Source: Calditrichota bacterium (GTDB lineage: Bacteria; Calditrichota; Calditrichia; RBG-13-44-9; J042). Taken from it: a stretch of DNA of 64,000 nt. Position 1 is the stretch's first letter, and every line of letters starts with the position of its first letter. The DNA lies in contig JAADJD010000015.1 of assembly GCA_013150955.1 (NCBI GenBank), positions 1 through 64,000 on the forward strand, written 5' to 3'. Under the pieces are notes generated by a model that saw only the letters and a program-made list of their open reading frames with translations, did not search any database and had not been told where the DNA came from. Below are positions 1 through 64,000 of this stretch, one piece after another. Made by a program: the position numbers and the translations under genes.

Positions 1-20
1 TTCGTTAGAAAGTTATCAGG

Positions 21-49
21 CCTCTGACAAAATTTCAGAATGTCAGAGG
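21..49. other. Short inverted repeat
   Basis: Perfect 8-bp arms CCTCTGAC (21-28) and GTCAGAGG (42-49) enclose a 13-nt loop. No T-tract follows on either strand, so it is not a clear terminator. It lies beyond the truncated end of the ybaK-like fragment, and nothing else is recognisable in bases 1-70. Confidence 0.35.
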
Positions 50-70
50 AATCAGGAGGGGGAGTACGCT

Positions 71-92
71 CTAATGCATTATTTGGGTTTAA
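71..92 (+). repeat. Right-end fragment of dispersed intergenic element
   Basis: This short stretch matches the right terminus shared by the element family (TAATGCATTATTTGGGTTTA). No other part of the element is present here. It forms the 3' end of the truncated ybaK-like reading frame on the minus strand and supplies its stop codon. Confidence 0.6.
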
Positions 93-237
93 GGATGACC
101 GTTTTGGCGAACTTCTTCCCAGGAACATGAAGGGTGGCCGCCAGCTCCTGAGCGGTATAAGCGCGGGAATGCACCATGATAATGTACTTCACTCCATGTT
201 CATCCAGAAATTCCGTTAAACGTTTTTTGATTGGCAT
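79..237 (-). pseudogene. Truncated YbaK/EbsC-like (prolyl-tRNA editing) gene fragment
   Basis: A 52-residue frame starts at the ATG at 237, with a good ribosome site (GGAGG, about 7 nt upstream on the minus strand). It reads [18 protein letters not shown], then [20 protein letters not shown]. This matches the N-terminal part of YbaK/EbsC-type aminoacyl-tRNA deacylases as I know them, which are normally about 150-160 residues. The frame ends KPK-stop inside the right end of the dispersed repeat, so roughly two thirds of the domain, including most of the editing pocket, is missing and no continuation is seen to the left. A short real peptide is possible, but a gene cut off by the repeat is the simpler reading. 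Confidence 0.7.
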
Positions 238-912
238 GTGTCCTCCAGGGTTGGTTTAAAGTACTCCGAATTTTAGGCTACATTTTATGTTACTCTTCCA
301 TGATGGAAAAAGTTGCTCCGGCCAGTTCCTACCCTCCCCGACATGACCCGAAGGTGTCAACGAAAGTTGACAAATTGGAATGGTTTTGTCCAGATCTGTA
401 ATTCCCCAAAACGAAAGGCGGGTGCAAGTCTGCAACACAGGGGCGGTCAAGTGGTAACTTTTGCCACTGATTTCCTGTTTTTCTGTTGCAATTTTTGCCA
501 CTTCTGCGAATAAAAACACCGATTTTTTAAGCCTTTCGTGAACTGGTACAAAATTTGTAAAAGAATAAATTGGGACAAGGAGGGGAGAGCCTCAGGACGA
601 GACCTATCGTGCATGGCTTACCAGGATGGATGATGGGCTCCAGGCAAGGGAGCCCCCCGGCGGTCAACAGGAATTGACTGCCGGTTCTGGCATTTCTTTA
701 TCGAATTATTTCAACATGGCTCGGGTCGGAGGAACCATGATGAGATGGTTCCAGATGATCCCAACGCAACGCCACTTGCAGACGAATCCAGTGGGTGTGT
801 GGGGAATCTGCCATTGTCGCAGAGATGGATACGAATGCCCTGTTTTCCCCAGGGCGTTTGCAGTCCCGAATGCATCAAATTTCACTCAAACCAAAACTCG
901 GAGGGGTGAGTT
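238..912 (+). other. Intergenic region with hairpin-rich leader of the VWA gene
   Basis: No convincing gene is present. The right half carries four successive inverted repeats upstream of the VWA gene: 635-641/649-655 (7 bp), 657-667/674-684 (11 bp with one mismatch), 731-737/746-752 (7 bp) and 837-842/850-855 (6 bp). A ribosome site (GGAGGGG) sits just before the ATG at 913. I could not pick a firm promoter. The left part (about 250-560) is AT-rich in places and shows nothing else. Confidence 0.4.
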
Positions 913-3771
913 ATGAGACCGCTTTTTCGTTTGTTGGCCGTGGTGTGTATGTTGGGATTTCTGGGGTTGATGGTCGGTCCGGCGACCGGGGCGGAAAAGA
1001 TCAATCCCGGTAAAATCGATCTGGTGGTGTATGTGCATTACAACGAGCCGGATCTGGCATCTTGGCATCCCATCTTCGAGGAATTTTCCAAACGCCTGTA
1101 CAATGCCACGGAGAAACAGTTGCAGATTGGCAAAGTGCTCATCTCTGCCTGTAATTTCTCCCGGGAACAGGCTGATGTATGGATCCTGGGTGGGGATGGC
1201 TGTTCCTCCTCTCCCGTGCTGGGATACGGGGTGCCCAACGTGCACATGACCATCTACCAGTCTCACAAAAGTTTAACCGACAGCATGATGGGGGCCTTCG
1301 GGTTACTGCAGGCATTTGCCCATTATGCTTTTGGATTGTACGATGAGCATCGTGGCAAAGTGAATGGCAGTGGACCCTGGGTGTGGGATGATCGGTTCTT
1401 CTGCGTTTCCAACGATGATCCCTTTGCCTCGGTAATGGACGGTGGGTCTTCTATTCTGGTAAAGAATCACCGTCTGGAATTTTGTACGGATCCGGCACTG
1501 GGATGGCCCACTTCCCACCAGACGGGCTATCAGGACGCCATGGGGAATCTGATCGAAACCGCCCAGCAATTGCTGAATGGTGAAGACAGCTGGTCAACCA
1601 TCGTGCGCAATACCAACCTGTCCTATCCCGATACGGTGCCCGTTGATGACATTTCCGGCTACGAACCCATCGAGTTTGTGATTGTGGATCCCATCAGTCG
1701 TCTGGTGGTGTGTATCGACCGTTCCGGCAGTATGTATGGGGAAAAGATTGAACTGGCCAAGGTGGGGGCCAAAATTTTTGTGGATCTGGCCCATTTTGGC
1801 GAACACCTGTCGGTAACCTCCTACGCGTACAGCGGTACGGTAGAATATCCGATGCAGGAACTGGTCGATCAACAGGATAAGGATGAAGCCAAGGCGGCTA
1901 TTGATCGACTGGTGGCCAGTGGTGCAACCAGCATTGGATCGGGGTTGCGCGTTTCTCTGAACGAAATCACCGGAAATGGCACCAATCCACCGGGTTGCAC
2001 CGAAGTGATTGTCCTGCTGTCCGATGGTCGGCACAACTACGGCGAATCTCCCTATGATGTGTTGCCGGACATCATCGAACGGGGGGCCAAGGTATACACC
2101 ATTGGTCTGGGGAATGATGTGGATGCTGATCTGATGTCGGATATTGCCTTCCAGACGGGGGGTACCTACCATTTTGCCGACAGCGAGCAGGATCTGGCAC
2201 AGATCTTTACCATCATTTATGCCAAAGCCCGTTCGGAAGATCTTTACGCTTCGGAATCCGGTGAAATTCAACAGGGCGAAGTAAAAACCAGCAACACGTT
2301 AGTGGATGTGTTCACCAACGAAATCACCTTCGAGCTGAACTACCCGGCGAACAGTGAGCTGACGTTTTCGCTGGTAAGCCCTTCGGGTCAGGTCATCGAT
2401 TCTTCCACGGCCAGCGGGAATGTGGAATTTGTAAAAGGCACTGCTCATCAGTACTACCGCATCGTCAATCCCGAAACGGGTGAATGGGTGACCACCATTA
2501 AGGGGGACAATATCACCAGTCCCACCACCTACAGCATGATTGCATTTGGTAACAGCGATGAAGTGTCCACTTATGCCGGGCCAATCAAGAGCACGTTTAC
2601 CTATCCGGAACCGGTGATCATCCGGGCGTCCGTATATGCCGGTGAGCCGGTCACCGGTGCCAAGGTGTACGGCGTTGTGGTGCGTCCGAATAATACCACC
2701 ACCACCATTCGCCTGTATGATAATGGCGATGCGGCCAATGGGGACGAAGTTGCCGGCGATGGGATCTACTCGGCGATCTTCAACGACTTTGCCGGTGCTG
2801 GAAGCGGTTCCTATACCTTTAAGATCACCATCAAGAATGACGACGGCACGCAAGCCGACAAGGATCAACTCCCGTTTGTTGAGGAAGGCTGCGATTTCGA
2901 CCCGCAACAGGTACCGGCTTTCGTGCGCGTGGAGGAATTCTCCACCGTTATCAACAACGTGCCCGAAGTCCTGGTGATGAAGGAGTTCAACATCGATTTT
3001 GCCCGCATCGTGTTCAAGCACGAGCATCGAGTCTATGTGCAGGGTAATTTTGTGCTGAACGATAATTCCAATGGCTTTAACCCGGTGAATGAAGAAGTGA
3101 TTTTCAAGGTGGGCGATTTTGTAACCGTGATTCCGCCCAATTCCTTCCAGATTGTTGAAGGATACCGCAAATTCAAACTGGGTGCGAAAGACACCACCAT
3201 CTACCTGTATCAGAGTGCCGATGGCAAGGAAAACATGTACATCGTGACCGTGGATGGTATCAACGGGCTGTTTGGTTATGCCGGCGTGGGCATGGATATG
3301 TCCTCCACCTATGCCAAAGGGCCCAAGGGTGTGCCGATCGAATTGCAGATCGGAGACGACCTGGGCAACACGGCCATTGACATGAAAGAAGTGCGGCCGC
3401 GGCGCTGGGAATATGGCGAACGGGTCCGCCTGTCCGACTTCCATGATGAAAGCCTGGCCGAAAATGTGGAGGTACCGCTGGAATTTAATCTGGCACCCAA
3501 CTATCCCAACCCGTTCAACCCCGAAACCCGCATTCCGTTCTCGGTGGCGGAACGGGCTCACGTGACCATCCAGGTGTTTGATGTGAATGGCAAATTAGTG
3601 CGGACACTGTACAACGGCATGGTCAATCCCGGAACTCACTGGGTGGTCTGGAACGGGCAGGATGAGACCGGTAACAGCGTGGCCAGCGGTGTCTACATCT
3701 ACCGGATGACCGCAGTGAGCGAGAAAGGCGAACAGTACATCTTCAACCAGAAGATGATGTTACTGCGTTAA
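913..3771 (+). CDS. Secreted VWA-domain protein, CLCA-like, with type IX sorting domain
   Basis: A 952-residue protein with an N-terminal signal peptide (hydrophobic residues about 5-26, ending near ATGAEK). Residues about 30-255 resemble the N-terminal region of CLCA proteins, including a segment AFAHYAFGLYDEH near residue 131. A von Willebrand A domain follows at about 260-440 with the MIDAS motif DRSGSM near 269. Beta-rich domains come next, and from about 855 a sorting module beginning NLAPNYPNPFNPE. CLCA metalloprotease regions normally carry HEXXH; here the equivalent stretch reads QAFAH, so the first His and the Glu appear lost. It is probably exported by the Sec and type IX systems to the cell surface. 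Substrate and function are unknown. The start is supported by GGAGGGG just upstream; a terminator follows the stop. Confidence 0.8.
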   Translation: MRPLFRLLAVVCMLGFLGLMVGPATGAEKINPGKIDLVVYVHYNEPDLASWHPIFEEFSKRLYNATEKQLQIGKVLISACNFSREQADVWILGGDGCSSSPVLGYGVPNVHMTIYQSHKSLTDSMMGAFGLLQAFAHYAFGLYDEHRGKVNGSGPWVWDDRFFCVSNDDPFASVMDGGSSILVKNHRLEFCTDPALGWPTSHQTGYQDAMGNLIETAQQLLNGEDSWSTIVRNTNLSYPDTVPVDDISGYEPIEFVIVDPISRLVVCIDRSGSMYGEKIELAKVGAKIFVDLAHFGEHLSVTSYAYSGTVEYPMQELVDQQDKDEAKAAIDRLVASGATSIGSGLRVSLNEITGNGTNPPGCTEVIVLLSDGRHNYGESPYDVLPDIIERGAKVYTIGLGNDVDADLMSDIAFQTGGTYHFADSEQDLAQIFTIIYAKARSEDLYASESGEIQQGEVKTSNTLVDVFTNEITFELNYPANSELTFSLVSPSGQVIDSSTASGNVEFVKGTAHQYYRIVNPETGEWVTTIKGDNITSPTTYSMIAFGNSDEVSTYAGPIKSTFTYPEPVIIRASVYAGEPVTGAKVYGVVVRPNNTTTTIRLYDNGDAANGDEVAGDGIYSAIFNDFAGAGSGSYTFKITIKNDDGTQADKDQLPFVEEGCDFDPQQVPAFVRVEEFSTVINNVPEVLVMKEFNIDFARIVFKHEHRVYVQGNFVLNDNSNGFNPVNEEVIFKVGDFVTVIPPNSFQIVEGYRKFKLGAKDTTIYLYQSADGKENMYIVTVDGINGLFGYAGVGMDMSSTYAKGPKGVPIELQIGDDLGNTAIDMKEVRPRRWEYGERVRLSDFHDESLAENVEVPLEFNLAPNYPNPFNPETRIPFSVAERAHVTIQVFDVNGKLVRTLYNGMVNPGTHWVVWNGQDETGNSVASGVYIYRMTAVSEKGEQYIFNQKMMLLR

Positions 3772-3816
3772 GGCGATTACCTGTTGTTTTTGGGCATACC
3801 TGGCCTCGAGCAACGC

Positions 3817-3856
3817 TCACCCTCCTTCCCTCAGTGGAAGGGGGGTGATTTTTTTT
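3817..3856 (+). terminator. Rho-independent terminator after the VWA gene
   Basis: Thirteen-base arms at 3817-3829 and 3836-3848 pair around a 6-nt loop, followed by a run of eight T. It lies about 45 nt after the stop codon of the VWA gene. Confidence 0.85.
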
Positions 3857-4180
3857 ACCCGGATTTTGCATTTGCCCACGACTGACGCGAATCTACAGGA
3901 ATACTAAACCCAGATTATGCAATAGCCTACGAATGACACGAATTACAACGAATAAAAATAATAAACCCAGATTATGCATTAGAACCACGAATTGCACGAA
4001 TGAACACCAACAAAAATTAAATTGCACTTGATTCTATCCGGATGAAAATGTTTTCCCGGATACATTCGCTATATTGTTGATGTTATTCGAATTCAATCGT
4101 ATGATTCGCGGTTTATTGCATTATTTAGGTTTATTTGTGTTCATTCGCGTTATTGGTGGTTTAAAACGCAATTTGGGTTT
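3857..4180 (+). repeat. Dispersed element cluster (two left ends, full copy, right end)
   Basis: The order is a degenerate left-end fragment (3857-3900), a second left end (about 3906-3961), a full copy of the 'ACCACGAATTGCACG' subfamily (3963-4132), and an extra right end (4133-4180). This nested layout suggests repeated insertion or recombination between copies. The rest of the gap to the symporter gene (4181-4378) shows nothing recognisable. Confidence 0.8.
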
Positions 4181-4395
4181 CATTAAGTTCAGGATTAACA
4201 AACATTGGAAAAGCCCTTTTCTTTTTCCAGGATTTTCCGTAATCTTTACCGCAAAATTTGGGGTTTGATGGCGATGGTGAAGAGCGGATGAGCGACCGGC
4301 TGAATAAACCAATCAATCCAAAGATCCGGTGGGTTTCGCCATGGTCTGAGGTTCACGGGAAATCCATGGGTTTACCTTAGCAGGAGAAAGCGTCC

Positions 4396-6012
4396 ATGAT
4401 TTTGAATCTGGCCTGGATGGATCTGGTGGTCATTTTCCTTTATTTTGCCATCATTTTTGCCATTGGATTTTATTTTTCCAGGAAAGAAAAAACGTCGACC
4501 GACTACTTTCTTGCGGGACGGCATGTGGGGTGGTTTGCCATCGGAGCCTCTTTATTTGCGTCGAATATATCCAGCGAACATTTTATTGGTCTGGCGGGAT
4601 CGGGAGCCGCGTCTGGCATGGCGGTGGGGCATTTCGAATGGCTGGCCAGCCTGATCCTGTTGATTCTGGGCTGGGTGTTCGTCCCCTTTTATCTTCGCTC
4701 CCGCGTGTTCACCATGCCCGAATTTCTGGAACGCCGTTACGGAAGCGCCAGTCGCTGGTATCTGACCACGGTTTCCATTCTGGCCTATGTGTTGACCAAA
4801 ATTTCGGTCACCCTGTTTGCCGGGGGATTGTTGCTGGAACAGGTGCTGGGTTGGGACATGTACACCTCGGCGATCGTCATGGTGATTGCCACTGGCATTT
4901 ACACCATTGCCGGCGGCCTGGGAGCGGTCATTTACACCGAACTTATTCAAACATTTGTGTTGATCGGTGGAGCGGTGGTGCTGACGGCCATTGGATTGCA
5001 CGAGGTGGGGGGCATCTCGGGATTGCAGCAGGCGGTTCCCGCCGATTTTTTCCACATGTTCAAACCGATGGACGATCCCGATTTCCCCTGGACGGGCATC
5101 GTATTTGGGGCACCCATTCTGGGCATCTGGTACTGGTGCACCGATCAATTCATCGTTCAGCGGGTGCTGTCCGCAAAATCCATCGATCATGCCCGATCGG
5201 GAACCATTTTTGCCGGATTCTTAAAGATTCTGCCGGTATTTATTCTGGTGGTGCCCGGCATTATTGCCCGCGCGCTTTACCCCGATATCACCGGCGATCA
5301 GGCCTATCCGGCCCTGGTCACCCGTCTGTTACCAGTTGGATTGAAAGGCATTGTGGTTGCCAGTCTGTTAGCGGCGTTGATGTCCTCCCTGGCTTCCTGC
5401 TTTAATAGCAGTTCCACCCTGTTTACCATGGATGTGTATAAAAAGTGGAGACCTGAGGCCAGCGAGCGTCAGCTGGTGCTGGTGGGACGCACCGCCACCA
5501 CCGTACTGGTGGTTCTGGGAATATTGTGGGTACCCTTTATCAAGTACATTTCGTCCCAGCTGTATATTTACCTGCAGAGTGTTCAGGCTTATATCAGTCC
5601 CCCCATCGCAGCGGTGTTTTTACTCGGCGTTTTCTGGACGGGGGCAAACAGCAGGGGAGCCATTGCCTCACTGTTAACCGGGCTTTTCTTTGGTGCCCTG
5701 CGGTTGATTCTGGAATTGATGCACAAGCAATCGCCGTTTGAATGGGAATTGCTGCGGTGGTTTGCTGAGGTGAACTTCCTGCATTTTGCGATTCTCCTTT
5801 TCATCGTTTGTACGCTGGTTCTGGTGCTGGTCAGCAAGTTGACCGGACCTCCTTCGCGCGACAATGTGCAGGGCTTAACTTTCCGTTATGCCGATGAGGG
5901 TTCTTCCCCGCAGGCTTATGCCCACGAACATCCCCGATGGCGACGGGTAAATATAATCCTGAGCGGTCTGCTGATTCTGACCATGCTGACGTTGTGGTGG
6001 ATATTCTTTTAA
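4396..6012 (+). CDS. Sodium:solute symporter (SSS/SLC5 family)
   Basis: This 538-residue integral membrane protein has about 13-14 hydrophobic segments. Near residue 50 it carries GASLFASNISSEHFIGLAG, the conserved second-helix region of sodium/sugar and related SSS symporters; a typical 'STDYFLAGR' segment precedes it. It should couple inward sodium flow to uptake of a sugar or other small solute across the inner membrane; the substrate cannot be read from sequence. Length is normal for the family. An AGGAG ribosome site lies about 10 nt before the ATG. It stands alone between two clusters of the dispersed repeat, and its stop codon TAA directly joins the downstream cluster. Confidence 0.88.
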   Translation: MILNLAWMDLVVIFLYFAIIFAIGFYFSRKEKTSTDYFLAGRHVGWFAIGASLFASNISSEHFIGLAGSGAASGMAVGHFEWLASLILLILGWVFVPFYLRSRVFTMPEFLERRYGSASRWYLTTVSILAYVLTKISVTLFAGGLLLEQVLGWDMYTSAIVMVIATGIYTIAGGLGAVIYTELIQTFVLIGGAVVLTAIGLHEVGGISGLQQAVPADFFHMFKPMDDPDFPWTGIVFGAPILGIWYWCTDQFIVQRVLSAKSIDHARSGTIFAGFLKILPVFILVVPGIIARALYPDITGDQAYPALVTRLLPVGLKGIVVASLLAALMSSLASCFNSSSTLFTMDVYKKWRPEASERQLVLVGRTATTVLVVLGILWVPFIKYISSQLYIYLQSVQAYISPPIAAVFLLGVFWTGANSRGAIASLLTGLFFGALRLILELMHKQSPFEWELLRWFAEVNFLHFAILLFIVCTLVLVLVSKLTGPPSRDNVQGLTFRYADEGSSPQAYAHEHPRWRRVNIILSGLLILTMLTLWWIFF

Positions 6013-6352
6013 CCCTCATGAATGCATTAGCCTACGAATGACACGAATTCACACAAATAAAATAATCCCAGATTATGCATTAAAACCACGAATTACACGA
6101 ATTAACACCAATAAAAATAATAGAATGCACTTGATTTTATCTGAATGAAAATGTTTTCCTGGATATATTCGCTATTTTATTGATTTTATTCGAATTCATT
6201 CGCGTGATTCGTGGTTTAACGCATTATTTGAGATAATCAATTCCACTTGATGATGTCTGAATGAAAATTTGTTTCATGGCTTATTCGCGATTTTGTGGAT
6301 ATGGTTTGGTTGCATTCGCGTGATTCGTAGTTTAACGCATTATTTGGGATAA
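6011..6352 (+). repeat. Dispersed element cluster (left end, full copy, right half)
   Basis: A left-end fragment (6011-6065) begins at the TAA stop of the symporter. It is followed by a full copy (about 6066-6236, ending TTTGAGATAA) and then a second right half (6237-6352, ending TTTGGGATAA). Both right halves carry the same internal landmarks (GATGAAAAT, CATTCGCGTGATTCGT). The remainder of the gap to 6471 shows nothing recognisable. Confidence 0.8.
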
Positions 6353-6471
6353 ATGCACAAATTCTCCCGATTCCGCGTGAACCTCACCCTTCTTTACCCC
6401 GCATCTGGGCCCGGTTTTTCAATGCCAAGGTAAAGCTTCTCGATGTCTATGGAAAGTGTCCAGTGTTGTAA

Positions 6472-8544
6472 TCATTCAAACGCCATATTGCGAATCAGCT
6501 TTTGCATATCGTACGGTGCGGGTTCACCGCCCAGGTATTTGTGAAACCAATCCAGATGGGCATTGTAATACAGCGGCATTGATTTTACGAAATTTGGCCA
6601 GTGGCCGTCGTTTTTGAAGACGATGAGTCGCGAGGGAACGCCCATTTTCTGAAGGGCGGTAAAAAACTCCAGGCTCTGGGTGTAAGAGACCCGATAATCC
6701 CGCTCTCCGGTGATCACCAGACAGGGCGTCTTGAAATTCCGGACGAATTTGTGCGGCGACCATTTTTCGTATAAATCCGACGTCCAGGGCGTTCCCCCCA
6801 GATCCCACTGGGGAAACCACAGCTCCTCCGTGGTGCCGTAAAATGAAGTCAAATTGTAAACCCCCATCATGGCGGCCAGGGCTTTGAAGGGATGCTTGTG
6901 TCCCTGTAACCACATCATCATGTAGCCGCCGTAAGACCATCCCATGGCCCCCATGCGATTCTCATCCACATACGGCAATTTAGCCAGCGAATCGGCCACC
7001 GCCAGAATATCCTGATAAATTTTTCCACCCCAGTCGCGGGAAATGGCCTCTGTGAATGCCTGCCCGTATCCGGTAGAACCGTGGGGATTGGGGAACGCCA
7101 CGATGTAGCCCGCACCCGGGTACACCTGCCAATCCCCGCGGAAGGCATCGGCCCACATGCCCTGGGGGCCACCGTGTATGTTCAGGATGAGCGGGTACTT
7201 TTTAGACGGATCGAAATTGTGGGGCTTCACGATAAAGGTGTGGATTTTGTGTCCGGTGGGAGAGTCAATCCACATTTCTTCTGCCGGACGAATGTCCACC
7301 GAATCTTCGATGGCCTTGTTGAAGAAGGTCAATCGTTGCAGCTTTTTCCCTTTTGTGGTGGCCCGCCAGATTTCCCGCGGCTCCCCGACCGATCGTCGCA
7401 CCAGGATAATCCATTTCCCATCCGGCGTAATCTGAAAATCATCAATCGTTTTCACGTCCAGAATTTCCTGAATGCGTTTTGTTCGGATATCCACCCGGTA
7501 CAGCGGAACGTGTCCCCGGACGTCCGCCGTAAAATACAGGCTTCGGGAATCGGGTGCCCAGCGGAAATCATTCACCCAGTTGTCGAATGTTTCGGTGAGC
7601 ACGATGGTCTCCCCCGTTCGGCGATCATACAGGACCAGCCGGAAGCGATCGGATTCGTAATTGGGCACCATCTGGCGCCGAAATGCAATGTAGCGGCCAT
7701 CGGGGGAATATTGCGGATCCCCGTCGTAGGCTTCGTTGTCGTCGGTGATATTTCGTATCTGGCCATCTTCCAGGGAAATGATCCACAGGTCTTTATTGGT
7801 TGTCTCCCATTCGTTCGAGTCGCGATTGGACACCACACATATTTCCTTCCCGTCGGGAGAGATGCTGAATCCCGCACCACCCCCCAGGGAAAATGCCGGC
7901 GAATCATAGTCCCCCGGCGTTAAATCCCGATAGGTCTGGCTATCGAGTTGAAAAAGCAGGGTGTGGGTTCGCTTACCGTCCTTCCAGAAATCCCAGTGAC
8001 GGAACAGCAGCCGATCGGCCATGTGGGCCTGAATGGGCCCCTCGTCCATCGCCGTCTGAATCGCATCATTGCAATCGGGATCGGCACCACATTCCGGGAA
8101 AACGGTACTGGAAAAGACAACCGCTTCTCCATCGGGAGTGATCAGTGGATTTTGAATGCCCATGGGAAAGTCGGTAATTTGTTCCGGTTCGCCGCCGTCC
8201 ACGGGCAGGCGCCACAATTGAACGCCATCTGCTCGGGAAGACAGATAATAAAGGTAACGTCCATCCGGCGACCAGCGGGGATGAAAATCTGCCGCCGGAT
8301 TTCGGGTCATCTGTTTTAACTGGCGGCCGTCCAGGTTCATCACATAGATGTCGGCGTTGCTTTTGCCCTCCTCCAGGAAATATTCGGTCACCACAAAGGC
8401 GATGCGTTTCCCATCGGGGGATATCTGCGGGCTGTGAACATTCTTGATTCGGTACAGATCGGCAATTTGAAAGGCACGTTTTTGCGCACTGGCCAGGGCA
8501 ATCCAGGCGATCATCAACAACATCAAAATATGGCGTGGTTTCAT
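6472..8544 (-). CDS. S9 family peptidase (acylaminoacyl/dipeptidyl peptidase type), exported
   Basis: This 690-residue protein starts with a signal peptide (MKPRHILMLLMIAWIALASA). A beta-propeller of TolB/WD-like repeats follows (several SPDGKRI, SPDGRYL, TPDGKWI motifs, about residues 40-410), and then an alpha/beta-hydrolase domain. The expected triad is visible: Ser in GWSYGGYM near 535, Asp in GERDYRVSY near 611 and His in KNDGHWPNF near 644. It is likely periplasmic and would cleave short peptides, releasing dipeptides or acyl amino acids; exact specificity is not readable. An AAGGAG ribosome site precedes the ATG. No obvious operon partner: flanks on both sides are intergenic repeats. 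Confidence 0.9.
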   Translation of the reverse strand: MKPRHILMLLMIAWIALASAQKRAFQIADLYRIKNVHSPQISPDGKRIAFVVTEYFLEEGKSNADIYVMNLDGRQLKQMTRNPAADFHPRWSPDGRYLYYLSSRADGVQLWRLPVDGGEPEQITDFPMGIQNPLITPDGEAVVFSSTVFPECGADPDCNDAIQTAMDEGPIQAHMADRLLFRHWDFWKDGKRTHTLLFQLDSQTYRDLTPGDYDSPAFSLGGGAGFSISPDGKEICVVSNRDSNEWETTNKDLWIISLEDGQIRNITDDNEAYDGDPQYSPDGRYIAFRRQMVPNYESDRFRLVLYDRRTGETIVLTETFDNWVNDFRWAPDSRSLYFTADVRGHVPLYRVDIRTKRIQEILDVKTIDDFQITPDGKWIILVRRSVGEPREIWRATTKGKKLQRLTFFNKAIEDSVDIRPAEEMWIDSPTGHKIHTFIVKPHNFDPSKKYPLILNIHGGPQGMWADAFRGDWQVYPGAGYIVAFPNPHGSTGYGQAFTEAISRDWGGKIYQDILAVADSLAKLPYVDENRMGAMGWSYGGYMMMWLQGHKHPFKALAAMMGVYNLTSFYGTTEELWFPQWDLGGTPWTSDLYEKWSPHKFVRNFKTPCLVITGERDYRVSYTQSLEFFTALQKMGVPSRLIVFKNDGHWPNFVKSMPLYYNAHLDWFHKYLGGEPAPYDMQKLIRNMAFE

Positions 8545-8735
8545 GATGGGTGTCTCCTTTTTGGGTGTTGCTCCTTCATGCCATGATGATCCTAAACTAT
8601 TGGAAATCTTTCAAATAAGCAATAGATGAATAAATTTCCTCCAACCCATCGGCCCTGTATTGCCATGCTCATTCGGAAGAATGGCGGGAACCAGAACAGG
8701 GGCCACAGTAACCCACATTCTGTTCCGTAAATTTC

Positions 8736-8896
8736 AACCCAGATTTTGCAATAGCCTACGAATTACACGAATTATCGCGAACAAAAATGACATTTGATTT
8801 ATCTGGATAAAAATGGGTTCCCGTTTTTATTAACTATATTGTTGATATTTTTCGGATTCATTCGCGTGATTCGTGGTTTATTGTATGAAATGGGTT
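8736..8896 (+). repeat. Dispersed element, diverged full copy
   Basis: The left end AACCCAGATTTTGCAATAG is followed by CTACGAATTACACGAATT and a shortened centre. The right end is eroded (TTTATTGTATGAAATGGGTT). It lies between the divergently transcribed S9 peptidase and mlaE genes. The rest of 8545-9226 holds two close GAATATTC palindromes (near 9077 and 9093) and no gene. Confidence 0.75.
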
Positions 8897-9226
8897 CAAT
8901 CATGTAAAGAAATGAAGGGCAGATTGATTCCCCAAAATGGCTCCCAAACCGGTGGTGGATCTTCTCATTTTTTGCCCGAGCGGACTATTTAAATCCGATT
9001 TTTCATGTCGATTATGTTGCCTGACGGGGAAATGTGAAAAAATCATTGGTCGGCGCGGGCGAAGAGCCTAAATTGAATATTCGGTTTGAATATTCATTGT
9101 GCGTCCAATTCTGAGACGATGGAAAATGCAGGACGGGATGTTGTATCGCAACAAATTTGAAAACATCAAAACCTTAACGCGCCATAAGCGTAAGAGAAGT
9201 CTGTTACGTTGCAAAAACGAGAGAAC

Positions 9227-10012
9227 ATGTGGTTCCGTGCACGAGCGATTTTTCGGGGAGTTACCGAAGCCAGTTTAACCCGGGAGTTCTGGGAGTGGTT
9301 GAAGTTTTGTGGGCAGACCCTGGCATCCATTCACAAAGCGTTCCGCCATAAAAACGACACCATTCGCCAGATGTACATCATGGGGAATCAGGCATTGCCG
9401 CTGGTCATACTGGCCTCGGTATTTGTGAGCATGGTACTGGCCCTGGAATGGGGAAAGAAGCTGGAGCCTTTCGGGGCGAAATTAATGCTGGGGCGTCTGG
9501 TAAGTATTTCGGTGATTCGGGAGATTGGGCCCATGGTGACGGGCTTGATGATTGCCGGGCGAACCGGTGCCAAAATCGTTTCCGAAATTGGCAATATGGT
9601 GCTCAGCGAACAAATCGATGCGCTGCGGGCCTTTGGCACCGATCCCATCGAACGGCTGATTGTTCCCCGGGTATTTGCCTCTTTTGTGGTCATGGCACCG
9701 CTTATTGTGATTGCGGACACCATGGGCATCATCGCAGGATGGTTTGCTTCGGTGACCTGGTTGAGCATCGATTCCGATTTTTTCTGGCTGTCCATGCGGG
9801 ACGGTCTGCTGATGAAAGATTTGATGATTGGCATTATTAAGCCGCCGTTTTTTGGCTTCGTCATTGCCCTGATCAGCGGGTATTTCGGGTATACCATTCA
9901 GGGCGGCGCCGAAGGGATGGGCCGGGCGGTAACCCGGGCGGTGGTGCTGTGTTCCATCAGCGTGCTGATTATGGACTTTCTGTTAACCAAAACTATTTTA
10001 ACGTTTTATTAG
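9227..10012 (+). CDS. mlaE: MlaE-type ABC transporter permease
   Basis: A 261-residue permease of the MlaE/YrbE family, with multiple hydrophobic helices. It has the family hallmarks IREIGPMVTGLMIAGRTGAK in the middle and VLSEQIDALRAFGTDP just after. It forms the inner-membrane core of a phospholipid or lipid transport complex with an ATPase and an MCE protein, both encoded immediately downstream. I chose the ATG at 9227; an in-frame TTG at 9209 would add six residues, and neither has a strong ribosome site. It is the first gene of an mlaE-mlaF-mlaD operon. Family identity is secure; the direction and lipid cargo are inferred from family knowledge. Confidence 0.9.
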   Translation: MWFRARAIFRGVTEASLTREFWEWLKFCGQTLASIHKAFRHKNDTIRQMYIMGNQALPLVILASVFVSMVLALEWGKKLEPFGAKLMLGRLVSISVIREIGPMVTGLMIAGRTGAKIVSEIGNMVLSEQIDALRAFGTDPIERLIVPRVFASFVVMAPLIVIADTMGIIAGWFASVTWLSIDSDFFWLSMRDGLLMKDLMIGIIKPPFFGFVIALISGYFGYTIQGGAEGMGRAVTRAVVLCSISVLIMDFLLTKTILTFY

Positions 10013-10022
10013 GAGTATGGCC

Positions 10023-10757
10023 GTGATTGAATTTCAACATGTGTCGCTATCGCTGCATAACCGGGAAATCCTAAAGGATGTGTCCTTCCGGATTGAAAAA
10101 GGCGAATCGATTTTATTGGCCGGCAGCAGTGGGGCGGGAAAAAGCACCATTTTGAAGCTGGCACTGGGACTGATTAAACCGACTTCTGGCAGGATCTGGG
10201 TCTTTGGTCGGGAAATTACCCGGCTGTCCGAAAAGAAATTGATGAAATTGCGTCAATATTTTGGTACCGTGTTTCAGGGAGGCGCCCTGTTCGATTCGCT
10301 GACCGTGGAGCAGAATGTAGGCTTTTTCCTCCGCGAAAATCTGAACGTGGAGGAGACCGAGGTGCAGAATCGCGTGCGGCGTACGCTCCAGTTTCTGGGA
10401 CTGGACAAATTCTTGACCTACCTGCCGTCTCAGTTAAGTGGGGGCATGCGCAAGCGGGTGGCCATTGCCCGGGCCATTGTCACCAATCCCCAGGCCCTGT
10501 TATATGATGAGCCCACTGCCGGGCTGGATCCCATCGCCGCCCGACGGGTGATCGATTTGATTAAACATCTGCGGGAAAGCTTCCAGGTTACCTCCCTGAT
10601 CGTCAGTCACGAAATTCATTATTTTCTGGACATTGTGGATCGGATGCTGATGTTGAAAGACGGAAAAATTATTTACGACGGCGAGCCCAATCTGGACATC
10701 GTGGAATATTTCGACGAAGCCGACGGCATGGTCTCCATACAACATCTGGCGGGGTAA
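10023..10757 (+). CDS. mlaF: MlaF-type ABC transporter ATPase
   Basis: This protein of about 244 residues shows Walker A GSSGAGKST (about 36-44), the ABC signature LSGGMRKRVAIARA (about 138-151), Walker B LLYDEPTAGLDP (about 158-169) and a switch His in VSHEIHY. It powers the MlaE permease. The AGGAG ribosome site at 10011-10015 is only one base from an ATG at 10017 but seven from the in-frame GTG at 10023, so I favour the GTG start; the ATG would add two residues. It follows mlaE by about 10 nt and precedes mlaD by 3 nt, so the three genes should be one transcript. Confidence 0.92.
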   Translation: MIEFQHVSLSLHNREILKDVSFRIEKGESILLAGSSGAGKSTILKLALGLIKPTSGRIWVFGREITRLSEKKLMKLRQYFGTVFQGGALFDSLTVEQNVGFFLRENLNVEETEVQNRVRRTLQFLGLDKFLTYLPSQLSGGMRKRVAIARAIVTNPQALLYDEPTAGLDPIAARRVIDLIKHLRESFQVTSLIVSHEIHYFLDIVDRMLMLKDGKIIYDGEPNLDIVEYFDEADGMVSIQHLAG

Positions 10758-10760
10758 ACC

Positions 10761-11723
10761 ATGGTCTCTTCCGATTCTGACCGACACATTCGGCTGGGTG
10801 TATTACTCATGATGGCGCTGGCCGTTTTTCTGGCCGGATTTATTTTTTACATGGTGGGCTCCACCCAGCGGTTGTTCGATCGCAAATATTCCATTTACAT
10901 GTTTCAACCCAATGTGGAAGGGCTACTGCCCGGGGCGTTCGTTACCCTGGCGGGATTGAAAATCGGTGTGGTGGGCAATCTGGAATTTGCCGAAGTGGAC
11001 GGGCAGCAGGGCATTCGGATTGAGCTGAAAGTGGATCGGGATTTTCAGGATCGCATCACCCGATCGTCTGTGGCGCGAATTAAAACCATGGGGATTCTGG
11101 GCGACAAGTATGTGGACATTTCCCTGGGTTACCTGAACGATCCCCCACTGGCCGAGGGCGATTTCATTCAATCGGTGCCCCAGCTGGATACCGATCGATT
11201 GCTGGCGAAGGCTGCCCGCATTGTGGACGAACTGGAGGCCACCTCCCGGAATATCAAAATCATTGCCGGGAATCTGGCGCAGGGTTCCGGTGCACTGGGG
11301 AAATTGTTGATGGATCCCACCATGGAAAGGCGGTTATCGACCGTGGTGCAGCGGTTGAATCTCCTGGCCGGTCAATTGGTGAGCGGAAAAGGCAACCTGG
11401 GCAAACTGGTGACCGATACCACTCTCTTTCGTACGCTTTCCAGGAGCTCCCGGTTGCTGGAAAAGATCCTGGCCGATCTTCAGGCCGGAAAGGGAACCGC
11501 CGGGAAGTTGCTGAAAGACGATGCCTTCTTTGCCCGGATCGATTCCATTTCCCGAAGAACGGATTCCCTTTTGATTCGTCTGCAGGGAGATGGCACGGCG
11601 GGACGATTGCTGAAGGACAGGGCTCTGTACGAACAGCTGGTCCAGCTAACCCGATCGCTGGATGCGCTGGTGAAGGACATGAAAGCCAATCCCGGAAAGT
11701 ATGTCACCTTCGAACTGTTTTAA
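10761..11723 (+). CDS. mlaD: MCE/MlaD-family lipid-binding protein
   Basis: This 320-residue protein has a short cytoplasmic start and one membrane anchor (about residues 12-33, LLMMALAVFLAGFIFYMVG). A single MCE domain follows (about 45-130, with VEGLLPGAFVTLAGLKIGVVG), then a long tail with repeated GKLLKD/GKLVTD-like units spaced about 30-40 residues apart. These repeats are typical of MCE proteins from this group and probably form an extended helical region. In the MlaFEDB model the MCE domain is periplasmic and carries lipid. It is the last gene of the operon; its TAA stop runs directly into a dispersed repeat and no terminator is seen. Confidence 0.88.
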   Translation: MVSSDSDRHIRLGVLLMMALAVFLAGFIFYMVGSTQRLFDRKYSIYMFQPNVEGLLPGAFVTLAGLKIGVVGNLEFAEVDGQQGIRIELKVDRDFQDRITRSSVARIKTMGILGDKYVDISLGYLNDPPLAEGDFIQSVPQLDTDRLLAKAARIVDELEATSRNIKIIAGNLAQGSGALGKLLMDPTMERRLSTVVQRLNLLAGQLVSGKGNLGKLVTDTTLFRTLSRSSRLLEKILADLQAGKGTAGKLLKDDAFFARIDSISRRTDSLLIRLQGDGTAGRLLKDRALYEQLVQLTRSLDALVKDMKANPGKYVTFELF

Positions 11724-11946
11724 ACCCGGATTCTGTATAAGACCACGAATTGCACGAATTAACACGAATAAAATCAATAAAATACGTTGGAATATATCTG
11801 GATGAAAATTCGTTTCGAGGTTTATTTGCGATTTTATTGATATGTTTTGGTTTCATTCGCGTGATTCGTGGTTTAACGAATTGTTTGGGTTAATATTTTT
11901 AGGATTCATTCGCATGATTCGTGGTTTGATGCATTATCTGGGTTAA
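11722..11946 (+). repeat. Dispersed element, full copy plus extra right end
   Basis: A full copy of the 'ACCACGAATTGCACG' subfamily (11722-11892, centre with GATGAAAATTCGTTTCGAGG) begins in the TAA stop codon of mlaD. A second right-end fragment follows (11893-11946). Confidence 0.82.
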
Positions 11947-12001
11947 ACCCCATGCCCGGATGGGATTGGCTTTACCGAATCCAGCCCGACTGATAAAACA
12001 C

Positions 12002-12030
12002 TTGCCAAATCCCGTTTCCAAAAATATATT
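12002..12030 (+). promoter_or_regulatory. Candidate sigma-70-type promoter for rfbB
   Basis: TTGCCA (12002-12007), a 17-bp spacer and TATATT (12025-12030) lie about 36 nt before the rfbB start codon. Confidence 0.5.
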
Positions 12031-12065
12031 GCAAAATTGAGATACAGGAAAATTTGGAGACGAAC

Positions 12066-13094
12066 ATGAATCGTTCCATTCTGGTTACCGGCGGAGCCGG
12101 CTTTATCGGCAGCAACTTTGTGCGCTACATGGTGAACAAATATCCCAATTACCGGATCATTGTACTGGATGCCCTCACCTATGCGGGGAATCGGGAGAAT
12201 CTGGCCGATCTGGAAGGCCGATTGAATTATCTATTTTACCACGGCAATATCTGTGATTCCAGAGTGGTGGACAATCTGGTTAGCAATGTGGATACCATCA
12301 TCAATTTTGCGGCGGAAACTCACGTGGATCGATCGATTCTGGAAGCCGGTTCGTTCATCCAGACCGATGTGGTGGGAACGTTCACCCTGCTGGAGGCGGC
12401 CAAAAAGTACAAAATTCAACGATACATTCAAATTTCCACGGACGAGGTGTACGGCTCCATCGAGGAGGGAAGTTTCACCGAGGAAAGCAATCTGCAACCC
12501 AACAGCCCCTATTCTGCCAGCAAGGCCAGTGGCGATTTGCTGGTGCGATCCTATTTTAAAACCTACGGGCTGCCGACCATTATCACCCGCAGCTCCAACA
12601 ATTTTGGCCCGTATCAATATCCCGAGAAACTCATTCCGCTATTTATCACCAACGCGCTGGATGACCTGCCCCTGCCGCTGTATGGGGATGGACGGAATGT
12701 TCGGGACTGGATTTACGTGCTGGACAATTGCGAGGCCATCGATGTGGTGCTGCACCATGGGGAACCGGGGGAAGTGTACAACATTGGGGCTGGCAACGAA
12801 CTGGAAAACATTCAGATTACCGAAATGATTCTGGATAAGCTGAAGAAGCCGCGCTCGCTCATCAAGCCGGTGCCGGATCGCCCGGGACACGATCGCCGTT
12901 ATTCGCTGAACTGCGACAAAATCCGGGCACTGGGCTGGGAACCCCGCCACCCGTTCGAAGAAGCCCTGGATGCCACCATCCGCTGGTACGTGGAGAATGA
13001 AGCCTGGTGGCGGCGCATCAAAGAAAAGCAGGAAGAATTCAAGCGATATTATCAACAGCAGTACCGTACCTTGCAGGAAGACACATCCTCCTGA
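12066..13094 (+). CDS. rfbB: dTDP-glucose 4,6-dehydratase
   Basis: A 342-residue extended SDR enzyme. It has the NAD-binding motif GGAGFIGSN near residue 9, the catalytic T-D-E stretch STDEVYGS near 124, and the YSASK Tyr/Lys pair near 149. RSSNNFGPYQYPEKLIP near 178 is highly typical of RmlB/RfbB. It converts dTDP-glucose to dTDP-4-keto-6-deoxyglucose for deoxysugar (e.g. rhamnose) synthesis in surface polysaccharide. The ATG at 12066 has TTGGAG six bases upstream; an upstream TTG lies inside that ribosome site and is unlikely to be used. No rmlA, C or D neighbour is present here, so the rest of the pathway must lie elsewhere. Confidence 0.92.
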   Translation: MNRSILVTGGAGFIGSNFVRYMVNKYPNYRIIVLDALTYAGNRENLADLEGRLNYLFYHGNICDSRVVDNLVSNVDTIINFAAETHVDRSILEAGSFIQTDVVGTFTLLEAAKKYKIQRYIQISTDEVYGSIEEGSFTEESNLQPNSPYSASKASGDLLVRSYFKTYGLPTIITRSSNNFGPYQYPEKLIPLFITNALDDLPLPLYGDGRNVRDWIYVLDNCEAIDVVLHHGEPGEVYNIGAGNELENIQITEMILDKLKKPRSLIKPVPDRPGHDRRYSLNCDKIRALGWEPRHPFEEALDATIRWYVENEAWWRRIKEKQEEFKRYYQQQYRTLQEDTSS

Positions 13095-13154
13095 CAATTT
13101 CAATCCGGGCAGGGAGGGATTGGCGACCACAGTTCAAAGGAACACGGTTTATGC

Positions 13155-14465
13155 ATGGAAATTAAATTTTGTTACAGGCATCCAGAAAATATTGCCCGGG
13201 GACGCTGCTATTACTGTAAACGAAACATTTGTAGTGATTGCCGCCAGTTAATTGCCCACCATTATTTTTGCAGCCGAATCTGCTATTACCGTTATCTCCA
13301 ACAAATGTTGTGGAAGCGATTGCGCAAACACCAGGTACTGGTGCTGGTGGTCTGGAATGCGGTGCTTACTGTATTGCTGGTGTTGTACATGCTGTTCCAT
13401 GATGGGGAGGGATCCGGTCATCGGGAAACATTCCCTCTGGCGATTGACTCGGTGGAGACGCGAACCGCTTCCTGGTCGAAGGCAACCGGTCGCTACCTGT
13501 CTCTCATGGCGCAGAATCCCCAGATGCATCGGGAGGTGGTTAACGATCGGGTGTACGAACTGAAAGTCCCCTTAAAGCGCGGCTGGGTGGTGACCATATG
13601 GCATAACGATTGGCCGGTGATTACCCAGATTGCCCCGGCTTCCATGACCTACGTGTTCCCGATTTCCCTGTGGTACGGGAAGAATCGCCAGCGGGTGGTG
13701 GTATTGAACGAGCAGCAGGCACTGGTGTACGATTACATGTTTGAGCTGGACTATCGGAGCGATCTGGTAGAACAGCTGAGCACCACCATCGATCGCGGCG
13801 ATGTCCAGAAGCCCCTTATAGCGCTAACCTTTGATGGCGGTTCCACCGCGGAAAATGCGGAGCAGATATTGGCCATTCTACGGGAACAGCAGGTACAGTG
13901 CACCATTTTCCTGACGGGTCAGTTCATGGAACGGTATCCGCATCTGGTAAAACAGATGGTTGCCGATGGGCACGAGGTGGCCAATCACACCTATTCCCAC
14001 CCGCATCTTACCACTTTCGAAACCAATCGGCGGCACGACACCCGTCCCGGTGTGGATCGGCGGTTTGTTCACCGACAACTGTTGCGAACGGATAGCCTGT
14101 TTTTTCAGATCACCGGACAACACCTGGCCCCTTACTGGCGAGCCCCCTATGGCGAATACAATCGGGAGATTCTCCGCTGGGCGGCGGAAGCCGGTTTTCT
14201 GCATGTGCGCTGGACGAATGGCTTCGATACGTTCGACTGGGTCAGCGATACCCTCTCGCCGCTTTACAAAGAACCCGAAGAGGTTCTGAACACCATTCTC
14301 TCCCGGGACAAATCCCGCTTTCGGTTGAATGGCGCCATCATCCTGATGCATCTGGGGAGCCGCCGGGTGCAGTCCCACATCTATTCCATTCTCCCCTCGC
14401 TGATTGATTCGCTGCGGTCACGCGGATATCAACCGGTACCCATCAGTAAATTATTACAGCCGTGA
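13155..14465 (+). CDS. Polysaccharide deacetylase with N-terminal zinc-binding module and membrane anchor
   Basis: A 436-residue protein. Residues 1-47 contain a dense Cys/His cluster (Cys near 6, 18, 21, 26, 29, 39 and 43, plus several His), resembling a B-box-type zinc finger. One membrane helix follows at about 58-80. From about 220 comes a NodB/polysaccharide deacetylase domain with the catalytic Asp region LTFDGGS near 224, the metal-binding NHTYSHPH near 276, and WRAPYGEYN near 328. The catalytic domain should face the periplasm and remove N-acetyl groups from an amino-sugar polymer. The short gap after rfbB suggests a shared transcript. The cytosolic zinc module on such an enzyme is unusual. 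Confidence 0.82.
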   Translation: MEIKFCYRHPENIARGRCYYCKRNICSDCRQLIAHHYFCSRICYYRYLQQMLWKRLRKHQVLVLVVWNAVLTVLLVLYMLFHDGEGSGHRETFPLAIDSVETRTASWSKATGRYLSLMAQNPQMHREVVNDRVYELKVPLKRGWVVTIWHNDWPVITQIAPASMTYVFPISLWYGKNRQRVVVLNEQQALVYDYMFELDYRSDLVEQLSTTIDRGDVQKPLIALTFDGGSTAENAEQILAILREQQVQCTIFLTGQFMERYPHLVKQMVADGHEVANHTYSHPHLTTFETNRRHDTRPGVDRRFVHRQLLRTDSLFFQITGQHLAPYWRAPYGEYNREILRWAAEAGFLHVRWTNGFDTFDWVSDTLSPLYKEPEEVLNTILSRDKSRFRLNGAIILMHLGSRRVQSHIYSILPSLIDSLRSRGYQPVPISKLLQP

Positions 14466-14564
14466 ACAAAATCGGCGCTTTGTTATATAATAAATTGAAG
14501 AAATTTTTAGTTTTTCGTATATTTACCGGGCTGTGGGGACGAATGAACTGAGTTTAACTATATA

Positions 14565-17500
14565 ATGAAACAACGATTCCTTTTTCTCAGATATTTACTG
14601 GTCATTGCCTTTACCGCCATCATATCTCTGGTGGCGATTTGGCATTTCACGCCGCTGAAAAGCAAGGTACGGGCACAGATCGTTCAGGAACTGGAGTATT
14701 TAACCGGTAACGAGGTTTTCCTGCACGATTTTACCCTCACTCCGTTTAGCGTATTTTTTCATCACATCGAGATTGCTCCCCCGGGTCGCCGGATCGTCCT
14801 TCAGCTGGAAGGGATTCGGATAGAATACAGCTGGTTTAAGCTGCTACAGCATCGGTTGAATCCCATATTTGCTGTGGAACGTATCGTATTGATGGAACCG
14901 CGGGTGATTTTGCAAACCCGGTCAGATGCACCGGCAGATAGCACCCCGGGCTGGAATGCCCACAGCCTGCAACGGGTGCTGTATGAATTGCAGAAATTAC
15001 CTCAAATCGATCGCATCGAAATTGAAAACGGCGCCTTTTTCTGGAAACCGGGAAGTGGCAAACCTCAGGTGGTGTTGAGCGCTGTTCAGGGATTTTTACG
15101 GAACCAGGCGGAAAATCGGCTGCAGATTCAGGCCACCGGGAGCCTGAGAGAATGGAAAACTTCCTCGATTGCCCTGCAGGCCATTCTGGATTTCGATACC
15201 CACCGCCTGGACATGACCCTGGCGTTTGACAGTTGTCAAGTGGGCAATGGGTTGCCGGCATTATCTCACCGCTTTTACAAACTGGAACGGGCGGTGATCG
15301 ATGGCCGGCTGCGGCTTCAGATGCCGGAATTCCATCCCGACAGTTTGCAAATAGCCGGAACGTTGCTGGCAACCGGTGTGTCTGGAAAAATTTTTAATCA
15401 GCAGGTTCAGGCGGAGGCCATTCAACTTCAGTTTTCCAGACGGGATGTAACCATTTTGCCCTTCGAGGGACGGGTAGAGGATGGCCTGGCGTACTTTCAG
15501 GGAAAGATCTTTGATCTGTACCACCCCCGGATCGATTGGTCGCTGGAAATTCAGGACTATTCCGCAAAGTACCTGCAGAAGTCCCACGAGGTGTTTGAAT
15601 ACGTGCTGGATGGAAAAGTGCGGGGACATGCCCGGTTTACCGGCCCGCTGTTGAATATGAAAATCGAGGCCGATCTGAAGGCCCCCACCCTGCAATATGC
15701 GGTGGTTCCGTTCATCAATACGCGGGCGCGATTGGTTTACCAGGACCGGATCCTGCGCCTGGAATACTACCGTGCCGATTTCATGAAGTTTGTGACCACC
15801 GGTACCGGCGTGGTGGATTTCAATACCGATCGGTTACGGCTGAACATGCGCTCCGAGATCCGGGTGCCCGAAGAGACCTTCAGCTTCCTGGATCGCCTGA
15901 ATCGCGCTCGCGTCGGGGTGTTAACCCGGATGAGCGGCGATTTTATTCGCAGGGTCTTTACCGGCCAGTTTCAATATTATATTGAAGATGATCAGGAAGT
16001 GCTGATTCGTGGGCAGGGCCCCCTCCGGTTGGTGGATCAGTTCCTGACGTTTTCTCTGGTTTCCGATGGTTTAGCGGACACCATTCACGTGGTGGGGCGA
16101 GTCGCCAATGTGTTTTCGGATCCCACATTTAAAATACTGGACATTCGCAACTTCCCCGTCGAACGCTTGACCACCCTGCCGGTGTTTAAAAACATCGCCC
16201 GGGACTACCGGGTCAATGCCTATTTTGCCGGGCCATACGATTTTCTGGCCACCAAGGTGATTGTGGTGTCCCGTTATGCCAGGGATCATGTGTTTACCTT
16301 TCAGGGGAACCTGAAGAATGTATTCATGGATTATCAAAAGTTTTTTGGGCGATTTCAGGCGCAAACGGCACCGCTTCGGTTGCGGGGGGATATCGTTGTC
16401 AACATCACGCCAGAAGGGATTCTGGCCCGGTTGCAATCGCCCAACCTGGTGGGTGGCCAGATTCACATCGGCTCTGGCCCCAACGGCCGCTTTGAAGGAC
16501 GCATTGCCATCCAGAAGTTCCGGGTGCAGGACTACATTTCCCATTCCTCTGCGTTATCCCGGATCCTGCAGCAGGGGACATTTCAGGGGGAAATCCTTTT
16601 TTCGGGTACGGTATCCCAGCCCCACGTTCAGTTCCGTGCAGAGGCGGATGAGTTTATCATCAACAACGTGGGGTATTACTCCACCCGAATAGAAGGCGAA
16701 CTGCGGAATCATCGCTGGGTTTCCGATGAGTTTGTCATCAATCTCAACAATCTGCCGGTATGCATTGCCCGCGGTAGCTGGGATCTGTATTCCGATTCGC
16801 TGGATATTGAAATTCGCGGGGAAAACATCGAAAGCAACTTTTTAGCAGAAACCCTGCTGCGAGACAAAGAGCTGATTCAGGGGACGTTTTCGTACGGATT
16901 CCGCATTTCGGGCACTTTTGCGCGGCCATCTATCGAAGGGGATGTGCTGATCCGCAACGGATATTTTGAAAACAATCCATTTGACCTGATCAACATTTCA
17001 TTTCGGGATAGCCTGCCACCGGGTGTAAGCCTGTGGACTCCGGCGGAGCACATTTTACAAATCCGTAAATTCCTGTATGTGAATCGCCAGGAATATACCA
17101 TCGAGGCGGAAGGTATCCTGGGAATTGCCGAGGAAGCCCCACTGGACATCCGCATCGACGTTACGGGGAACGTGCTGTCCGAGCTGCCCCGAATTCAACC
17201 CTTTTTCCGCAGTCCCCGCTCCAATGGGCACCTGTACCTGCACATTACGGGGTCGCGGGCTCAGCCCCAGCTGGCCGAGGCCGCTTTAAAGATTACCAGT
17301 GGTTCCCTGTCCTTTGAATCGGTGCTTCCCCCTCTGCATAATTTAAAGGCCGATATTGTACTGGACGGGGAGACTCAGCAGGTACACATTCGCCAGCTGG
17401 AAGGCACGTTCAATGGACGAAAGGCGCTGGTGTACAACGTGTTTGAGTCGCCCATTGCTTCCCGGGATTTACAACCCTGGTACTTTGAGGAATTTAACCT

Positions 17501-18719
17501 GAATTTTGGCATTCTGGTGTTGAAAACGGATCCCCGTGGCATTCCGCTGTCCATACCGGGCATGATGATGCCGGGCGACATTGGCTATTTTGCGGTGGAT
17601 GGCAAGGTGCCGGGTGAAGATTTCTATTTTGCGGGGCCGGTAACGGCACCGGTGGTGCGGGGCAAGGTGATCCTCTACAATGCCCGGGTCACGTTTCCCT
17701 TCCTGGAAGAGGATGTGGAAGAGGAACCCGGCAAGGTGGTCGAATTCATGCGGAACATCGAATGGGATTTGCTGGCGGTTTCCGGTCGGGGCAATCGCTA
17801 CTTTGTGGACATCCCCGCTTACGTCGGGCAGGTGTATCTGGATCTGAACATCGACAACAACTCCCCCGGCCTGGAATTTACTGGCCGCCTGATCGATGAC
17901 TCTTTCCGGGTCGAAGGAATGGTGGAATCGTCCCGGGGACAGGTGGAATACTTGGACATCAACTTCCGGGTGGAAAAATTTGGAGCGGAATTCAATCGGT
18001 TCGAGCTGTATCCGCATGTCTACGGTCGCGCTTACACCACCGTGCGGGATTCGACCGGTTTTCCGCGGGATATCTACCTGGTGCTTTACGCCATCGATCC
18101 AGAAACCGGGCAGGAAGTGGCTAAAGGTAGCTGGGAGACATTCCGGTTTAAACTGGTTTCCAGCGACCCGGTGGTTGGCGAAACGCAGGAGCAGGTGCTG
18201 GCTTATCTGGGGTACAGTGTCCAGAACATTCAGCGCAAGGCCAGTAAGGTGGGCTTTACCATCACCGAAAACTTCCTGATTCGTCCCCTGGTGCGTCCGC
18301 TGGAACGCCGGCTGGAACGGGGACTGCATCTGGATTACGTGCGTTTCAGCTCCAAATTTACCACCAACCTGTTTTACCTGAGTCTGGGTTCGCAGGCAAA
18401 ATTATTCCAGCAACCATCCATTGCCAATCCCGGTTTAAATCAACGCCTGGATCCCATGTTGCTGTTGCTGCAGAGCTCCGAGGTGACCCTGGGGAAGTAC
18501 CTGGCCCGAAATCTTTACCTAACCTACTCCGGGCAGCTGGTTTCCCTTTACGATGAAGCCAAAATCGGATTTAACCACCGCTTTGGGCTGGAGTATCGGC
18601 TGTTGCGAAATCTGCTGCTGGAGATCGAGTACGATCGATATCAATTTAACCCGGTGTATTATTCACGGGAAGCGTTGCGCGATTTCCGGATCCGCCTGCG
18701 CCATTCGTTTAATTTTTAA
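14565..18719 (+). CDS. tamB: TamB-like translocation/assembly module protein (AsmA/DUF490 superfamily)
   Basis: A 1384-residue protein with one N-terminal membrane helix (about 7-27). A very long beta-rich body follows, with repeated short amphipathic strands typical of TamB/AsmA-type bridge proteins. The C-terminal part (about 1000-1384), with QVYLDLNIDNN and a final beta-barrel-like end LRDFRIRLRHSFNF, matches the TamB C-terminal domain that contacts an Omp85 protein. Such proteins span the periplasm and are implicated in phospholipid transport and outer-membrane protein assembly. Location directly upstream of bamA fits that role. A possible TATAAT lies at 14486-14491, just after the deacetylase stop. 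Overall family is clear; direct TamB orthology is inferred. Confidence 0.82.
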   Translation: MKQRFLFLRYLLVIAFTAIISLVAIWHFTPLKSKVRAQIVQELEYLTGNEVFLHDFTLTPFSVFFHHIEIAPPGRRIVLQLEGIRIEYSWFKLLQHRLNPIFAVERIVLMEPRVILQTRSDAPADSTPGWNAHSLQRVLYELQKLPQIDRIEIENGAFFWKPGSGKPQVVLSAVQGFLRNQAENRLQIQATGSLREWKTSSIALQAILDFDTHRLDMTLAFDSCQVGNGLPALSHRFYKLERAVIDGRLRLQMPEFHPDSLQIAGTLLATGVSGKIFNQQVQAEAIQLQFSRRDVTILPFEGRVEDGLAYFQGKIFDLYHPRIDWSLEIQDYSAKYLQKSHEVFEYVLDGKVRGHARFTGPLLNMKIEADLKAPTLQYAVVPFINTRARLVYQDRILRLEYYRADFMKFVTTGTGVVDFNTDRLRLNMRSEIRVPEETFSFLDRLNRARVGVLTRMSGDFIRRVFTGQFQYYIEDDQEVLIRGQGPLRLVDQFLTFSLVSDGLADTIHVVGRVANVFSDPTFKILDIRNFPVERLTTLPVFKNIARDYRVNAYFAGPYDFLATKVIVVSRYARDHVFTFQGNLKNVFMDYQKFFGRFQAQTAPLRLRGDIVVNITPEGILARLQSPNLVGGQIHIGSGPNGRFEGRIAIQKFRVQDYISHSSALSRILQQGTFQGEILFSGTVSQPHVQFRAEADEFIINNVGYYSTRIEGELRNHRWVSDEFVINLNNLPVCIARGSWDLYSDSLDIEIRGENIESNFLAETLLRDKELIQGTFSYGFRISGTFARPSIEGDVLIRNGYFENNPFDLINISFRDSLPPGVSLWTPAEHILQIRKFLYVNRQEYTIEAEGILGIAEEAPLDIRIDVTGNVLSELPRIQPFFRSPRSNGHLYLHITGSRAQPQLAEAALKITSGSLSFESVLPPLHNLKADIVLDGETQQVHIRQLEGTFNGRKALVYNVFESPIASRDLQPWYFEEFNLNFGILVLKTDPRGIPLSIPGMMMPGDIGYFAVDGKVPGEDFYFAGPVTAPVVRGKVILYNARVTFPFLEEDVEEEPGKVVEFMRNIEWDLLAVSGRGNRYFVDIPAYVGQVYLDLNIDNNSPGLEFTGRLIDDSFRVEGMVESSRGQVEYLDINFRVEKFGAEFNRFELYPHVYGRAYTTVRDSTGFPRDIYLVLYAIDPETGQEVAKGSWETFRFKLVSSDPVVGETQEQVLAYLGYSVQNIQRKASKVGFTITENFLIRPLVRPLERRLERGLHLDYVRFSSKFTTNLFYLSLGSQAKLFQQPSIANPGLNQRLDPMLLLLQSSEVTLGKYLARNLYLTYSGQLVSLYDEAKIGFNHRFGLEYRLLRNLLLEIEYDRYQFNPVYYSREALRDFRIRLRHSFNF

Positions 18720-18961
18720 ATTGCAAAATTCCTGAATTAAATTTAACTTTTTTGTTTTGAAGTAACAAAGTACTGGCATTATAAATATCGCGATGCATTA
18801 ACGGTTGGAAGAATCATCCCTTTCTCCCTGGCCCCGACCGCGCCAGGGATCATCCGCATCGGAAAAAAGGATTGGGATTTTCTGAAACTTTTCCGGGATA
18901 TTCAGGTTATTTGTAGGTAAATTTTGGGAATCACATAACGTGAGGAAGGGTAAATGAAACG

Positions 18962-21307
18962 ATGAGGAAGACGAATCGAAGCGTTATGAAATGGGCATTT
19001 GTTTTACTGGCGTGTTTTGTTCTGGTACAAGTCGGCCTTACCCAACCTCAGCAATTCACCATTCACAAAATTTATGTGGATGGGAATAAGGAAGCGGACA
19101 GCAGCTTAATTGTCATCAACAGCGGATTGGCACCGGGGAAGAAAGTGTCTGCGGATAACATTCAGAAGGCCGTCCGAAATTTATGGGCACTTCGGATATT
19201 CTCCGATGTGCAAATTTTTGCTGTTGGGCAAACCGAAGACGGCATCGATCTGCTGATACGGGTGAAGGAATATCCCCGGTTAATCGACTGGACGGTAGAG
19301 GGAAATAAAAAGTTAAAGGAAAAGGATATTAAAGAGCAGACCGGGTTCTACCGGGGAATGATTTTTACCCCCTTCCACATGTACAATGCCCGCCGGAAAT
19401 TGCTGCTAAAGTATGAAGAGGAAGGTTATCTGCTGGCCAAAGTGAACATCGACACCTTTTATACCAGTCCCAGCCGCGTGGTGGCCAAAATTAAGATCGA
19501 TGAAGGCAAAAAGGTTCAGGTGAAACGGATTCGGATTTTTGGCAATAAGGAGCTGACGGAAAAGGAGCTGAAGAAAGCCTTCAAAAAGATCAAAGAAAAG
19601 CGCTGGTGGCGGGGGGCTGATTTTAATCGCAAGAAATACGAAGAAGATCTGGAAAATCTGATCAAATACTGCCAGAAGAAAGGATTCCGGGATGCCGAGA
19701 TCGTCCGGGACTCCATTTATTACAGCGAGGACAAGCAAAGTCTGTTCATTGATATTACCATCAGTGAGGGGAAGCGGTATTATTTTGGGGATGTAACCTT
19801 CGAGGGCAACACCGTTTTCGACGAAGAGGTATTGCGGGAACAGCTGTTGTTCAGCAAAGGGGATGTTTACAATCAGGAAGATTTCGAAAAGAGCATCCGG
19901 GAAAACCTGCAGAACCTGTACTACAATCGCGGTTATCTGTTTGCCACCATTCAACCGCGGGAGATTCCCACCGGCAAGGACACGGTAAACATTCACATCC
20001 GCATTAACGAAGGGCACGTGGTGCGCATCAAGGAGATTAACATCACCGGAAATACCAAAACCAACGAGAAGGTAATTCGTCGGGAGCTGAAAATTTTCCC
20101 CGGTGATGTGTTCAATCGGGATTTGCTGGAACGTAGCGTGCGGGATGTGTGGATCCTGAACTATTTTGCCAATGTGGTTCCGGATGTCAAGCTCATTCCC
20201 GACGATGACAAGCATGTGAATCTGGAGTTCAAGGTGGAAGAGAAGTCCACCGACCAGGCCAATATGAGCGCCGGTTACAGCCAGCGGGATGGGTTCATCG
20301 GGAACCTGGGGCTGGCTTTAAACAATTTTTCGCTGAAACATCCGCTTTCCGGTGGTGATGGGCAGCGGCTGGCCATTGACTGGTATTTTGGTCGATTTTA
20401 CCGTTCGTTCTCCTTTAGCTTTACCGAACCCTGGATGTTCAATACGCCCACTCTATTTGGATTTTCCATTTTCGACACCCGGTATCGCGGTGCGGCATTT
20501 CGTCCCTGGGATCAGCGGGATCGCGGGGCATCCATTCAGGTGGGGCGCCGGTTCCGCTGGCCGGACAACTTTTTCCGGGGGGACTGGGTGTTTCGGGTAG
20601 CCGAAACCCGCGTGTTTAATGTGCGTGACCCGGAATTGCTGGAACGCTACATCTTCTTCAGCCGCAATACCCGGCAGGTCAGTATTACACAAATCATTCA
20701 GCGCGATAGCCGGGATCGTCCGGAGTTTTCCACCCGTGGATCGGTCTATTCCCTGTTAACCCAGTTGTCCGGGGGCCCATTGCAGGGGGACGAGGATTAC
20801 CTGAAAACCATTCTTACGGTCAATTGGTTCATTCCGTTGAAATACGGATTTGTATTGTACGTGCATAATAAGCTGGGAACTATTGGCGGTTTGATCGAAA
20901 GAGCGTATATTAGTCCGGGTGAGCTGTTTTACATGGGTGGTTCCGGGCTAAGTCTCTCGGAAGGTCTTCGGGGGTATGATGATTACTCGGTGGGGCCGGT
21001 CACCCGGCAGGGCAATCCTCTGGGTGGAAAGTCCATGGCCAAATTCACCGCCGAGCTGCGTTTTCAAATCTCCCCCAATCCCACCATTTACGGGCTGTTC
21101 TTTATGGAAGGTGGGAATGTGTGGGAATCGTTTGAGCAGACCAATTTGCTGGATCTGCGGCGATCGGTTGGTTTTGGTGTGCGCTTCTTTATGCCCATGA
21201 TTGGTATCATTGGAGTGGATTTTGGTTACGGTTTCGATCATTACGATCAATTTGGCATAAGCCGTTCCGGAAAATGGAAAGTGCACTTCCAGTTCGGACG
21301 GTTCTAA
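18962..21307 (+). CDS. bamA: Outer membrane protein assembly factor BamA (Omp85)
   Basis: A 781-residue protein. It has a signal peptide (hydrophobic residues about 10-27, cut near LTQ) and five POTRA-like repeats (about 30-420), each with the beta-alpha-alpha-beta pattern and phrases such as FEGNTVFDEE and ITGNTKTNEKVIRREL. A C-terminal Omp85 beta-barrel runs from about 430 to 781 and contains GLRGYDDYSVGP, matching the lid-loop VRGY/F-type motif. It is the central insertase for outer-membrane beta-barrels. A three-codon frame (18954-18965, MKR) overlaps the start codon and sits nearer the AGGAAGGG ribosome site, which could couple or dampen initiation. skp follows 76 nt downstream. Confidence 0.95.
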   Translation: MRKTNRSVMKWAFVLLACFVLVQVGLTQPQQFTIHKIYVDGNKEADSSLIVINSGLAPGKKVSADNIQKAVRNLWALRIFSDVQIFAVGQTEDGIDLLIRVKEYPRLIDWTVEGNKKLKEKDIKEQTGFYRGMIFTPFHMYNARRKLLLKYEEEGYLLAKVNIDTFYTSPSRVVAKIKIDEGKKVQVKRIRIFGNKELTEKELKKAFKKIKEKRWWRGADFNRKKYEEDLENLIKYCQKKGFRDAEIVRDSIYYSEDKQSLFIDITISEGKRYYFGDVTFEGNTVFDEEVLREQLLFSKGDVYNQEDFEKSIRENLQNLYYNRGYLFATIQPREIPTGKDTVNIHIRINEGHVVRIKEINITGNTKTNEKVIRRELKIFPGDVFNRDLLERSVRDVWILNYFANVVPDVKLIPDDDKHVNLEFKVEEKSTDQANMSAGYSQRDGFIGNLGLALNNFSLKHPLSGGDGQRLAIDWYFGRFYRSFSFSFTEPWMFNTPTLFGFSIFDTRYRGAAFRPWDQRDRGASIQVGRRFRWPDNFFRGDWVFRVAETRVFNVRDPELLERYIFFSRNTRQVSITQIIQRDSRDRPEFSTRGSVYSLLTQLSGGPLQGDEDYLKTILTVNWFIPLKYGFVLYVHNKLGTIGGLIERAYISPGELFYMGGSGLSLSEGLRGYDDYSVGPVTRQGNPLGGKSMAKFTAELRFQISPNPTIYGLFFMEGGNVWESFEQTNLLDLRRSVGFGVRFFMPMIGIIGVDFGYGFDHYDQFGISRSGKWKVHFQFGRF

Positions 21308-21383
21308 TAAATCCCTGGATGTGGTCACAGAAAAAAGAAAAAACATGGATTAATCAGGTAAAAACAAACGTAAGGAGGTAAAC

Positions 21384-21914
21384 GTGAAATTCTCCAAAGT
21401 GACAGGATGGCTGGTATTAAGTGTGTTATTGCTGGTGGGATATACGAATAGCTTTGCCCAGTTAAAAATTCGCTACATTAATTCCCAGCGAATTCTGGCG
21501 GATTATCCCGAAGCTCAGGAAATCCAGAAAAAGCTGGATGAGTTGCGTGCCAGTTATGAGAAAGAATACAATCAGATGCTGCAGGAATACGACCGACTGG
21601 CCAAGGAGCTGGAAAGTCAGAGTCTGCTGTTAAGCCCGGAAAAGAAGGCCGAAAAGGAAAAGCAACTGCAGGAACTGGGGATTAAGATCGAGAAGTACCG
21701 CCTGGAGAAGTTGGGCCCCGAAGGGGAATTTTTTCAGCAAAATCAGAAATTGACCCAACCTTTGTTCGATAAAATTAACCAGGTGATTCAAAAGGTTGCG
21801 GAAGAAGAAGGGTACGATTTCATCCTGGATGTGGTACAGGGCGTGGTGCTTTACGCCAAACCCGAATACGACGTCACCGATCGAATACTGGAAGAATTAA
21901 ACAAAACCCGTTAA
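21384..21914 (+). CDS. skp: OmpH/Skp-family periplasmic chaperone
   Basis: A 176-residue protein with a signal peptide (hydrophobic residues about 8-24, cut near SFAQ), then KIRYINSQRILADYPEAQ. A long charged coiled-coil region follows (about 45-125) with heptad-like Lys/Glu/Leu spacing, and a C-terminal segment resembling Skp ends (VAEEEGYDFILDV). Skp trimers hold unfolded outer-membrane proteins in the periplasm and hand them to BamA, encoded just upstream. The GTG start at 21384 is supported by the strong AAGGAGG four bases before it. A clear terminator follows. Confidence 0.9.
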   Translation: MKFSKVTGWLVLSVLLLVGYTNSFAQLKIRYINSQRILADYPEAQEIQKKLDELRASYEKEYNQMLQEYDRLAKELESQSLLLSPEKKAEKEKQLQELGIKIEKYRLEKLGPEGEFFQQNQKLTQPLFDKINQVIQKVAEEEGYDFILDVVQGVVLYAKPEYDVTDRILEELNKTR

Positions 21915-21926
21915 AATACCAGGTGC

Positions 21927-21963
21927 CCTGGTGCCGATGGAACCAGGGCATTTTTTTTTTGAA
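21927..21963 (+). terminator. Rho-independent terminator after skp
   Basis: Nine-base arms TGCCCTGGT (21927-21935) and ACCAGGGCA (21945-21953) are followed by a run of about ten T. It ends the bamA-skp unit, so lpxD downstream probably has its own promoter. Confidence 0.9.
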
Positions 21964-22116
21964 TTACCGCATCAGTGGGTGCCAAATAGCGGTAGTCTGG
22001 CCATCCGATTCTTTCACCAATATTAAGACCACACTGGGTGAACCAGCTCATGTCTTTCATTCAGAAAAATTGTTGTTCAGGCAGGGTAAGTTTTACTGGA
22101 TTGAAAATGGTGCATT

Positions 22117-22458
22117 AGCCCAGATTTTGCATTAACCAATACTGATACGAAGCCAAACGAATAAGAAAGACTAAAAGCCATTTGATGATATCGGGATGAA
22201 AATGGGTGTCGGGATTTATTCGCTATTTTTTGGATATTTCCTGGATGAATTCGCTTAATTCGTGGCTTAATCCCAGATTAAGCAATAGCCTACGAATGAC
22301 ACGAATTAACAACAAATAAAACCAATAAAATCCATTGGATTGTGTCTGGATGAAAATGTGTTCCATAGTTTATTCGCGTTTTTATCGACATTTTTTGGTT
22401 TCATTCGCGTGATTCGCGATTTAATGCAAAATTTGGCTTAATTTATAATTTGGGATAA
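22117..22458 (+). repeat. Dispersed element, two tandem copies
   Basis: A diverged copy (about 22117-22269, missing its right tip) is followed directly by a better-preserved 'CCTACGAATGACACG' subfamily copy (about 22270-22440). A further right tip, AATTTGGGATAA, ends at 22458, only 16 nt before the lpxD start codon. Any lpxD promoter would therefore lie inside or overlap the element. The stretch 21964-22116 shows nothing recognisable. Confidence 0.82.
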
Positions 22459-22474
22459 ATGTGAGGGAGACCAG

Positions 22475-23518
22475 ATGGCGGTGTTTACGCTGCAGCAAAT
22501 TGCCGAACGCATTGGTGGCCAGGTATTTGGCCCGACCGACATGAAAATTACCGGTACCGCAGAAATCGAAAAAGCCAGTGATGGCGAAATTACCTTCCTG
22601 GCCAATCCGCGGTATAAACATCACCTGAAAACCACCCGGGCGTCGGCCATCATTGTGGACGATAAAATCGGCGAAGTTCCGGAAATCCCGTACATCAAGG
22701 TTGCCGATGCGTACTTTGCCTTTCTGCAAACCGTGGTGCTGTTTCATCCGCCCAGGGAATTGTTGGCGCCGGGGATACATCCCACCGCGGTGATCCATGA
22801 AACCGCGGTTCTGGAAGAGGGCGTGCGGGTGGGCGCCCACGTGTTCATTGGGAAGAACGTTCGCATCGGACGGAACACCCGCATTTTTCCCAATTGCGTA
22901 ATACTGGACAACGTGTCCATTGGAGAAGAATGCATCCTGTATCCTTCCGTGAGCGTGCGAGAAGATTGCCAGATTGGTCATCGGGTGATTCTTCACAATG
23001 GGGTGGTGGTGGGTAGCGATGGCTTCGGTTTTGCTCCCCACGAGGGGCGGTATGTAAAAATTCCCCAGGTCGGTCGGGTGATCATCGAAGACGATGTGGA
23101 GATCGGCGCCAATGCCACCATCGATCGGGCTACCCTGGGGGAAACGGTGATTAAAACCGGGGCGAAGCTGGACAATCTGGTGCATATTGCCCACAATGTG
23201 GTGGTGGGAGAGCACACGGTCATTGCTGCACAGACGGGAATTTCCGGAAGCACTCGCATTGGTAAACGGGTGATGATGGGGGGCCAGGTGGGCACCGTGG
23301 GCCACATTACCATTGGGGATGGGGCGCAGATCGGGGCACAATCCGGTGTGTCCAAGAGCGTACCTCCAGGTGAGGTGGTGTTTGGCTATCCCGCCCGACC
23401 TATCATGAAGACCAAACGCATCGAAGCCGCCCTGAACCAGTTACCCGATCTGCTAAAGCGCGTTCGGCAACTGGAGCAAATTATCGAAACGTTGCAAAAT
23501 TCCCGGAAAGATCAATAA
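22475..23518 (+). CDS. lpxD: UDP-3-O-(3-hydroxyacyl)glucosamine N-acyltransferase
   Basis: A 347-residue enzyme. The N-terminal domain (about 1-100) includes FLANPRYKHHLKTTRASAII, typical of LpxD. A left-handed beta-helix follows, with hexapeptide repeats (IGKNVRIGRNTRIFPNC and others). The catalytic His region LVHIAHNVVVGEHTVIAAQ lies near 235. A short C-terminal helix closes the protein. It adds the second 3-hydroxyacyl chain in lipid A synthesis. GAGGGAG lies upstream of the ATG. It is the first gene of lpxD-lpxC/fabZ-lpxA. Confidence 0.95.
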   Translation: MAVFTLQQIAERIGGQVFGPTDMKITGTAEIEKASDGEITFLANPRYKHHLKTTRASAIIVDDKIGEVPEIPYIKVADAYFAFLQTVVLFHPPRELLAPGIHPTAVIHETAVLEEGVRVGAHVFIGKNVRIGRNTRIFPNCVILDNVSIGEECILYPSVSVREDCQIGHRVILHNGVVVGSDGFGFAPHEGRYVKIPQVGRVIIEDDVEIGANATIDRATLGETVIKTGAKLDNLVHIAHNVVVGEHTVIAAQTGISGSTRIGKRVMMGGQVGTVGHITIGDGAQIGAQSGVSKSVPPGEVVFGYPARPIMKTKRIEAALNQLPDLLKRVRQLEQIIETLQNSRKDQ

Positions 23519-23648
23519 CCCACTCTTCCACAGAAAAATCGTTGAACCAAACGCACAGAAAAAATGGAATGGTTTTCGGATTTTCCAACAAAAAGTGTTA
23601 AATTTAGCATTTGTTAGTTGGGGAAAACGCATTAACGAGAGGGGTAGA

Positions 23649-25076
23649 ATGGATAAGAAACAACGAACCATTGAGCGGCCCATTTCTTTTACCGGGGTTG
23701 GCTTACATACGGGGGAACAATCGACCATCACGTTTTTTCCGGCACCGGAAAATCACGGCATTGTATTTAAACGCAAAGATGTGGCAGAGGATGTAGAAAT
23801 TCCTGCCATAGTGGATTATGTGCTGCGGGACGATTCCATTGACAGTTTGCGGGGAACCAATCTCCATAAAGATGGGGTGACCATTTACACCGTGGAGCAT
23901 GTGCTGGCCGCTGTTGCCGGGCTGGAAATCGATAATTTGCGGGTGGAGCTATCGGCCAGTGAACCGCCCGTGGGCGACGGAAGCGCCATGCCGTTTGTCA
24001 ACGTCCTGATGGAAGCGGGAATCCAGGAACAGAACGAGTTGAAGAATTACCTGGTCATCGAAGAAACGCACCATTATCACGATGAGCAGAAAGGGATTGA
24101 CATTGTTGCGCTGCCACTGGATGATTTCCGGATTACGGTGATGATTGATTATAAGAATCCGGCCCTGGGCAGCCAGCATTCCGGTCTGTTTTCGCTGGAA
24201 AAGGAATTTATTACCGAATTTGCCCCGGCGCGCACCTTCTGTTTTTTACACGAGGTGGAAATGCTGATTCAGCAGGGTCTGATCAAGGGGGGGAATCTGG
24301 ATAATGCCATCGTGATTTGTGACAAGGAACTATCTGAAATCAATGAGAAACTCATCCGCGATTCGTTGAAAATCAACGGAAAAGTTTTTGTGGGAGATAA
24401 CGGCATACTGAACAATCGCCCTCTGCGCTTCAAGAACGAGCCGGCTCGACACAAATTGTTAGACCTGTTGGGCGATCTGTTTCTGGTGGGCGCTCCCATC
24501 AAGGGGCAGATTCTGGCGGCGCGGCCGGGACATAAGAGCAACATCGAGTTTGCCCGCCGGTTACGGGAATATTACAAAAAACAGCAGCTGACTCGAAAAT
24601 ACCAGCAGGTGTCCCGAAAGGGTGTGGTGTTCGACTTTAACGCCATTCAACGGATTTTGCCCCATCGTTACCCGTTTCTTTTTGTGGATCGCATTGTGGA
24701 GTTTGAAGCCGGTAAGCGGATTGTGGGAGTGAAAAATGTCACCGGAAACGAAGAATTTTTTCAGGGGCATTTTCCGGGCCATCCCATCATGCCAGGGGTC
24801 ATCATCATCGAGGCGATGGCGCAAACCGGCGGTATTATGCTGCTGAACGGGGAAGAGAATCCCGATGACAAGCTGGTGTATTTTATGGGAATGGACAAGG
24901 TGCGTTTCCGCAAGCCAGTTTTCCCTGGTGCGCAGCTGGTGTTTGAACTGGAAATGCTGAAAAAACGCGCTACGTCCTGTAAAATGTACGGAAAAGCCTT
25001 TGTGGATGGAGAGGTTGTGGCCGAGGCCGAACTGATGGCCGCCATCGTGGATCGAGAGAAAAATAACCGGGCATAA
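23649..25076 (+). CDS. lpxC/fabZ: Bifunctional UDP-3-O-acyl-GlcNAc deacetylase / 3-hydroxyacyl-ACP dehydratase
   Basis: A 475-residue fusion. Residues about 1-310 are LpxC, with the zinc-ligand region TVEHVLAA near 79, the later His/Asp ligands in RHKLLDLLGD near 245, and SASEPPVGDGSAMPF. After a short linker, residues about 325-475 are FabZ, with HRYPFLFVDRI and the catalytic GHFPGHPIMPGV. LpxC carries out the committed step of lipid A synthesis. FabZ supplies hydroxyacyl/enoyl-ACP chemistry in fatty-acid synthesis, so the fusion balances the two uses of hydroxyacyl-ACP. Such fusions are known in Bacteroidetes, Chlorobi and relatives. The ATG at 23649 follows GAGAGGGG; an upstream in-frame start at 23595 lacks one. 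Confidence 0.95.
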   Translation: MDKKQRTIERPISFTGVGLHTGEQSTITFFPAPENHGIVFKRKDVAEDVEIPAIVDYVLRDDSIDSLRGTNLHKDGVTIYTVEHVLAAVAGLEIDNLRVELSASEPPVGDGSAMPFVNVLMEAGIQEQNELKNYLVIEETHHYHDEQKGIDIVALPLDDFRITVMIDYKNPALGSQHSGLFSLEKEFITEFAPARTFCFLHEVEMLIQQGLIKGGNLDNAIVICDKELSEINEKLIRDSLKINGKVFVGDNGILNNRPLRFKNEPARHKLLDLLGDLFLVGAPIKGQILAARPGHKSNIEFARRLREYYKKQQLTRKYQQVSRKGVVFDFNAIQRILPHRYPFLFVDRIVEFEAGKRIVGVKNVTGNEEFFQGHFPGHPIMPGVIIIEAMAQTGGIMLLNGEENPDDKLVYFMGMDKVRFRKPVFPGAQLVFELEMLKKRATSCKMYGKAFVDGEVVAEAELMAAIVDREKNNRA

Positions 25077-25114
25077 CGGCAGGTTGCCCGCCAAGAAGTG
25101 ATCTGGAGGTTCCA

Positions 25115-25894
25115 TTGGTCGAAATTCATCCAACAGCCATTGTGCATCCCGATGCCCAGCTGGGCGAGAATGTTCGTGTTGGCCCATTTGCCGTCATCGA
25201 AGCCGATGTGGTAGTGGGTGATGAATGCGACATCGGCCCTCATGTGTATCTGGACTCCGGTACCCGTCTGGGCAAACGGGTGAAAATCTCGAAAGGTGCG
25301 GTGCTGGGAACGGCTCCCCAGGATCTAAAATATGGTGGCGAAAAAACCTACCTGGAAGTTGGGGACGACACCACCATCCGCGAATTCGCAACCCTGAATC
25401 GGGGTACCGAATACCATGGCAAAACAGTGGTGGGCACCCACTGCTTTTTAATGGCCTATGTGCACGTGGCTCACGATTGCATCCTGGGAAACCACGTCAT
25501 TCTGTCCAACGGAGTGAACATGGCCGGTCATGTGGAGATCGAAGATCATGTGGGCATCGGAGGTCTAACTGCCATCCATCAATTTGTGCGCATTGGTCGC
25601 TACAGTTTTGTGGGCGGTGGACTTCGGGTGACCAAGGATGTTCCCCCGTATGTACTGGCCATGGGCGAACCCATTCGCTATGGGGGCACCAACGTGGTGG
25701 GACTGAAACGCAAGGGCTTTTCCAGTGAAGTCATGCGCGAAATTAAACGGGCGTACAATATCATCTACCGGAGCAATCTGTTGATGAAGGAGGCCATTAA
25801 GGCGGTGGAAAGCCAGCTGCAACCGTATCCGGAGATTCAGGTGATCGTGGATTTTATTCGAAAAAGTGAACGGGGGATCATTCCCCTGAAATAG
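25115..25894 (+). CDS. lpxA: Acyl-ACP:UDP-N-acetylglucosamine O-acyltransferase
   Basis: This 259-residue enzyme has a left-handed beta-helix of hexapeptide repeats, starting VEIHPTAIVHPDAQLGENV. The catalytic region is YVHVAHDCILGNHVILSNG, and GLTAIHQFVRIGRYSFVGGG follows. It ends with the family's C-terminal helical domain. It catalyses the first acylation of lipid A synthesis. The start is a TTG at 25115 with CTGGAGG seven bases upstream. The 38-nt gap after lpxC/fabZ suggests a single transcript. No terminator is obvious downstream. Confidence 0.95.
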   Translation: MVEIHPTAIVHPDAQLGENVRVGPFAVIEADVVVGDECDIGPHVYLDSGTRLGKRVKISKGAVLGTAPQDLKYGGEKTYLEVGDDTTIREFATLNRGTEYHGKTVVGTHCFLMAYVHVAHDCILGNHVILSNGVNMAGHVEIEDHVGIGGLTAIHQFVRIGRYSFVGGGLRVTKDVPPYVLAMGEPIRYGGTNVVGLKRKGFSSEVMREIKRAYNIIYRSNLLMKEAIKAVESQLQPYPEIQVIVDFIRKSERGIIPLK

Positions 25895-26090
25895 GCTACA
25901 GGACGGGCTGATTCCCTCATTGCACGATACCGGGCGGATTCACCGGGTGCAGGTTCTTTGATCATCCAACTTTGCTCTCCTGAAACACATTCAACCCGAT
26001 TTTGATATTTCTTTGAGCGGGAAATTTTTATACTTTAAAAGGGTTTAAGGAACATAAATTGAGTTTGCACAAAACATAAAAGGTTTGATT

Positions 26091-27413
26091 ATGATTTATC
26101 TGGTCTCGGTGATTTTTGTATTTAGCTTGCTGGTGTTTATTCACGAGCTGGGCCATTTCCTGGCTGCCAAGCTGTTTGGCGTGCGCGTGGAACGGTTTTC
26201 CATTGGGTATCCCCCACGGCTGTTCGGGATAAAAATTGGCGATACTGATTATTGCATATCGGCCATCCCTTTTGGCGGTTATGTAAAAATGAGCGGGATG
26301 ATCGATGAAAGTATGGATTCGGAGATCAAAGGGGAACCCTACGAATTTAATTCCAAACCTGCCTGGCAGAAGGCCATTATTATTTCCGCCGGGGTGATTA
26401 TGAATGCGCTCATGGCCCTGGTGATTTTGACAGGCATTTTCTGGCTGGAAGGGGAAAAGGTCATCCCAACCACCGTTATTGGTCACGTGCAGGAAGGAAG
26501 CATTGGCGAGAAGGTCGGATTTCAGAAATTGGATAAGATCCTGGCGGTCAATGATCAGCCCGTTCAAAACTGGAATGAAGTGTCCCAGGCATTTTTGAAC
26601 CAGCTGGGTGATGAGATCCGGTTTAAAGTGGAACGCAATGGCCAGGTGGTTGAGCTGGTTTTTCAGAAGGACGATCTGAAGAAGGAAAAATCGGAGCAGC
26701 TGGGCATCTTTCCCTTCATACCGGCGGAAGTGGGCGATGTAATTCCCGGCATGCCCGCAGCCAGGGCCGGTTTGCAAAAGGGAGATGTCATTGTTGCCAT
26801 TGACGATCAGCCCATTGCCGATTGGCAGGAAATGACCGAAATCGTGCGGGCGCATGCCAATCAGGAAATTCAACTGACGGTGCGCCGCGGCACGGAAACT
26901 TTTCAGGTATCCCTCACCCCCATGGCCGAGACGGAAATCGCCGAAGATGGCAGCCGAACGATTGTGGGTAAAATTGGGATTCAGGCCATCTCCTTTGTGG
27001 AACGGCGTCCCCTGACCTTTATCCAATCCGTCAAGCGGGGTTTTCAGCAATCCTATTTTACCGGCACCATGATCATCAAATCCATTGGCTGGCTGCTGAC
27101 CGGTAAAAAATCCCCTAAGGAGGTTATTGGCGGCCCAATCATGATTTCTAAAATGGCAGGTGATTTTGCCCGCACGGGGTTTATCAATCTGATGGAACTG
27201 GTGGCGTACCTTAGCATTATGCTGGCAATTATCAACATCTTACCGCTGCCGGTGCTGGATGGTGGGCATCTGGCGATCATTGCGGTGGAAGCCATACGCC
27301 GGAAACCGCTCTCCACGGAAACCAAGATGCGGATTCAACAGATTGGAATGGCGCTGATTTTAATGCTGATCGTTTTCGTGATCTACAATGACATTCAAAA
27401 GATATTTTTCTAA
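26091..27413 (+). CDS. rseP: RIP metalloprotease RseP (site-2 protease)
   Basis: A 440-residue membrane protease. The zinc site HELGH lies near residue 16 in the first transmembrane helix, and the third ligand motif LPVLDGGHL near 388 in a later helix. Between them are two PDZ-like domains (about 110-190 and 205-285, each with a GLQKGDVIVAI-type strand). It would cleave anti-sigma factors or signal-peptide remnants within the membrane. A sigma/anti-sigma pair is encoded about 7 kb downstream, but no direct link can be claimed. The ATG at 26091 has AAAGG seven bases upstream; a TTG at 26085 would add two residues. Confidence 0.93.
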   Translation: MIYLVSVIFVFSLLVFIHELGHFLAAKLFGVRVERFSIGYPPRLFGIKIGDTDYCISAIPFGGYVKMSGMIDESMDSEIKGEPYEFNSKPAWQKAIIISAGVIMNALMALVILTGIFWLEGEKVIPTTVIGHVQEGSIGEKVGFQKLDKILAVNDQPVQNWNEVSQAFLNQLGDEIRFKVERNGQVVELVFQKDDLKKEKSEQLGIFPFIPAEVGDVIPGMPAARAGLQKGDVIVAIDDQPIADWQEMTEIVRAHANQEIQLTVRRGTETFQVSLTPMAETEIAEDGSRTIVGKIGIQAISFVERRPLTFIQSVKRGFQQSYFTGTMIIKSIGWLLTGKKSPKEVIGGPIMISKMAGDFARTGFINLMELVAYLSIMLAIINILPLPVLDGGHLAIIAVEAIRRKPLSTETKMRIQQIGMALILMLIVFVIYNDIQKIFF

Positions 27414-27456
27414 CCCTGGCGAAAACGGAAATTCCCATTAAAACGAAACGGGCACG

Positions 27457-28284
27457 ATGACCCTTGAACAAAAATACGAACGGCTTCAGCAGCTACTGGC
27501 CACTTTCCCCGATGTACTGGTGGCCTATTCCGGAGGGGTGGATTCCACCTTTTTATTAAAGGTAGCGGTGGATGTTCTGGGCGAACGGGCACTGGGGTTT
27601 ATTGGACGTTCGCCATCTCTACCTACGGCTGAATTCGAAGCGGCACTGGCGGTCGCCCGGCAATTTCAGCTGCCCGTTGTGGTCATCGAAACCCATGAGC
27701 TGGACGATCGGCGCTACAAGGCCAATCCCGATAACCGCTGCTACTTTTGTAAAAAAGAATTGTTTGGGGAAATGATGACCTATGCCCGGCAGCACGGATT
27801 TCGCTGCATTGCCGATGGAACCAATGCGGATGATGTGGGAGATTACCGGCCGGGACGGCAGGCCGCGGCAGAATTTCAGATCCGCAGCCCACTGCTGGAG
27901 GTGGGATTACATAAAACCGAAATCCGTGAATTATCCCGCAGGCTGGGACTGCCCACCTGGAATAAACCCGAGATGGCCTGCCTGGCCTCTCGTTTTCCCA
28001 CCGGTACGGAAATCACCCTGGAGAAACTTCGCCAGGTGGAAGCAGCAGAGGCCGTTTTAAGGGAACTCGGCTTTCGTCAACTTCGAGTGCGACATCATGG
28101 GGATCTGGCCCGCATTGAGCTTGACGCCGATGAAATCCATCGGCTGTTTGATCCCCGGCTCCGTCAGCAGGTACACCAGCAATTACGGCAACTGGGCTAT
28201 CGCTACATAACCCTCGATTTGCAGGGCTACCGGCGAGGGAGCGTGGCTCGCGTGGAATGGAAACAGGCATCGTATGAGGATTGA
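27457..28284 (+). CDS. larE: ATP-dependent sulfur transferase LarE
   Basis: A 275-residue PP-loop protein with SGGVDST near residue 24, a conserved NRCYFCKKELF pair of Cys near 94, and KPEMACLASRFPTGTEIT near 170. These match LarE, which activates the carboxylates of the pyridinium precursor by AMP and transfers sulfur to build the nickel-pincer nucleotide (NPN) cofactor. larC, the nickel-inserting partner, is encoded at 45953-47128; larB is not in this window. It overlaps the next gene by 11 nt, so the two are likely co-translated. Confidence 0.88.
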   Translation: MTLEQKYERLQQLLATFPDVLVAYSGGVDSTFLLKVAVDVLGERALGFIGRSPSLPTAEFEAALAVARQFQLPVVVIETHELDDRRYKANPDNRCYFCKKELFGEMMTYARQHGFRCIADGTNADDVGDYRPGRQAAAEFQIRSPLLEVGLHKTEIRELSRRLGLPTWNKPEMACLASRFPTGTEITLEKLRQVEAAEAVLRELGFRQLRVRHHGDLARIELDADEIHRLFDPRLRQQVHQQLRQLGYRYITLDLQGYRRGSVARVEWKQASYED

Positions 28285-29017
28285 ACGCCGTTTAAACGAA
28301 CGGGAAATCATTTACCGCTTTCCGGCCTCATCACGGGCAATTCTGGCGGCAACCCATCTGGCTCATTCCCCTGATCTCGGGACTGCCAGGGCAATCCGTC
28401 TTCCATTTCCCGAAGATTTGCTTAGCGCCGAGCATGCCCAATGGCTTGAACAGCTCGGACTACCCGTCGATCGGATTGCCCTGCTGAAACAGGTACATGG
28501 AGATCGGGTGGCCTTTGTCCAAACTCCCGGATACGCTGGTGAAGGCGACGCCCTGTTCACCGATCAGCCTGGCGTTTACCTGGCGGTTCGCACGGCGGAT
28601 TGTGCCGCGGTGTTTGTCACGTTGCCCGATGTCCCGGCGGTGGGCATCGCCCATGCGGGATGGCGAGGTGCATTCAGAAATGTGGTCATGCATTTAGTCC
28701 AGCAAATGCAAACCCGGTGGTCGGTGACTTCCGATCAGTTCTGGGTGGCGGTTTCTCCCCTGCTGCAGCCCTGCTGTTACCGGGTTGGCCCGGAATTTCT
28801 GGATTTTTTCCCGGAGAGCGTTCTTTCCCGGCAGAACAATCACCTGATGTTTCATTTGCCGGCGGTTTTACGCCATCAGCTCCTTTCGCTGGGGATTCCT
28901 GAGCGGCAGATTTACTTTTCGCCGGAATGTACCGCCTGCAGTCGGTTGCCTCTGTATTCCTATCGGGCGCAGCGTACGCGGCGGCGGCACCTGAACGTCA
29001 TTGGACTGCGCGAATGA
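28274..29017 (+). CDS. pgeF: Peptidoglycan editing factor PgeF (YfiH, laccase-fold)
   Basis: A 247-residue protein of the multicopper oxidase-like laccase-domain family. It carries LLKQVHGDRV near 70, VRTADCAAVF near 105 and IAHAGWRGAF near 125, the conserved His/Cys metal and active-site residues. PgeF removes mis-incorporated amino acids from UDP-MurNAc precursors in E. coli; related proteins act on adenosine. It overlaps larE by 11 nt. Length is normal (about 240-250). Confidence 0.9.
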   Translation: MRIERRLNEREIIYRFPASSRAILAATHLAHSPDLGTARAIRLPFPEDLLSAEHAQWLEQLGLPVDRIALLKQVHGDRVAFVQTPGYAGEGDALFTDQPGVYLAVRTADCAAVFVTLPDVPAVGIAHAGWRGAFRNVVMHLVQQMQTRWSVTSDQFWVAVSPLLQPCCYRVGPEFLDFFPESVLSRQNNHLMFHLPAVLRHQLLSLGIPERQIYFSPECTACSRLPLYSYRAQRTRRRHLNVIGLRE

Positions 29018-29170
29018 CTGGAGCAATAGAAGGGGGAATAATCGTCGTTCAAGACCACTTAAAAGGGATCGATTGTTTTAACATGCATTTTCTGGGAAAA
29101 CAGAGAATCGGATGTTGTGGGTGAAACACCGATTGGGAATGGATTGAAATAGTGGAAAAGGAGGTAGACC

Positions 29171-29998
29171 GTGGAATTCATTAAAGCCATTGCCCTGGGG
29201 ATCATTCAGGGATTGTCCGAGTTTTTGCCCATTAGCAGTTCTGGTCATCTGGTGATTTTCAGCGAATTGTTCCAGTTTGCGGATAAAGGCCTGGCGTTCG
29301 ATGTGTTTGTGCATTTTGGCACCCTGATGGCCGTTGTGCTGGTCTTTTACCGGGACATTGGATTGATGATCCGCGCTTTGCCGGGGATCCCGGCATTTCT
29401 GATGCAGCGGATGTCCGTTCAGAGCGAAGCCGATCAATATCGCGCCCTGGCACTGTTTATTATCATTGGTTCCATTCCCGCTGCCGTTGTGGGAGTGTTG
29501 TTTGAAGAACAGATTGAACGCATTTTTCACAATCACTATCTGGCGCTGGGCATGTTGTTCCTGACAGCGATTATTTTATGGAGTTCACGGTATACGCGGG
29601 AACGGCAATCTTTTTTGAATGGCAAACAGGCCTTCCTGATTGGACTGGCCCAGGCATTTGCCATCATCCCGGGCGTGTCCCGTTCGGGTTCCACCATCGT
29701 CACCGGCTTGTGGCTGGGTATGGATCGGAATCTGGCCGCACGGTTTTCCTTTCTGCTATCCGTTCCGGTAATCTTTGGGGCCACGTTGTTGAAATTCAAG
29801 GATCTGCTGGAAGTGCCCCCACCGGATTCCCAGATTTTGAACCTGGTAGGGGGAACCCTCGCCGCAGCCGTGTCCGGTTACCTGGCCATCCTCTGGCTGC
29901 TGGATGTCATCCGCAAAAAGAAGCTGGAATGGTTTGCCGTGTATTGCGCTTCTGTCAGTATCCTGGGCATCCTGGGATTCTGGCTGATGGGGAAGTGA
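29171..29998 (+). CDS. uppP: Undecaprenyl-diphosphate phosphatase UppP/BacA
   Basis: A 275-residue integral membrane enzyme. It has the first active-site motif EFLPISSSGHLV near 16 and the second, PGVSRSGSTI, near 168, with about seven or eight hydrophobic helices. It recycles the undecaprenyl carrier for peptidoglycan and polysaccharide synthesis and gives bacitracin resistance. It starts at GTG 29171 with AAGGAGG six bases upstream. Confidence 0.95.
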   Translation: MEFIKAIALGIIQGLSEFLPISSSGHLVIFSELFQFADKGLAFDVFVHFGTLMAVVLVFYRDIGLMIRALPGIPAFLMQRMSVQSEADQYRALALFIIIGSIPAAVVGVLFEEQIERIFHNHYLALGMLFLTAIILWSSRYTRERQSFLNGKQAFLIGLAQAFAIIPGVSRSGSTIVTGLWLGMDRNLAARFSFLLSVPVIFGATLLKFKDLLEVPPPDSQILNLVGGTLAAAVSGYLAILWLLDVIRKKKLEWFAVYCASVSILGILGFWLMGK

Positions 29999-30559
29999 TC
30001 AAGCCGAAAGAGCTGTACTATTTCCCATAAATTGTATTCAGATTGTCAAACGACTCGCACGCTTTCCATGCGGAAACCCCTTTGATTTGCACGGGGGAGA
30101 ATAGATGGCCTCCGAAAGAACTCGCCGATTCTGATCCAACTATGCAGGTTTGTTATTGGTGGATGATGCCATTCAGTACCAGGAGTGCCCTAAGGGAGAC
30201 AAAAAGTTGCCAGTGGTTTTGAGCAGGTGGAGTTAGAAAAATACGCCAGGCAACAAAAAATGTAAAACACAGGGCCATTTTGTTTCTTATATTTTCTGGT
30301 GGGTTGCGGGGTGGAGAGATTATAAACCCAAATGATGCAATAGCCTACGAATGACACAAATTAACACAAATAAAACCAATAAAATACATTGGATTGTGTC
30401 TGCATGAAAATGTGTTTCAGGGTTTTTTCGCGATTTTGAGGATATTTTTGGTTTCATTCGCGTGATTCGTGAACGGGGATTCCGATACCAATAAACATAC
30501 GACTATTCTACGCTTTGCCCAGATACCGATCAAAGTCGGGTCGTCACATATCCCTGAGA
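29999..30559 (+). other. Intergenic gap between uppP and the PIN locus
   Basis: No gene recognised. It contains one dispersed element (30324-30473) and no terminator I could identify. The stretch 30030-30320 shows no clear structure. Confidence 0.4.
30324..30473 (+). repeat. Dispersed element lacking its right tip
   Basis: The left end AAACCCAAATGATGCAATAG is followed by CCTACGAATGACAC and the common centre. The match stops after CGCGTGATTCGTGA, so about 20 bp of the right terminus are missing. The left end here reads AAAT, like a right end, hinting at exchange between termini. Confidence 0.78.
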
Positions 30560-30582
30560 CCTTATACACCATATGTATAAGG
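30560..30582 (+). promoter_or_regulatory. Palindromic operator candidate of the PIN locus
   Basis: Perfect 8-bp arms CCTTATAC (30560-30567) and GTATAAGG (30575-30582) flank 7 nt, ending 11 nt before the PIN start codon and overlapping its ribosome site (GGGAG). Such a site could bind an autoregulating antitoxin or form a translation-blocking hairpin. Confidence 0.5.
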
Positions 30583-30593
30583 GAGATGAAAAA

Positions 30594-31040
30594 ATGAAAA
30601 TATACTTGGACACCTCAGTTATATCTGCGCTGTTTGATGAAAGAAACCCGGAAAGAAAGTCATTAACAGAAGAATTCTTCTCTGAAATAGAAATTTACAC
30701 AACTTATATTTCCGAGCTTACGATCGCAGAGATAGACAGAACTCCTGATCCACTATTAAGACGTAAAATGAAAGAAACAATTAGGAATTTTACGACTCTT
30801 GAAATAACCGAATCCACGGAGGAACTGGCAACGGAATATGTAAAATATGGAGCAATCCCTGAGTCTTATTTTGAGGATGCTTACCATATTGCAGTTTCCG
30901 TACTCAATGAAATGGATTATCTTTTAAGCTGGAATTATCGCCATATTGTGAGAAGAAAAACCAAAGACATAGTGAGGATGGTGAACAGCTTAAGAAACTT
31001 AAAACAGGTTGAGATAATTACGCCGGGAGAATTATTATAA
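30594..31040 (+). CDS. PIN-domain protein, probable VapC-like ribonuclease
   Basis: A 148-residue protein beginning MKIYLDTSVISALFDE, with the PIN-domain Asp near residue 5. Further acidic residues come in SELTIAEIDR near 45 and in SYFEDAYHIAVS near 95, where the third acidic patch lies. The predicted activity is magnesium-dependent RNA cleavage, as in VapC toxins. It starts at ATG 30594, with GGGAG eight bases upstream; an earlier ATG at 30573 lies inside the palindrome. Codons are clearly more AT-rich (ATA, TTA, AGA) than the neighbours, suggesting recent transfer. A 62-residue gene follows by 14 nt and is the likely partner. Confidence 0.78.
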   Translation: MKIYLDTSVISALFDERNPERKSLTEEFFSEIEIYTTYISELTIAEIDRTPDPLLRRKMKETIRNFTTLEITESTEELATEYVKYGAIPESYFEDAYHIAVSVLNEMDYLLSWNYRHIVRRKTKDIVRMVNSLRNLKQVEIITPGELL

Positions 31041-31054
31041 AGGAGGTGGAGAAC

Positions 31055-31243
31055 ATGAACGAGAAAATCAAGAAGGAGATACAGAAAGAGGTTGAGAGGG
31101 AATTTCCCGAGGATTTCGCCTTGCAGCAGGTGCATATAGCCAGAAAATTGCTCTCAGAAGAGGCAAAGGAAAAAGGGATAGAATTCTGGAAATTTATTAA
31201 AATGCGGGTAAAAGAAATAAAAGATGCCACCCACAGCGTATAA
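31055..31243 (+). CDS. Small charged helical protein, possible partner of the PIN protein
   Basis: A 62-residue protein, rich in Lys and Glu and predicted almost wholly helical (MNEKIKKEIQKEVEREFPED then KLLSEEAKEKGIEF). I do not recognise the family. It has a strong ribosome site (AAGGAGG, 7-8 nt before the ATG), shares the AT-rich codon use of the PIN gene and starts 14 nt after it. By position it could be an antitoxin or accessory subunit, although most VapB antitoxins lie upstream of the toxin. No DNA-binding fold is obvious. Confidence 0.6.
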   Translation: MNEKIKKEIQKEVEREFPEDFALQQVHIARKLLSEEAKEKGIEFWKFIKMRVKEIKDATHSV

Positions 31244-31245
31244 TA

Positions 31246-31314
31246 GGCGGGTATCTGCTCTTACTACACTTCGTCCACATCCTTCGCTGTCACTCATGAC
31301 CTCGGATACCCGCC
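31246..31314 (+). other. Long-range stem competing with the adjacent terminator
   Basis: GGCGGGTATC (31246-31255), just after the stop of the small gene, is perfectly complementary to GATACCCGCC (31305-31314). The right arm shares ACCCGCC with the terminator hairpin at 31308-31331, so the two folds exclude each other, as in an attenuator. Confidence 0.5.
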
Positions 31315-31338
31315 GGAAACAGTCGGCGGGTGATTTTT
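31308..31338 (+). terminator. Terminator-like hairpin after the PIN locus
   Basis: ACCCGCCG (31308-31315) and CGGCGGGT (31324-31331) form an 8-bp stem with an 8-nt loop, followed by GATTTTT. It lies about 65 nt after the small gene's stop. Confidence 0.65.
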
Positions 31339-31345
31339 GTCCCCT

Positions 31346-31390
31346 CGAGAGAAAGTGCGTTCACTCTACCGACTCACTTGCTTTCTCTCG
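31346..31390. other. Inverted repeat of unknown role
   Basis: Perfect 10-bp arms CGAGAGAAAG (31346-31355) and CTTTCTCTCG (31381-31390) are separated by 25 nt. Another 9-bp hairpin, GGTGGAAAA/TTTTCCACC, lies at 31477-31503. No coding function is seen in 31244-31598. Confidence 0.5.
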
Positions 31391-31523
31391 GTTATCCCGT
31401 TTAATTAAGGATAGGGACACTCCTGTTAAAATTCTTGAATTCCCAGAACTTGCCCAACAACGGGAGACCCACCTGTGGTGGAAAAGCCCGGTGTTTTTCC
31501 ACCAATAAAAAATAATCCACCAT

Positions 31524-31551
31524 TTGTTAGACCGTAAAATTTTTTTATAAT
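31524..31551 (+). promoter_or_regulatory. Candidate promoter of the NSS transporter operon
   Basis: TTGTTA (31524-31529), a 16-bp spacer and a perfect TATAAT (31546-31551) lie about 47 nt before the transporter start. Confidence 0.45.
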
Positions 31552-31598
31552 TCCATTTGGCAAATGACCGGGTAGCTGATTGAACACAGGGAGCCAGA

Positions 31599-33053
31599 AT
31601 GGAGAGACGGGAATTTTTTAGTTCACGGTGGACGTTGCTGTTGTCAACCCTGGGAATGGCCATTGGCGCGGGGAACATCTGGCGTTTTCCGCGACTGGCG
31701 GGGGAATATGGAGCGGCCTTTCTTATTCCCTGGGCCATTTTTTTGCTGCTCTGGTCGATCCCGTTAATCATGGTCGAATTTTCCCTGGGGAAGCAGACGC
31801 GCAAAGGCCCCATCGGCACTTTTTCCCTGTTTCTGGGCAGGTCGTACACCTGGATGGGCGGCTTTGTGGCCTTTTGTACCATGGGGATCATGTTTTATTA
31901 TTCGGTGGTCACCGGCTGGGCCCTGAAGTATTTCATCGCTTCCGTTACGGGATCGTTGCTGAAGGTGGATCAAAGTGTGTACTGGGAGCGGTTTTCGACT
32001 TCGGGGCTGGAGCCGCTGGCTTTTCATCTAATTGCGCTGGGCCTGGCCTCTCTGGTCATTTACCAGGGTGTGGTCAGGGGCATTGAGCGTGCCAATCGGA
32101 TTTTATTGCCCTCGCTGCTGGTACTGTTGATTGTGGGGGTCGTTCGGGCACTGACCCTTCCCAACGCCGTTCAGGGGTTGCAATATTTGTTCGGTCTCCG
32201 CTGGGAAGACCTGGCCAACTATCAGGTGTGGCTGGAGGGGTTATCTCAATCCGCCTGGTCGACCGGTGCGGGATGGGGATTAATCCTCACGTACGCCGTC
32301 TATATGCGTCAAAAAGAGGACGTGACCCTGAATGCTTTCATCACCGGTTTTGGGAATAATTCCGCATCGTTGCTGGCAGGATTGGCCATCATACCCAGCG
32401 TTTTTGCACTCAGTGCCACCCCCGAGGCCGCACTAAAGGCCCTGCAATCGGGGAACCAGGGATTGACCTTCATTGCCATTCCCCAGCTATTTTCCACCAT
32501 GGTGGGGGCTCCAGTGTACATGTCGATTTTTTTTCTGGCGTTGTTTTTTGCCGCCTTGAGCTCGTTAATTTCCATGTTCGAATTGTCTACCCGTGTGTTC
32601 ATGGATTTTGGGTTACCCCGGCGTCAGGCACTGGCACTGGTGGCGGTTTTAACCGCCGTGTTTGGCGCACCTTCGGCGCTTTCGATGGATTTCTTTAACA
32701 ATCAGGACTGGGTGTGGGGACTGGGGCTGATCATCAGTGGGGGCTTTTTTGCATTTGCCGTCTTGAAGAAAGGGGTGCAGCAATTTCGGGAACGCTGGCT
32801 GAACATTGGCGAAAGCGACCTGTACATCGGCCCCTGGTTTAACTGGGTAATGCGATACGTGATTCCGCTGGAAGCACTGGTGCTCCTGGGGTGGTGGTTT
32901 TATCAGGCTATTCAATGGGAGGCTGCCCTGTGGTGGAACCCACTCCGGCCATTTAGTCTGGGTACCTGCCTGATGCAGTGGGGATTGTTGATGACAGCGT
33001 TATGGTTATTTAATCGGAAACTGGCGAAGATGATTTACCGATCGGAGGATTAA
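31599..33053 (+). CDS. Sodium-dependent transporter, NSS (SNF) family
   Basis: This 484-residue membrane protein opens with the first-helix signature STLGMAIGAGNIWRFPRLAG of the neurotransmitter:sodium symporter (LeuT) fold. About 11-12 hydrophobic segments follow, as does GWALKYF and an unwound-helix-6-type stretch near LFFAALSSLISMFELSTRV. Bacterial members carry amino acids or related compounds with sodium; the substrate is not predictable. A tiny MetS-like subunit gene starts one base after its stop, which in Corynebacterium-type MetPS systems is needed for methionine and alanine uptake, so an amino acid is the best guess. Confidence 0.88.
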   Translation: MERREFFSSRWTLLLSTLGMAIGAGNIWRFPRLAGEYGAAFLIPWAIFLLLWSIPLIMVEFSLGKQTRKGPIGTFSLFLGRSYTWMGGFVAFCTMGIMFYYSVVTGWALKYFIASVTGSLLKVDQSVYWERFSTSGLEPLAFHLIALGLASLVIYQGVVRGIERANRILLPSLLVLLIVGVVRALTLPNAVQGLQYLFGLRWEDLANYQVWLEGLSQSAWSTGAGWGLILTYAVYMRQKEDVTLNAFITGFGNNSASLLAGLAIIPSVFALSATPEAALKALQSGNQGLTFIAIPQLFSTMVGAPVYMSIFFLALFFAALSSLISMFELSTRVFMDFGLPRRQALALVAVLTAVFGAPSALSMDFFNNQDWVWGLGLIISGGFFAFAVLKKGVQQFRERWLNIGESDLYIGPWFNWVMRYVIPLEALVLLGWWFYQAIQWEAALWWNPLRPFSLGTCLMQWGLLMTALWLFNRKLAKMIYRSED

Positions 33054-33054
33054 C

Positions 33055-33159
33055 ATGGACGGATCAACTATCCTGATGATGCTGTTTATTCTGGGATATG
33101 TGTGGGGTGGATTCTTATATTTCTTAAATAAAGCTTACAAGAAAGAAAAATCAAAATGA
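33055..33159 (+). CDS. MetS-type small subunit of NSS transporter
   Basis: A 34-residue single-helix membrane peptide, MDGSTILMMLFILGYVWGG then FLYFLNKAYKKEK. The pattern (short acidic start, one helix ending GYVWGGF, basic tail) matches the MetS family of NSS transporter small subunits. It follows the transporter by one base, with CGGAGG before the ATG. It overlaps holA by 4 nt (ATGA), tying transport and replication genes in one transcript. It is easily missed because of its size. Confidence 0.75.
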   Translation: MDGSTILMMLFILGYVWGGFLYFLNKAYKKEKSK

Positions 33160-34169
33160 AAACCGCCCGGAAAACCAGCCATTCGTACAAAGAAACACTG
33201 GCGGAAATTCAGCAGGGAAATGTCCGTCCCGGTTATTTTGTGTTTGGAGAAGAGCCCTACTTGATGGATCATTTGCTGGAGCAGCTGGCTTTGAAATTTC
33301 TGGGGGAGCCACAACGGGAAATCAACTATTTTCTCCGTTATGCCCCGGATACGCCCATGGAAGAAGTGGTGGCCCTGTTGACCGGTGGCGGTTTATTTTC
33401 CAGCAAAAAGTTGGTGGTCTATAAAGACGTCCAGCAACTCCGAACGCAGAAATTTCAGCACTTCCTTCATTATATGGATCATCCTCCGGCCGATTTATGC
33501 CTGGTGCTGGTGGCTCGCACGGGGGCTCCATCCCGGAAGTTTCAACCCTTAATGGAAAAGTTTTTTACAGTGGAAATTCAAACGCCCGGCACCGACGAGC
33601 TGATGGCGTTTATTCAGGGAGAGTTCCGTCGACTGGGAAAACGGGTGGACACACCGGCCGTTCAAACTTTGCTTTATCATGTAGGTGAACGGTTACACGA
33701 TCTTCAAATGGAAATTGTGCAAATTGCCAATTACTTTCAGGAGAAGGACGTGATTACTGCGGAAGATGTGGAACAAATTGTCGGGATACACATCAATCAA
33801 ACCGTGTTTGATCTGACCCGGCTGATTGCGCAGCGGGATCAGGAAAAAGCGCTGTTCACCATGCGGAATTTGCTGGCAAAGGGAGAAAGCCCGCAGTCGA
33901 TCCTCTATTTTTTAATCCGCCACTTCATGATGTTGTGGAAAATTCACGGCTATTACAAAAGCGGTATTCGTGATGATCGTGAGATTCAGGAGCGGTTAAA
34001 GCTGTACCGCAGTCATTATCAGGCATACAAGCAGCAGGTAAGTCACTGGACGTTTGGGAAAATTATACGGGCGTTTCAGAAAATCAAATGGGCCGATCAG
34101 CAATTAAAATCCAGTCAAATGCCCCCGGATTTAATCCTTGACATTCTTGTATTGCAATTGATAAATTGA
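33156..34169 (+). CDS. holA: DNA polymerase III subunit delta
   Basis: A 337-residue protein with the HolA layout: a start containing YFVFGEEPYLMDHLLEQL, then a RecA-like fold without a Walker A motif (FSSKKLVVYKD). A helical C-terminal collar domain includes ESPQSILYFLIRHFMMLWK and ends MPPDLILDILVLQLI. It opens the beta clamp within the clamp loader. Its start codon overlaps the stop of the metS-like gene (ATGA). Confidence 0.88.
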   Translation: MKTARKTSHSYKETLAEIQQGNVRPGYFVFGEEPYLMDHLLEQLALKFLGEPQREINYFLRYAPDTPMEEVVALLTGGGLFSSKKLVVYKDVQQLRTQKFQHFLHYMDHPPADLCLVLVARTGAPSRKFQPLMEKFFTVEIQTPGTDELMAFIQGEFRRLGKRVDTPAVQTLLYHVGERLHDLQMEIVQIANYFQEKDVITAEDVEQIVGIHINQTVFDLTRLIAQRDQEKALFTMRNLLAKGESPQSILYFLIRHFMMLWKIHGYYKSGIRDDREIQERLKLYRSHYQAYKQQVSHWTFGKIIRAFQKIKWADQQLKSSQMPPDLILDILVLQLIN

Positions 34170-34424
34170 GATTCAAAATTCAAGAAATCCGATGATTTCA
34201 TCCGGGTTCAATCGCTTTTTGTAAAATAAAAATTTTTTGTGAGTGTAAAGTAACAATTCAGGAGGAGACGAGTAATTATTTTAGAGATGTTGGGAGTGGC
34301 CGGAAAGAAGGAGGATTCGCCCGGCAGACGGTGCGATCTGTAAGTGCTAATAAAAAAGGAAATAAGCTCCCGATTTAACGGGAACTTTGCCAGACAACCA
34401 CAGTTAAAAAACACTAAACTTATT

Positions 34425-35039
34425 ATGGCAAGGAAAAAGAGTCATAAAGTAACTGATGAAGAACTCATTGCGCGGTTTCAGCAGGGGGATGTTCAGGCGT
34501 TCGACACCCTGGTGCGGCGCTACAAGGATCAATTGTTAAATTACGTTTACCGTTTTGTGGGAAATCGATCCGATGCCGAAGATATCGTTCAGGAAACCTT
34601 CTTGCGCGTTTTCAAAAACAAACATTATTACAAAGAAATCGCCAAATTTTCCACCTGGGTATACACCATTGCAGGCAACCTGGCCAAAACTGAACTTCGC
34701 CGCAGGAAACGGCGTAAGATTTTTAGTGTCAGTAATTTTGTAAATGAAGAACGGGATTATGATATCCCCGATGTTGAGAAAAACCCTGAACGTGAAGTGG
34801 ATGGCACGATTAAGGATGATATCATACAGAAGGCGATCGAGAAGTTGCCACCGAAATTTAAGGAAGTGATTCTGTTGCGCGATGTGCAGGGATTCTCCTA
34901 CGAAGAGATCAGCCAGATTCTTAATATACCGCTGGGGACGGTAAAATCCAGAGTGAATCGCGGACGCTTGAAACTGCAGGAAGATTTGAAATTTCTGTTT
35001 GAAAATGAGCCGAAGAGCAGTGAGGAAACAAAACTATGA
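34425..35039 (+). CDS. RNA polymerase ECF sigma factor
   Basis: A 204-residue sigma-70-family protein. Region 2 (ELIARFQQGDVQAFDTLV through RSDAEDIVQETFLRVFKN) lies at about 15-80, and region 4 with the helix-turn-helix YEEISQILNIPLGTVKSRVN at about 155-185. It is an ECF/RpoE-type regulator paired with an anti-sigma gene 9 nt downstream. The ATG at 34425 starts where family members do (MARKKSHKVTDEEL). An upstream in-frame GTG at 34344 would add 27 residues that do not look conserved. Neither start has a strong ribosome site. Target genes are unknown. Confidence 0.88.
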   Translation: MARKKSHKVTDEELIARFQQGDVQAFDTLVRRYKDQLLNYVYRFVGNRSDAEDIVQETFLRVFKNKHYYKEIAKFSTWVYTIAGNLAKTELRRRKRRKIFSVSNFVNEERDYDIPDVEKNPEREVDGTIKDDIIQKAIEKLPPKFKEVILLRDVQGFSYEEISQILNIPLGTVKSRVNRGRLKLQEDLKFLFENEPKSSEETKL

Positions 35040-35048
35040 GGGTTGCCT

Positions 35049-35603
35049 ATGCACCAATGTGACAAATTCAGGGTTTATTTCTCAAGCTACATCGAAGGGG
35101 AACTTCACTCGGAACAACGCAAGTATTTAGAGGCCCACTTGGCGGTCTGTCCGGAATGCAGCGAGGCGGTGTATCAGATTAAAATTATTCGGGAAAGCCT
35201 GCGGCGATTGCCCACGATTCAGACCTCCGACGGATTTGAAACCCGGCTCCACTATCGCATTAACCAGCTTAATCAACAAAGCACCTCACCCTTTTTTCTA
35301 ATCAAAGAACACTGGAAAATCCCTGCCCTTGGATCGGCCATTCTTTTGTTGGTGGTCACCACATTCATCTTCTTTAATCCCGGTGATCAGCAGGCGTCGC
35401 GGGCGGTACAACAAAACTTACCGGCAGTGGGTCTTCCCGCCCGTTCGGCAAGCGTCCCCGGCTCCAGCATTGGGCAGGCAACCGAAACCGAAGATTTCCA
35501 GACCATCTCCCAGGGGGTGCAGTCTCAGGGCTTTAACGATTCCCTGAAAAGTCATCCACCCAAACGGGTGCGCAAGGGAGTTCAGCTGGTCGGCGATCAA
35601 TAA
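35049..35603 (+). CDS. Membrane anti-sigma factor with zinc-finger (ZAS) domain
   Basis: A 184-residue protein. It begins with an anti-sigma zinc-binding domain (MHQCDKFRVYFSSYIEGEL, then the H-x3-C-x2-C motif HLAVCPEC near 37-44). One membrane helix lies at about 98-115 (SAILLLVVTTFIFF), with a low-complexity periplasmic tail of about 70 residues. It should hold the adjacent sigma factor inactive at the membrane until a signal causes release. Start ATG 35049 with GAGGG seven bases upstream; a TTG at 35043 is an alternative. Confidence 0.85.
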   Translation: MHQCDKFRVYFSSYIEGELHSEQRKYLEAHLAVCPECSEAVYQIKIIRESLRRLPTIQTSDGFETRLHYRINQLNQQSTSPFFLIKEHWKIPALGSAILLLVVTTFIFFNPGDQQASRAVQQNLPAVGLPARSASVPGSSIGQATETEDFQTISQGVQSQGFNDSLKSHPPKRVRKGVQLVGDQ

Positions 35604-35644
35604 GTTCCGTTTTCCAAATCAACGATAGGTGACAATACGCACCC

Positions 35645-37360
35645 ATGCTGAAAATTCATCCGTACCTTATCGTTCTGGGAATCATTACGTTCCTTTTCTT
35701 TCTCCTCAGCCTGTTACCCAATTCCCCAATTTATCTCCTTCTTAAAATCCTGATGGTTGGGGGTGCCTCTTTTGGCATGTACCGGTTTTTTAAGAGGCAT
35801 TTCCCGACCGATGAGGAAACGGAGGATGCGCATCCGGAAGTGTCCGAAGAAACCCCGGACATTCTGCGCCTGGAAACCGACCGCGATGTGGAAAAAATTT
35901 TTGGTCAGTTTCTGGATACCGTTTTCCCTCTGATCAAGCAGACGCTGGTGGCCGACACGGTCTGTTTTTTACTGCTGAATCTGGAAAAAAAGAAATTTTA
36001 CTTGCGTTACGTTTTGACCGATCATCCGGATCGGATGCAGAAGGATCGGTTTCTGGATTGGCGTACCGGGTTACCCCCGCTAATCTTAAAAAATCGTACG
36101 GCACTCATCGAAAACCACCTGCCAGAAAACGGCAGCGATTTGTTACCCTACTATCTTCCGGGAAAGTCCCCGGCCCGATCTTTTGCCGGCGTCCCCATTC
36201 AGTTTGAGGGGAAGGCGCTGGGAGTTTTATGTGTGGACGCTCACGCTCAAGAAGCATTCGGTCAGAACGATCTGCAATTGCTGGAACAATTTGCCCATTT
36301 GATTGAACTGCAGTTGATTGAAAGCAATCAACTTTATGAGTATGAGACAGAAAACTGGATTGCCCGGGTTCTGAACGAATTCAGTAACCGGGTGGTGGAA
36401 TTGCAGAATGCCGAACAGCTGTGGGATTTTGTGGGGCGGTTCATGAAACAGAACTTTCATGCGGATCGCCTGTTTGTTGCTCGGGAGGCCGAAGATGGGC
36501 ATGGGCGCATCATCTTCAGTATGGGTAATGTTCGCGGATTGAAGGCCGGCCTGCAGTTTTCTACCACAGAAGGGCTGGTGGGCTGGGTGTTGCGCAAGCA
36601 GCAGCCGTTAATCGTAGATGATCTGGCAGTGAAAAAGAATTACATCCCCCGCTTTGCCCTGAACGAGGAACCCGCCAGAGAATTCCGCTCCCTGATTGCG
36701 GTGCCATTTACGGGAGAAGATCAACAACGCATGGCGCTGGTGCTGGAATCTTTCCAGCCCTCTCGGTTTAAACCCCAGTACAAGAAAATTCTGGAAACCA
36801 TCACCAATCAGATCACCATTTTCCTGGCTCACAATCGGCTATTCGAAATCCTTCAGCAGCGGAATTTGTTTGATCTGGATACCGACATTGGCAACTTTCT
36901 GGCTTTTAAACTGGAACTTCAGAAGGAAATTGAACGCGCATCTGCTTTTCAGCGATCGTTTGCGGTGACCTATCTACAGGTCGATTTTGTCGAAAAGGAA
37001 AATCGGATGACCATTCAACGACAATTTGTCCGAGAATTTTTGTCTTTCCTGTTGCCTTTTCTTGGGACAACAGATTATATTTTTCGGCTGCATGATAATT
37101 TGTTTGCCATTTTATGGGTCGAGAAGCCGCTAAAAACGGTTCGGCCGGTGATGGAACAAATTTGTCAGGCAGTGGCCGAAAAACGGGTCTGGTGCGAAGG
37201 CAATGTCCTGGGGGTGGGCGTAGCCTGTGGCGGAGTTGAGTTCCCGGCAATGGGGAACGAGACGTTGGATTTAATGATTAAAGCCGAGAAGGCGGTTCGC
37301 CAGGCGGCAGCAGCAGGTAAAAATACGTTTCAAATCTTTCAGGAAAATGAAGTAAACTGA
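35645..37360 (+). CDS. Membrane protein with GAF domains and degenerate GGDEF-like domain
   Basis: A 571-residue protein with two N-terminal membrane helices (about 6-24 and 28-45). A first GAF-like domain spans about 80-225 (AGVPIQFEGKALGVLCVDAHA) and a second about 240-400 (TTEGLVGWVLRKQQPLIVDD). The C-terminal domain (about 405-565) has the size and layout of a GGDEF domain, starting DLDTDIGNFLAFKLELQKEI. Where the active-site GGDEF loop should be it reads HDNLFAIL, so cyclase activity is unlikely. It may act as a sensor or binding protein. It follows the anti-sigma gene by 41 nt and could share its transcript; a functional link is only inferred. Confidence 0.7.
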   Translation: MLKIHPYLIVLGIITFLFFLLSLLPNSPIYLLLKILMVGGASFGMYRFFKRHFPTDEETEDAHPEVSEETPDILRLETDRDVEKIFGQFLDTVFPLIKQTLVADTVCFLLLNLEKKKFYLRYVLTDHPDRMQKDRFLDWRTGLPPLILKNRTALIENHLPENGSDLLPYYLPGKSPARSFAGVPIQFEGKALGVLCVDAHAQEAFGQNDLQLLEQFAHLIELQLIESNQLYEYETENWIARVLNEFSNRVVELQNAEQLWDFVGRFMKQNFHADRLFVAREAEDGHGRIIFSMGNVRGLKAGLQFSTTEGLVGWVLRKQQPLIVDDLAVKKNYIPRFALNEEPAREFRSLIAVPFTGEDQQRMALVLESFQPSRFKPQYKKILETITNQITIFLAHNRLFEILQQRNLFDLDTDIGNFLAFKLELQKEIERASAFQRSFAVTYLQVDFVEKENRMTIQRQFVREFLSFLLPFLGTTDYIFRLHDNLFAILWVEKPLKTVRPVMEQICQAVAEKRVWCEGNVLGVGVACGGVEFPAMGNETLDLMIKAEKAVRQAAAAGKNTFQIFQENEVN

Positions 37361-37388
37361 GAAAAAAATATTAAGAGGAGAAAATACC

Positions 37389-37580
37389 ATGGCCAAGCGG
37401 CAGGATTTCGCTTCAAAAATCTTTAGTAAACCGGATGTGCCGACATGTCCGGTGTGCGGGGAAGCCTATACTTTCCTGAAGAAAGTGGTGTCCTACCAAT
37501 CCGAAAAAACGGGCACCTGGAAGTTTGCCACTCAGAATTTAAAAGTTTGTAAGTGCAATGAAAAAACAGTTTATGCCTGA
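37389..37580 (+). CDS. Small zinc-ribbon-like protein
   Basis: A 63-residue protein with paired cysteines CPVC (near 20-23) and CKC (near 54-56), the usual spacing for a small zinc ribbon; the rest is basic. A strong ribosome site (AGAGGAG) precedes the ATG. It lies 28 nt after the GAF protein and ends three bases before the convergent phosphoesterase gene. Function unknown. Confidence 0.65.
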   Translation: MAKRQDFASKIFSKPDVPTCPVCGEAYTFLKKVVSYQSEKTGTWKFATQNLKVCKCNEKTVYA

Positions 37581-37583
37581 TTA

Positions 37584-38066
37584 TCATTCAGGCAACTCAA
37601 TGCGTTGCAGATCAATCTGGTTCTGGGATTGGATTTTTAATATCCCTACCGTTGGATGCCGATGATCCCGGGGCGACGTGGCGCTTCCGGGATTTGCAAA
37701 ATAAATCCCCTGGTGCCTGCCAAAGTAAAATTCATGGGTGTGCCCAAACACCACGACATCTGGTTTAGATGAACCGGTAAAGTGGGTTACCTTATGCACA
37801 AAGTATTCTGGGGATATAATGTCATGCACCACCAGAATTTTGATTTTTTCCACCTCAATGATTAATTTATCGGACAGCTGTGGAAATCGCCTGGGCGAAT
37901 CCATATTCCCAAGGACGGCATAAACAGTGGCGATCTTTTCCAGTTCGTTTAAAAGAGCCGGCGAGCCAATGTCCCCGGCGTGAATGATCGCATCCACTCC
38001 TGCGAATGCCTGTGGAATACCGCCGTGAAATTTATTGTGGGTATCGGAAATCAATCCAATTCGCAT
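37584..38066 (-). CDS. YfcE/MJ0936-type metallophosphoesterase
   Basis: A 160-residue calcineurin-like phosphoesterase with all metal-binding motifs: GLISDTHNK (D-x-H) near 4, AGDIG near 31, LGNMD near 53, VVHDI near 80 and FGHTHEFYFG near 111. Members hydrolyse phosphodiesters with manganese or nickel; the physiological substrate is unclear. Convergent with the zinc-ribbon gene, with only 3 nt between stops and no terminator. Confidence 0.88.
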   Translation of the reverse strand: MRIGLISDTHNKFHGGIPQAFAGVDAIIHAGDIGSPALLNELEKIATVYAVLGNMDSPRRFPQLSDKLIIEVEKIKILVVHDIISPEYFVHKVTHFTGSSKPDVVVFGHTHEFYFGRHQGIYFANPGSATSPRDHRHPTVGILKIQSQNQIDLQRIELPE

Positions 38067-38177
38067 TGCCCGATCCTTTGTCTGATCTTTTGAACATCAA
38101 CAAGCCGAAATATAGTACGACAAACCGTAATTGACACGAAAAAAATCAGAATAGCAGGGGGCTACATTTGAAAATTT

Positions 38178-38355
38178 AACCCAGATTATGCATTAGACCA
38201 CGAATTGCACGAATTAACACAAATAAAAATAATCAAATACATTAGATCAGATCTGGATGAAAATTCGAAAATTCGTTTCGAAGTTTATTCACGATATTAT
38301 TGATATTTTTGGGTTTCATTCGCGTGATTCGCGGTTTAAGGCATTATTTGGGTTT
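38178..38355 (+). repeat. Dispersed element, full copy ('ACCACGAATTGCACG' subfamily)
   Basis: A complete copy from AACCCAGATTATGCATTAG to CATTATTTGGGTTT, with a short internal duplication (GAAAATTCGAAAATTCG). It ends 24 nt before the OB-HD start codon. An open reading frame runs through its right half in frame with that gene. Confidence 0.85.
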
Positions 38356-38379
38356 AATTTAAAATCCAGGAGCCCGATC

Positions 38380-39402
38380 ATGGCGAAAACGGCACAGCGA
38401 CAGGGGATAAAAACCGCTCCGCTTGGGGAGCCTTATGTGGGGTTTTGTGTGGTTCGGCGTAAGGAAATCCGCTATAAACAGGATGGGCGTCCGTATCTGG
38501 TATTGGAATTTGGGGATTGGAGCGGCCGGCTGAAAGCGCGCATCTGGGAAAACGTTCAACAATGGGATCGGCACATACCCGAAGGAGCCATCGTAAAAAT
38601 TAAAGCCATTCCCCAGATGTTTAATGACTTAAAGGAATTGAAGGTGCAGAAGATACGCTTGAAGCGGGAACAGGAGCAAATCGACATTCACCAGCTTTTG
38701 CCTTCGGTGAACAAAAATGTTTCGGAATTGAAAAGCCGATTTCACGATCATTTGTTCAGCGTCCGGCACGGCCATTTACGGCAGCTGCTGGATCGGATTT
38801 TTGCGGATGATGGATTCAAAGAACAATATTTCTTAACCCCTGGGGGAAAGCTATGGCACCACGTGTACCTGTACGGGATGCTGGATCATGTGGTGGGGAT
38901 GCTGGAGGTGGCCACGGCACTTTCCAAAGATGATCCCTGGCTTCATATGGATCTGTTAAAAACGGGCATTATCTTACACGACATTGGGAAAGTGTGGGAG
39001 CTGGATATTTCCCGTGGATTTATTGAGCTTTCCGATCAGGGGCGTTTATTCGGGCATGTTGTTCGTGGATTTAGTTTTGTCGAACGGCATGTGCGGGAGA
39101 TGGGTGATTTTCCATCCGAACTCTGGCTCCAGCTGGGGCATATGATTTTGAGCCATCCGGGGGAGCCCGAAAAAGGCGCCCCCGTCGTTCCCATGACGCG
39201 TGAGGCGATGGCTTTATCGTTGATCAATCAACTGGACGGAAATTTAAATGCGTTACAGCGAATCCTGCGTGCCGACGTGCCTCCGGGCTCGAAATGGAGT
39301 AAGTTCGTGCCCTTACTTGGTCGTTTTATTCACGTAAGTCATCCAGCGGAACAAAATCACCAGACCGAAGATCAGGAACAAATGCATCTGGGCGATCCAT
39401 AA
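38380..39402 (+). CDS. OB-fold plus HD-domain protein (YhaM-like 3'-5' exoribonuclease)
   Basis: A 340-residue protein. Residues about 20-110 form an OB-fold nucleic-acid-binding domain (YLVLEFGDWSGRLKARIWEN). Residues about 165-310 form an HD hydrolase with LWHHVYLYGMLDHVVGM and ILHDIGKVWEL (His-Asp near 208). This is the layout of YhaM/CbfA, 3'-5' exonucleases acting on RNA or DNA. The ATG at 38380 has CAGGAG seven bases upstream. A longer frame opening at 38257 is translated dispersed repeat and should not be used as the start. The C-terminal tail is rich in His and Gln. Confidence 0.85.
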   Translation: MAKTAQRQGIKTAPLGEPYVGFCVVRRKEIRYKQDGRPYLVLEFGDWSGRLKARIWENVQQWDRHIPEGAIVKIKAIPQMFNDLKELKVQKIRLKREQEQIDIHQLLPSVNKNVSELKSRFHDHLFSVRHGHLRQLLDRIFADDGFKEQYFLTPGGKLWHHVYLYGMLDHVVGMLEVATALSKDDPWLHMDLLKTGIILHDIGKVWELDISRGFIELSDQGRLFGHVVRGFSFVERHVREMGDFPSELWLQLGHMILSHPGEPEKGAPVVPMTREAMALSLINQLDGNLNALQRILRADVPPGSKWSKFVPLLGRFIHVSHPAEQNHQTEDQEQMHLGDP

Positions 39403-39422
39403 AATATTCATCCAACCCTCCC

Positions 39423-39803
39423 TCAGTTTACATACAAACTACGGAAATTTATCCAGCGCTCCACCATGTGGCGGAAGTTCTTAATCTTGAACGGTTCTTC
39501 CAGATAATCCACATTGGGGAACTGTTTTACCTTTCGAGCCAGCTCCTGAGAATTAAAATTGGAAATTAAAATCACCGGAATCTTCCGGAAACGAGGATCT
39601 TTCTTCAATTTTTCCAGAATGGTGATTCCAGAAGTGGGTTTTAGATTGGCATTCAAGATGATCAACGATGGCCGATCTTCCTTGATCTGGGACAGTATAT
39701 GATCCCCCCCATAATTAATGCAAATCTTGTAGCGATAATCGGCCAACAGATCGCGAATCAGTTTTGCCCGATCTTTGCTGGTTTCAAATACGAGTACCTT
39801 CAT
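39423..39803 (-). CDS. Receiver-domain-like protein lacking phosphorylation residues
   Basis: A 126-residue stand-alone CheY-like fold. The N-terminal acidic pair is replaced (VLVFETSK), the phospho-acceptor Asp position reads Asn (IILNANLKPTSG), and the conserved Lys before Pro reads Glu (YLEEPFK). All three key positions are thus changed, so it is a pseudo-receiver that probably works by binding. Start ATG 39803 with GAGGAG nine bases upstream. It overlaps the 82-residue gene upstream by 20 nt and is surely co-expressed with it. Confidence 0.75.
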   Translation of the reverse strand: MKVLVFETSKDRAKLIRDLLADYRYKICINYGGDHILSQIKEDRPSLIILNANLKPTSGITILEKLKKDPRFRKIPVILISNFNSQELARKVKQFPNVDYLEEPFKIKNFRHMVERWINFRSLYVN

Positions 39804-40032
39804 GGTGACGGTTTCTCCTCTTTTTTGGGGTTTCAATCAGCACCTGTGATTGAATAACAGTGGAAAGAATACTGGGTAAATCGGAAAGCAAGGCATGAAA
39901 ATCTGGATCCGTGATAATAATGGATGTTTCCGGATCGGTGCCAATAATGAGTTTGTAGTACCACTCTTTATCGTCTCGTTTCACCCGAAGCATTTCGATC
40001 TTTGTCTGCAGTAAAGACTCTTCCCGAATCAT
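39784..40032 (-). CDS. Hypothetical protein upstream of the pseudo-receiver
   Basis: An 82-residue protein that I do not recognise. It reads as alternating strands and a helix (KEWYYKLIIGTDPETSIIIT, then a helical stretch HALLSDLPSILSTVIQSQ), with a basic tail KKRRNRHH. It is translationally coupled to the pseudo-receiver (20-nt overlap), suggesting a functional pair. GGAAGG lies upstream of the ATG. A TTGCACTTTTTACAA motif lies about 180 nt upstream. Confidence 0.55.
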   Translation of the reverse strand: MIREESLLQTKIEMLRVKRDDKEWYYKLIIGTDPETSIIITDPDFHALLSDLPSILSTVIQSQVLIETPKKRRNRHHEGTRI

Positions 40033-40211
40033 TGTTCAACCTTCCCTTTTTTCCTGGTGTATGTTCAAGTATTGTGCCATTAACAGATTGATGTAAAGTG
40101 TTGATTTTGCGTGGGTTGTCGATTGTTTATTGTATCCTGTTGAAAATAATTAACTTAAACTCTGTTGCTGGTGGGGGAGGTGTTGAAAATACAATCAGGG
40201 TGTGGAAACGA

Positions 40212-40226
40212 TTGTAAAAAGTGCAA
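40212..40226 (-). promoter_or_regulatory. TTGCA(C/T)TTTTTACAA motif, copy 1
   Basis: This 15-bp motif on the minus strand recurs three times upstream of mazG (44766-44897), within a few kb. It could be a regulator site; I do not recognise it. Confidence 0.3.
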
Positions 40227-40228
40227 TT

Positions 40229-40532
40229 AAACCCGAATCATGCATTAAGCCGTAAATCCCGCGAACGAATAAACCCAGATTATTCTTTAGACCACGAATT
40301 GCACGAATTAACACAAATAAAAACAATAAAATCCATTGGATTAGATCTGGATGAATATTCGTTTCGAGGTCTTTTCATGATTTCATTGATATTTATTTGT
40401 TTCATTCGCGTGATTCGCGGTTTATTGCATTATTTGGGATAAAAACAAATCCACGAAATCGGGAATAACCCTCGAAAACCCATTTTCATCCAGTTATTTT
40501 CGTGTAATTCGTAGGCTATTGAAAAATCTGGG
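40229..40532 (+). repeat. Dispersed element cluster (left tip, full copy, inverted part)
   Basis: A left tip (40229-40270) precedes a full copy of the 'ACCACGAATTGCACG' subfamily (40271-40442). A partial copy in the opposite orientation follows directly (40443-40532, ending CGTAGGCTATTGAAAAATCTGGG). It ends 15 nt from the stop of the sigma-54 activator gene. The remainder of 40033-40211 shows nothing recognisable apart from the short motif above. Confidence 0.82.
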
Positions 40533-40547
40533 AAAACGATTGTGAAA

Positions 40548-41894
40548 TTAACCATTCAATTTGCGCATGAGGGTTCGGTAGTTGATTTTTAATAATTTAC
40601 AGGCTTCTTTTTTATTCCCCTTCTTCAAATCCAATACCATTTTTACATAAATGCGAGAAACTTCCTCCAGGGAGAGCTCATTCGCCAGCGCCTTGTCCAG
40701 AAAGTTGTTAGATTCTTCGATAATATCGGGTGGAAGATCCTGAATGTCAATTTGCTGCCGATTCAACAAAATCAACCGCTTAATGGTGTTTTCCAGCTCA
40801 CGGGCATTGCCTTCCCACTGCAAATGGGACAAAAATGCAATCACCCGATTGGTAAATTTGGGTTTGGGCAGATTGTTCTCCCGGCAGAATTTCTCGGAAA
40901 AATATTCCACCATCGCAGGAATGTCGTCCGGGCGTTCCCGGAGGGGCGGAATGTGAATGGGAATGACGTTAATCCGATAATACAGATCCTCCCGGAATTT
41001 CCCTTCTTTGACCATTTCACTGAGGGAATGATTGGTGGCGGAGATCAGCCGGAAATCGACTTCGATTTCTTTTTCACCCCCCAGTCGATAAAATCGTTTC
41101 TCCTCCAGTACCCGAAGCAATTTTCCCTGCAACTCCAGTGGAAGGTCTCCAATTTCATCCAGAAAGAGGGTGCCTTCGTGAGCCAGTTCGATTTTCCCGC
41201 GGGTGGTTTTGGTCGCACCGGTGAATGCCCCCTTTTCGTAGCCAAACAGTTCACTCTCCAGCAGATGAGCCGGTAGGGCGGCACAGTTGATGGCCACAAA
41301 ATTCTTATTGTAACGACTGTTTTGCTTAAAGATGTGGCGCGCCACCACCTCTTTACCGACACCGGACTCGCCGGTAATCAAGACCGGTTCTTTGCTGTCC
41401 TTGATCTGTTCGATAAGCGAAAGAATTTCCTGCATCTGCCGGCTGACGGCCACAATGTCGTCGTATCGAATATTCTGCCGCAGTTTGGAGCGCAGTTCTT
41501 TGTTCTCCCGTTCCAGGCGTTGCATGCGCAGCGCCTGTTTGACCAGGTAGGGCAGTTCTTCCTCAATGTTTTCCCCTTTGGAAAAATACGAATAGGCTCC
41601 CCGCTTCTGTGCCTCCAGCGCGTATTGATGATCCTTAAACGAGGTAACCACAATGATTTGCCAATCTTTACCCATTTTGATGATTTCGTCCAGCAGATCA
41701 AACCCGTCTTTGATGTTGGGGAGCCCCAGATCCAGGATGATCAAATCCGGCTCGAACGAGCGGCACAGCTCCAGGGCTTCGGTTTTATTGAAGGCCAGTT
41801 TAATTTCGTACTCATCACCAATCCATTTTTTGTAGCTTTCGCACCAGATGACATTGTCTTCCACAATAAGAATTTTGTTGTTTTCCACCGCCAT
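40548..41894 (-). CDS. Sigma-54-dependent response regulator (NtrC/PrsR type)
   Basis: A 448-residue protein with an intact receiver (ILIVEDN and LIILDLGLPN, phospho-Asp near 56). The AAA+ domain has Walker A GESGVGKE, the sigma-54 contact loop GAFTGA and Walker B GTLFLDEIGD. The C-terminal Fis-type helix-turn-helix reads KEACKLLKINYRTLMRKL. When phosphorylated it would activate RpoN promoters. It starts 3 nt after the kinase gene on the same strand, so they form a pair. The layout resembles the PrsK/PrsR pair that controls exopolysaccharide/PEP-CTERM genes, but that assignment is only a suggestion. Confidence 0.92.
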   Translation of the reverse strand: MAVENNKILIVEDNVIWCESYKKWIGDEYEIKLAFNKTEALELCRSFEPDLIILDLGLPNIKDGFDLLDEIIKMGKDWQIIVVTSFKDHQYALEAQKRGAYSYFSKGENIEEELPYLVKQALRMQRLERENKELRSKLRQNIRYDDIVAVSRQMQEILSLIEQIKDSKEPVLITGESGVGKEVVARHIFKQNSRYNKNFVAINCAALPAHLLESELFGYEKGAFTGATKTTRGKIELAHEGTLFLDEIGDLPLELQGKLLRVLEEKRFYRLGGEKEIEVDFRLISATNHSLSEMVKEGKFREDLYYRINVIPIHIPPLRERPDDIPAMVEYFSEKFCRENNLPKPKFTNRVIAFLSHLQWEGNARELENTIKRLILLNRQQIDIQDLPPDIIEESNNFLDKALANELSLEEVSRIYVKMVLDLKKGNKKEACKLLKINYRTLMRKLNG

Positions 41895-41897
41895 GTC

Positions 41898-43931
41898 CTA
41901 CGAACCCCCTTTTATTAAATAAGGTAACCGGATGTTGAAAATCGTTCCCTTTCCCGGTTTGCTGGTGACATCGATAAAACCGTTGTGCCGGGTGATGATC
42001 TGTTTGACGATTGCCAGCCCCATTCCGGTGCCCCCGTCCTGTTTGTGAGTGGTGAAAAATGGTTCGAATATCTTGTCCAGATATTCTTCGGGAATGCCTT
42101 CCCCTTCGTCCAGAATTTCGATATAAATCCAGGGACTGCGTTTCAGCTTGGTCAAAGGACGCAGCGGTCGGGTGGTGATTTTTAGTCGCTTTTCGCGGGA
42201 ATTGCGCATGGCATGGATGCTATTCTCGAAGAGATTGGTGAAAACCCGCCGCATCTGCCCCACATCCACCTGGATCTCCGGCAAATCTTCCGAATAATGT
42301 TTTTCGATGAGAATGTCCGGGGGAATTTCCACAAGATCCAGGCTCATGTCGATCAGGTGATTGATTTTGACTGGCGTCAGTTTTAATTCCTGCGGACGAG
42401 CGTAGTTGAGCAGATCCTGCACCAGCTTTTCCATGTACTGAGCATGCTGTTTTAGCCGATCGTTGTTAGAATTTTCCAGCTTTACGATAGTGATGAAGGA
42501 TTGAAAATCGTGCGCCAGCTGGGAAGCCAGCATGCCAATCTCGGCCATTTTCTGGGACTGAATGGTCTGATGCAGGGTTCGGATGTTTTCCAGGGCAATG
42601 CCTACCTGGGTGCTGATTATTTTCAGAAACTGAATCTGACGTTCCGATATCTTGGTCTGTTTTCGACTGCCACCCAGAAAAACAATGCCCATCAATTCTT
42701 TTTTGCCCATGATCGGGAGCACCAGGTAAACGTCCAGCCGATCCAGCAACTGGTAAATAACGCTTTCGGGAGCAAAGGAGAATTTGTTGATGACCGTTTT
42801 CTGATCTTCCAGCAGTTCCAGAATGGGAGAATGCCCACTTTCCAGCATCTGTTGGAATTGCGCACGGTCGAAATTGGTGAAGTAGGAAATCTGGTACGGA
42901 GGGACATCGTATTGCAGGGTGAGAATCGCGCATTTGTTGAATTGCAGCGTTTCCTGGCAAAAATCACCCACAAATTTCAACAGGCTTTCCTGATCGATAA
43001 ACTTGACAATTTCTGAGGAAAACTCCTCAATCTTTTTGTCCAGCCCGGCATCCACATCAACTTGAAATTTACGAATCCAGCGAAAGAGCTGCTGGGTGAC
43101 CAGATGGGAAAGGATGACCGTACCAATAAAAAAGGGAATACTCATCAACAACAGTGGCAGGCGCTGCGATACGTTCAGATAGTGAAACACCGCCAGGGCA
43201 ACCAGCAGGAAAAACAGCATTAGCGGCACCAGATATTGGATGCGGCTGTCCGTTTCAATTATATAGAAACGCAAAGCACAATAGAATAAAATGAACGGTG
43301 GGATTAAATAGGCCAGAAAAATCAGAGGATGCGCCACCGTCCAGTAAGGAAGAATGTAGAGAATCAGGGTGGAGAGAAAGGTTAGTGGAAATATGGCAAC
43401 CAGGATTTCGCGAACGTCCTGAATTTCCTGTTTGCGCCGCGACCGCCGATATTTGCTGACAATATCCACAAAGATCAGGTAAAATATGAGGAAGTAAAAC
43501 AGAATGGTCACCCAGTAATAAGAGCTGAACACCGGAAAATAGTACTGTCCGGTAAAGGTAATGTCCTCGATCATCAGATTGAGCAGTCCCAGAACCGCGA
43601 TCAGTGCTGCACCCGAAAAGACCAGTGTATTTTTTAATGACGGACGCGGGATGTTAGTAAACAGATCAACGGTCTTGGTCAGGTAAAAAAGGATGGCGAT
43701 GATGAAACTTTCGGTAATCAGGCGAATTTTTGCAGAAAGATGAGCGGTTTCGGGATTGCGCGTGTTTAACAGAATGAGGGTAGCCAGCGCGTCGATGCTG
43801 ACCAAAATGGCAAGGTAAATGTAAATGGAAAAGTAGATTTCCTTTTTCTTCTGGCTGATCAGGAGCCAGAGCAACAGGATGGGCAGGGCAACGGAGGTTG
43901 TCAGTGCAAAATTAATTAACGAAATCAACAT
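41898..43931 (-). CDS. Membrane sensor histidine kinase with GAF domain (PrsK-like)
   Basis: A 677-residue protein. About nine membrane helices fill residues 1-280. A GAF domain follows (about 310-455, LPIMGKKELMGIVFLGG). The phosphorylation helix has His in ASQLAHDFQSF near 470 (HD rather than the usual HE). The ATPase domain has NLFENSIHAM, DEGEGIPE and GGTGMGLAIVKQI. It should phosphorylate the sigma-54 activator encoded 3 nt downstream. Signal unknown. The ribosome site is weak. mazG lies just upstream on the same strand (48-nt gap). Confidence 0.9.
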   Translation of the reverse strand: MLISLINFALTTSVALPILLLWLLISQKKKEIYFSIYIYLAILVSIDALATLILLNTRNPETAHLSAKIRLITESFIIAILFYLTKTVDLFTNIPRPSLKNTLVFSGAALIAVLGLLNLMIEDITFTGQYYFPVFSSYYWVTILFYFLIFYLIFVDIVSKYRRSRRKQEIQDVREILVAIFPLTFLSTLILYILPYWTVAHPLIFLAYLIPPFILFYCALRFYIIETDSRIQYLVPLMLFFLLVALAVFHYLNVSQRLPLLLMSIPFFIGTVILSHLVTQQLFRWIRKFQVDVDAGLDKKIEEFSSEIVKFIDQESLLKFVGDFCQETLQFNKCAILTLQYDVPPYQISYFTNFDRAQFQQMLESGHSPILELLEDQKTVINKFSFAPESVIYQLLDRLDVYLVLPIMGKKELMGIVFLGGSRKQTKISERQIQFLKIISTQVGIALENIRTLHQTIQSQKMAEIGMLASQLAHDFQSFITIVKLENSNNDRLKQHAQYMEKLVQDLLNYARPQELKLTPVKINHLIDMSLDLVEIPPDILIEKHYSEDLPEIQVDVGQMRRVFTNLFENSIHAMRNSREKRLKITTRPLRPLTKLKRSPWIYIEILDEGEGIPEEYLDKIFEPFFTTHKQDGGTGMGLAIVKQIITRHNGFIDVTSKPGKGTIFNIRLPYLIKGGS

Positions 43932-43979
43932 ATTGCATCAAAAGCTTCAGATCGCACTGACCTTCCCTGGATGAATTGG

Positions 43980-44744
43980 TTATTCCTGATTTTTGGCTTC
44001 GTCCCACAGAGCATCCATTTCGTTTAACGATACGTCCTGTAACGTTTTGTTTTGTTCTGCCAGTTTGCGTTCGATGTATTGAAACCGAGAAACAAACTTG
44101 TTAATGGTGTTTCTCAGCGCATCTTCCGCGGTGATCTGATAAAAGCGGCTGAGATTGACCAGGGAAAACAACAAATCGCCTATTTCTTCTTCCACCTTTT
44201 CCCGTGTTTGGGAAGCAATGGCCTGTTCCAGTTCGGCGATTTCTTCACGAATTTTTTCCAGCACCCCACGGGGATCTTCCCAGTCAAAGCCAACCTGAGC
44301 CGCTTTATCCTGTAGCCGCTGAGCCCGGAGTAACGCACAAAGATTGCGTGGAACCCCATCCAGTACCGACTGTCGATTCTCCTGCCGATATTTGATCTGT
44401 TCCCAGTTTTCCTTGACCTGTTCGGCACTCTCCACGGTTACATCCCCGAAAACGTGAGGATGCCGCTGGATCAGTTTTTCGTTGATATGCCGGATGACCT
44501 CTTCCAGAGTAAACCGCTGGGCTTCCTCGGCAATTTCCGCCTGGAAAACAATTTGTAGTAACAGATCCCCCAGTTCCTTTTTAAGCTCTTCCCAATTCTG
44601 GTCATCTATGGCTTCTACAGTTTCGTAGGCTTCTTCCAGAATATACTGGCGTAAACTTTCGGGCGTCTGCTGTCGATCCCAGGGACATTCCTTGCGCAGA
44701 CGCTTCATAATATCTACCAGTTCGGCAAAGCGTTGGAGATACAT
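43980..44744 (-). CDS. mazG: Nucleoside triphosphate pyrophosphohydrolase MazG
   Basis: A 254-residue protein with tandem MazG domains. The first begins LVDIMKRLRKECPWDRQQTP with ILEEAYETVEAID and LKKELGDLLLQIVFQAEIAE; the second, near 165-215, has EEIGDLLFSLVNLSRF. These EExxE/ExxD clusters bind magnesium. It hydrolyses NTPs to NMPs, clearing non-canonical or excess nucleotides. An AAAGGGG ribosome site lies 9 nt before the ATG. It probably leads the transcript that continues into the kinase and regulator. Confidence 0.93.
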   Translation of the reverse strand: MYLQRFAELVDIMKRLRKECPWDRQQTPESLRQYILEEAYETVEAIDDQNWEELKKELGDLLLQIVFQAEIAEEAQRFTLEEVIRHINEKLIQRHPHVFGDVTVESAEQVKENWEQIKYRQENRQSVLDGVPRNLCALLRAQRLQDKAAQVGFDWEDPRGVLEKIREEIAELEQAIASQTREKVEEEIGDLLFSLVNLSRFYQITAEDALRNTINKFVSRFQYIERKLAEQNKTLQDVSLNEMDALWDEAKNQE

Positions 44745-44765
44745 GTTTCAAAGACCCCTTTGTTG

Positions 44766-44897
44766 AATTGTAAAAAATGCAACCGAATTTTTATTAATTT
44801 AGCCAAGTTATTCCCCGAAACCAATGAATATTTCGAAAATCCAGTTGCACTTTTTACAAAAATCGGAATTTGATGAAAGATTGCATTTTTTACAATT
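44766..44897. promoter_or_regulatory. Inverted 17-bp repeat with an internal third copy, upstream of mazG
   Basis: AATTGTAAAAAATGCAA (44766-44782) and its exact complement TTGCATTTTTTACAATT (44881-44897) frame a 132-bp block. A third, near-identical copy TTGCACTTTTTACAA lies at 44845-44859. The copy nearest mazG contains TACAAT in its transcription direction. It could be a set of operator sites or a small inverted-repeat element. Confidence 0.45.
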
Positions 44898-44902
44898 GCC
44901 AT

Positions 44903-45141
44903 CAGCCCGGATACTGCATTAAACCCAAATAATGTGTTAAACCGCGAATCACGCGAATGAAGCCAGAAAATATCTGCAAAATCGCGAATTAACCCTGGAA
45001 CCCATTTTCATCCAGATATCATCCAATGGATTTTATTGTTTTTATTCGTTTTCATTCGTGTCATTCGTAGGCTAATGCATAATCTGGGGGGATTTGTGTT
45101 CATTCGAGTCATTCGTAGTATCATGCACAAACTGGGATAAA
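44903..45141 (-). repeat. Dispersed element, full copy plus end fragments
   Basis: In minus orientation: a short tip (44903-44920), a full copy (44921-45089) with the GCCTACGAATGACACG left end, then an extra left-end fragment ending CAAACTGGGAT (45090-45141). It fills most of the gap between mazG and rlmB; the final 56 nt before rlmB's stop show no terminator. Confidence 0.82.
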
Positions 45142-45197
45142 GCCAATCGGGGAAGTATTGGAACGGTGATGGTATCGAAGAAAGGGGATTGGTTGCG

Positions 45198-45956
45198 CTA
45201 TTGCTTTTGCCGTTGGCGGAGGCATTCGGCAAGGGCGATGCCAGCGGCCACCGAGGCATTCAGGGAGTTGGTTTTGCCAATGCGGGGAATGAAGAAGAGC
45301 TGATCACAATTTTTTTCTACCAGTGGACGCATTCCGTGTTCTTCATTGCCGATGACGATCACACATTTTCGGGTAAAATCGACTGTCCATAGAGGAGTCG
45401 TGCTATTCACGTGGCTGCCATAGATCCAGTAGTCTTCTTCCTTTAAGCGTTGAATGGCCTGTACCAGGTTGGACACTTTGCATATGAGAAGATGAAACAG
45501 CGCCCCGGCAGAGGTTTTAATCACCGTTTCATTCAATGGGACATTTTCGCGGGGGGAGTAAATGACTCCATCGGCACCCAGAAATTCGCTGCTGCGCAGG
45601 ATGGCTCCCATATTGTGGGGATCCTGAATGCGATCCAGCATGACCACGCAGGGCGGATGATCGACATCTCTTAATTGATCCAGAAAGGTGTCCAGGTCAA
45701 GGGTGGTTACGGGCGAAATAATGGCCGCTACGCCCTGGTGATTTACCGCTCCGGTGAGGGACTCCAGCTTCCTGCGGTCGACGCGGGTAACGGGAATACC
45801 CCGACGCCTGGCTTCCCGGGAGATGAAATCGATTTTTCCCCCTTTGAGGTGATGGAGCAGATAAATCTTCTCAATGGGTTGATGTTCTCGCAATGCCTCG
45901 ATGAGGGGATTCCGTCCATAAATCAGCAGCGATGTGGATTCGTCGCGGTGATTCAT
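45198..45956 (-). CDS. rlmB: 23S rRNA (guanosine-2'-O-)-methyltransferase RlmB family (SpoU)
   Basis: A 252-residue SpoU methyltransferase. It has an N-terminal substrate-binding domain (LLIYGRNPLIEALRE) and the three SpoU motifs: LDRIQDPHNMGAILRSSEF, VIVIGNEEHGM and FIPRIGKTNSLNASVAAGI. It methylates a ribose in 23S rRNA (position G2251 in E. coli RlmB). The start ATG at 45956 overlaps the larC stop (ATGA), so it is translationally coupled. A longer frame to 46001 lies wholly inside larC and is rejected. Confidence 0.9.
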   Translation of the reverse strand: MNHRDESTSLLIYGRNPLIEALREHQPIEKIYLLHHLKGGKIDFISREARRRGIPVTRVDRRKLESLTGAVNHQGVAAIISPVTTLDLDTFLDQLRDVDHPPCVVMLDRIQDPHNMGAILRSSEFLGADGVIYSPRENVPLNETVIKTSAGALFHLLICKVSNLVQAIQRLKEEDYWIYGSHVNSTTPLWTVDFTRKCVIVIGNEEHGMRPLVEKNCDQLFFIPRIGKTNSLNASVAAGIALAECLRQRQKQ

Positions 45957-47128
45957 TTGTGCGATAGCAGAAATTGGGTCAGTTCCTGGTAGACTTCCCA
46001 CAGGGGACGTTTACTGATCCGGGCAATCCGCTTGCACTCTTCGAATTCCGGCACCAATCGTTCCCTGCCGTTAATGATGACTTTTTTCACCTGAATGTTT
46101 CCCCAGGGAGAGTGCAAAGTTAACACTTCGCGGGGCAGTTTTTCCCGGTATACCGGAAAATAGCGAAAACCGATCGTGCTGGTTTCAGTAAACAGGATAT
46201 CCCTCACCTCCGGCAGCAAAGCCGTATCGCAAATGATGGACACCAGCACTCCGGGACGTCCCTTTTTCATGATGTTGGGGTAAAACGATACGTCCTGCAC
46301 CCCACACTCAAAGAGTCGTTCCATCAGGTAAGGATAAACTTCGGGATTCAGGTCGTCGATGTTGGTTTCGATCTGAAGGGCGGTTTCGGTCTGGCTGGCC
46401 ATTTGAAACTCTCCCAGCCAGACGCGCAAAAAATTGGGTAACTCGAGAAGGTCGCGGGAACCCAGGCCATATCCGATTTGCTGAATCTGGAAAGATCGGC
46501 CGGTGGGAAGAGGCCCCTGCGAAATGTGTGCGATTAACGCGGCACCCGTCGGGGTGACCAGCTCGGCTTCCACATCCAGGTAATGGAGCGTTTGGTTTTT
46601 TAACAGGGCAAGGGTTGCCGGTGCCGGTACCGGTAGTTTCCCATGGGCCGCATCCACATATCCCCGGCTCATGGGAATGGGTGAGTGGTAAACCGATTGG
46701 GGCTGTAAATATTCCAGACAAATGAAGGTGCTGACAATGTCCACGATCGAATCCACTGCACCGACCTCATGGAAATGCACCCGATCGGGGGTCGTTGCAT
46801 GGATTTGTGCCTCGGCCTGAGCCAGACGCTCAAATACCTGGATGGCGTTGGTCGTCACGTATTCGCTTAATGAGCTATTTACCAGCAGTTGGCGAATGTC
46901 ATCCAGGTGCCGATGGGGTTCTTCTTTCCGGGTGTCCGTGTGGACAATGAATCGTTTTCCCGAAATGTGATGCCGGGTCTCCTCTCTTAATTCCAGCCGG
47001 TAGCCGTCCAGCGGAAGTTTATTTAACGCCTTTTCCAATTCGGAAAAGGGAACCAGACCATCCAGCAAGCTACCGACCAGCATGTCCCCACTAATTCCGC
47101 CAATGCATTCGATATATAAAAATTTCAT
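45953..47128 (-). CDS. larC: Nickel-insertion protein LarC (NPN cofactor synthesis)
   Basis: A 391-residue protein starting MKFLYIECIGGISGDMLVGSL. It carries the LarC landmarks HFHEVGAVDSIVDIVS near 120 and TPTGAALIAHIS near 200, and a C-terminal part with ETNIDDLNPEVYPYLME near 265. LarC inserts nickel into the pincer nucleotide cofactor made with LarB and LarE. In Lactobacillus plantarum LarC arises by programmed frameshift from two frames; here it is one continuous frame. The ATG overlaps the upstream nucleotidase stop, and its stop overlaps rlmB, both as ATGA. larE is 19 kb away. Confidence 0.9.
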   Translation of the reverse strand: MKFLYIECIGGISGDMLVGSLLDGLVPFSELEKALNKLPLDGYRLELREETRHHISGKRFIVHTDTRKEEPHRHLDDIRQLLVNSSLSEYVTTNAIQVFERLAQAEAQIHATTPDRVHFHEVGAVDSIVDIVSTFICLEYLQPQSVYHSPIPMSRGYVDAAHGKLPVPAPATLALLKNQTLHYLDVEAELVTPTGAALIAHISQGPLPTGRSFQIQQIGYGLGSRDLLELPNFLRVWLGEFQMASQTETALQIETNIDDLNPEVYPYLMERLFECGVQDVSFYPNIMKKGRPGVLVSIICDTALLPEVRDILFTETSTIGFRYFPVYREKLPREVLTLHSPWGNIQVKKVIINGRERLVPEFEECKRIARISKRPLWEVYQELTQFLLSHK

Positions 47129-48897
47129 GGATTCCAATCCGCTTGTTGGTTCATGATTTTTTGGATGATCGATAATCCAGAACCGGTTGCCCCGGATTCC
47201 GAATGATCTCCGGAAAGGAAGCGCATTTTCCACATCCAGGCTTTCGGCTGCTCGAACTGACGAATCCAGTCTTGATCGGGCTGATAATGATTGTCTCGTT
47301 TCCAGCGTCCATCCGTCTGGATGTGCAGCGGGGAGTGTTTGCGAATGTATTCGATCACCGCTTCCCTTAGCAGTATCCCCGTGTATGCCACCTCTTCCGG
47401 CGGGACGGTCTTGAGCAATGTCAATCCGGAATTCCCTTCCATTAAATAATCAGTGGTGGCCACCCGGTACGTCCGTTTGGGTTCCAGCGGCTTTCCGCCA
47501 ATTTCCATGTAAACCACCCGTTGACCGTCAGGACGCTGGCGATTGAAAATGACTTTTCCACCGGAAATGGCCAGTCCTCTCCCCCCGCCTTTAAGTTTCT
47601 GCTCCAGAATATCCTTGATGAATTTCCCGGTTGCATGGAAGGTAACAATTTGATTGCCAAACGGCAGAACACGGAAGACATCCGCACGGGTGATGGGGCC
47701 TTTTTTCAGGTCGGCTCGAATGCCTCCAAAATTGGTGAACGCGAAATCGGCGTTGACCTGCAACCGCATGGCATCGGTGATCAGATTGTTCAATGGCGAT
47801 TCCCCAATGCTGGATCGGGTCAGGGTGGTGCGTGCTTCGCCAATGACTTCTTCAAAACCCTTTTCGTAAATGGCCTGCTGCTGTTTGATGAAACGATAGA
47901 TTACACTATCGGGCCAGAATTCGTCTTCCTGCAACAGCAACAGGGTGCTGGCATCTGCGGGATAGTCAAAGGTGTAAATCGTGCGGGTGGTCATTTCCAC
48001 ATACAGATTGATCCATCCCAGATTGCTCATGTTCCCGTAATTCTGGATGCAGATGGTGTGATTTACCGGATCAACCCAGGGTTCGGCATACCCACGGTGC
48101 AGATGTCCGCCCAACAGTAAATCAATACCCTTTACAAAATGAGCCACTTCCATGGCATTGACGTAGTGCTTTTTCAACACACTTTCCAGAGTGGTTTGTT
48201 TTAATTGAAGATACCCCTGGCGGGGGTCGTATGGCAATCCCAGATGAACCAGCGCAATAACCAGATCGGCCCCATTTTCCCGGAGTTGATCCACGGCCTT
48301 TTGCAGGGAGGGAATCTCGGGGCGGAATTCCAATCCCTTGATGTTTTCCGGGAAACTCATGTAACGGGTTCCCACGGTGGTTGCACCGGTAATGCCGATT
48401 TTTAACCCATTGCGTTCGATGATGATCCAGGGTTTAACCCATTTCCAGGGGGTGCCCGTTTCCGTATCGAAGATGTTACAGGATACCCATGCGAATTGCG
48501 AGGCTTTGATCAGTTCAATTAAATTGTCTTTTCCCAGGTCAAAATCGTGGTTGCCGGGGACACAGGCATCGTAACCCACGCGATTCATATACTCCACAAC
48601 GGCTTTCCCTTTGGAAAGCGTGCCCACCAGGGTACCCTGGAAAATGTCGCCCGCATCGATGGTGATGACCGAAAACCCCTGCTCCCTGGCCTGGGCTTTC
48701 ACCTTTTTGATGATCGCTGCTGCAGAGGCTCCACCTCCCAGCACCGGTGGAAATTCCGGGTTGAGAAATTCCGCCTTTTTTTCAACGATGCCACCGTGAA
48801 TGTCGTTGGTAAAAAACACCGTGATGCGATGGAGTTGCGGTGACCGGGCCAGAAGCAGCGGCCCAAAAAGTAGAATGAACAGGAAGGTGCGTGTCAT
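47125..48897 (-). CDS. Exported 5'-nucleotidase/2',3'-cyclic phosphodiesterase family protein
   Basis: A 590-residue protein with a signal peptide (MTRTFLFILLFGPLLLARS). A calcineurin-like metal domain follows, with FFTNDIHGG near 27, DAGDIFQGT near 70, PGNHDFDLG near 103 and LGGHLHRGY near 245. The C-terminal 5'-nucleotidase domain (about 350-530) contains ESPLNNLITDAMR and NFGGIRADLKKGPIT. It is likely periplasmic and would release nucleosides from nucleotides. Its ATG at 48897 follows GGGAG; the reading frame is open back to 49083, but that part is a duplicated repeat block and does not look coding. Operon nucleotidase-larC-rlmB. Confidence 0.9.
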   Translation of the reverse strand: MTRTFLFILLFGPLLLARSPQLHRITVFFTNDIHGGIVEKKAEFLNPEFPPVLGGGASAAAIIKKVKAQAREQGFSVITIDAGDIFQGTLVGTLSKGKAVVEYMNRVGYDACVPGNHDFDLGKDNLIELIKASQFAWVSCNIFDTETGTPWKWVKPWIIIERNGLKIGITGATTVGTRYMSFPENIKGLEFRPEIPSLQKAVDQLRENGADLVIALVHLGLPYDPRQGYLQLKQTTLESVLKKHYVNAMEVAHFVKGIDLLLGGHLHRGYAEPWVDPVNHTICIQNYGNMSNLGWINLYVEMTTRTIYTFDYPADASTLLLLQEDEFWPDSVIYRFIKQQQAIYEKGFEEVIGEARTTLTRSSIGESPLNNLITDAMRLQVNADFAFTNFGGIRADLKKGPITRADVFRVLPFGNQIVTFHATGKFIKDILEQKLKGGGRGLAISGGKVIFNRQRPDGQRVVYMEIGGKPLEPKRTYRVATTDYLMEGNSGLTLLKTVPPEEVAYTGILLREAVIEYIRKHSPLHIQTDGRWKRDNHYQPDQDWIRQFEQPKAWMWKMRFLSGDHSESGATGSGLSIIQKIMNQQADWNP

Positions 48898-48989
48898 GAA
48901 TCGCTCCCAAATCTTTCGGAAAAATATACCTGTTGGGAGTGAGTGAATCAAGATTTTTACAGATTGGATTAGTGCCCGAATCTCTGACA

Positions 48990-49168
48990 CCGATATCCCC
49001 TGCACTGCGGTGGGCTGGATTTTATCGAGCATCCGGGATCTACCCTTACCTTTAATAGATTGGATTGCTTCACCACCACTCATACCAGCTGTTTACTGCC
49101 CACTGCCAACTGCTTACTGCTTACTGTCAACTGCTTACTGCTTACTGCCAACTGCTCACTGCACACTG
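48990..49168 (+). repeat. Direct repeat A with heptamer array
   Basis: Bases about 48991-49113 are nearly identical (about three mismatches) to 50752-50874. The tail is a tandem array of ACTGCNN heptamers (49095-49168, about 10.5 units). With repeat B it brackets the ATPase gene. The rest of 48898-49261 holds a 35-nt perfect hairpin region at 49226-49260 and no gene. Confidence 0.85.
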
Positions 49169-49225
49169 TTTTTTAAGAGTGCAATTGTGAATTCAGGAAG
49201 AAAAAAATCTTCCCAGAAAATATTC

Positions 49226-49260
49226 CTTGCAAATTTAAATCCTTTCTTTAAATTTGCAAG
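49226..49260 (+). promoter_or_regulatory. Perfect inverted repeat immediately before the ATPase start
   Basis: Fourteen-base arms CTTGCAAATTTAAA (49226-49239) and TTTAAATTTGCAAG (49247-49260) with a 7-nt loop end one base before the ATG at 49262, and no ribosome site lies outside the arms. In RNA it would hide the start region; as DNA it could be an operator. Confidence 0.6.
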
Positions 49261-49261
49261 C

Positions 49262-50446
49262 ATGATTAGGCGCACGTTGGAAAATCGGGTTGTTGAATCT
49301 CTGCAACGATTTCCGATTGTGGGGATCATCGGGGCGCGACAGGTAGGGAAGACCACACTGGCTAAAAAGCTGCAGACCAGAGTGCCCAGAAGCATTTATC
49401 TGGATCTGGAACTCCCATCGGATTTGATCAAATTACAGGAACCTGAACTTTATCTGAGACAACACGCTGATAAATTGGTTATCCTGGATGAAATTCAAAG
49501 AATGCCTGAGCTTTTTTCTTTATTACGTTCATTGGTAGATCAGGATAGACGTCCAGGCCGTTTTTTGCTCCTGGGTTCTTCGTCTCCGAAAGTGATAAAG
49601 GACGCCGCTGAAAGCCTGGCCGGACGCATTGTTTATCACGAACTATCCCCTTTTCTACTGGAGGAGATTGCCAGTGGCGAACCTCAAAAAGACTTTCAAA
49701 AATTGTGGCTGCGGGGCGGTTTTCCGGAAAGTTTTTTATCCCCCGATGAAACTACCAGTTTTCAATGGCGAGAGGCATTTATCCGTTCCTTCTTGGAGCG
49801 GGATTTACCTCTAATGGGAATCCGGATTCCGCCTTTGCGCATTCATCGTTTCTGGACTATGTTAGCCCACTATCACGGGCAACTTTTTAATGCATCTCAA
49901 CTTTCGAATGCCCTGGATCTGTCATCCGTAACCGTAAAGAATTATCTGGAAATTTTGCATCAAGCGTTCATCGTTCGGGTGTTGTTGCCATTTCATGCTA
50001 ATGTAAAAAAGCGGTTGGTAAAAACACCGAAAATGTATTTTCGGGATACGGGTTTACTCCATTCATTATTAAATATCCGATCTTTTGAAGAATTACAATC
50101 CCACCCAATTGTAGGACACTCGTTTGAGGGTTTTGTTTTGGAACAGGTGATTCACAGCATACCAGATTTTTTTGATGCTTTTTTTTACAGAACCGCGGCA
50201 GGAGCCGAGCTGGATTTGCTCCTGATTATGGGGAATCGGTGTCGGGTCGGGATAGAAGTAAAATATTCGCTGGCGCCCAGGATGAGCAAAAGTTTTCGGA
50301 ATGCATTTGAGGACGTCCAGGTAAAATTGGGCCTTGTGGTTTACCCGGGGGAAGAAATATTCCCACTCGACAATGCGGTTTTTGCGTATCCAGTAACCCG
50401 ATTGCCCCATCTCGTTGATTTTTTTCATGAACAAGGGGTGTTGTAA
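49262..50446 (+). CDS. AAA-type ATPase with DUF4143 domain
   Basis: A 394-residue protein. Walker A is [10 protein letters not shown] near 25, Walker [11 protein letters not shown] near 80, and a sensor-type [10 protein letters not shown] lies near 108. The C-terminal DUF4143 domain has a winged-helix-like part ([19 protein letters not shown]) and a nuclease-like fold stretch ([14 protein letters not shown] and GIEVKYS). Members of this large family are common in mobile or defence-prone regions, but their role is poorly known. It lies between two direct repeats, and its start abuts a perfect hairpin. Base composition is more AT-rich than the neighbouring nucleotidase. The frame is open upstream to 49010 through repeat DNA, which I exclude. 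Confidence 0.85.
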
Positions 50447-50531
50447 CCGGACGCTTCAGAGTCGATCAACCCGCAAAGTGGGGCCTGTTTTCATCATCGG
50501 GGTTTTATTCAGTGCCAGAAAGGCGCAGGCA

Positions 50532-50703
50532 TAAACCTAAATAATGCACTAAACCGCGAATCACGCAAATGAAACCGAAAAATATCTACAAAATCGCAAA
50601 TAAACCCTGGAACACATTTTCACACAGACACAATCCAGTGTATTTTATTAGCTTTATTTGTGTGAATTCGTGTAATTCGTAGGCTATTGCATAATCTGGG
50701 ATA
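50532..50703 (-). repeat. Dispersed element, full copy, inside the direct-repeat bracket
   Basis: A complete minus-orientation copy of the GCCTACGAATTACACG subfamily runs from AAACCTAAATAATGCACT to ATAATCTGGGAT. It separates the ATPase gene from repeat B. Confidence 0.85.
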
Positions 50704-50751
50704 AAAGATATACTTCCCCATCAACTGGATTTTTACCAAACTCCCCGACTT

Positions 50752-50897
50752 CGATATCCCCTACACCGCGGTGGGCTGGATTTTATCGAGCATCCGGGAT
50801 CTATCCTTACCTTTAATAGATTGGATTGCTTCACCACCACTCATACCAGCTGTTTACTGCCCACTGCCAACTGCCAACTGCATACTGCCCACTGCAA
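50752..50897 (+). repeat. Direct repeat B with heptamer array
   Basis: This is the second copy of the repeat at 48990-49168, with only six ACTGCNN heptamers (50856-50897) against about 10.5 in copy A. The remaining gap to the next gene (50898-51012) shows nothing further. Confidence 0.85.
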
Positions 50898-51012
50898 AAC
50901 CACCAGGTTGTTTAATAAATAGTTTATGATTAATTTTTCAAGAAACATGTCTGCCAGATTTCCGTGATATGAAGAAATGCGCTCTGTAAATAAAAAGGCG
51001 TGGAGGGCTTTT

Positions 51013-51561
51013 ATGGACAATCGAGCCAAATCTTTTATCTGGGGTGTGCTATTCCTTTTAGCAGGCATTTTATTTTTATTGCGGAACCTTGACATCATTT
51101 ACTTTGACATGGAGGATACCTGGCCGGTGTTTTTACTGATTCCCGGGATCCTGTTCTGGTATTTCTGGTACATCGATCGCTCGAATTATCGCTTGCTGAT
51201 GCCGGGCACCATCCTGATCGTTTACGCCCTTTATTTCTTCTTTGAACAACAGATTATGTACCGCATGGTGGATCGGTTGTGGCCTGTCTTTATTCTGGGA
51301 CCCGGCCTGGGTTTCTGGGCCATGTATTTTCTGGGTTCCCGTCAAACGCGTTATTTTCGTAGCGGCGCCATTCTGGTGGGTTTCAGCGTATTGTTTTTCA
51401 TTTTGTCTCTGGATGAGCGATTTTTCCTCCCGCTGTTATTGATTGGCATAGGGGTTTATTTAATGATGCGCGAAAAGTCAGGAAAGTCAACCGCGTCGGA
51501 AGGGCCGGTTACACCAACCGGGAATCCACCGGCATCGACGCATCCGAAAGGAGACGAGTAA
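51013..51561 (+). CDS. Small polytopic membrane protein (DUF5668/LiaI-LiaF-TM-like)
   Basis: A 182-residue protein with about six to seven hydrophobic helices (SFIWGVLFLLAGILFLLRNL at the start, then WPVFLLIPGILFWYFW and repeats of the same WPVFILGPGLGFW pattern). A polar, proline-rich tail follows. The repeated hairpin pattern is like that of LiaF/DUF5668 membrane proteins in stress-response systems. The ATG at 51013 has TGGAGGG seven bases upstream; an ORF start at 50977 is less likely. Function unknown. Confidence 0.7.
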   Translation: MDNRAKSFIWGVLFLLAGILFLLRNLDIIYFDMEDTWPVFLLIPGILFWYFWYIDRSNYRLLMPGTILIVYALYFFFEQQIMYRMVDRLWPVFILGPGLGFWAMYFLGSRQTRYFRSGAILVGFSVLFFILSLDERFFLPLLLIGIGVYLMMREKSGKSTASEGPVTPTGNPPASTHPKGDE

Positions 51562-51678
51562 TTTGTCGGTGCCGATGGCAACGACGGGTTCCGGTGGAAA
51601 TTGGCGATGGGGTTCATTCCACCGGGAACCTGCCTCTTGCCCTGAAACGCCGTCGGCAAAACTGGCATGGAAAAATGA

Positions 51679-52034
51679 TTTATCCCAAATAATGCGTTAC
51701 ACCACGAATCGCGCGAATGAATTCGAAAAAAATCAACCCAAATAAAGCGTTAAACCACGAATCACACGAATGAAACCAAAAAATATCTACAAAATCGCGA
51801 ATAAACCCTTGAACACATTTTCATCCAGACACAATTCAATGTATTTTATTGGTTTTATTTGTGTTAATTCGTGTCATTCGTAGGCTATTGCTTAATCTGG
51901 GCGTAGGCTATTGCTTAATCTGGGATCAACAAAATAGTGAATATATCCAGGAAAACATTTTCATTCAGATATCATCCAGTGTATTTTTATTGGTGATTAT
52001 TCGTGTCATTCGTAGGCGAATGCATAATCTGGTA
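51679..52034 (-). repeat. Dispersed element cluster with a 23-bp tandem duplication
   Basis: In minus orientation: a right-end fragment (51679-51733), a full copy (about 51734-51901), then an exact second copy of its last 23 bp (51879-51901 repeated at 51902-51924). A left half follows (about 51925-52034). It fills most of the gap between the membrane protein and the esterase; 51562-51678 shows nothing else. Confidence 0.82.
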
Positions 52035-52072
52035 TTAATGAAAAACAGGGAAAAGGCCAACAGAGGAACCAT

Positions 52073-52708
52073 ATGCGGATGATCTATTTACATGGTTTTG
52101 CTTCCGGTCCCGGCTCCACGAAAGGCCAGTATTTCCTGGAGCGGTTGGCAGCCGCTGGCATTCAGCTGGAGATCCCCGATCTCACCGGCGGCGATTTTGA
52201 GCACACCACCATCACCCGCCAGCTGGATGCTGTCCAGCAGCTGCTGCAGTCGTGTGAAGAAGACGTCTGTTTAATCGGTTCCAGTCTGGGAGGCTGGTTA
52301 GCCACCCTGATTGCCGAAGAATTCTCCTGTGTGACGCGCATGGTTTTAATAGCCCCGGCATTTCGTTTCGTCAGCCGACAGTCCCGCATTTTTGGAGAGG
52401 CCGCATTGGCAGAATGGAAGCGTCGCGGGTATTTGCCCGTGTATCACTATGGGACCCGCTCCACCCGACAATTACATTACCATTTTCTGGAAGATGCCCG
52501 GAAATATGAATCGATCGTTCCTCGCCGCAACATCCCCACCCTGGTTTTTCACGGCATTTATGATGAATCGGTACCCTATTCGCTTAGCGTTGATTATCTG
52601 AAAACCAATCCACAGGCCCGGATCGTGCTGCTGGCATCCGACCACGGGATGACCGATCAGCTGGAGGTGATGTGGGAGATGATGGTCGCTTTTCTGAACC
52701 TTCGATAA
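52073..52708 (+). CDS. YqiA/YcfP-type alpha/beta-hydrolase (esterase)
   Basis: A 211-residue protein with MIYLHGFASGPGSTKGQYFL at the start (oxyanion region), the nucleophile elbow GSSLGGWLA near 82, a late Asp in FHGIYDESVPY near 165 and His in SDHGMTDQ near 192. This fits the YqiA/UPF0227 esterase group. Cytosolic; substrate unknown. AGAGGAACC lies before the ATG. Its TAA stop is fused to the start of a dispersed repeat fragment. Confidence 0.83.
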   Translation: MRMIYLHGFASGPGSTKGQYFLERLAAAGIQLEIPDLTGGDFEHTTITRQLDAVQQLLQSCEEDVCLIGSSLGGWLATLIAEEFSCVTRMVLIAPAFRFVSRQSRIFGEAALAEWKRRGYLPVYHYGTRSTRQLHYHFLEDARKYESIVPRRNIPTLVFHGIYDESVPYSLSVDYLKTNPQARIVLLASDHGMTDQLEVMWEMMVAFLNLR

Positions 52709-52782
52709 TCCCAGAAAATGCATTTAACCGCGAATCCCGCGAATGAACCCCGAAACGAATTTTCATCCATTATAATCCCTGT
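52707..52782 (-). repeat. Dispersed element right-end fragment
   Basis: The right terminus (AATCCCAGAAAATGCATTTAAC) plus part of the centre, ending near CATCCATTATAATCCC. It starts within the esterase stop codon and ends 30 nt before the stop of the convergent synthetase gene. Confidence 0.65.
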
Positions 52783-52812
52783 GAGCGTCCAGGCCTTTGT
52801 TTCAAACCCACT

Positions 52813-54789
52813 TCATCGCGCATTGCGAATGGCATCCACCGAAGACGGATCTTCCAGGCTGCTTAAATCGCCGGGATCCTTCCCCAGGTACGCCGCCCGA
52901 ATTACCCGATGCATGACCTTGGCATTCCGGGTTTTGGGCAATGCGGCGGCAAATTTAATCTCCTTTGGTTTTAACGGCTTTCCCAGCTCTTTGACGATGC
53001 GTTCCATCAGTTCCGTTCGCAGCGTTTCCGAAGGGGATTGTCCCGGTTTAAGGACGCAAAAGACCACCACTTCTTCACCCTTCACCTCGTGGGGGACGCC
53101 GATGGCAGCCGATTCTGCCACCGCTGGATGCGCGTTGACGATGGATTCAATTTCTGCCGGACCCAACCGTTTGCCGGCAACCTTGATCGTATCATCGCTG
53201 CGGCCCAGAATGTACCACAGGCCATCTTCATCAATGGCTGCAAAGTCCCCATGGACCCAGACATTCTCAAACCGGCTCCAGTAAGTATCCAGATAGCGTT
53301 GCCGGTCCTTCCAGAATCCACGGGTCATGCCAATCCAGGGTTGCCGAATTACCAGTTCTCCAACGGCTTCGCGGATTGGCCGACCGGTTTCATCCAACAC
53401 ATCAGCATCCATACCCACTACCGGACCAGAAAATGCACAGGGTTTTAGCGGCTTGAAAAAGTTGCCGCACAAAATGCCACCACTGATTTCGGTGCCACCG
53501 GAATAGTTAATGATGGGCTTTTCCCGATTCAGCACGTGCTCGAATGTCCACATCCAGGACTCTGGATCCCAGGGGCTCCCGGTGGAACCGATCATGCGCA
53601 GGCAGGACAAATTGTGTTTGCGGATGGGTTCCGTGCCGTGAGGCTTCAGGGCGCGGATCAGGGTTGGGGTAATGCCCAGGTGAGTGACCCGGTGCCGTTC
53701 CACCAGATCCCACAGTCGATCCACCCCGGGATAATCCGGTGCGCCATCGAAAAACAGCATGGAAGCACCGATGAGCAGACTCCCAAACACTTCCCAGGGC
53801 CCCATCATCCAGCCCATGTCGGTAAACCAGAACATGGTTTCGCCCGGCTTCAGGTCCATGGGATGATACATGTCCTGCGCCGATTTAATTGGAAATCCAC
53901 AATGGGTGTGAACCGCTCCTTTGGGTTTACCGGTAGTCCCGCTGGTGTAGATGATCATTAAAATGTCTTCAGCGTCCGTGATTTCGGTTTCTGCTTCCGG
54001 CGATTGATCGGCAATAAAATCATCCCACCAGATATCGCGCTCCGGTTGCCAGGGAACGTCTGGAAGGCCCACCCGATTGACCACAATCACCTTTTGTACG
54101 GAGGGGACCTGTGCTAAGGCGTCATCGGCGTTGGGCTTCATGGGAACTTTCTTCCCCCGGCGGAACATTCCATCTGCCGTGAAAAGTGCCTTTGTGTTCC
54201 CATCGGCCAGTCGCGTGGCAATGGCAGTTGGACCGTAGCCACTGAATAACGGCAGGATGATGCCGCCCACTTTGATGATGGCCAGAAACGCGATGGCCAG
54301 CTCAGGAATCATGGGCATGTAAAGGCCCACGGCATCGCCCTTACCAATGCCGGCTGCCCGAAGCGCATTGGCCACCCGATTGACTGCCGCGTGCAGCTCT
54401 CCGTACGTCAAGTTGCGAATGATCCCTTCTTCCCCTTCCCATTTCAGCGCAATGCGGTCGCGCACAGCGGTCTGCTGCCACTTGTCCAGGCAGTTGTGAA
54501 TGATGTTCATTTTCCCGCCAACACACCAGCGCGGGAATGGAATCCCCTGGCTCAAATCCACAATCTTTTCATACGGCTGGTAAAATTGAATATCCAGGTC
54601 TTTCAGCACCGCATCCCAGAACCAGGCTATGTCCTGAATCGAACGCCGGTACAACGTGTCGTAGTCCGGGATCTGGTGCCGTTCCATGAACCGCTGCAAA
54701 TTGCTTTCTTTTATCCACTGGGGATTGGGTTGCCAGACAATGGATTGCCCGAAAGGAAAATTTTCCGAATTGGATTGGGAAGAACGCAT
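52813..54789 (-). CDS. AMP-forming acyl-CoA synthetase (acetyl-CoA synthetase-like)
   Basis: A 658-residue protein with an acetyl-CoA-synthetase-type N-terminal domain (KWEGEEGIIRNLTYGELH). The P-loop-like motif IIYTSGTTGKPKGAVH lies near 285, a later GGTEISGGI near 435, DGLWYILGRSDDTIKVAGKR near 545, and a C-terminal lysine region PKTRNAKVMHRVIRA near 625. It should activate a short acyl acid (acetate, propionate or similar) to its CoA ester via an acyl-AMP. The usual lysine motif is PKTRSGKIMRR, so this variant lacks the Ser-Gly. Substrate not predictable. The upstream gap holds repeats only. Confidence 0.86.
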   Translation of the reverse strand: MRSSQSNSENFPFGQSIVWQPNPQWIKESNLQRFMERHQIPDYDTLYRRSIQDIAWFWDAVLKDLDIQFYQPYEKIVDLSQGIPFPRWCVGGKMNIIHNCLDKWQQTAVRDRIALKWEGEEGIIRNLTYGELHAAVNRVANALRAAGIGKGDAVGLYMPMIPELAIAFLAIIKVGGIILPLFSGYGPTAIATRLADGNTKALFTADGMFRRGKKVPMKPNADDALAQVPSVQKVIVVNRVGLPDVPWQPERDIWWDDFIADQSPEAETEITDAEDILMIIYTSGTTGKPKGAVHTHCGFPIKSAQDMYHPMDLKPGETMFWFTDMGWMMGPWEVFGSLLIGASMLFFDGAPDYPGVDRLWDLVERHRVTHLGITPTLIRALKPHGTEPIRKHNLSCLRMIGSTGSPWDPESWMWTFEHVLNREKPIINYSGGTEISGGILCGNFFKPLKPCAFSGPVVGMDADVLDETGRPIREAVGELVIRQPWIGMTRGFWKDRQRYLDTYWSRFENVWVHGDFAAIDEDGLWYILGRSDDTIKVAGKRLGPAEIESIVNAHPAVAESAAIGVPHEVKGEEVVVFCVLKPGQSPSETLRTELMERIVKELGKPLKPKEIKFAAALPKTRNAKVMHRVIRAAYLGKDPGDLSSLEDPSSVDAIRNAR

Positions 54790-54955
54790 GATTGTACCCC
54801 GCTTTTGATTCGGTTGTTACCTTCCTGTTGTTTTTTCATCAAATAAATTTTAAATAAAAGCAGTGGAAATTTCCACTTTAATCTGGATTTCTGTATCAGG
54901 GGTGCAGTGGCGGGGGGACAGAAATGTTTTATTTTTGCCCGGAACGGATCCCGTT

Positions 54956-55266
54956 AAACCCGGATTTCGCAATCGCTGTGTATTACACGAGTTCACACGA
55001 GAAATAATGGGATGAAAATGGGGTCCGGTGTTTACTCACTTTTTTGTTGATATTTTTGGAATAAGTGCTTGTGATTTACGGTTTTTCATGCTTAAATCCA
55101 AATAATGCATTAAACCGCGAATCACACGAATGAAATCACAAAATATCTATAAAATCGCGGATAAACCATAAAACACATTTTCATTCAGATATCACCCAAT
55201 GGATTTTATTATTTTTATTCGTCTTAATTCGTGTAATTCGTAGGCGATTGCATAATATGGGTTAAA
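54956..55266. repeat. Dispersed element, inverted pair
   Basis: A strongly diverged plus-orientation copy (54956-55093) is followed by a well-preserved minus-orientation copy (55094-55266, ending ATAATATGGGTTAA). It sits between the divergently transcribed synthetase and arsC-like genes. Just after it, ATTGAAAACCATAA is duplicated in tandem (55265-55292) before the arsC ribosome site. The stretch 54790-54955 shows nothing else. Confidence 0.78.
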
Positions 55267-55307
55267 ATTGAAAACCATAAATTGAAAACCATAAGGAGGG
55301 ATGATAC

Positions 55308-55661
55308 ATGGAAAAGGTGATCATCTGGCATAACCCGAGATGTCGGAAGAGTCGCGAGGGATTGAATTATTTGAAGGAAAAGGGCATTGAGCCCGTGATT
55401 TTCGATTACCTGAAGGAAGGGATTCCGGCAGATGAACTGGCCGATCTGATCAAAAAGTCCGGTCTACCGGTGGAAGCGTTCATCCGGAGCAATGAAAAGG
55501 AGTACCGTGAATTGGGTTTAAAGGGAAAATCGCTAACGGCCGAAGAATTTGCGCGCATCGCAGCCAATCATCCCAGATTGCTTCAGCGCCCCATTGTTGT
55601 TTACGGGGATCGGGTGGTGCTGGCCAGACCCGCCAGTGAAATCGATAAGCTGTTCACCTGA
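55308..55661 (+). CDS. ArsC/Spx/YfgD-family thioredoxin-fold protein
   Basis: A 117-residue protein starting EKVIIWHNPRCRKSREGLNY (single catalytic Cys near 12, as in glutaredoxin-linked ArsC and YfgD) and containing LLQRPIVVYGDRVVLARP near 90 with the conserved Arg-Pro. It could be an arsenate reductase or a redox-linked Spx relative; sequence alone does not decide. AAGGAGGG lies 9 nt before the ATG. No ars operon neighbours. Confidence 0.85.
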   Translation: MEKVIIWHNPRCRKSREGLNYLKEKGIEPVIFDYLKEGIPADELADLIKKSGLPVEAFIRSNEKEYRELGLKGKSLTAEEFARIAANHPRLLQRPIVVYGDRVVLARPASEIDKLFT

Positions 55662-55814
55662 TCCCAATCATGGGGTATCATTTAATCGGTGAGAAATTCG
55701 TGCGGTCAATCTGACAAAAGCTTTTGAACATCAAGAAAACGGGTACGTTCAGCCAGCATGGTTTTTCAGAACTTTTGCAAAATGAACGCTCCTGTTTGCG
55801 CATCTATTGACCCT

Positions 55815-55858
55815 GCTTAAAAATAGCGATGGGTCTGCCCATCAGAGCAGACCCATCG
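55815..55858 (-). terminator. Terminator of the secreted-protein gene (minus strand)
   Basis: Perfect 12-bp arms CGATGGGTCTGC and GCAGACCCATCG (55827-55838 and 55847-55858) are followed on the minus strand by CTATTTTTAAG. It lies about 28 nt after the stop of the gene ending at 55886. Confidence 0.85.
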
Positions 55859-55885
55859 TTTACAATCGGCAATTTCTGAATGGAT

Positions 55886-57415
55886 TTACTTGATCAGGAT
55901 CATTTTCCGGGTGGCAACATACTTACCCGCACGCAGCTGGTAAAAATATACGCCACTGGGGAGATCGGTTGCGTTGAACGTCACCCGGTGCGTTCCGGCC
56001 CGTAAGCGCCCATCGATCAGAGTAACCACTTCCCGGCCGGTGACGTCGTACACCTTCAGGGTTACCCGTTCGCTTCGGGGAATGCTAAACCGGATGGTCG
56101 TTGCCGGATTAAAGGGGTTGGGGTAATTCTGATCCAGGCGATACTGTTGAACCAGGCTGCTGGTGGGCTGGTCATCAATGCTTGTAACCTGGGTGGATAA
56201 CACGGTTCCATCGGAGGCATCCACCAGCGCGGAGAAAGTGGCATCCGTACTGTCTGCCTCCGAAAAGCCTTTGTACTCCAGGTACCATAAAATCTTGGTT
56301 GGGTCATCTGGATAAGCCCAGTAGAAATTCCCCAGTTGCATCCCCAGTTCGTACACGTCGTACTGTTGCCGAAACAGGGCCCCACCGGCCTGTTCCACAA
56401 TCTGAAATACGCTGTCGCTATCAATAAATTGGGTTGGGATCTCCAGGGCATCCGATGGGATAAAACTGGTGTCGCTGGTATCAATTTGCACACCGAAAGT
56501 GCCCACAGTGACCTCGGTATAATATCCTAAAGTTGGGGAGTAAAAGATGAAATACCAGTAAAACGAACGGCCATTCATCACCGAATCGACCCAGCTGCCG
56601 ATGAAGAGCAGTTTTTGATCCTGGGCAATCTGCCGGGCCAGTGCGCGGGCACTATCCATCAGCTGGCGTGCCGTGTAGGGGGAGAATGATACCAGGGTAA
56701 TGTCGATGCCAGTCAGGTTGCCATCCTGAACCACCACGCTGTCTTCCATGCCATCGCCATCGGCGTCGTAAAAACCGATGTAGTCGCCACTTTCGGGCTC
56801 AATGAACCCGTCACGATTGGCATCGTAGACCGCGGTAACCCAGTAGGTTCCATTCCGGACATAATTCACCGTATAATTGCCCGTTGCATTGAGAACCACG
56901 CTGGAGCTTAAGATGGTTGGTGCTCCGCTATCGGTAGTGTCCTCTTCAAAAACTGAGGTTGGGGTAATGATGACAATCGTGTTCGTTGCATCCCCATCGG
57001 GATGGATGATTGTTCCACTGATGGTATAATCCCCGTGAGTGGCGGCCGTGGTGTAATTCAGGGCAAATGGGTGGGCTAAGGTGTCACCATTCGCACTGAT
57101 GGCCCAGGAAAGGATGAACACCACGTCGGTGTTGGGTGTTTGGGTGACGTCCAGATACAGGGTTTTAAAATCGGCGCTGTAGTACACACTATCGATCTGG
57201 ATGGAGTCTTTTGGAGAAATGGCAGCAAATCGCACCGGCAGCATGGGAGGCGGAAACGTGGCATCCAGAGCATCGGAAAAGGTGAAACTGATCGTGGTGC
57301 TGGTGGGTACATTCACAGCGCCATCGGCCGGGGAGGAGGAGACCACCTGAAATTGTGCCTGAACAGTGGTGGCTAAAAGTAGAAACACAGAAATGGTAGC
57401 AAAAACACGTTTCAT
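55886..57415 (-). CDS. Secreted protein with Ig-like fold and type IX sorting domain
   Basis: A 509-residue protein with a signal peptide (hydrophobic residues about 5-20, cut at VQA). An N-terminal Ig-like (Big_5-type) domain begins VVSSSPADGAVNVPTSTTIS. A carboxypeptidase-regulatory-like segment near 130-240 contains two Asp-rich calcium-type loops (DANRDGFIEPE and DADGDGMED). A unique middle region follows, then a C-terminal sorting module from about 420 (LDQNYPNPFNPATTIRFSIP, ending VATRKMILIK). Surface-exposed or released; binding target unknown. AAGGGG lies before the ATG. Confidence 0.82.
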   Translation of the reverse strand: MKRVFATISVFLLLATTVQAQFQVVSSSPADGAVNVPTSTTISFTFSDALDATFPPPMLPVRFAAISPKDSIQIDSVYYSADFKTLYLDVTQTPNTDVVFILSWAISANGDTLAHPFALNYTTAATHGDYTISGTIIHPDGDATNTIVIITPTSVFEEDTTDSGAPTILSSSVVLNATGNYTVNYVRNGTYWVTAVYDANRDGFIEPESGDYIGFYDADGDGMEDSVVVQDGNLTGIDITLVSFSPYTARQLMDSARALARQIAQDQKLLFIGSWVDSVMNGRSFYWYFIFYSPTLGYYTEVTVGTFGVQIDTSDTSFIPSDALEIPTQFIDSDSVFQIVEQAGGALFRQQYDVYELGMQLGNFYWAYPDDPTKILWYLEYKGFSEADSTDATFSALVDASDGTVLSTQVTSIDDQPTSSLVQQYRLDQNYPNPFNPATTIRFSIPRSERVTLKVYDVTGREVVTLIDGRLRAGTHRVTFNATDLPSGVYFYQLRAGKYVATRKMILIK

Positions 57416-57624
57416 GGGACAACCCCTTCTTTTTTTGATCGGTTTTTGTTTAATTTATACTAATCTTCGGATGGTTCTGTTTTAAAATTAGGGAACAAAT
57501 CAGATGGTACCCGATTTTAAATGTTCTCAAAATCCAATTGCTGGATTTCCAGAACGTTCAATCCTTTCTCGACATCACTGCAGGAAAACCTTATCTGGGT
57601 ACCAAAACACAGGAGGAAGCAACC

Positions 57625-58059
57625 ATGCCGTTTATCATAGAAGGGATCGTTGCGGGATTGGTGGGGACGTTCGTGATGACCCTGTGCCTGCTTTTGATTC
57701 ACAAGTCGGGTTGGGCCAATGCCGATATGGTTCGTGCCATCGGCAGTGCCATTACGCGGTCGTATCAGAATGCGTTTCCGGTGGGATTGGTGGTCCATTT
57801 TCTGGTAGGGATCCCGATCGCTCTGGCCTACCTGACCCTGTTGAATATTTTTCAGGTGCAGGGATACTGGTCCACCATCATGGCGGCGGGGTTTCTGGGA
57901 TTTGGCCATGGTCTGGTATTCAGCTTTTTGCTGCTGGCACTGGCAGAAATGCATCCCATGGAACGGTTCCAGCAGGTGGATTTACAGGTGGCATTTGCCC
58001 ATCTGCTGGCGCATGTGATTTATGGATTGGGGGTAGGAGTGGTGGCGGTGAATGTGTGA
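57625..58059 (+). CDS. Small membrane protein of unknown function
   Basis: A 144-residue protein with four hydrophobic helices (FIIEGIVAGLVGTFVMTLCL at the start, LVVHFLVGIPIALAYLTLLN in the middle, then GFGHGLVFSFLLLALAEMHP, and a last helix near HLLAHVIYGLGVGVVAV). His residues are conserved-looking within the helices. I do not recognise a named family. The ATG at 57625 follows GGAGGA; longer frames upstream lack such a site. Convergent with the SDR gene, 11 nt apart. Confidence 0.68.
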   Translation: MPFIIEGIVAGLVGTFVMTLCLLLIHKSGWANADMVRAIGSAITRSYQNAFPVGLVVHFLVGIPIALAYLTLLNIFQVQGYWSTIMAAGFLGFGHGLVFSFLLLALAEMHPMERFQQVDLQVAFAHLLAHVIYGLGVGVVAVNV

Positions 58060-58070
58060 CCGTTCTGGCC

Positions 58071-58865
58071 TCACCGCCTGCTCTGGATCCATTTAATGAT
58101 AAGGCTGGATAATCGCCGGGGCATGAGTCGACTACTTAACACCGACAGTCGATTCATCAGGCCGGGAATAACCATGCGCTGTCCCCGTTTTAAGCTGCGG
58201 TAAGCCACCCGGGCCACCGCCCCGGCACTCATCATGGGTAAAATGGGGAACGGTTTCTGAGGATCCTGTCCCGCCCGGATCTGAAATTCGGTTCGGGTGG
58301 GACCGGGGCAGAGGGTGGTGACGGTCACTCCGGTGCCGCGGAGTTCATCGGCCAGTGCTTCCGAAAATGACACCACGAACGCCTTGCTGGCATAATAAAC
58401 GGCCATGTAAGGACCCGGTGAAAATGCCGCCGTAGACGCCACGTTCAGAATGCTGCCCTTCCCCTGTTGAAGCATGTATGGCAAAATGGCCCGGGTCAGG
58501 GCCACCAGCGCCGTCACGTTAACCTGAATCATATCCACCACCGTTTCCGGGTCCGTTTCCCAGAATGCCCCCAGTTTGCCAAAACCCGCGTTGTTGATCA
58601 ATATTTCAATATCGGATAGCCGATCCTTTAACCGGTCTGTCAGGACTTTCACCGCATCCGGCCGGGCCAGATCCAGGGCAATGGGCTGAACGGAAATGCC
58701 ATAATCTGCCTCCAGCTCCTTCTGGCGCTGCTGCAATAGGTTCGAATTCCGGGCCACCAGGATCAGCGAGTATCCATCGGCGGCCAGCAATTTGCTCAAT
58801 TCGTAGCCAATACCGGTGGTGGCTCCTGTAACCAGGGCAACGGGATTATGCGTTGGATTCCCCAT
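58071..58865 (-). CDS. Short-chain dehydrogenase/reductase
   Basis: A 264-residue SDR protein with the cofactor motif TGATTGIGYELSK near 16, NNAGFGKLG near 95 and the catalytic YYASK (Tyr/Lys near 160) after the Ser in NVASTAAFSPGP. The active form resembles the YqjQ/DltE group of broad SDRs; ending LIIKWIQSRR. Substrate unknown. The ATG at 58865 follows GGAGG and lies 20 nt inside the end of the DUF72 gene, so expression is coupled. Confidence 0.87.
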   Translation of the reverse strand: MGNPTHNPVALVTGATTGIGYELSKLLAADGYSLILVARNSNLLQQRQKELEADYGISVQPIALDLARPDAVKVLTDRLKDRLSDIEILINNAGFGKLGAFWETDPETVVDMIQVNVTALVALTRAILPYMLQQGKGSILNVASTAAFSPGPYMAVYYASKAFVVSFSEALADELRGTGVTVTTLCPGPTRTEFQIRAGQDPQKPFPILPMMSAGAVARVAYRSLKRGQRMVIPGLMNRLSVLSSRLMPRRLSSLIIKWIQSRR

Positions 58866-59736
58866 TAGTACTTCCTCCTTCATTCAGAATTTTTTGCAAG
58901 CGTTTGATGGTCAACGGCGCGGATCCCTCGTAATGATTGTTCACGTTTATGTAAACGGTGCTCCCCCGGGAAAGCAGGTCCTTCACCATCCAGGCGATGG
59001 CCTGAAGATCGTCATCCCTGGGAATCACTACCCGATCCCAGCGGTTGCCGGATAATGCCTCGATGCCTGAGCGATCGGGACCGTGCAACCGGATTACCAC
59101 GGTGTCGCGGATTAATGTACGAAACTTCTGGTAAACTTCCACCACGTTTGGCATATAATATCCCTGAAGCAAAACAGGAACAATGTGGTGCCTCTGCAAA
59201 AACTGAAAAAACGCTCGATTGAGGTAATGGGGATTCCGAATCTCAATGGCATAGGTGAATGTTTGCGGAAGTCTGGGAAGGAAAGCCTCCAGGTGCTGTA
59301 GAAAAGCCCCCAGCGAGGGCATTTTCTGCCTGTTCAAATATTCAAACTGGAACATGACAGGCCCCAATAGCGGTTGCATGGGCGCCAGGCGATCCAGAAA
59401 CTCCCGCGTCAGGGTGGGCGAAAGGAAGTGCGGATTGCGGATTAGAGGATCTTCCCTGCGCTGGCGATAAAAGTGGGTCAGGGTAATGCTGTTGGCGGCC
59501 TTTACCGTGAATCGAAAATCCGGGGGGACGGCGGCGGCATAGTTTTCCACCGTCTGCCTGTCTGGCAATCGAACTGTGTTTTCGGCAAATAAAGACCAGA
59601 ACCACTGATCGATTTCCACCGTGTTGAAATGGCGGGCGTATTCGCTTAAAAAATGGTCTGGATTGGAGCTCTGGTAAATAATGCCCCGCCATTCTTTATA
59701 TTTCCAGCTGCAGGTACCGATGCGCAATTCGGCCAT
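58846..59736 (-). CDS. DUF72 (YecE-like) protein
   Basis: A 296-residue protein with the DUF72 start MAELRIGTCSWKYKEWRGII. EYARHFNTVEIDQWFW near 40 and FTVKAANSITLTHFY near 80 follow, with a TIM-barrel-like layout and VIRLHGPDRSG near 222. The biochemical role of DUF72 is not established. The start ATG at 59736 lies one base after the upstream peptidase stop; a much longer frame to 60054 overlaps that gene and is rejected. It overlaps the SDR gene by 20 nt. Confidence 0.85.
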   Translation of the reverse strand: MAELRIGTCSWKYKEWRGIIYQSSNPDHFLSEYARHFNTVEIDQWFWSLFAENTVRLPDRQTVENYAAAVPPDFRFTVKAANSITLTHFYRQRREDPLIRNPHFLSPTLTREFLDRLAPMQPLLGPVMFQFEYLNRQKMPSLGAFLQHLEAFLPRLPQTFTYAIEIRNPHYLNRAFFQFLQRHHIVPVLLQGYYMPNVVEVYQKFRTLIRDTVVIRLHGPDRSGIEALSGNRWDRVVIPRDDDLQAIAWMVKDLLSRGSTVYINVNNHYEGSAPLTIKRLQKILNEGGSTNGESNA

Positions 59737-59737
59737 G

Positions 59738-61714
59738 TTACTCCAGAGATGGTTGAAGGATTCGAACGGCTTCCGTGGCGGACTGGATGAGACGATCCGC
59801 CGAAATCGGTTCACCAATGGCCTGGTGCATCCAGACCTGAGGGGTGAGTCGCCCCAGTTTGCACATACGTTCCATCTCCGCTGCCAGATCTTTGTCCTGC
59901 ATGTAATGGAAAATCTGATACGCAATGAGATGGCCCAGCAGGTAATCCGGAATGTACATTCCTGTATCGATGATGTGGGAGTAGATGGCCAGAATTTCCT
60001 GATCGGCAACCCCCAGCACTGGTGCGAAATACTGGTTCCAGACCTCGCGGGCAATTTCCAGAACCGCCAGTTTCAGGTCGTCTGGAGAAGCGGAGGGATG
60101 AGCATACATCCAGCGCCAGATGCGCATGTCAACCAGGGCAACGCCTGCAATCTCAAAAGCCGACCACATTTCGTGAATGGCCAGCCATTCCATCCAGTGG
60201 GTGGTTTCCGGGGAGATCCCCAGCACCTCAAAGTCTCGTGATTGGAAGAGGAAGGCAAATGCCTCGGTAAAGCCGGTGTTGGGGACACCGTGCAGGGTGT
60301 AATAATCCATTTCTTCCAGGGTGAGCACCTGTTCTACGGTGTGTCCCAGTTCGTGCATGGCGGTGTTAAATCCTTTGTAGTTCATTCCCTCTCCGGGTAC
60401 CCGGGTACGCAAGTAGGCGCGATCGCCTCGCATTTCCGCACCCAGGGCATGTCCCGCCCCTCGGGCTGGTTCCACACAGATCCGGGCGGCCAGATATTCC
60501 GCCCGATCGCGGGAAAATCCCAGCCGTCGTAAAATATCCACCAATTTGTCCTGAAAGGCCCCTACCGTTGGAAATTGCTGGCGCACCTGCCGGTCCAGAT
60601 CCTCTTCGGGAATCTGGGGTTCCGGTTTTAAGCCCACATACCAGATGTCGAACGGTTCCAGCGGACGCCCCAGCCGTTGCTGAATGATGCGGGCAATGGA
60701 GGGAAGCACCGGTGCAGAAAGCACATCGGTGATGAGCCGTTCAACCTCAGCTTCTGGAATTTCCCGATCCAGCAGGAACCGTCGCTCAATGAGGGAAGGG
60801 GTGTCCGGGGTATGGGCATCGATCCCGCGCTCGGCATCGAAAACGGATTTCAGATACTGATAACGGCGATTGCCCTCGGGCGGGATCGGCGGGGGAAGCG
60901 GCTTCCCATCCCGGTATACCCGATTGGCCAGGGGATCCCACTCCACTTCCGGATTGTCGATCACGATTTCCGGAATGTCCTGCTGCAGGATGCGGTTCAT
61001 GATCTGATAAATGAGGCGTTGTCTGGGAAGTCCATCCGGTTGTGCGTAGAGGGCTTTGATTTCATCCCGCAATCCCCAGTGGCTGATCAGCTTCTGCCCT
61101 TCAGGAAAACCCGCTGGCTGGCCCTGGACACGCAATCGATCCATGTGGATATTGTATTTGCTGATGTATTCGTCCGCGCGGGTATAGGTCGCCGTGCGGT
61201 GTTGCAAAACCGAAGCCGGGATGCGTTGACGGAAATAATCCGCCAGCCGGGCCTCTGCCCATTGCCGGCGGCTCCAGTTTATCCCATCCTGGTTTTTCGT
61301 ATTCAGGTCATAAATGGGAAAGTTTAATAAGGCCACAAATGCCAGCCGGGTTTGAAACAGATCCTCCTGCACATGAGCAAAGGGATCGTAACCGGCAAAC
61401 AGACTGTCAATGGGTAGCATGGGGCCAGTATCCACGTGCAATTCCCGATGCAACTCTCGATAAATGCGATGCAGATTACCAAACAGAGATTCCAGCTTGC
61501 TTAAAAAGCGCTGAAACACCAGTTCCCGCTGTTCTTCCCGAGGGTAAAAATGCGCCCGGCAGAAGGCGTGAAAATCGTCTGCGCTGCCATCGGACGCATG
61601 CCAGCGAGCAGCAACCTGCCGCACCCCGATTTCAATGCGATGGCGATGCACCTCTCCGTTACGCTGAATTAATGCCTGAATGACTTCTTCCTGAATGGCC
61701 TTGGAAATCACCAT
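59738..61714 (-). CDS. Uncharacterised gluzincin-type metallopeptidase
   Basis: A 658-residue protein, largely helical. It contains the zinc-binding HELGH (near 455, in FNTAMHELGHTVEQVL) and a downstream Glu in NTGFTEAFAFLFQ about 27 residues later, the gluzincin arrangement seen in M3/M32/M2-like peptidases. No signal peptide is present, so it is probably cytosolic. I could not assign a named family. It is followed after one base by the DUF72 gene, then SDR, forming a three-gene unit. The GGAGACGT ribosome site precedes the ATG at 61714. Confidence 0.72.
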   Translation of the reverse strand: MVISKAIQEEVIQALIQRNGEVHRHRIEIGVRQVAARWHASDGSADDFHAFCRAHFYPREEQRELVFQRFLSKLESLFGNLHRIYRELHRELHVDTGPMLPIDSLFAGYDPFAHVQEDLFQTRLAFVALLNFPIYDLNTKNQDGINWSRRQWAEARLADYFRQRIPASVLQHRTATYTRADEYISKYNIHMDRLRVQGQPAGFPEGQKLISHWGLRDEIKALYAQPDGLPRQRLIYQIMNRILQQDIPEIVIDNPEVEWDPLANRVYRDGKPLPPPIPPEGNRRYQYLKSVFDAERGIDAHTPDTPSLIERRFLLDREIPEAEVERLITDVLSAPVLPSIARIIQQRLGRPLEPFDIWYVGLKPEPQIPEEDLDRQVRQQFPTVGAFQDKLVDILRRLGFSRDRAEYLAARICVEPARGAGHALGAEMRGDRAYLRTRVPGEGMNYKGFNTAMHELGHTVEQVLTLEEMDYYTLHGVPNTGFTEAFAFLFQSRDFEVLGISPETTHWMEWLAIHEMWSAFEIAGVALVDMRIWRWMYAHPSASPDDLKLAVLEIAREVWNQYFAPVLGVADQEILAIYSHIIDTGMYIPDYLLGHLIAYQIFHYMQDKDLAAEMERMCKLGRLTPQVWMHQAIGEPISADRLIQSATEAVRILQPSLE

Positions 61715-61910
61715 ACACGTCTCCCTATTTACACCGATCGTTAATCTAATATGTTTTTTGGGCGTTCAAAACAAAACCAATTTTTTGCTGGATGGTTGAT
61801 CGTTACCGGAAAAACTGATGCAAATGGCGCTTCTGAACAGCAAAATCCGCCAAAATCATTGAAATATCGATAATTTATCGCATTTTTTCCTTTTTTTCTT
61901 TGATTTTTTC

Positions 61911-61939
61911 TTGACATTTTCATCTCCAGTTAGGATATT
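61911..61939 (+). promoter_or_regulatory. Promoter of the HU gene
   Basis: TTGACA (61911-61916), a 17-bp spacer and GATATT (61934-61939), preceded by a T-rich upstream stretch, lie about 47 nt before the HU start codon. Confidence 0.65.
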
Positions 61940-61985
61940 TTTGCGTTTCGTATCCAGTCAAATACATAAAGAAAGGAGTAGTGGT

Positions 61986-62258
61986 ATGAACCGTAAAGAA
62001 CTGATTGACGCACTCGCTGGTAAAACCGGTTTTACCAAAAAGGATGCTGATAAGTTTTTAAGTGCTTTCCAGGAAGTGGTGGTGGAAGCCTTAAAGAAAG
62101 GGGAATCCGTAAATCTGGTTGGTTTTGGGGTTTTTAAGGTTGTTGAGCGTCCGGCACGGGAAGCCCGTAATCCCCGCACGGGTGAAAGGATTAACATTCC
62201 TGCACGAAGAGTCCCCCAGTTTAAACCTGGCAAAGGTTTGAAAGAAAGCTTGGCCTAA
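61986..62258 (+). CDS. HU-family DNA-binding protein
   Basis: A 90-residue protein with the HU/IHF fold: MNRKELIDALAGKTGFTKKDA at the start, the beta-arm region FGVFKVVERPAREARNPRTG with the intercalating Pro near 63, and a basic tail. It compacts and bends DNA as a dimer. AAAGGAG lies 8 nt before the ATG. Single-gene unit with its own promoter and terminator. A longer frame from 61911 would begin inside the promoter and is rejected. Confidence 0.95.
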   Translation: MNRKELIDALAGKTGFTKKDADKFLSAFQEVVVEALKKGESVNLVGFGVFKVVERPAREARNPRTGERINIPARRVPQFKPGKGLKESLA

Positions 62259-62270
62259 AATGTGTGGAGG

Positions 62271-62309
62271 AAGCTGACCTTCTGGAGGAAGGTCAGCTTT
62301 ATATTTTTT
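62271..62309 (+). terminator. Rho-independent terminator after the HU gene
   Basis: AAGCTGACCTT (62271-62281) and AAGGTCAGCTT (62289-62299) form an 11-bp stem, followed by TATATTTTTT. It lies 12 nt after the HU stop. Confidence 0.9.
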
Positions 62310-62434
62310 CTAAAAAAACATCCCTGCCTTTACCACCATTCCAGGGGGAAATTCCGTGAACCTCCCCTAATAAGCCTTCTTGTCGAAAAACATTAAAATC
62401 GAGGTTTTTAAGCGAATCCCGTTGAAAGTGAATT

Positions 62435-62605
62435 AGACCCAGATTATGCATTAGCCTACGAATTACACGAATGAACACAAATAAAACCAATAAAATGCAT
62501 TGGATTGTGTATGGATGAAAATGTGGTCCAGAGTTTATTGACGATTTTGTAGATATTTTTTGGTTTCATTCGCGTGATTCGTGGTTTAACGCATTATTTG
62601 AGTTA
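62435..62605 (+). repeat. Dispersed element, full copy
   Basis: A well-preserved GCCTACGAATTACACG-subfamily copy from GACCCAGATTATGCATTAG to GCATTATTTGAGTTAA. Its last bases include the TAA stop of the convergent downstream gene (read on the minus strand). The stretch 62310-62434 shows nothing else. Confidence 0.85.
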
Positions 62606-64000
62606 AAATTTTTCATCAGAAAATGTCGGAGACGGGGACTCTTCCAGTTGATCAATGAGTTCGCTAAGCAGAAATTCAATTTCTACCAGAAAACGTTCCG
62701 AGGCACAAATCCGTTTCTTGCACTGCTTGCAGGCGATGGTTAAATGGCAGTTTACCCGCTGTTTGTAATCCTGCTCCAGCTCCTGAATGGCCAGATTCAT
62801 CTCTTCCTGAAAATCCAGCCGGGAGATGTGCGTGGGCAGCGAGGCCAGCCATTTGTGATGTAAAATTTCCACAAATTGTTTTAATCGTCCCAGATATTGC
62901 CCGACGGTGGAACGCCAGACCAACCGGGCCTTTCTCACCTGGGTGATGTAATCCGACGAATCCGTCAGAAAGGTGTAACCGGCCTTTTCCACAACCTCGT
63001 CGGGTATTTTCATCAAAATGGTGATCATCTCGTAAATTTCTCGCAATTCTGCGGGATCACCGGCGGAGAGCTCCCGATACAAATCCTTTAATTTTCTTAC
63101 ATAAAACGATTCGATCCGCTGGAACAGCTTGCGCAGTTTCACCGATTCCTGCGGATTTTCCATGGTATGGGCGTTAGTCTTCAGGAAATGTTCCGAAAGG
63201 AGGCGCGCTTCGTGAATGGTTTTTAAAGTGCTGCGCAGTTGTTGAATCTGGGGATACCCCAGAGAGTTGAAGATGATGTCCAGATAGGCATTGATGGAGG
63301 CTTCCATTTCCTGAAGTTGTTTGCGGGCATGTTCACTCAGAGTCATCAGCACGTTACCCAGCTGTTTTTGAAGTTGCTGGGAAGGATGATGTTTTAAAAT
63401 CTGCACCGCCTTTTTCCCGATGGCCTGAGGAAAAGTGGCATCCGAGATTAGCGAAAGCACTTCTTCCAGGGTCAGGATTTGGTTCACCCGCTCCTGAATA
63501 TCCGGATCGGGATCCAGATGCCCCTGCACCACCGCCAGAAAACGTCCCGGTTCACTGAGGTCGCCACTGCAATATTCCAGCAATTGCAGCTTCCGCTCGC
63601 GAATAAATCCCCGGAATTCCGCGTTTAATGCCTGTCCCTGAAAATCCAGGGATTGATCCAGAGAAGACAACACCGGTTGGGGCATTCGGAAATGGATGGC
63701 CAGTTGATCCAACACCTGCCACAGGCGATGGGCATTTCCCGACTGCACAATGGCTTCGGGGTCTGGCTGCATCAGATGGGCCTGGAAGATGTCGTAATCT
63801 ATGCGATAAATGGCATTCAGGGCGCTCTGTTTGACCAGGTGATCCTCGTCCAGTAAATAATTTAGAAGAATGGGGAGCTGTTTGTCGGGCGGGGTACTGG
63901 TGCTTAGCTGCAGAACCTGGGAAATCTTAAAAATGCGTTCCCGTTTGATTTGAATGTGCTGTTCCAGCATCTCCAGAATCAGATCATCACGGGGGCCAAA
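62603..64000 (-). CDS. Large helical (HEAT-like) protein, partial
   Basis: At least 465 residues, running off the right edge of the window (the frame stays open past an internal ATG at 63970, reading FGPRDDLILE before it), so the N-terminus is unseen. It is almost wholly helical with HEAT-like repeats (LPILLNYLLDEDHLVKQSALNAIY and similar) and a C-terminal Cys pair CKQCKKRIC followed by an acidic end. I do not recognise a specific family; a helical domain that in related genomes can be joined to membrane nucleotide-carrier modules is one possibility, unproven here. Its stop codon lies at the edge of a dispersed repeat. Confidence 0.6.
   Translation of the reverse strand, partial: FGPRDDLILEMLEQHIQIKRERIFKISQVLQLSTSTPPDKQLPILLNYLLDEDHLVKQSALNAIYRIDYDIFQAHLMQPDPEAIVQSGNAHRLWQVLDQLAIHFRMPQPVLSSLDQSLDFQGQALNAEFRGFIRERKLQLLEYCSGDLSEPGRFLAVVQGHLDPDPDIQERVNQILTLEEVLSLISDATFPQAIGKKAVQILKHHPSQQLQKQLGNVLMTLSEHARKQLQEMEASINAYLDIIFNSLGYPQIQQLRSTLKTIHEARLLSEHFLKTNAHTMENPQESVKLRKLFQRIESFYVRKLKDLYRELSAGDPAELREIYEMITILMKIPDEVVEKAGYTFLTDSSDYITQVRKARLVWRSTVGQYLGRLKQFVEILHHKWLASLPTHISRLDFQEEMNLAIQELEQDYKQRVNCHLTIACKQCKKRICASERFLVEIEFLLSELIDQLEESPSPTFSDEKF

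Follow-up and report, generated by a model that had tools for sequence, protein, structure and literature searches.

Several families of small palindromic repeats occupying the intergenic regions of bacteria have been described. ERIC of the Enterobacteriaceae is a small, MITE-like intergenic palindrome kept at high copy number, and the 711 ERIC copies of Photorhabdus luminescens are the highest copy figure in the accessible part of a 2024 review of prokaryotic MITEs, in which IS1380 is not mentioned (PMC10969869). Chunjie of Geobacter uraniireducens, Correia of Neisseria, and RUP/BOX are likewise MITEs or small repeats that lie between genes and bear inverted repeats; insertion of the pneumococcal RUP/BOX elements into one another, as seen here, is noted in the same part of the review (PMC10969869). 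The ends of the IS1380 family of insertion sequences (ISs), e.g., ISEcp1, begin with CC, and 5-bp target duplications were reported for ISEcp1 in the source of its end sequence (PMC7864471). The IS1380 transposases form the outgroup of the piggyBac trees (PMC10813416). The piggyBac elements resemble the repeats presented below in that their ends often start with CCC and their targets are TTAA-like. No description of an IS1380-linked MITE was found in the partially covered literature combining both terms. The literature search returned nothing on transposable elements in Calditrichota, and no hits were obtained for the end sequences in papers or for the MITE consensus in plasmid and phage records.

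The window, i.e., the whole 64-kb stretch of Calditrichota DNA that was analyzed, had been proposed in a sequence-only reading to contain a dense family of repeated palindromes, and the presence of this family was confirmed. The end motif AACCCARATWATGCATTAR was matched 34 times at no more than three mismatches versus 0.14 expected from shuffles, and the internal landmark CATTCGCGTGATTCGT occurred 33 times versus 0.67 expected in the same way. A profile built from the window copies themselves gave 25 non-redundant matches, 12 of them essentially full length; they occurred in both orientations, as claimed, and covered 4.7% of the window in comparison with the claimed ~5%. The family had been assigned to ~15 loci, but it is represented by more pieces, with fragments and nested copies at several sites. 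One end-motif match (71-89) did not hold as a family copy, being the end of a different, longer element (E2).

The element proper extends from CCC to GGG, with a consensus of ~165 bp, well within the limit of ~600 bp for a MITE, and the end CCCAGATTATGCAWTAG. The length of 170-180 bp suggested previously is approached only when both 5-bp target duplications are included (~175 bp); the leading AA of the suggested end motif is flanking DNA and part of the 5-bp duplication. The proposed similarity between the ends was reproduced, with each consensus end aligning to the reverse complement of the other over ~40 bp inward. No long ORF was found inside the copies, in agreement with the postulated absence of coding capacity. 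The location of all copies between genes was true for all but one of the 25 matches. The exception (38180-38352) overlaps the predicted start of the ORF at 38257-39402, probably as a result of an over-extended start codon.

Full copies with identical 5-mers on both sides were found at 38180-38352 (plus strand, TTTAA), 40274-40438 (plus, ATAAA; followed by a degenerate copy at 40444-40532, minus), 50537-50700 (minus, TTTAT), and 55097-55261 (minus, TTTAA). The full copy at 62438-62602 (plus), flanked by TTAGA and TTAAA, served as the genome query. The profile also assigned a full copy at 3966-4127 (plus), clustered with two left-end fragments (3858-3903 and 3909-3965), another at 44924-45088 (minus), accompanied by a left-end fragment at 45092-45136, and a cluster at 51685-52032 (minus) composed of a right-end fragment, a full copy (51738-51901), and the left part of another copy. 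Less complete profile matches comprised a copy with a shortened interior at 8738-8888 (plus), a copy without the right terminus at 30327-30471 (plus), a right-end fragment at 52713-52755 (minus), and a degenerate partial copy at 54959-55084 (plus).

The genome statistics refer to an 828-kb sample, ~20% of the 4.07-Mb genome. In this sample, 253 profile matches were detected, of which 116 passed a strict criterion for full length; together, the matches occupied 3.6% of all bases and 19% of the intergenic ones. Scaling by sequence length gave ~570 full copies genome-wide. The second scaling, via the strict left-end pattern (183 genome matches, of which 40 fall in the sample), gave ~530 full copies and 1,160 in all.

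Insertion of the element is accompanied by a 5-bp target-site duplication of the consensus WTNAW, observed as TTTAT, TTAAA, TTTAA, ATAAA, ATAAT, or TTAAT, and in a few cases with a central G or C. Exact 5-bp direct repeats flanked 41 of the 116 full copies, whereas 1,000 re-pairings of the flanks averaged 9.6 and never exceeded 20; a 6-bp flank match was found at none of the 116. Among isolated copies, the exact repeats were present at 22 of 58 (5.3 expected). No exact duplication was seen at ~65% of the full copies, owing to sequence decay, nesting, or incorrectly placed ends.

Comparison with a relative of the same genus (G001) provided one precise case of an empty site. The copy at 11725-11942 (plus), which carries an extra right end, is bordered by TTAAA at 11720-11724 and 11943-11947, and the corresponding site in G001 is uninterrupted, with a single CTAAA. 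Other syntenic gaps in G001 are also free of copies and are too diverged for exact junctions to be defined.

The A/T-rich parts of the copies receive other copies as well. At 6022-6347 (plus), the outer copy (6022-6062 and 6232-6347) is split at profile position 49 by a complete inner copy (6067-6230) with ATAAT on both sides, and its match to the profile continues from the same position. At 22119-22436 (plus), a full copy with TTAAT at each border (22272-22436) lies inside the right end of the outer copy (22119-22270). Repeated end modules arise because copies insert into one another; 69 of 79 left-end fragments and 27 of 40 right-end fragments adjoin another copy. The seeming excess of left ends among the fragments shrank to 195 versus 165 once the arms were counted separately. 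A short palindromic variant consisting of the arms only, suggested by the arrangement at 3858-4127, was rejected, as no left-left or right-right arm pairs were found.

The midpoints of only 2 of the 116 full copies fell inside predicted genes, though 81.5% of the sample is coding according to the simple, custom-written codon-usage caller that was used for gene prediction. We infer that this intergenic bias reflects the loss of gene insertions together with attraction to A/T-rich gaps. The simplest reading is that of a non-autonomous transposon tolerated where it is least harmful, and nothing here calls for a host function. The copies are 6-22% diverged from the consensus (mean 13%), and the median nearest neighbor is 91% identical (96% for the closest pair); thus, the copies were not amplified in a single very recent event. 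The strict left-end pattern, with its 183 matches in this genome, was found once each in G001 and G007 and in none of the other 37 of the 39 other Calditrichota genomes searched. A pattern scan of named genomes gave at least two records corresponding to these two relics, one of them with a Calditrichota label, and the host was assigned to the phylum on this evidence. The IS1380 transposase described below was absent from the other Calditrichota genomes searched (E 1e-20), with the exception of relatives in G017 that are 31-34% identical. Hence, the expansion is lineage-specific.

Several other repeats were encountered during these searches. The G001 relic (L094, 2441-2752) combines the MITE ends, each next to ATAAT, with a different interior of ~300 bp. 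The inner arm motif CACGAATTACACGAATTNACACGAAT was also seen without the CCCAG terminus (L035 and L043 in G016, and L117-L119). Four exact copies occur in G016, another Calditrichota genome, versus zero in the reversed control, and the motif may thus be shared by a broader group of repeats. Another repeat family, represented by the sequence ACCCGTTGTGCGAATTAGACAACCCAAACCGTTGAAACGGTT, was seen at contig ends (L086, L136, L147, L148, L155) and next to fragments in C15 and C17; in some places it directly adjoins MITE copies that are truncated. A tandem-like array of CAAAACATACGGTTGTTTTA units adjoins a MITE copy that sits in a short ORF (L031 ~1950-2200, G000:C18).

The genome also encodes a transposase that belongs to an IS with ends matching those of the MITE. 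The sole PF13701 match in the assembly, above the cut-off, is located on contig C18; its product scored 219 bits against the NCBIfam IS1380 equivalog NF033539 (cut-off 180) and contains the YREK motif. This only assembled copy of the gene is frameshifted and cut by the contig end. Contig ends elsewhere yielded five right termini of the ~1.46-kb IS, CCCAGATTACGCATTAGAGAATTG, and the left termini, CCCAGATTACGCAATAGAACG, numbered four including that on C18; thus, the IS is multicopy and collapsed in the assembly. WTNAW 5-mers adjoin eight of the nine IS termini, the exception being the left end on C18. The MITE and IS ends are identical at 16 of 17 terminal bases, with the difference at position 10 (T versus C) fixed in nearly all copies. 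The similarity stops after ~17 bp and, therefore, derivation of the MITE by internal deletion of the assembled IS1380 element was rejected. The IS ends look nearly identical among copies in comparison with the diverged MITEs, so part of the amplification may be due to a related element that was active earlier. Judging from position 10 and the short stretch of similarity, the assembled IS1380 element may not have been the driver of the burst.

Altogether, the target duplications, the empty site, the nesting, and the multicopy IS1380-family IS with matching ends favor the MITE option of the sequence-only reading. It is highly probable that the repeats are 165-bp non-coding MITEs with long imperfect terminal inverted repeats, moved in trans by an IS1380-family transposase. 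We infer that the enzyme was either the one encoded by the detected IS or a close relative, since lost or unassembled, and an IS1380-type transposase very probably copied the MITE into the A/T-rich gaps. In the proposed mechanism, the IS1380-family DDE transposase would bind the ends at CCCARATWATGCAWTA and at the inner CGAAT repeats, move the element, and insert it into A/T-rich WTNAW targets, the 5 bp of which would be duplicated in the process, and the palindromic fold would be a by-product of the inverted repeats.

The second multicopy element, E2, with the terminus CCCAAATAATGCATTAG, might also be considered as the source of the transposase. One copy lies at 1-87 of the window (minus), beside TTAAA, and the two others at the C13 end and close to where C47 starts (loci L120 and L122); the flanks TTAAA, ATAAA, and TTGAA are all of the WTNAW type. 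In the window, E2 truncates an ORF (...KTVIL) that is intact in G001. The E2 terminus, exact over 16 bases, is the MITE right terminus, and E2 is another candidate partner. In that case, the enzyme acting on the MITE would have come from E2 or from some other, lost element whose ends are exactly those of the MITE, and the assembled IS1380 element would be no more than a relative. The fixed difference at position 10 fits this possibility. However, a further IS1380-type (PF13701) transposase was not found in the assembly, no gene was seen in the 223 bp of E2 that could be assembled, and E2 itself may be non-autonomous. No continuation beyond these 223 bp was found through other contig ends. We regard this explanation as possible but rather unlikely.

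No support was gained for the option in which the repeat would be a structured RNA, or a regulatory hairpin of the terminator kind, with the fold maintained by selection. Both strands fold well, and the copies are intergenic and denser in convergent gaps (24 copies in 16.4 kb) than in divergent ones (12 in 21.1 kb). However, the folding energies were within ~1 kcal/mol of the column-shuffled control, and covariation did not exceed that in shuffles on either strand, the double-change cells numbering 42 versus 37 ± 5 on the plus strand and 46 versus 39 ± 4 on the minus strand. Compensatory base changes were not seen, and the data therefore do not support conservation of an RNA structure. Additionally, no Rfam match was obtained, the orientation relative to genes is balanced (59/57), and the target duplications would be left unexplained. 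The RNA option of the sequence-only reading is thus very improbable. The REP/REPIN reading, in which a large palindrome would depend on a REP-associated Y1 transposase for its movement, is hardly credible at all: the copies are palindromic and extragenic and the genome encodes two Y1-family genes (G000:C35:4903-5244, L114, and G000:C13:51588-51890, L115), but REP/REPIN are Y1 (RAYT)-linked palindromes of ~20-40 nt without target duplication, in contrast to the 165-bp element with long terminal inverted repeats, 5-bp duplications, an empty site, and ends matching an IS1380 element, and to our knowledge Y1 enzymes are not expected to make 5-bp target duplications.

The MITE, probably mobilized by an IS1380-family transposase, is of a kind already known and its mechanism is ordinary; the family and its density are unusual. 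The MITE end resembles that of the IS1380 family, with 10 of 14 positions shared between the ISEcp1 IRL CCTAGATTCTACGT and CCCAGATTATGCAT. Unlike the IS1380 ISs, it has no transposase, and its inner arms with CGAAT repeats and its center are unlike the corresponding parts of the IS1380 element found in its host. The piggyBac target is the 4-bp TTAA in contrast to the 5-bp WTNAW observed here. The ends, targets, and hosts of Chunjie, Correia, and RUP/BOX differ from those of the Calditrichota MITE. As far as the accessible part of the review goes, the copy numbers reported for Chunjie and Correia are lower than here (PMC10969869). ERIC resides in an unrelated host. In our case, the genome that contains the MITE also carries an IS whose ends match, and the estimated copy number, comparable to the 711 ERIC copies, falls in a genome of 4.07 Mb, giving a higher estimated density. 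The genome offers a high-copy MITE family alongside its probable autonomous partner, with WTNAW as a target preference that can be measured and with one empty site. We tentatively propose, as a possibility short of even odds, that this burst in a single Calditrichota lineage ranks with the densest ones known from prokaryotes and was fed by at least two elements sharing one terminus. If so, a burst of more than 1,000 full and partial copies, making up ~3.6% of the DNA and a fifth of the intergenic DNA, would constitute an IS1380-based bacterial parallel to the MITE bursts of plants.

Follow-up and report, generated by a model that had tools for sequence, protein, structure and literature searches.

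A DUF4143-type ATPase gene lies between direct repeats that look like the scar of a gene gain in a Calditrichota bacterium

Analysis of a 64,000-nucleotide stretch of a Calditrichota genome (hereafter the window) revealed a single gene for a DUF4143-type ATPase standing between two direct copies of a 170-bp noncoding sequence, at a site that is empty in two relatives. On balance we favour the reading that an accessory single-gene unit was gained here and that its integration duplicated adjoining sequence, leaving the two repeat copies. Since related genes in many bacteria have similar flanking duplications, the repeat pair looks like the scar of a gene gain rather than a self-moving cassette.

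The original prediction had described positions 48991-49113 and 50752-50874 as nearly identical, in the same orientation, and flanking a DUF4143-type ATPase gene together with one dispersed element. Pairwise alignment and Pfam bore this out, as the two cores mismatch at only 3 of 123 positions (49002, 49006 and 49043), and the likeness extends to longer copies, R1 (48965-49134, plus strand) and R2 (50726-50895, plus strand), which align without gaps over 170 bp at 89.4% identity (BLAST E about 7e-62) with a spacing of 1,761 bp. Upstream of 48965 identity between the copies drops to chance. Divergence within them is uneven: 10 of the 27 positions in 48965-48991 mismatch and most of the remaining differences lie in the terminal 7-base repeats, leaving the core 98% identical against 63% for the left arm, a clustering that was equalled in none of 20,000 random placements. 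Both copies are intergenic and lie upstream of gene starts. The inserted stretch reads, in order, R1, the ATPase gene (49262-50446, plus strand), a decayed hairpin-type repeat unit that follows directly on the ATPase stop codon (50447-50530, plus strand; 76% identity along all of its 84 bp with repeat units at C11 of this genome, E 6e-11), a copy of an AT-rich, high-copy dispersed element (50531-50711, plus strand) and R2. Arrays of a 7-base motif, (ACTGCNN)n, stand at the end of R1 (49095-49171, plus strand) and of R2 (50856-50897, plus strand).

We compared the site with that of two relatives. In the other genome of the genus (G001), the SpoU, LarC, nucleotidase, LiaF-like, UPF0227 and acyl-CoA-synthetase-like genes follow one another in the same order, and the gap of about 200 bp between the nucleotidase and LiaF-like genes holds neither an ATPase nor a repeat. 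DNA homology to this genome stops at 48965/48966 and picks up again at 50929-51010; by this break, and with a genome of the same family (G003) as outgroup, the segment missing from the G001 site spans 48966-50928, about 1.96 kb here against about 79 bp there. The left neighbour is a 5'-nucleotidase/UshA-like gene (47125-48897, minus strand; Pfam, 82-83% identity to its G001 orthologue). Its true start is at 48897, the ATG from which the orthologue matches, and the upstream extension of its frame, the first 62 of 652 codons, is false, as had been supposed. The right neighbour encodes a LiaI-LiaF-like membrane protein (50977-51561, plus strand; Pfam, with orthologues in G001 and G003). In G003 the UPF0227 and LiaF-like genes lie directly beside LarC and SpoU, with an empty gap of 205 bp between the LiaF-like gene and LarC, and the site carries neither the ATPase nor the repeat. 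Because both relatives are without the segment, a gain of about 1.96 kb in this lineage is the simpler reading. In G003 the nucleotidase gene does not stand between LarC and its LiaF-like neighbour either, and for this reason genes may have arrived at this junction on more than one occasion.

The gene product, a protein of 394 amino acids, contains AAA_14 (Pfam, 3e-27) followed by DUF4143 (7e-43), the domain order of the PDC-S01 family, to which PADLOC matched it over its full length (E 5e-93). Its Walker A (G24-T32) and Walker B (D76/E77) motifs were recognised in the sequence, and G24, K30, T32, D76, E77 and R122 are invariant in an alignment of 25 sequences. The AlphaFold2 model is confident (pLDDT 92) and a fold search with it recovered the AAA fold, the best match being the archaeal ATPase 2qen (Z 17.1, rmsd 3.0 over 250 residues), with another archaeal ATPase, 2fna, at Z 15.9 and rmsd 3.2 over 250 residues. 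In the C-terminal domain, alignment and model place a conserved E316-x-D318 and E332-x-K334 on or beside strands 316-323 and 327-333, which in the model belong to a helix-strand-strand-strand-helix-strand run. By residue placement this domain, examined within the full-length protein, resembles PD-(D/E)XK nucleases and is a putative nuclease domain; the matches of the fold search, which cover residues 1-300 only, include no PD-(D/E)XK nuclease chains, and a search of solved structures by sequence gave no match. The nuclease-like domain agrees with the published description, in which PDC-S01 is an ATPase fused to the PD-(D/E)XK superfamily and the fourth most common putative defence in prokaryotes (PMC12988326). 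The window protein is like the published PDC-S01 (COG1373, AAA_14 plus DUF4143) in its full-length match and its conserved ATPase and PD-(D/E)XK-type motif residues, whereas the locus differs in its flanking direct repeats, which the passages of that description considered here do not mention. Given the invariant ATPase motifs and a confident model with AAA and PD-(D/E)XK-like domains, the gene looks intact. PDC-S01 is a widespread defence candidate, unvalidated as a family, and from family membership the role of the protein is probably nucleic-acid targeting defence.

The family is patchy and moves horizontally. The nearest relatives that we found share 43-55% identity with it and belong to Nitrospirota, Desulfobacterota, Bacteroidota, Proteobacteria, Acidobacteriota and others; this genome has seven DUF4143 genes while G001 has none, and COG1373 is named among genes transferred between gut genera (PMC10782964).

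We propose that a PDC-S01/DUF4143 gene entered between the divergent nucleotidase and LiaF-like genes in this lineage, and that the event would have left two direct copies of the 170-bp noncoding stretch, one on each side of the gene. We infer that integration was additive, for example when acquired DNA with both the gene and a target-like piece recombined by one crossover, or alternatively through recombination after a local tandem duplication, with the piece ending up on both sides. Subsequent recombination between R1 and R2 could delete the 1.76-kb unit, the gene having no moving machinery of its own. This proposal is supported by the conserved gene order around an ATPase-free and repeat-free site in G001 and G003, by an excess of flank repeats at DUF4143 genes and by duplications of gene 3' ends at other loci (L331, L333, L315, L223, L270 and L272). 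R1 directly adjoins the left homology to G001 and the right homology starts within 34 bp of the end of R2, the layout that would follow if a single native copy had been doubled around a newcomer. Against the proposal stand three observations: neither arm can be clearly recognised at the empty site, where R2 resembles G001 weakly; the uneven divergence of the R1 and R2 arms is unexplained by a single duplication alone; and the repeat of the window does not correspond to the 3' end of a gene. No single copy of the repeat is recognisable at the G001 site. In an anchored alignment to the G001 intergenic sequence the left arm of R2 gave p 0.009, one of four comparisons, with R1 at p 0.30, and an unanchored test of R2 gave p 0.078; the likeness of the R2 left arm is thus a weak hint that the repeat may be native. 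Since this hint is weak and comes from one of four tests, we place the additive gain only a little above even and leave some weight with its rivals.

The first of these takes the repeats as recombination sites, the unit being moved by a site-specific recombinase acting in trans in the manner of an integron cassette or a gene-3'-end island. The geometry of one gene with direct repeats on both sides fits such a mobile cassette, as do the gene-3'-end duplications at other accessory genes. However, a search of the 4.07-Mb genome, a draft of 66 contigs, for further copies recovered R1 and R2 and nothing above chance elsewhere; 60 related genomes gave only short chance-level matches, phages and plasmids gave none, and one exact 20-base core used as query had no match in 84,980 species genomes (GTDB) or in viral contigs. 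Moreover, there is no transposase, integrase or other recombinase within the unit and no transposase ORF in 48500-51600, the repeat folds no better than shuffled sequences, and the flank repeats at other DUF4143 loci mostly differ in sequence. With neither a transposase or integrase inside nor further repeat copies, a self-moving cassette is unsupported, and we regard movement in trans as very unlikely. The earlier view of a cassette or recent duplication around a mobile-type gene thus stands in part: the insertion relative to two genomes, the patchy family and the enrichment of flank repeats agree with it, while a strict mobile cassette does not fit two copies and no recombinase, and 'recent' is doubtful because the copies are only 89% alike overall.

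Attachment-type sites of integron cassettes (attC-like) are common to many cassettes, unlike the window repeat with its two copies, and a composite transposon or IS would have a transposase, whereas the repeat here is noncoding and confined to a single locus. Gene-3'-end islands (attL/attR) resemble the locus in holding an accessory gene between direct repeats, and related loci show an intact and an orphan 3' end, but here there is no integrase and the repeat is intergenic. Usual att cores are, moreover, shorter than the 65-273 bp of the repeats at these loci. Merodiploids that arise during transformation by unequal recombination also have added DNA bordered by direct repeats, with duplications of about 100-900 kb (PMC3784515), in contrast to a unit of only 1.76 kb that is fixed in the genome. 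Rfam families gave no match in 48850-52100 at E up to 1. A 32-bp stretch matching an arsenate reductase gene of another genome (G027, E 2e-4) raised the candidate of an ArsC relic as the origin of the repeat, which we rejected as chance because ArsC protein and DNA profiles gave E values of only 0.3-1.4 on the repeat.

The repeat could also predate or postdate the gene, having arisen by tandem duplication at the site (replication slippage, or unequal crossing-over involving the 7-base arrays) with no link to the gene gain. The arrays end both copies and could seed unequal crossing-over, and the contrast between a well-conserved core and a diverged left arm would fit gene conversion that acted on the core later. 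However, a second ATPase or a remnant of one would be expected outside the unit and none was seen, and both relatives are without the repeat as well as without the gene. We consider this quite unlikely.

Chance co-location, in which two independent insertions, or ends, of dispersed noncoding repeats happen to lie around the ATPase, is a somewhat better candidate, though still an unlikely one. The genome is rich in dispersed repeats, the 7-base arrays among them, and 14-19 ordinary ORFs, nearly all in this genome, also lie between repeats. The repeat proper, however, has no third copy in the genome and is therefore not a dispersed family. In sampled regions from six genomes of the class, we compared the 1 kb to the left of each gene with the 1 kb to its right, for DUF4143 genes and for every other ORF, counting direct repeats that reached 60 bp in length and 75% identity. 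Flank repeats accompanied 11 of 34 DUF4143 genes (counting the window gene with its true start; otherwise 10 of 34) against 19 of 892 other ORFs (p 1e-9), and where both flanks had at least 300 bp of noncoding sequence the counts were 10/16 and 14/102 (p 7e-5), so that the excess at DUF4143 genes holds against control ORFs with comparable lengths of noncoding flank. At independent loci from other phyla (80 loci), 6/65 DUF4143 genes and 3/290 controls had such repeats (p 0.0016). Because the control regions were hand-picked and the ORFs called simply, all these figures are indicative. PIN-toxin genes carry flank repeats as well (3 of 28), and the difference between DUF4143 and PIN genes is p 0.04 in the six genomes and p 0.31 once the independent loci are added to them. 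The excess is thus clear against ordinary genes and only marginal over accessory genes in general, and its specificity to DUF4143 is not supported.

What the flank repeats are at other loci bears on the favoured additive gain. At L331 a copy of the final 273 bp of a helicase-like gene, with its stop codon, stands beyond the ATPase; at three further DUF4143 loci (L333, L315 and L223) the repeat is the 3' end of the downstream gene, and at two PIN-toxin loci (L270 and L272), as well as at a control gene in L329, that of the upstream gene. Such loci keep the neighbouring gene whole on one flank and carry an orphan copy of its end on the opposite flank, with repeats of 65-273 bp. One repeat copy supplies the 3' end of an adjacent gene at L331, L333, L223, L270 and L272; in the window neither copy does so, both lying 5' of gene starts. 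An intact gene with an orphan 3' end is the footprint of additive integration, through a recombinase or a single homologous crossover, and since no recombinase or integrase was in view beside the lone accessory genes of L270, L272, L331, L333, L223 and L329, we infer that a single homologous crossover is favoured at the gene-3'-end loci. A bolder extension, which we hold to be improbable, would make DUF4143/PDC-S01 genes minimal one-gene mobile units whose insertion would as a rule copy 65-270 bp of the adjoining sequence, in many cases a gene 3' end, with their own nuclease helping integration or the upkeep of repeat arrays. An occupied site, an empty sister site and a family-level excess of duplications together offer an entry point for asking how lone genes enter chromosomes without an integrase, and whether lone accessory genes arrive by additive recombination is a question that can be put to any genome collection. 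The entry route of such genes matters all the more given the rank reported for PDC-S01 among putative defence genes (PMC12988326).

Local repeat density at DUF4143 loci is four to five times background. Other flank repeats are hairpin-rich units that do not code for protein. In one genome (G017) the DUF4143 genes of two loci (L197 and L199), which lie 850 kb from each other, have tandem arrays of a 272-bp hairpin-rich unit to either side, with 17-18 copies at the two loci and none in 640 kb of background. Units of the present genome (those of L194 and L195) come back at DUF4143 loci and turned up a single time in 393 kb of background. Hairpins of the Acido-Lenti-1 type (RF01687) are present within the repeats of three other DUF4143 loci, and parts of the 272-bp unit match this RNA. 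A link of these hairpins to DUF4143 was rejected as too weak to claim, because a model built from the hairpins gave clusters in 3 of 29 DUF4143 regions against 2 of 86 background regions; it gave no clusters in the window.

The dispersed element beside R2 is about 180 bp long and AT-rich, with imperfectly complementary ends. Its matching pieces number 18 in the window and 75 in a further 360 kb of this genome; it stands at about 15 further places in the window (for example 51732-51901, 62438-62599, 22267-22442 and 55087-55267) and has no copy in 12 kb of G001 around the same site. The ACTGCNN arrays, too, are dispersed, with 164 matches in the genome at no more than one mismatch against none for the reversed pattern; they are absent from the same-genus genome and abundant in some distant ones, such as G086. 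TAACTGA heptamer arrays dispersed in Beggiatoaceae, Cyanobacteria and Bacteroidetes (PMC4679880) are similar in being intergenic, with a 7-base period, in containing ACTG and in their patchy distribution over phyla. The arrays of the window differ from these in their motif, ACTGCNN, with two variable bases, and elsewhere in this genome (for example at L096, L103, L106 and L110) such arrays usually come after the hairpin GCRGGCRTAAAGCCYGCGGCTACC.
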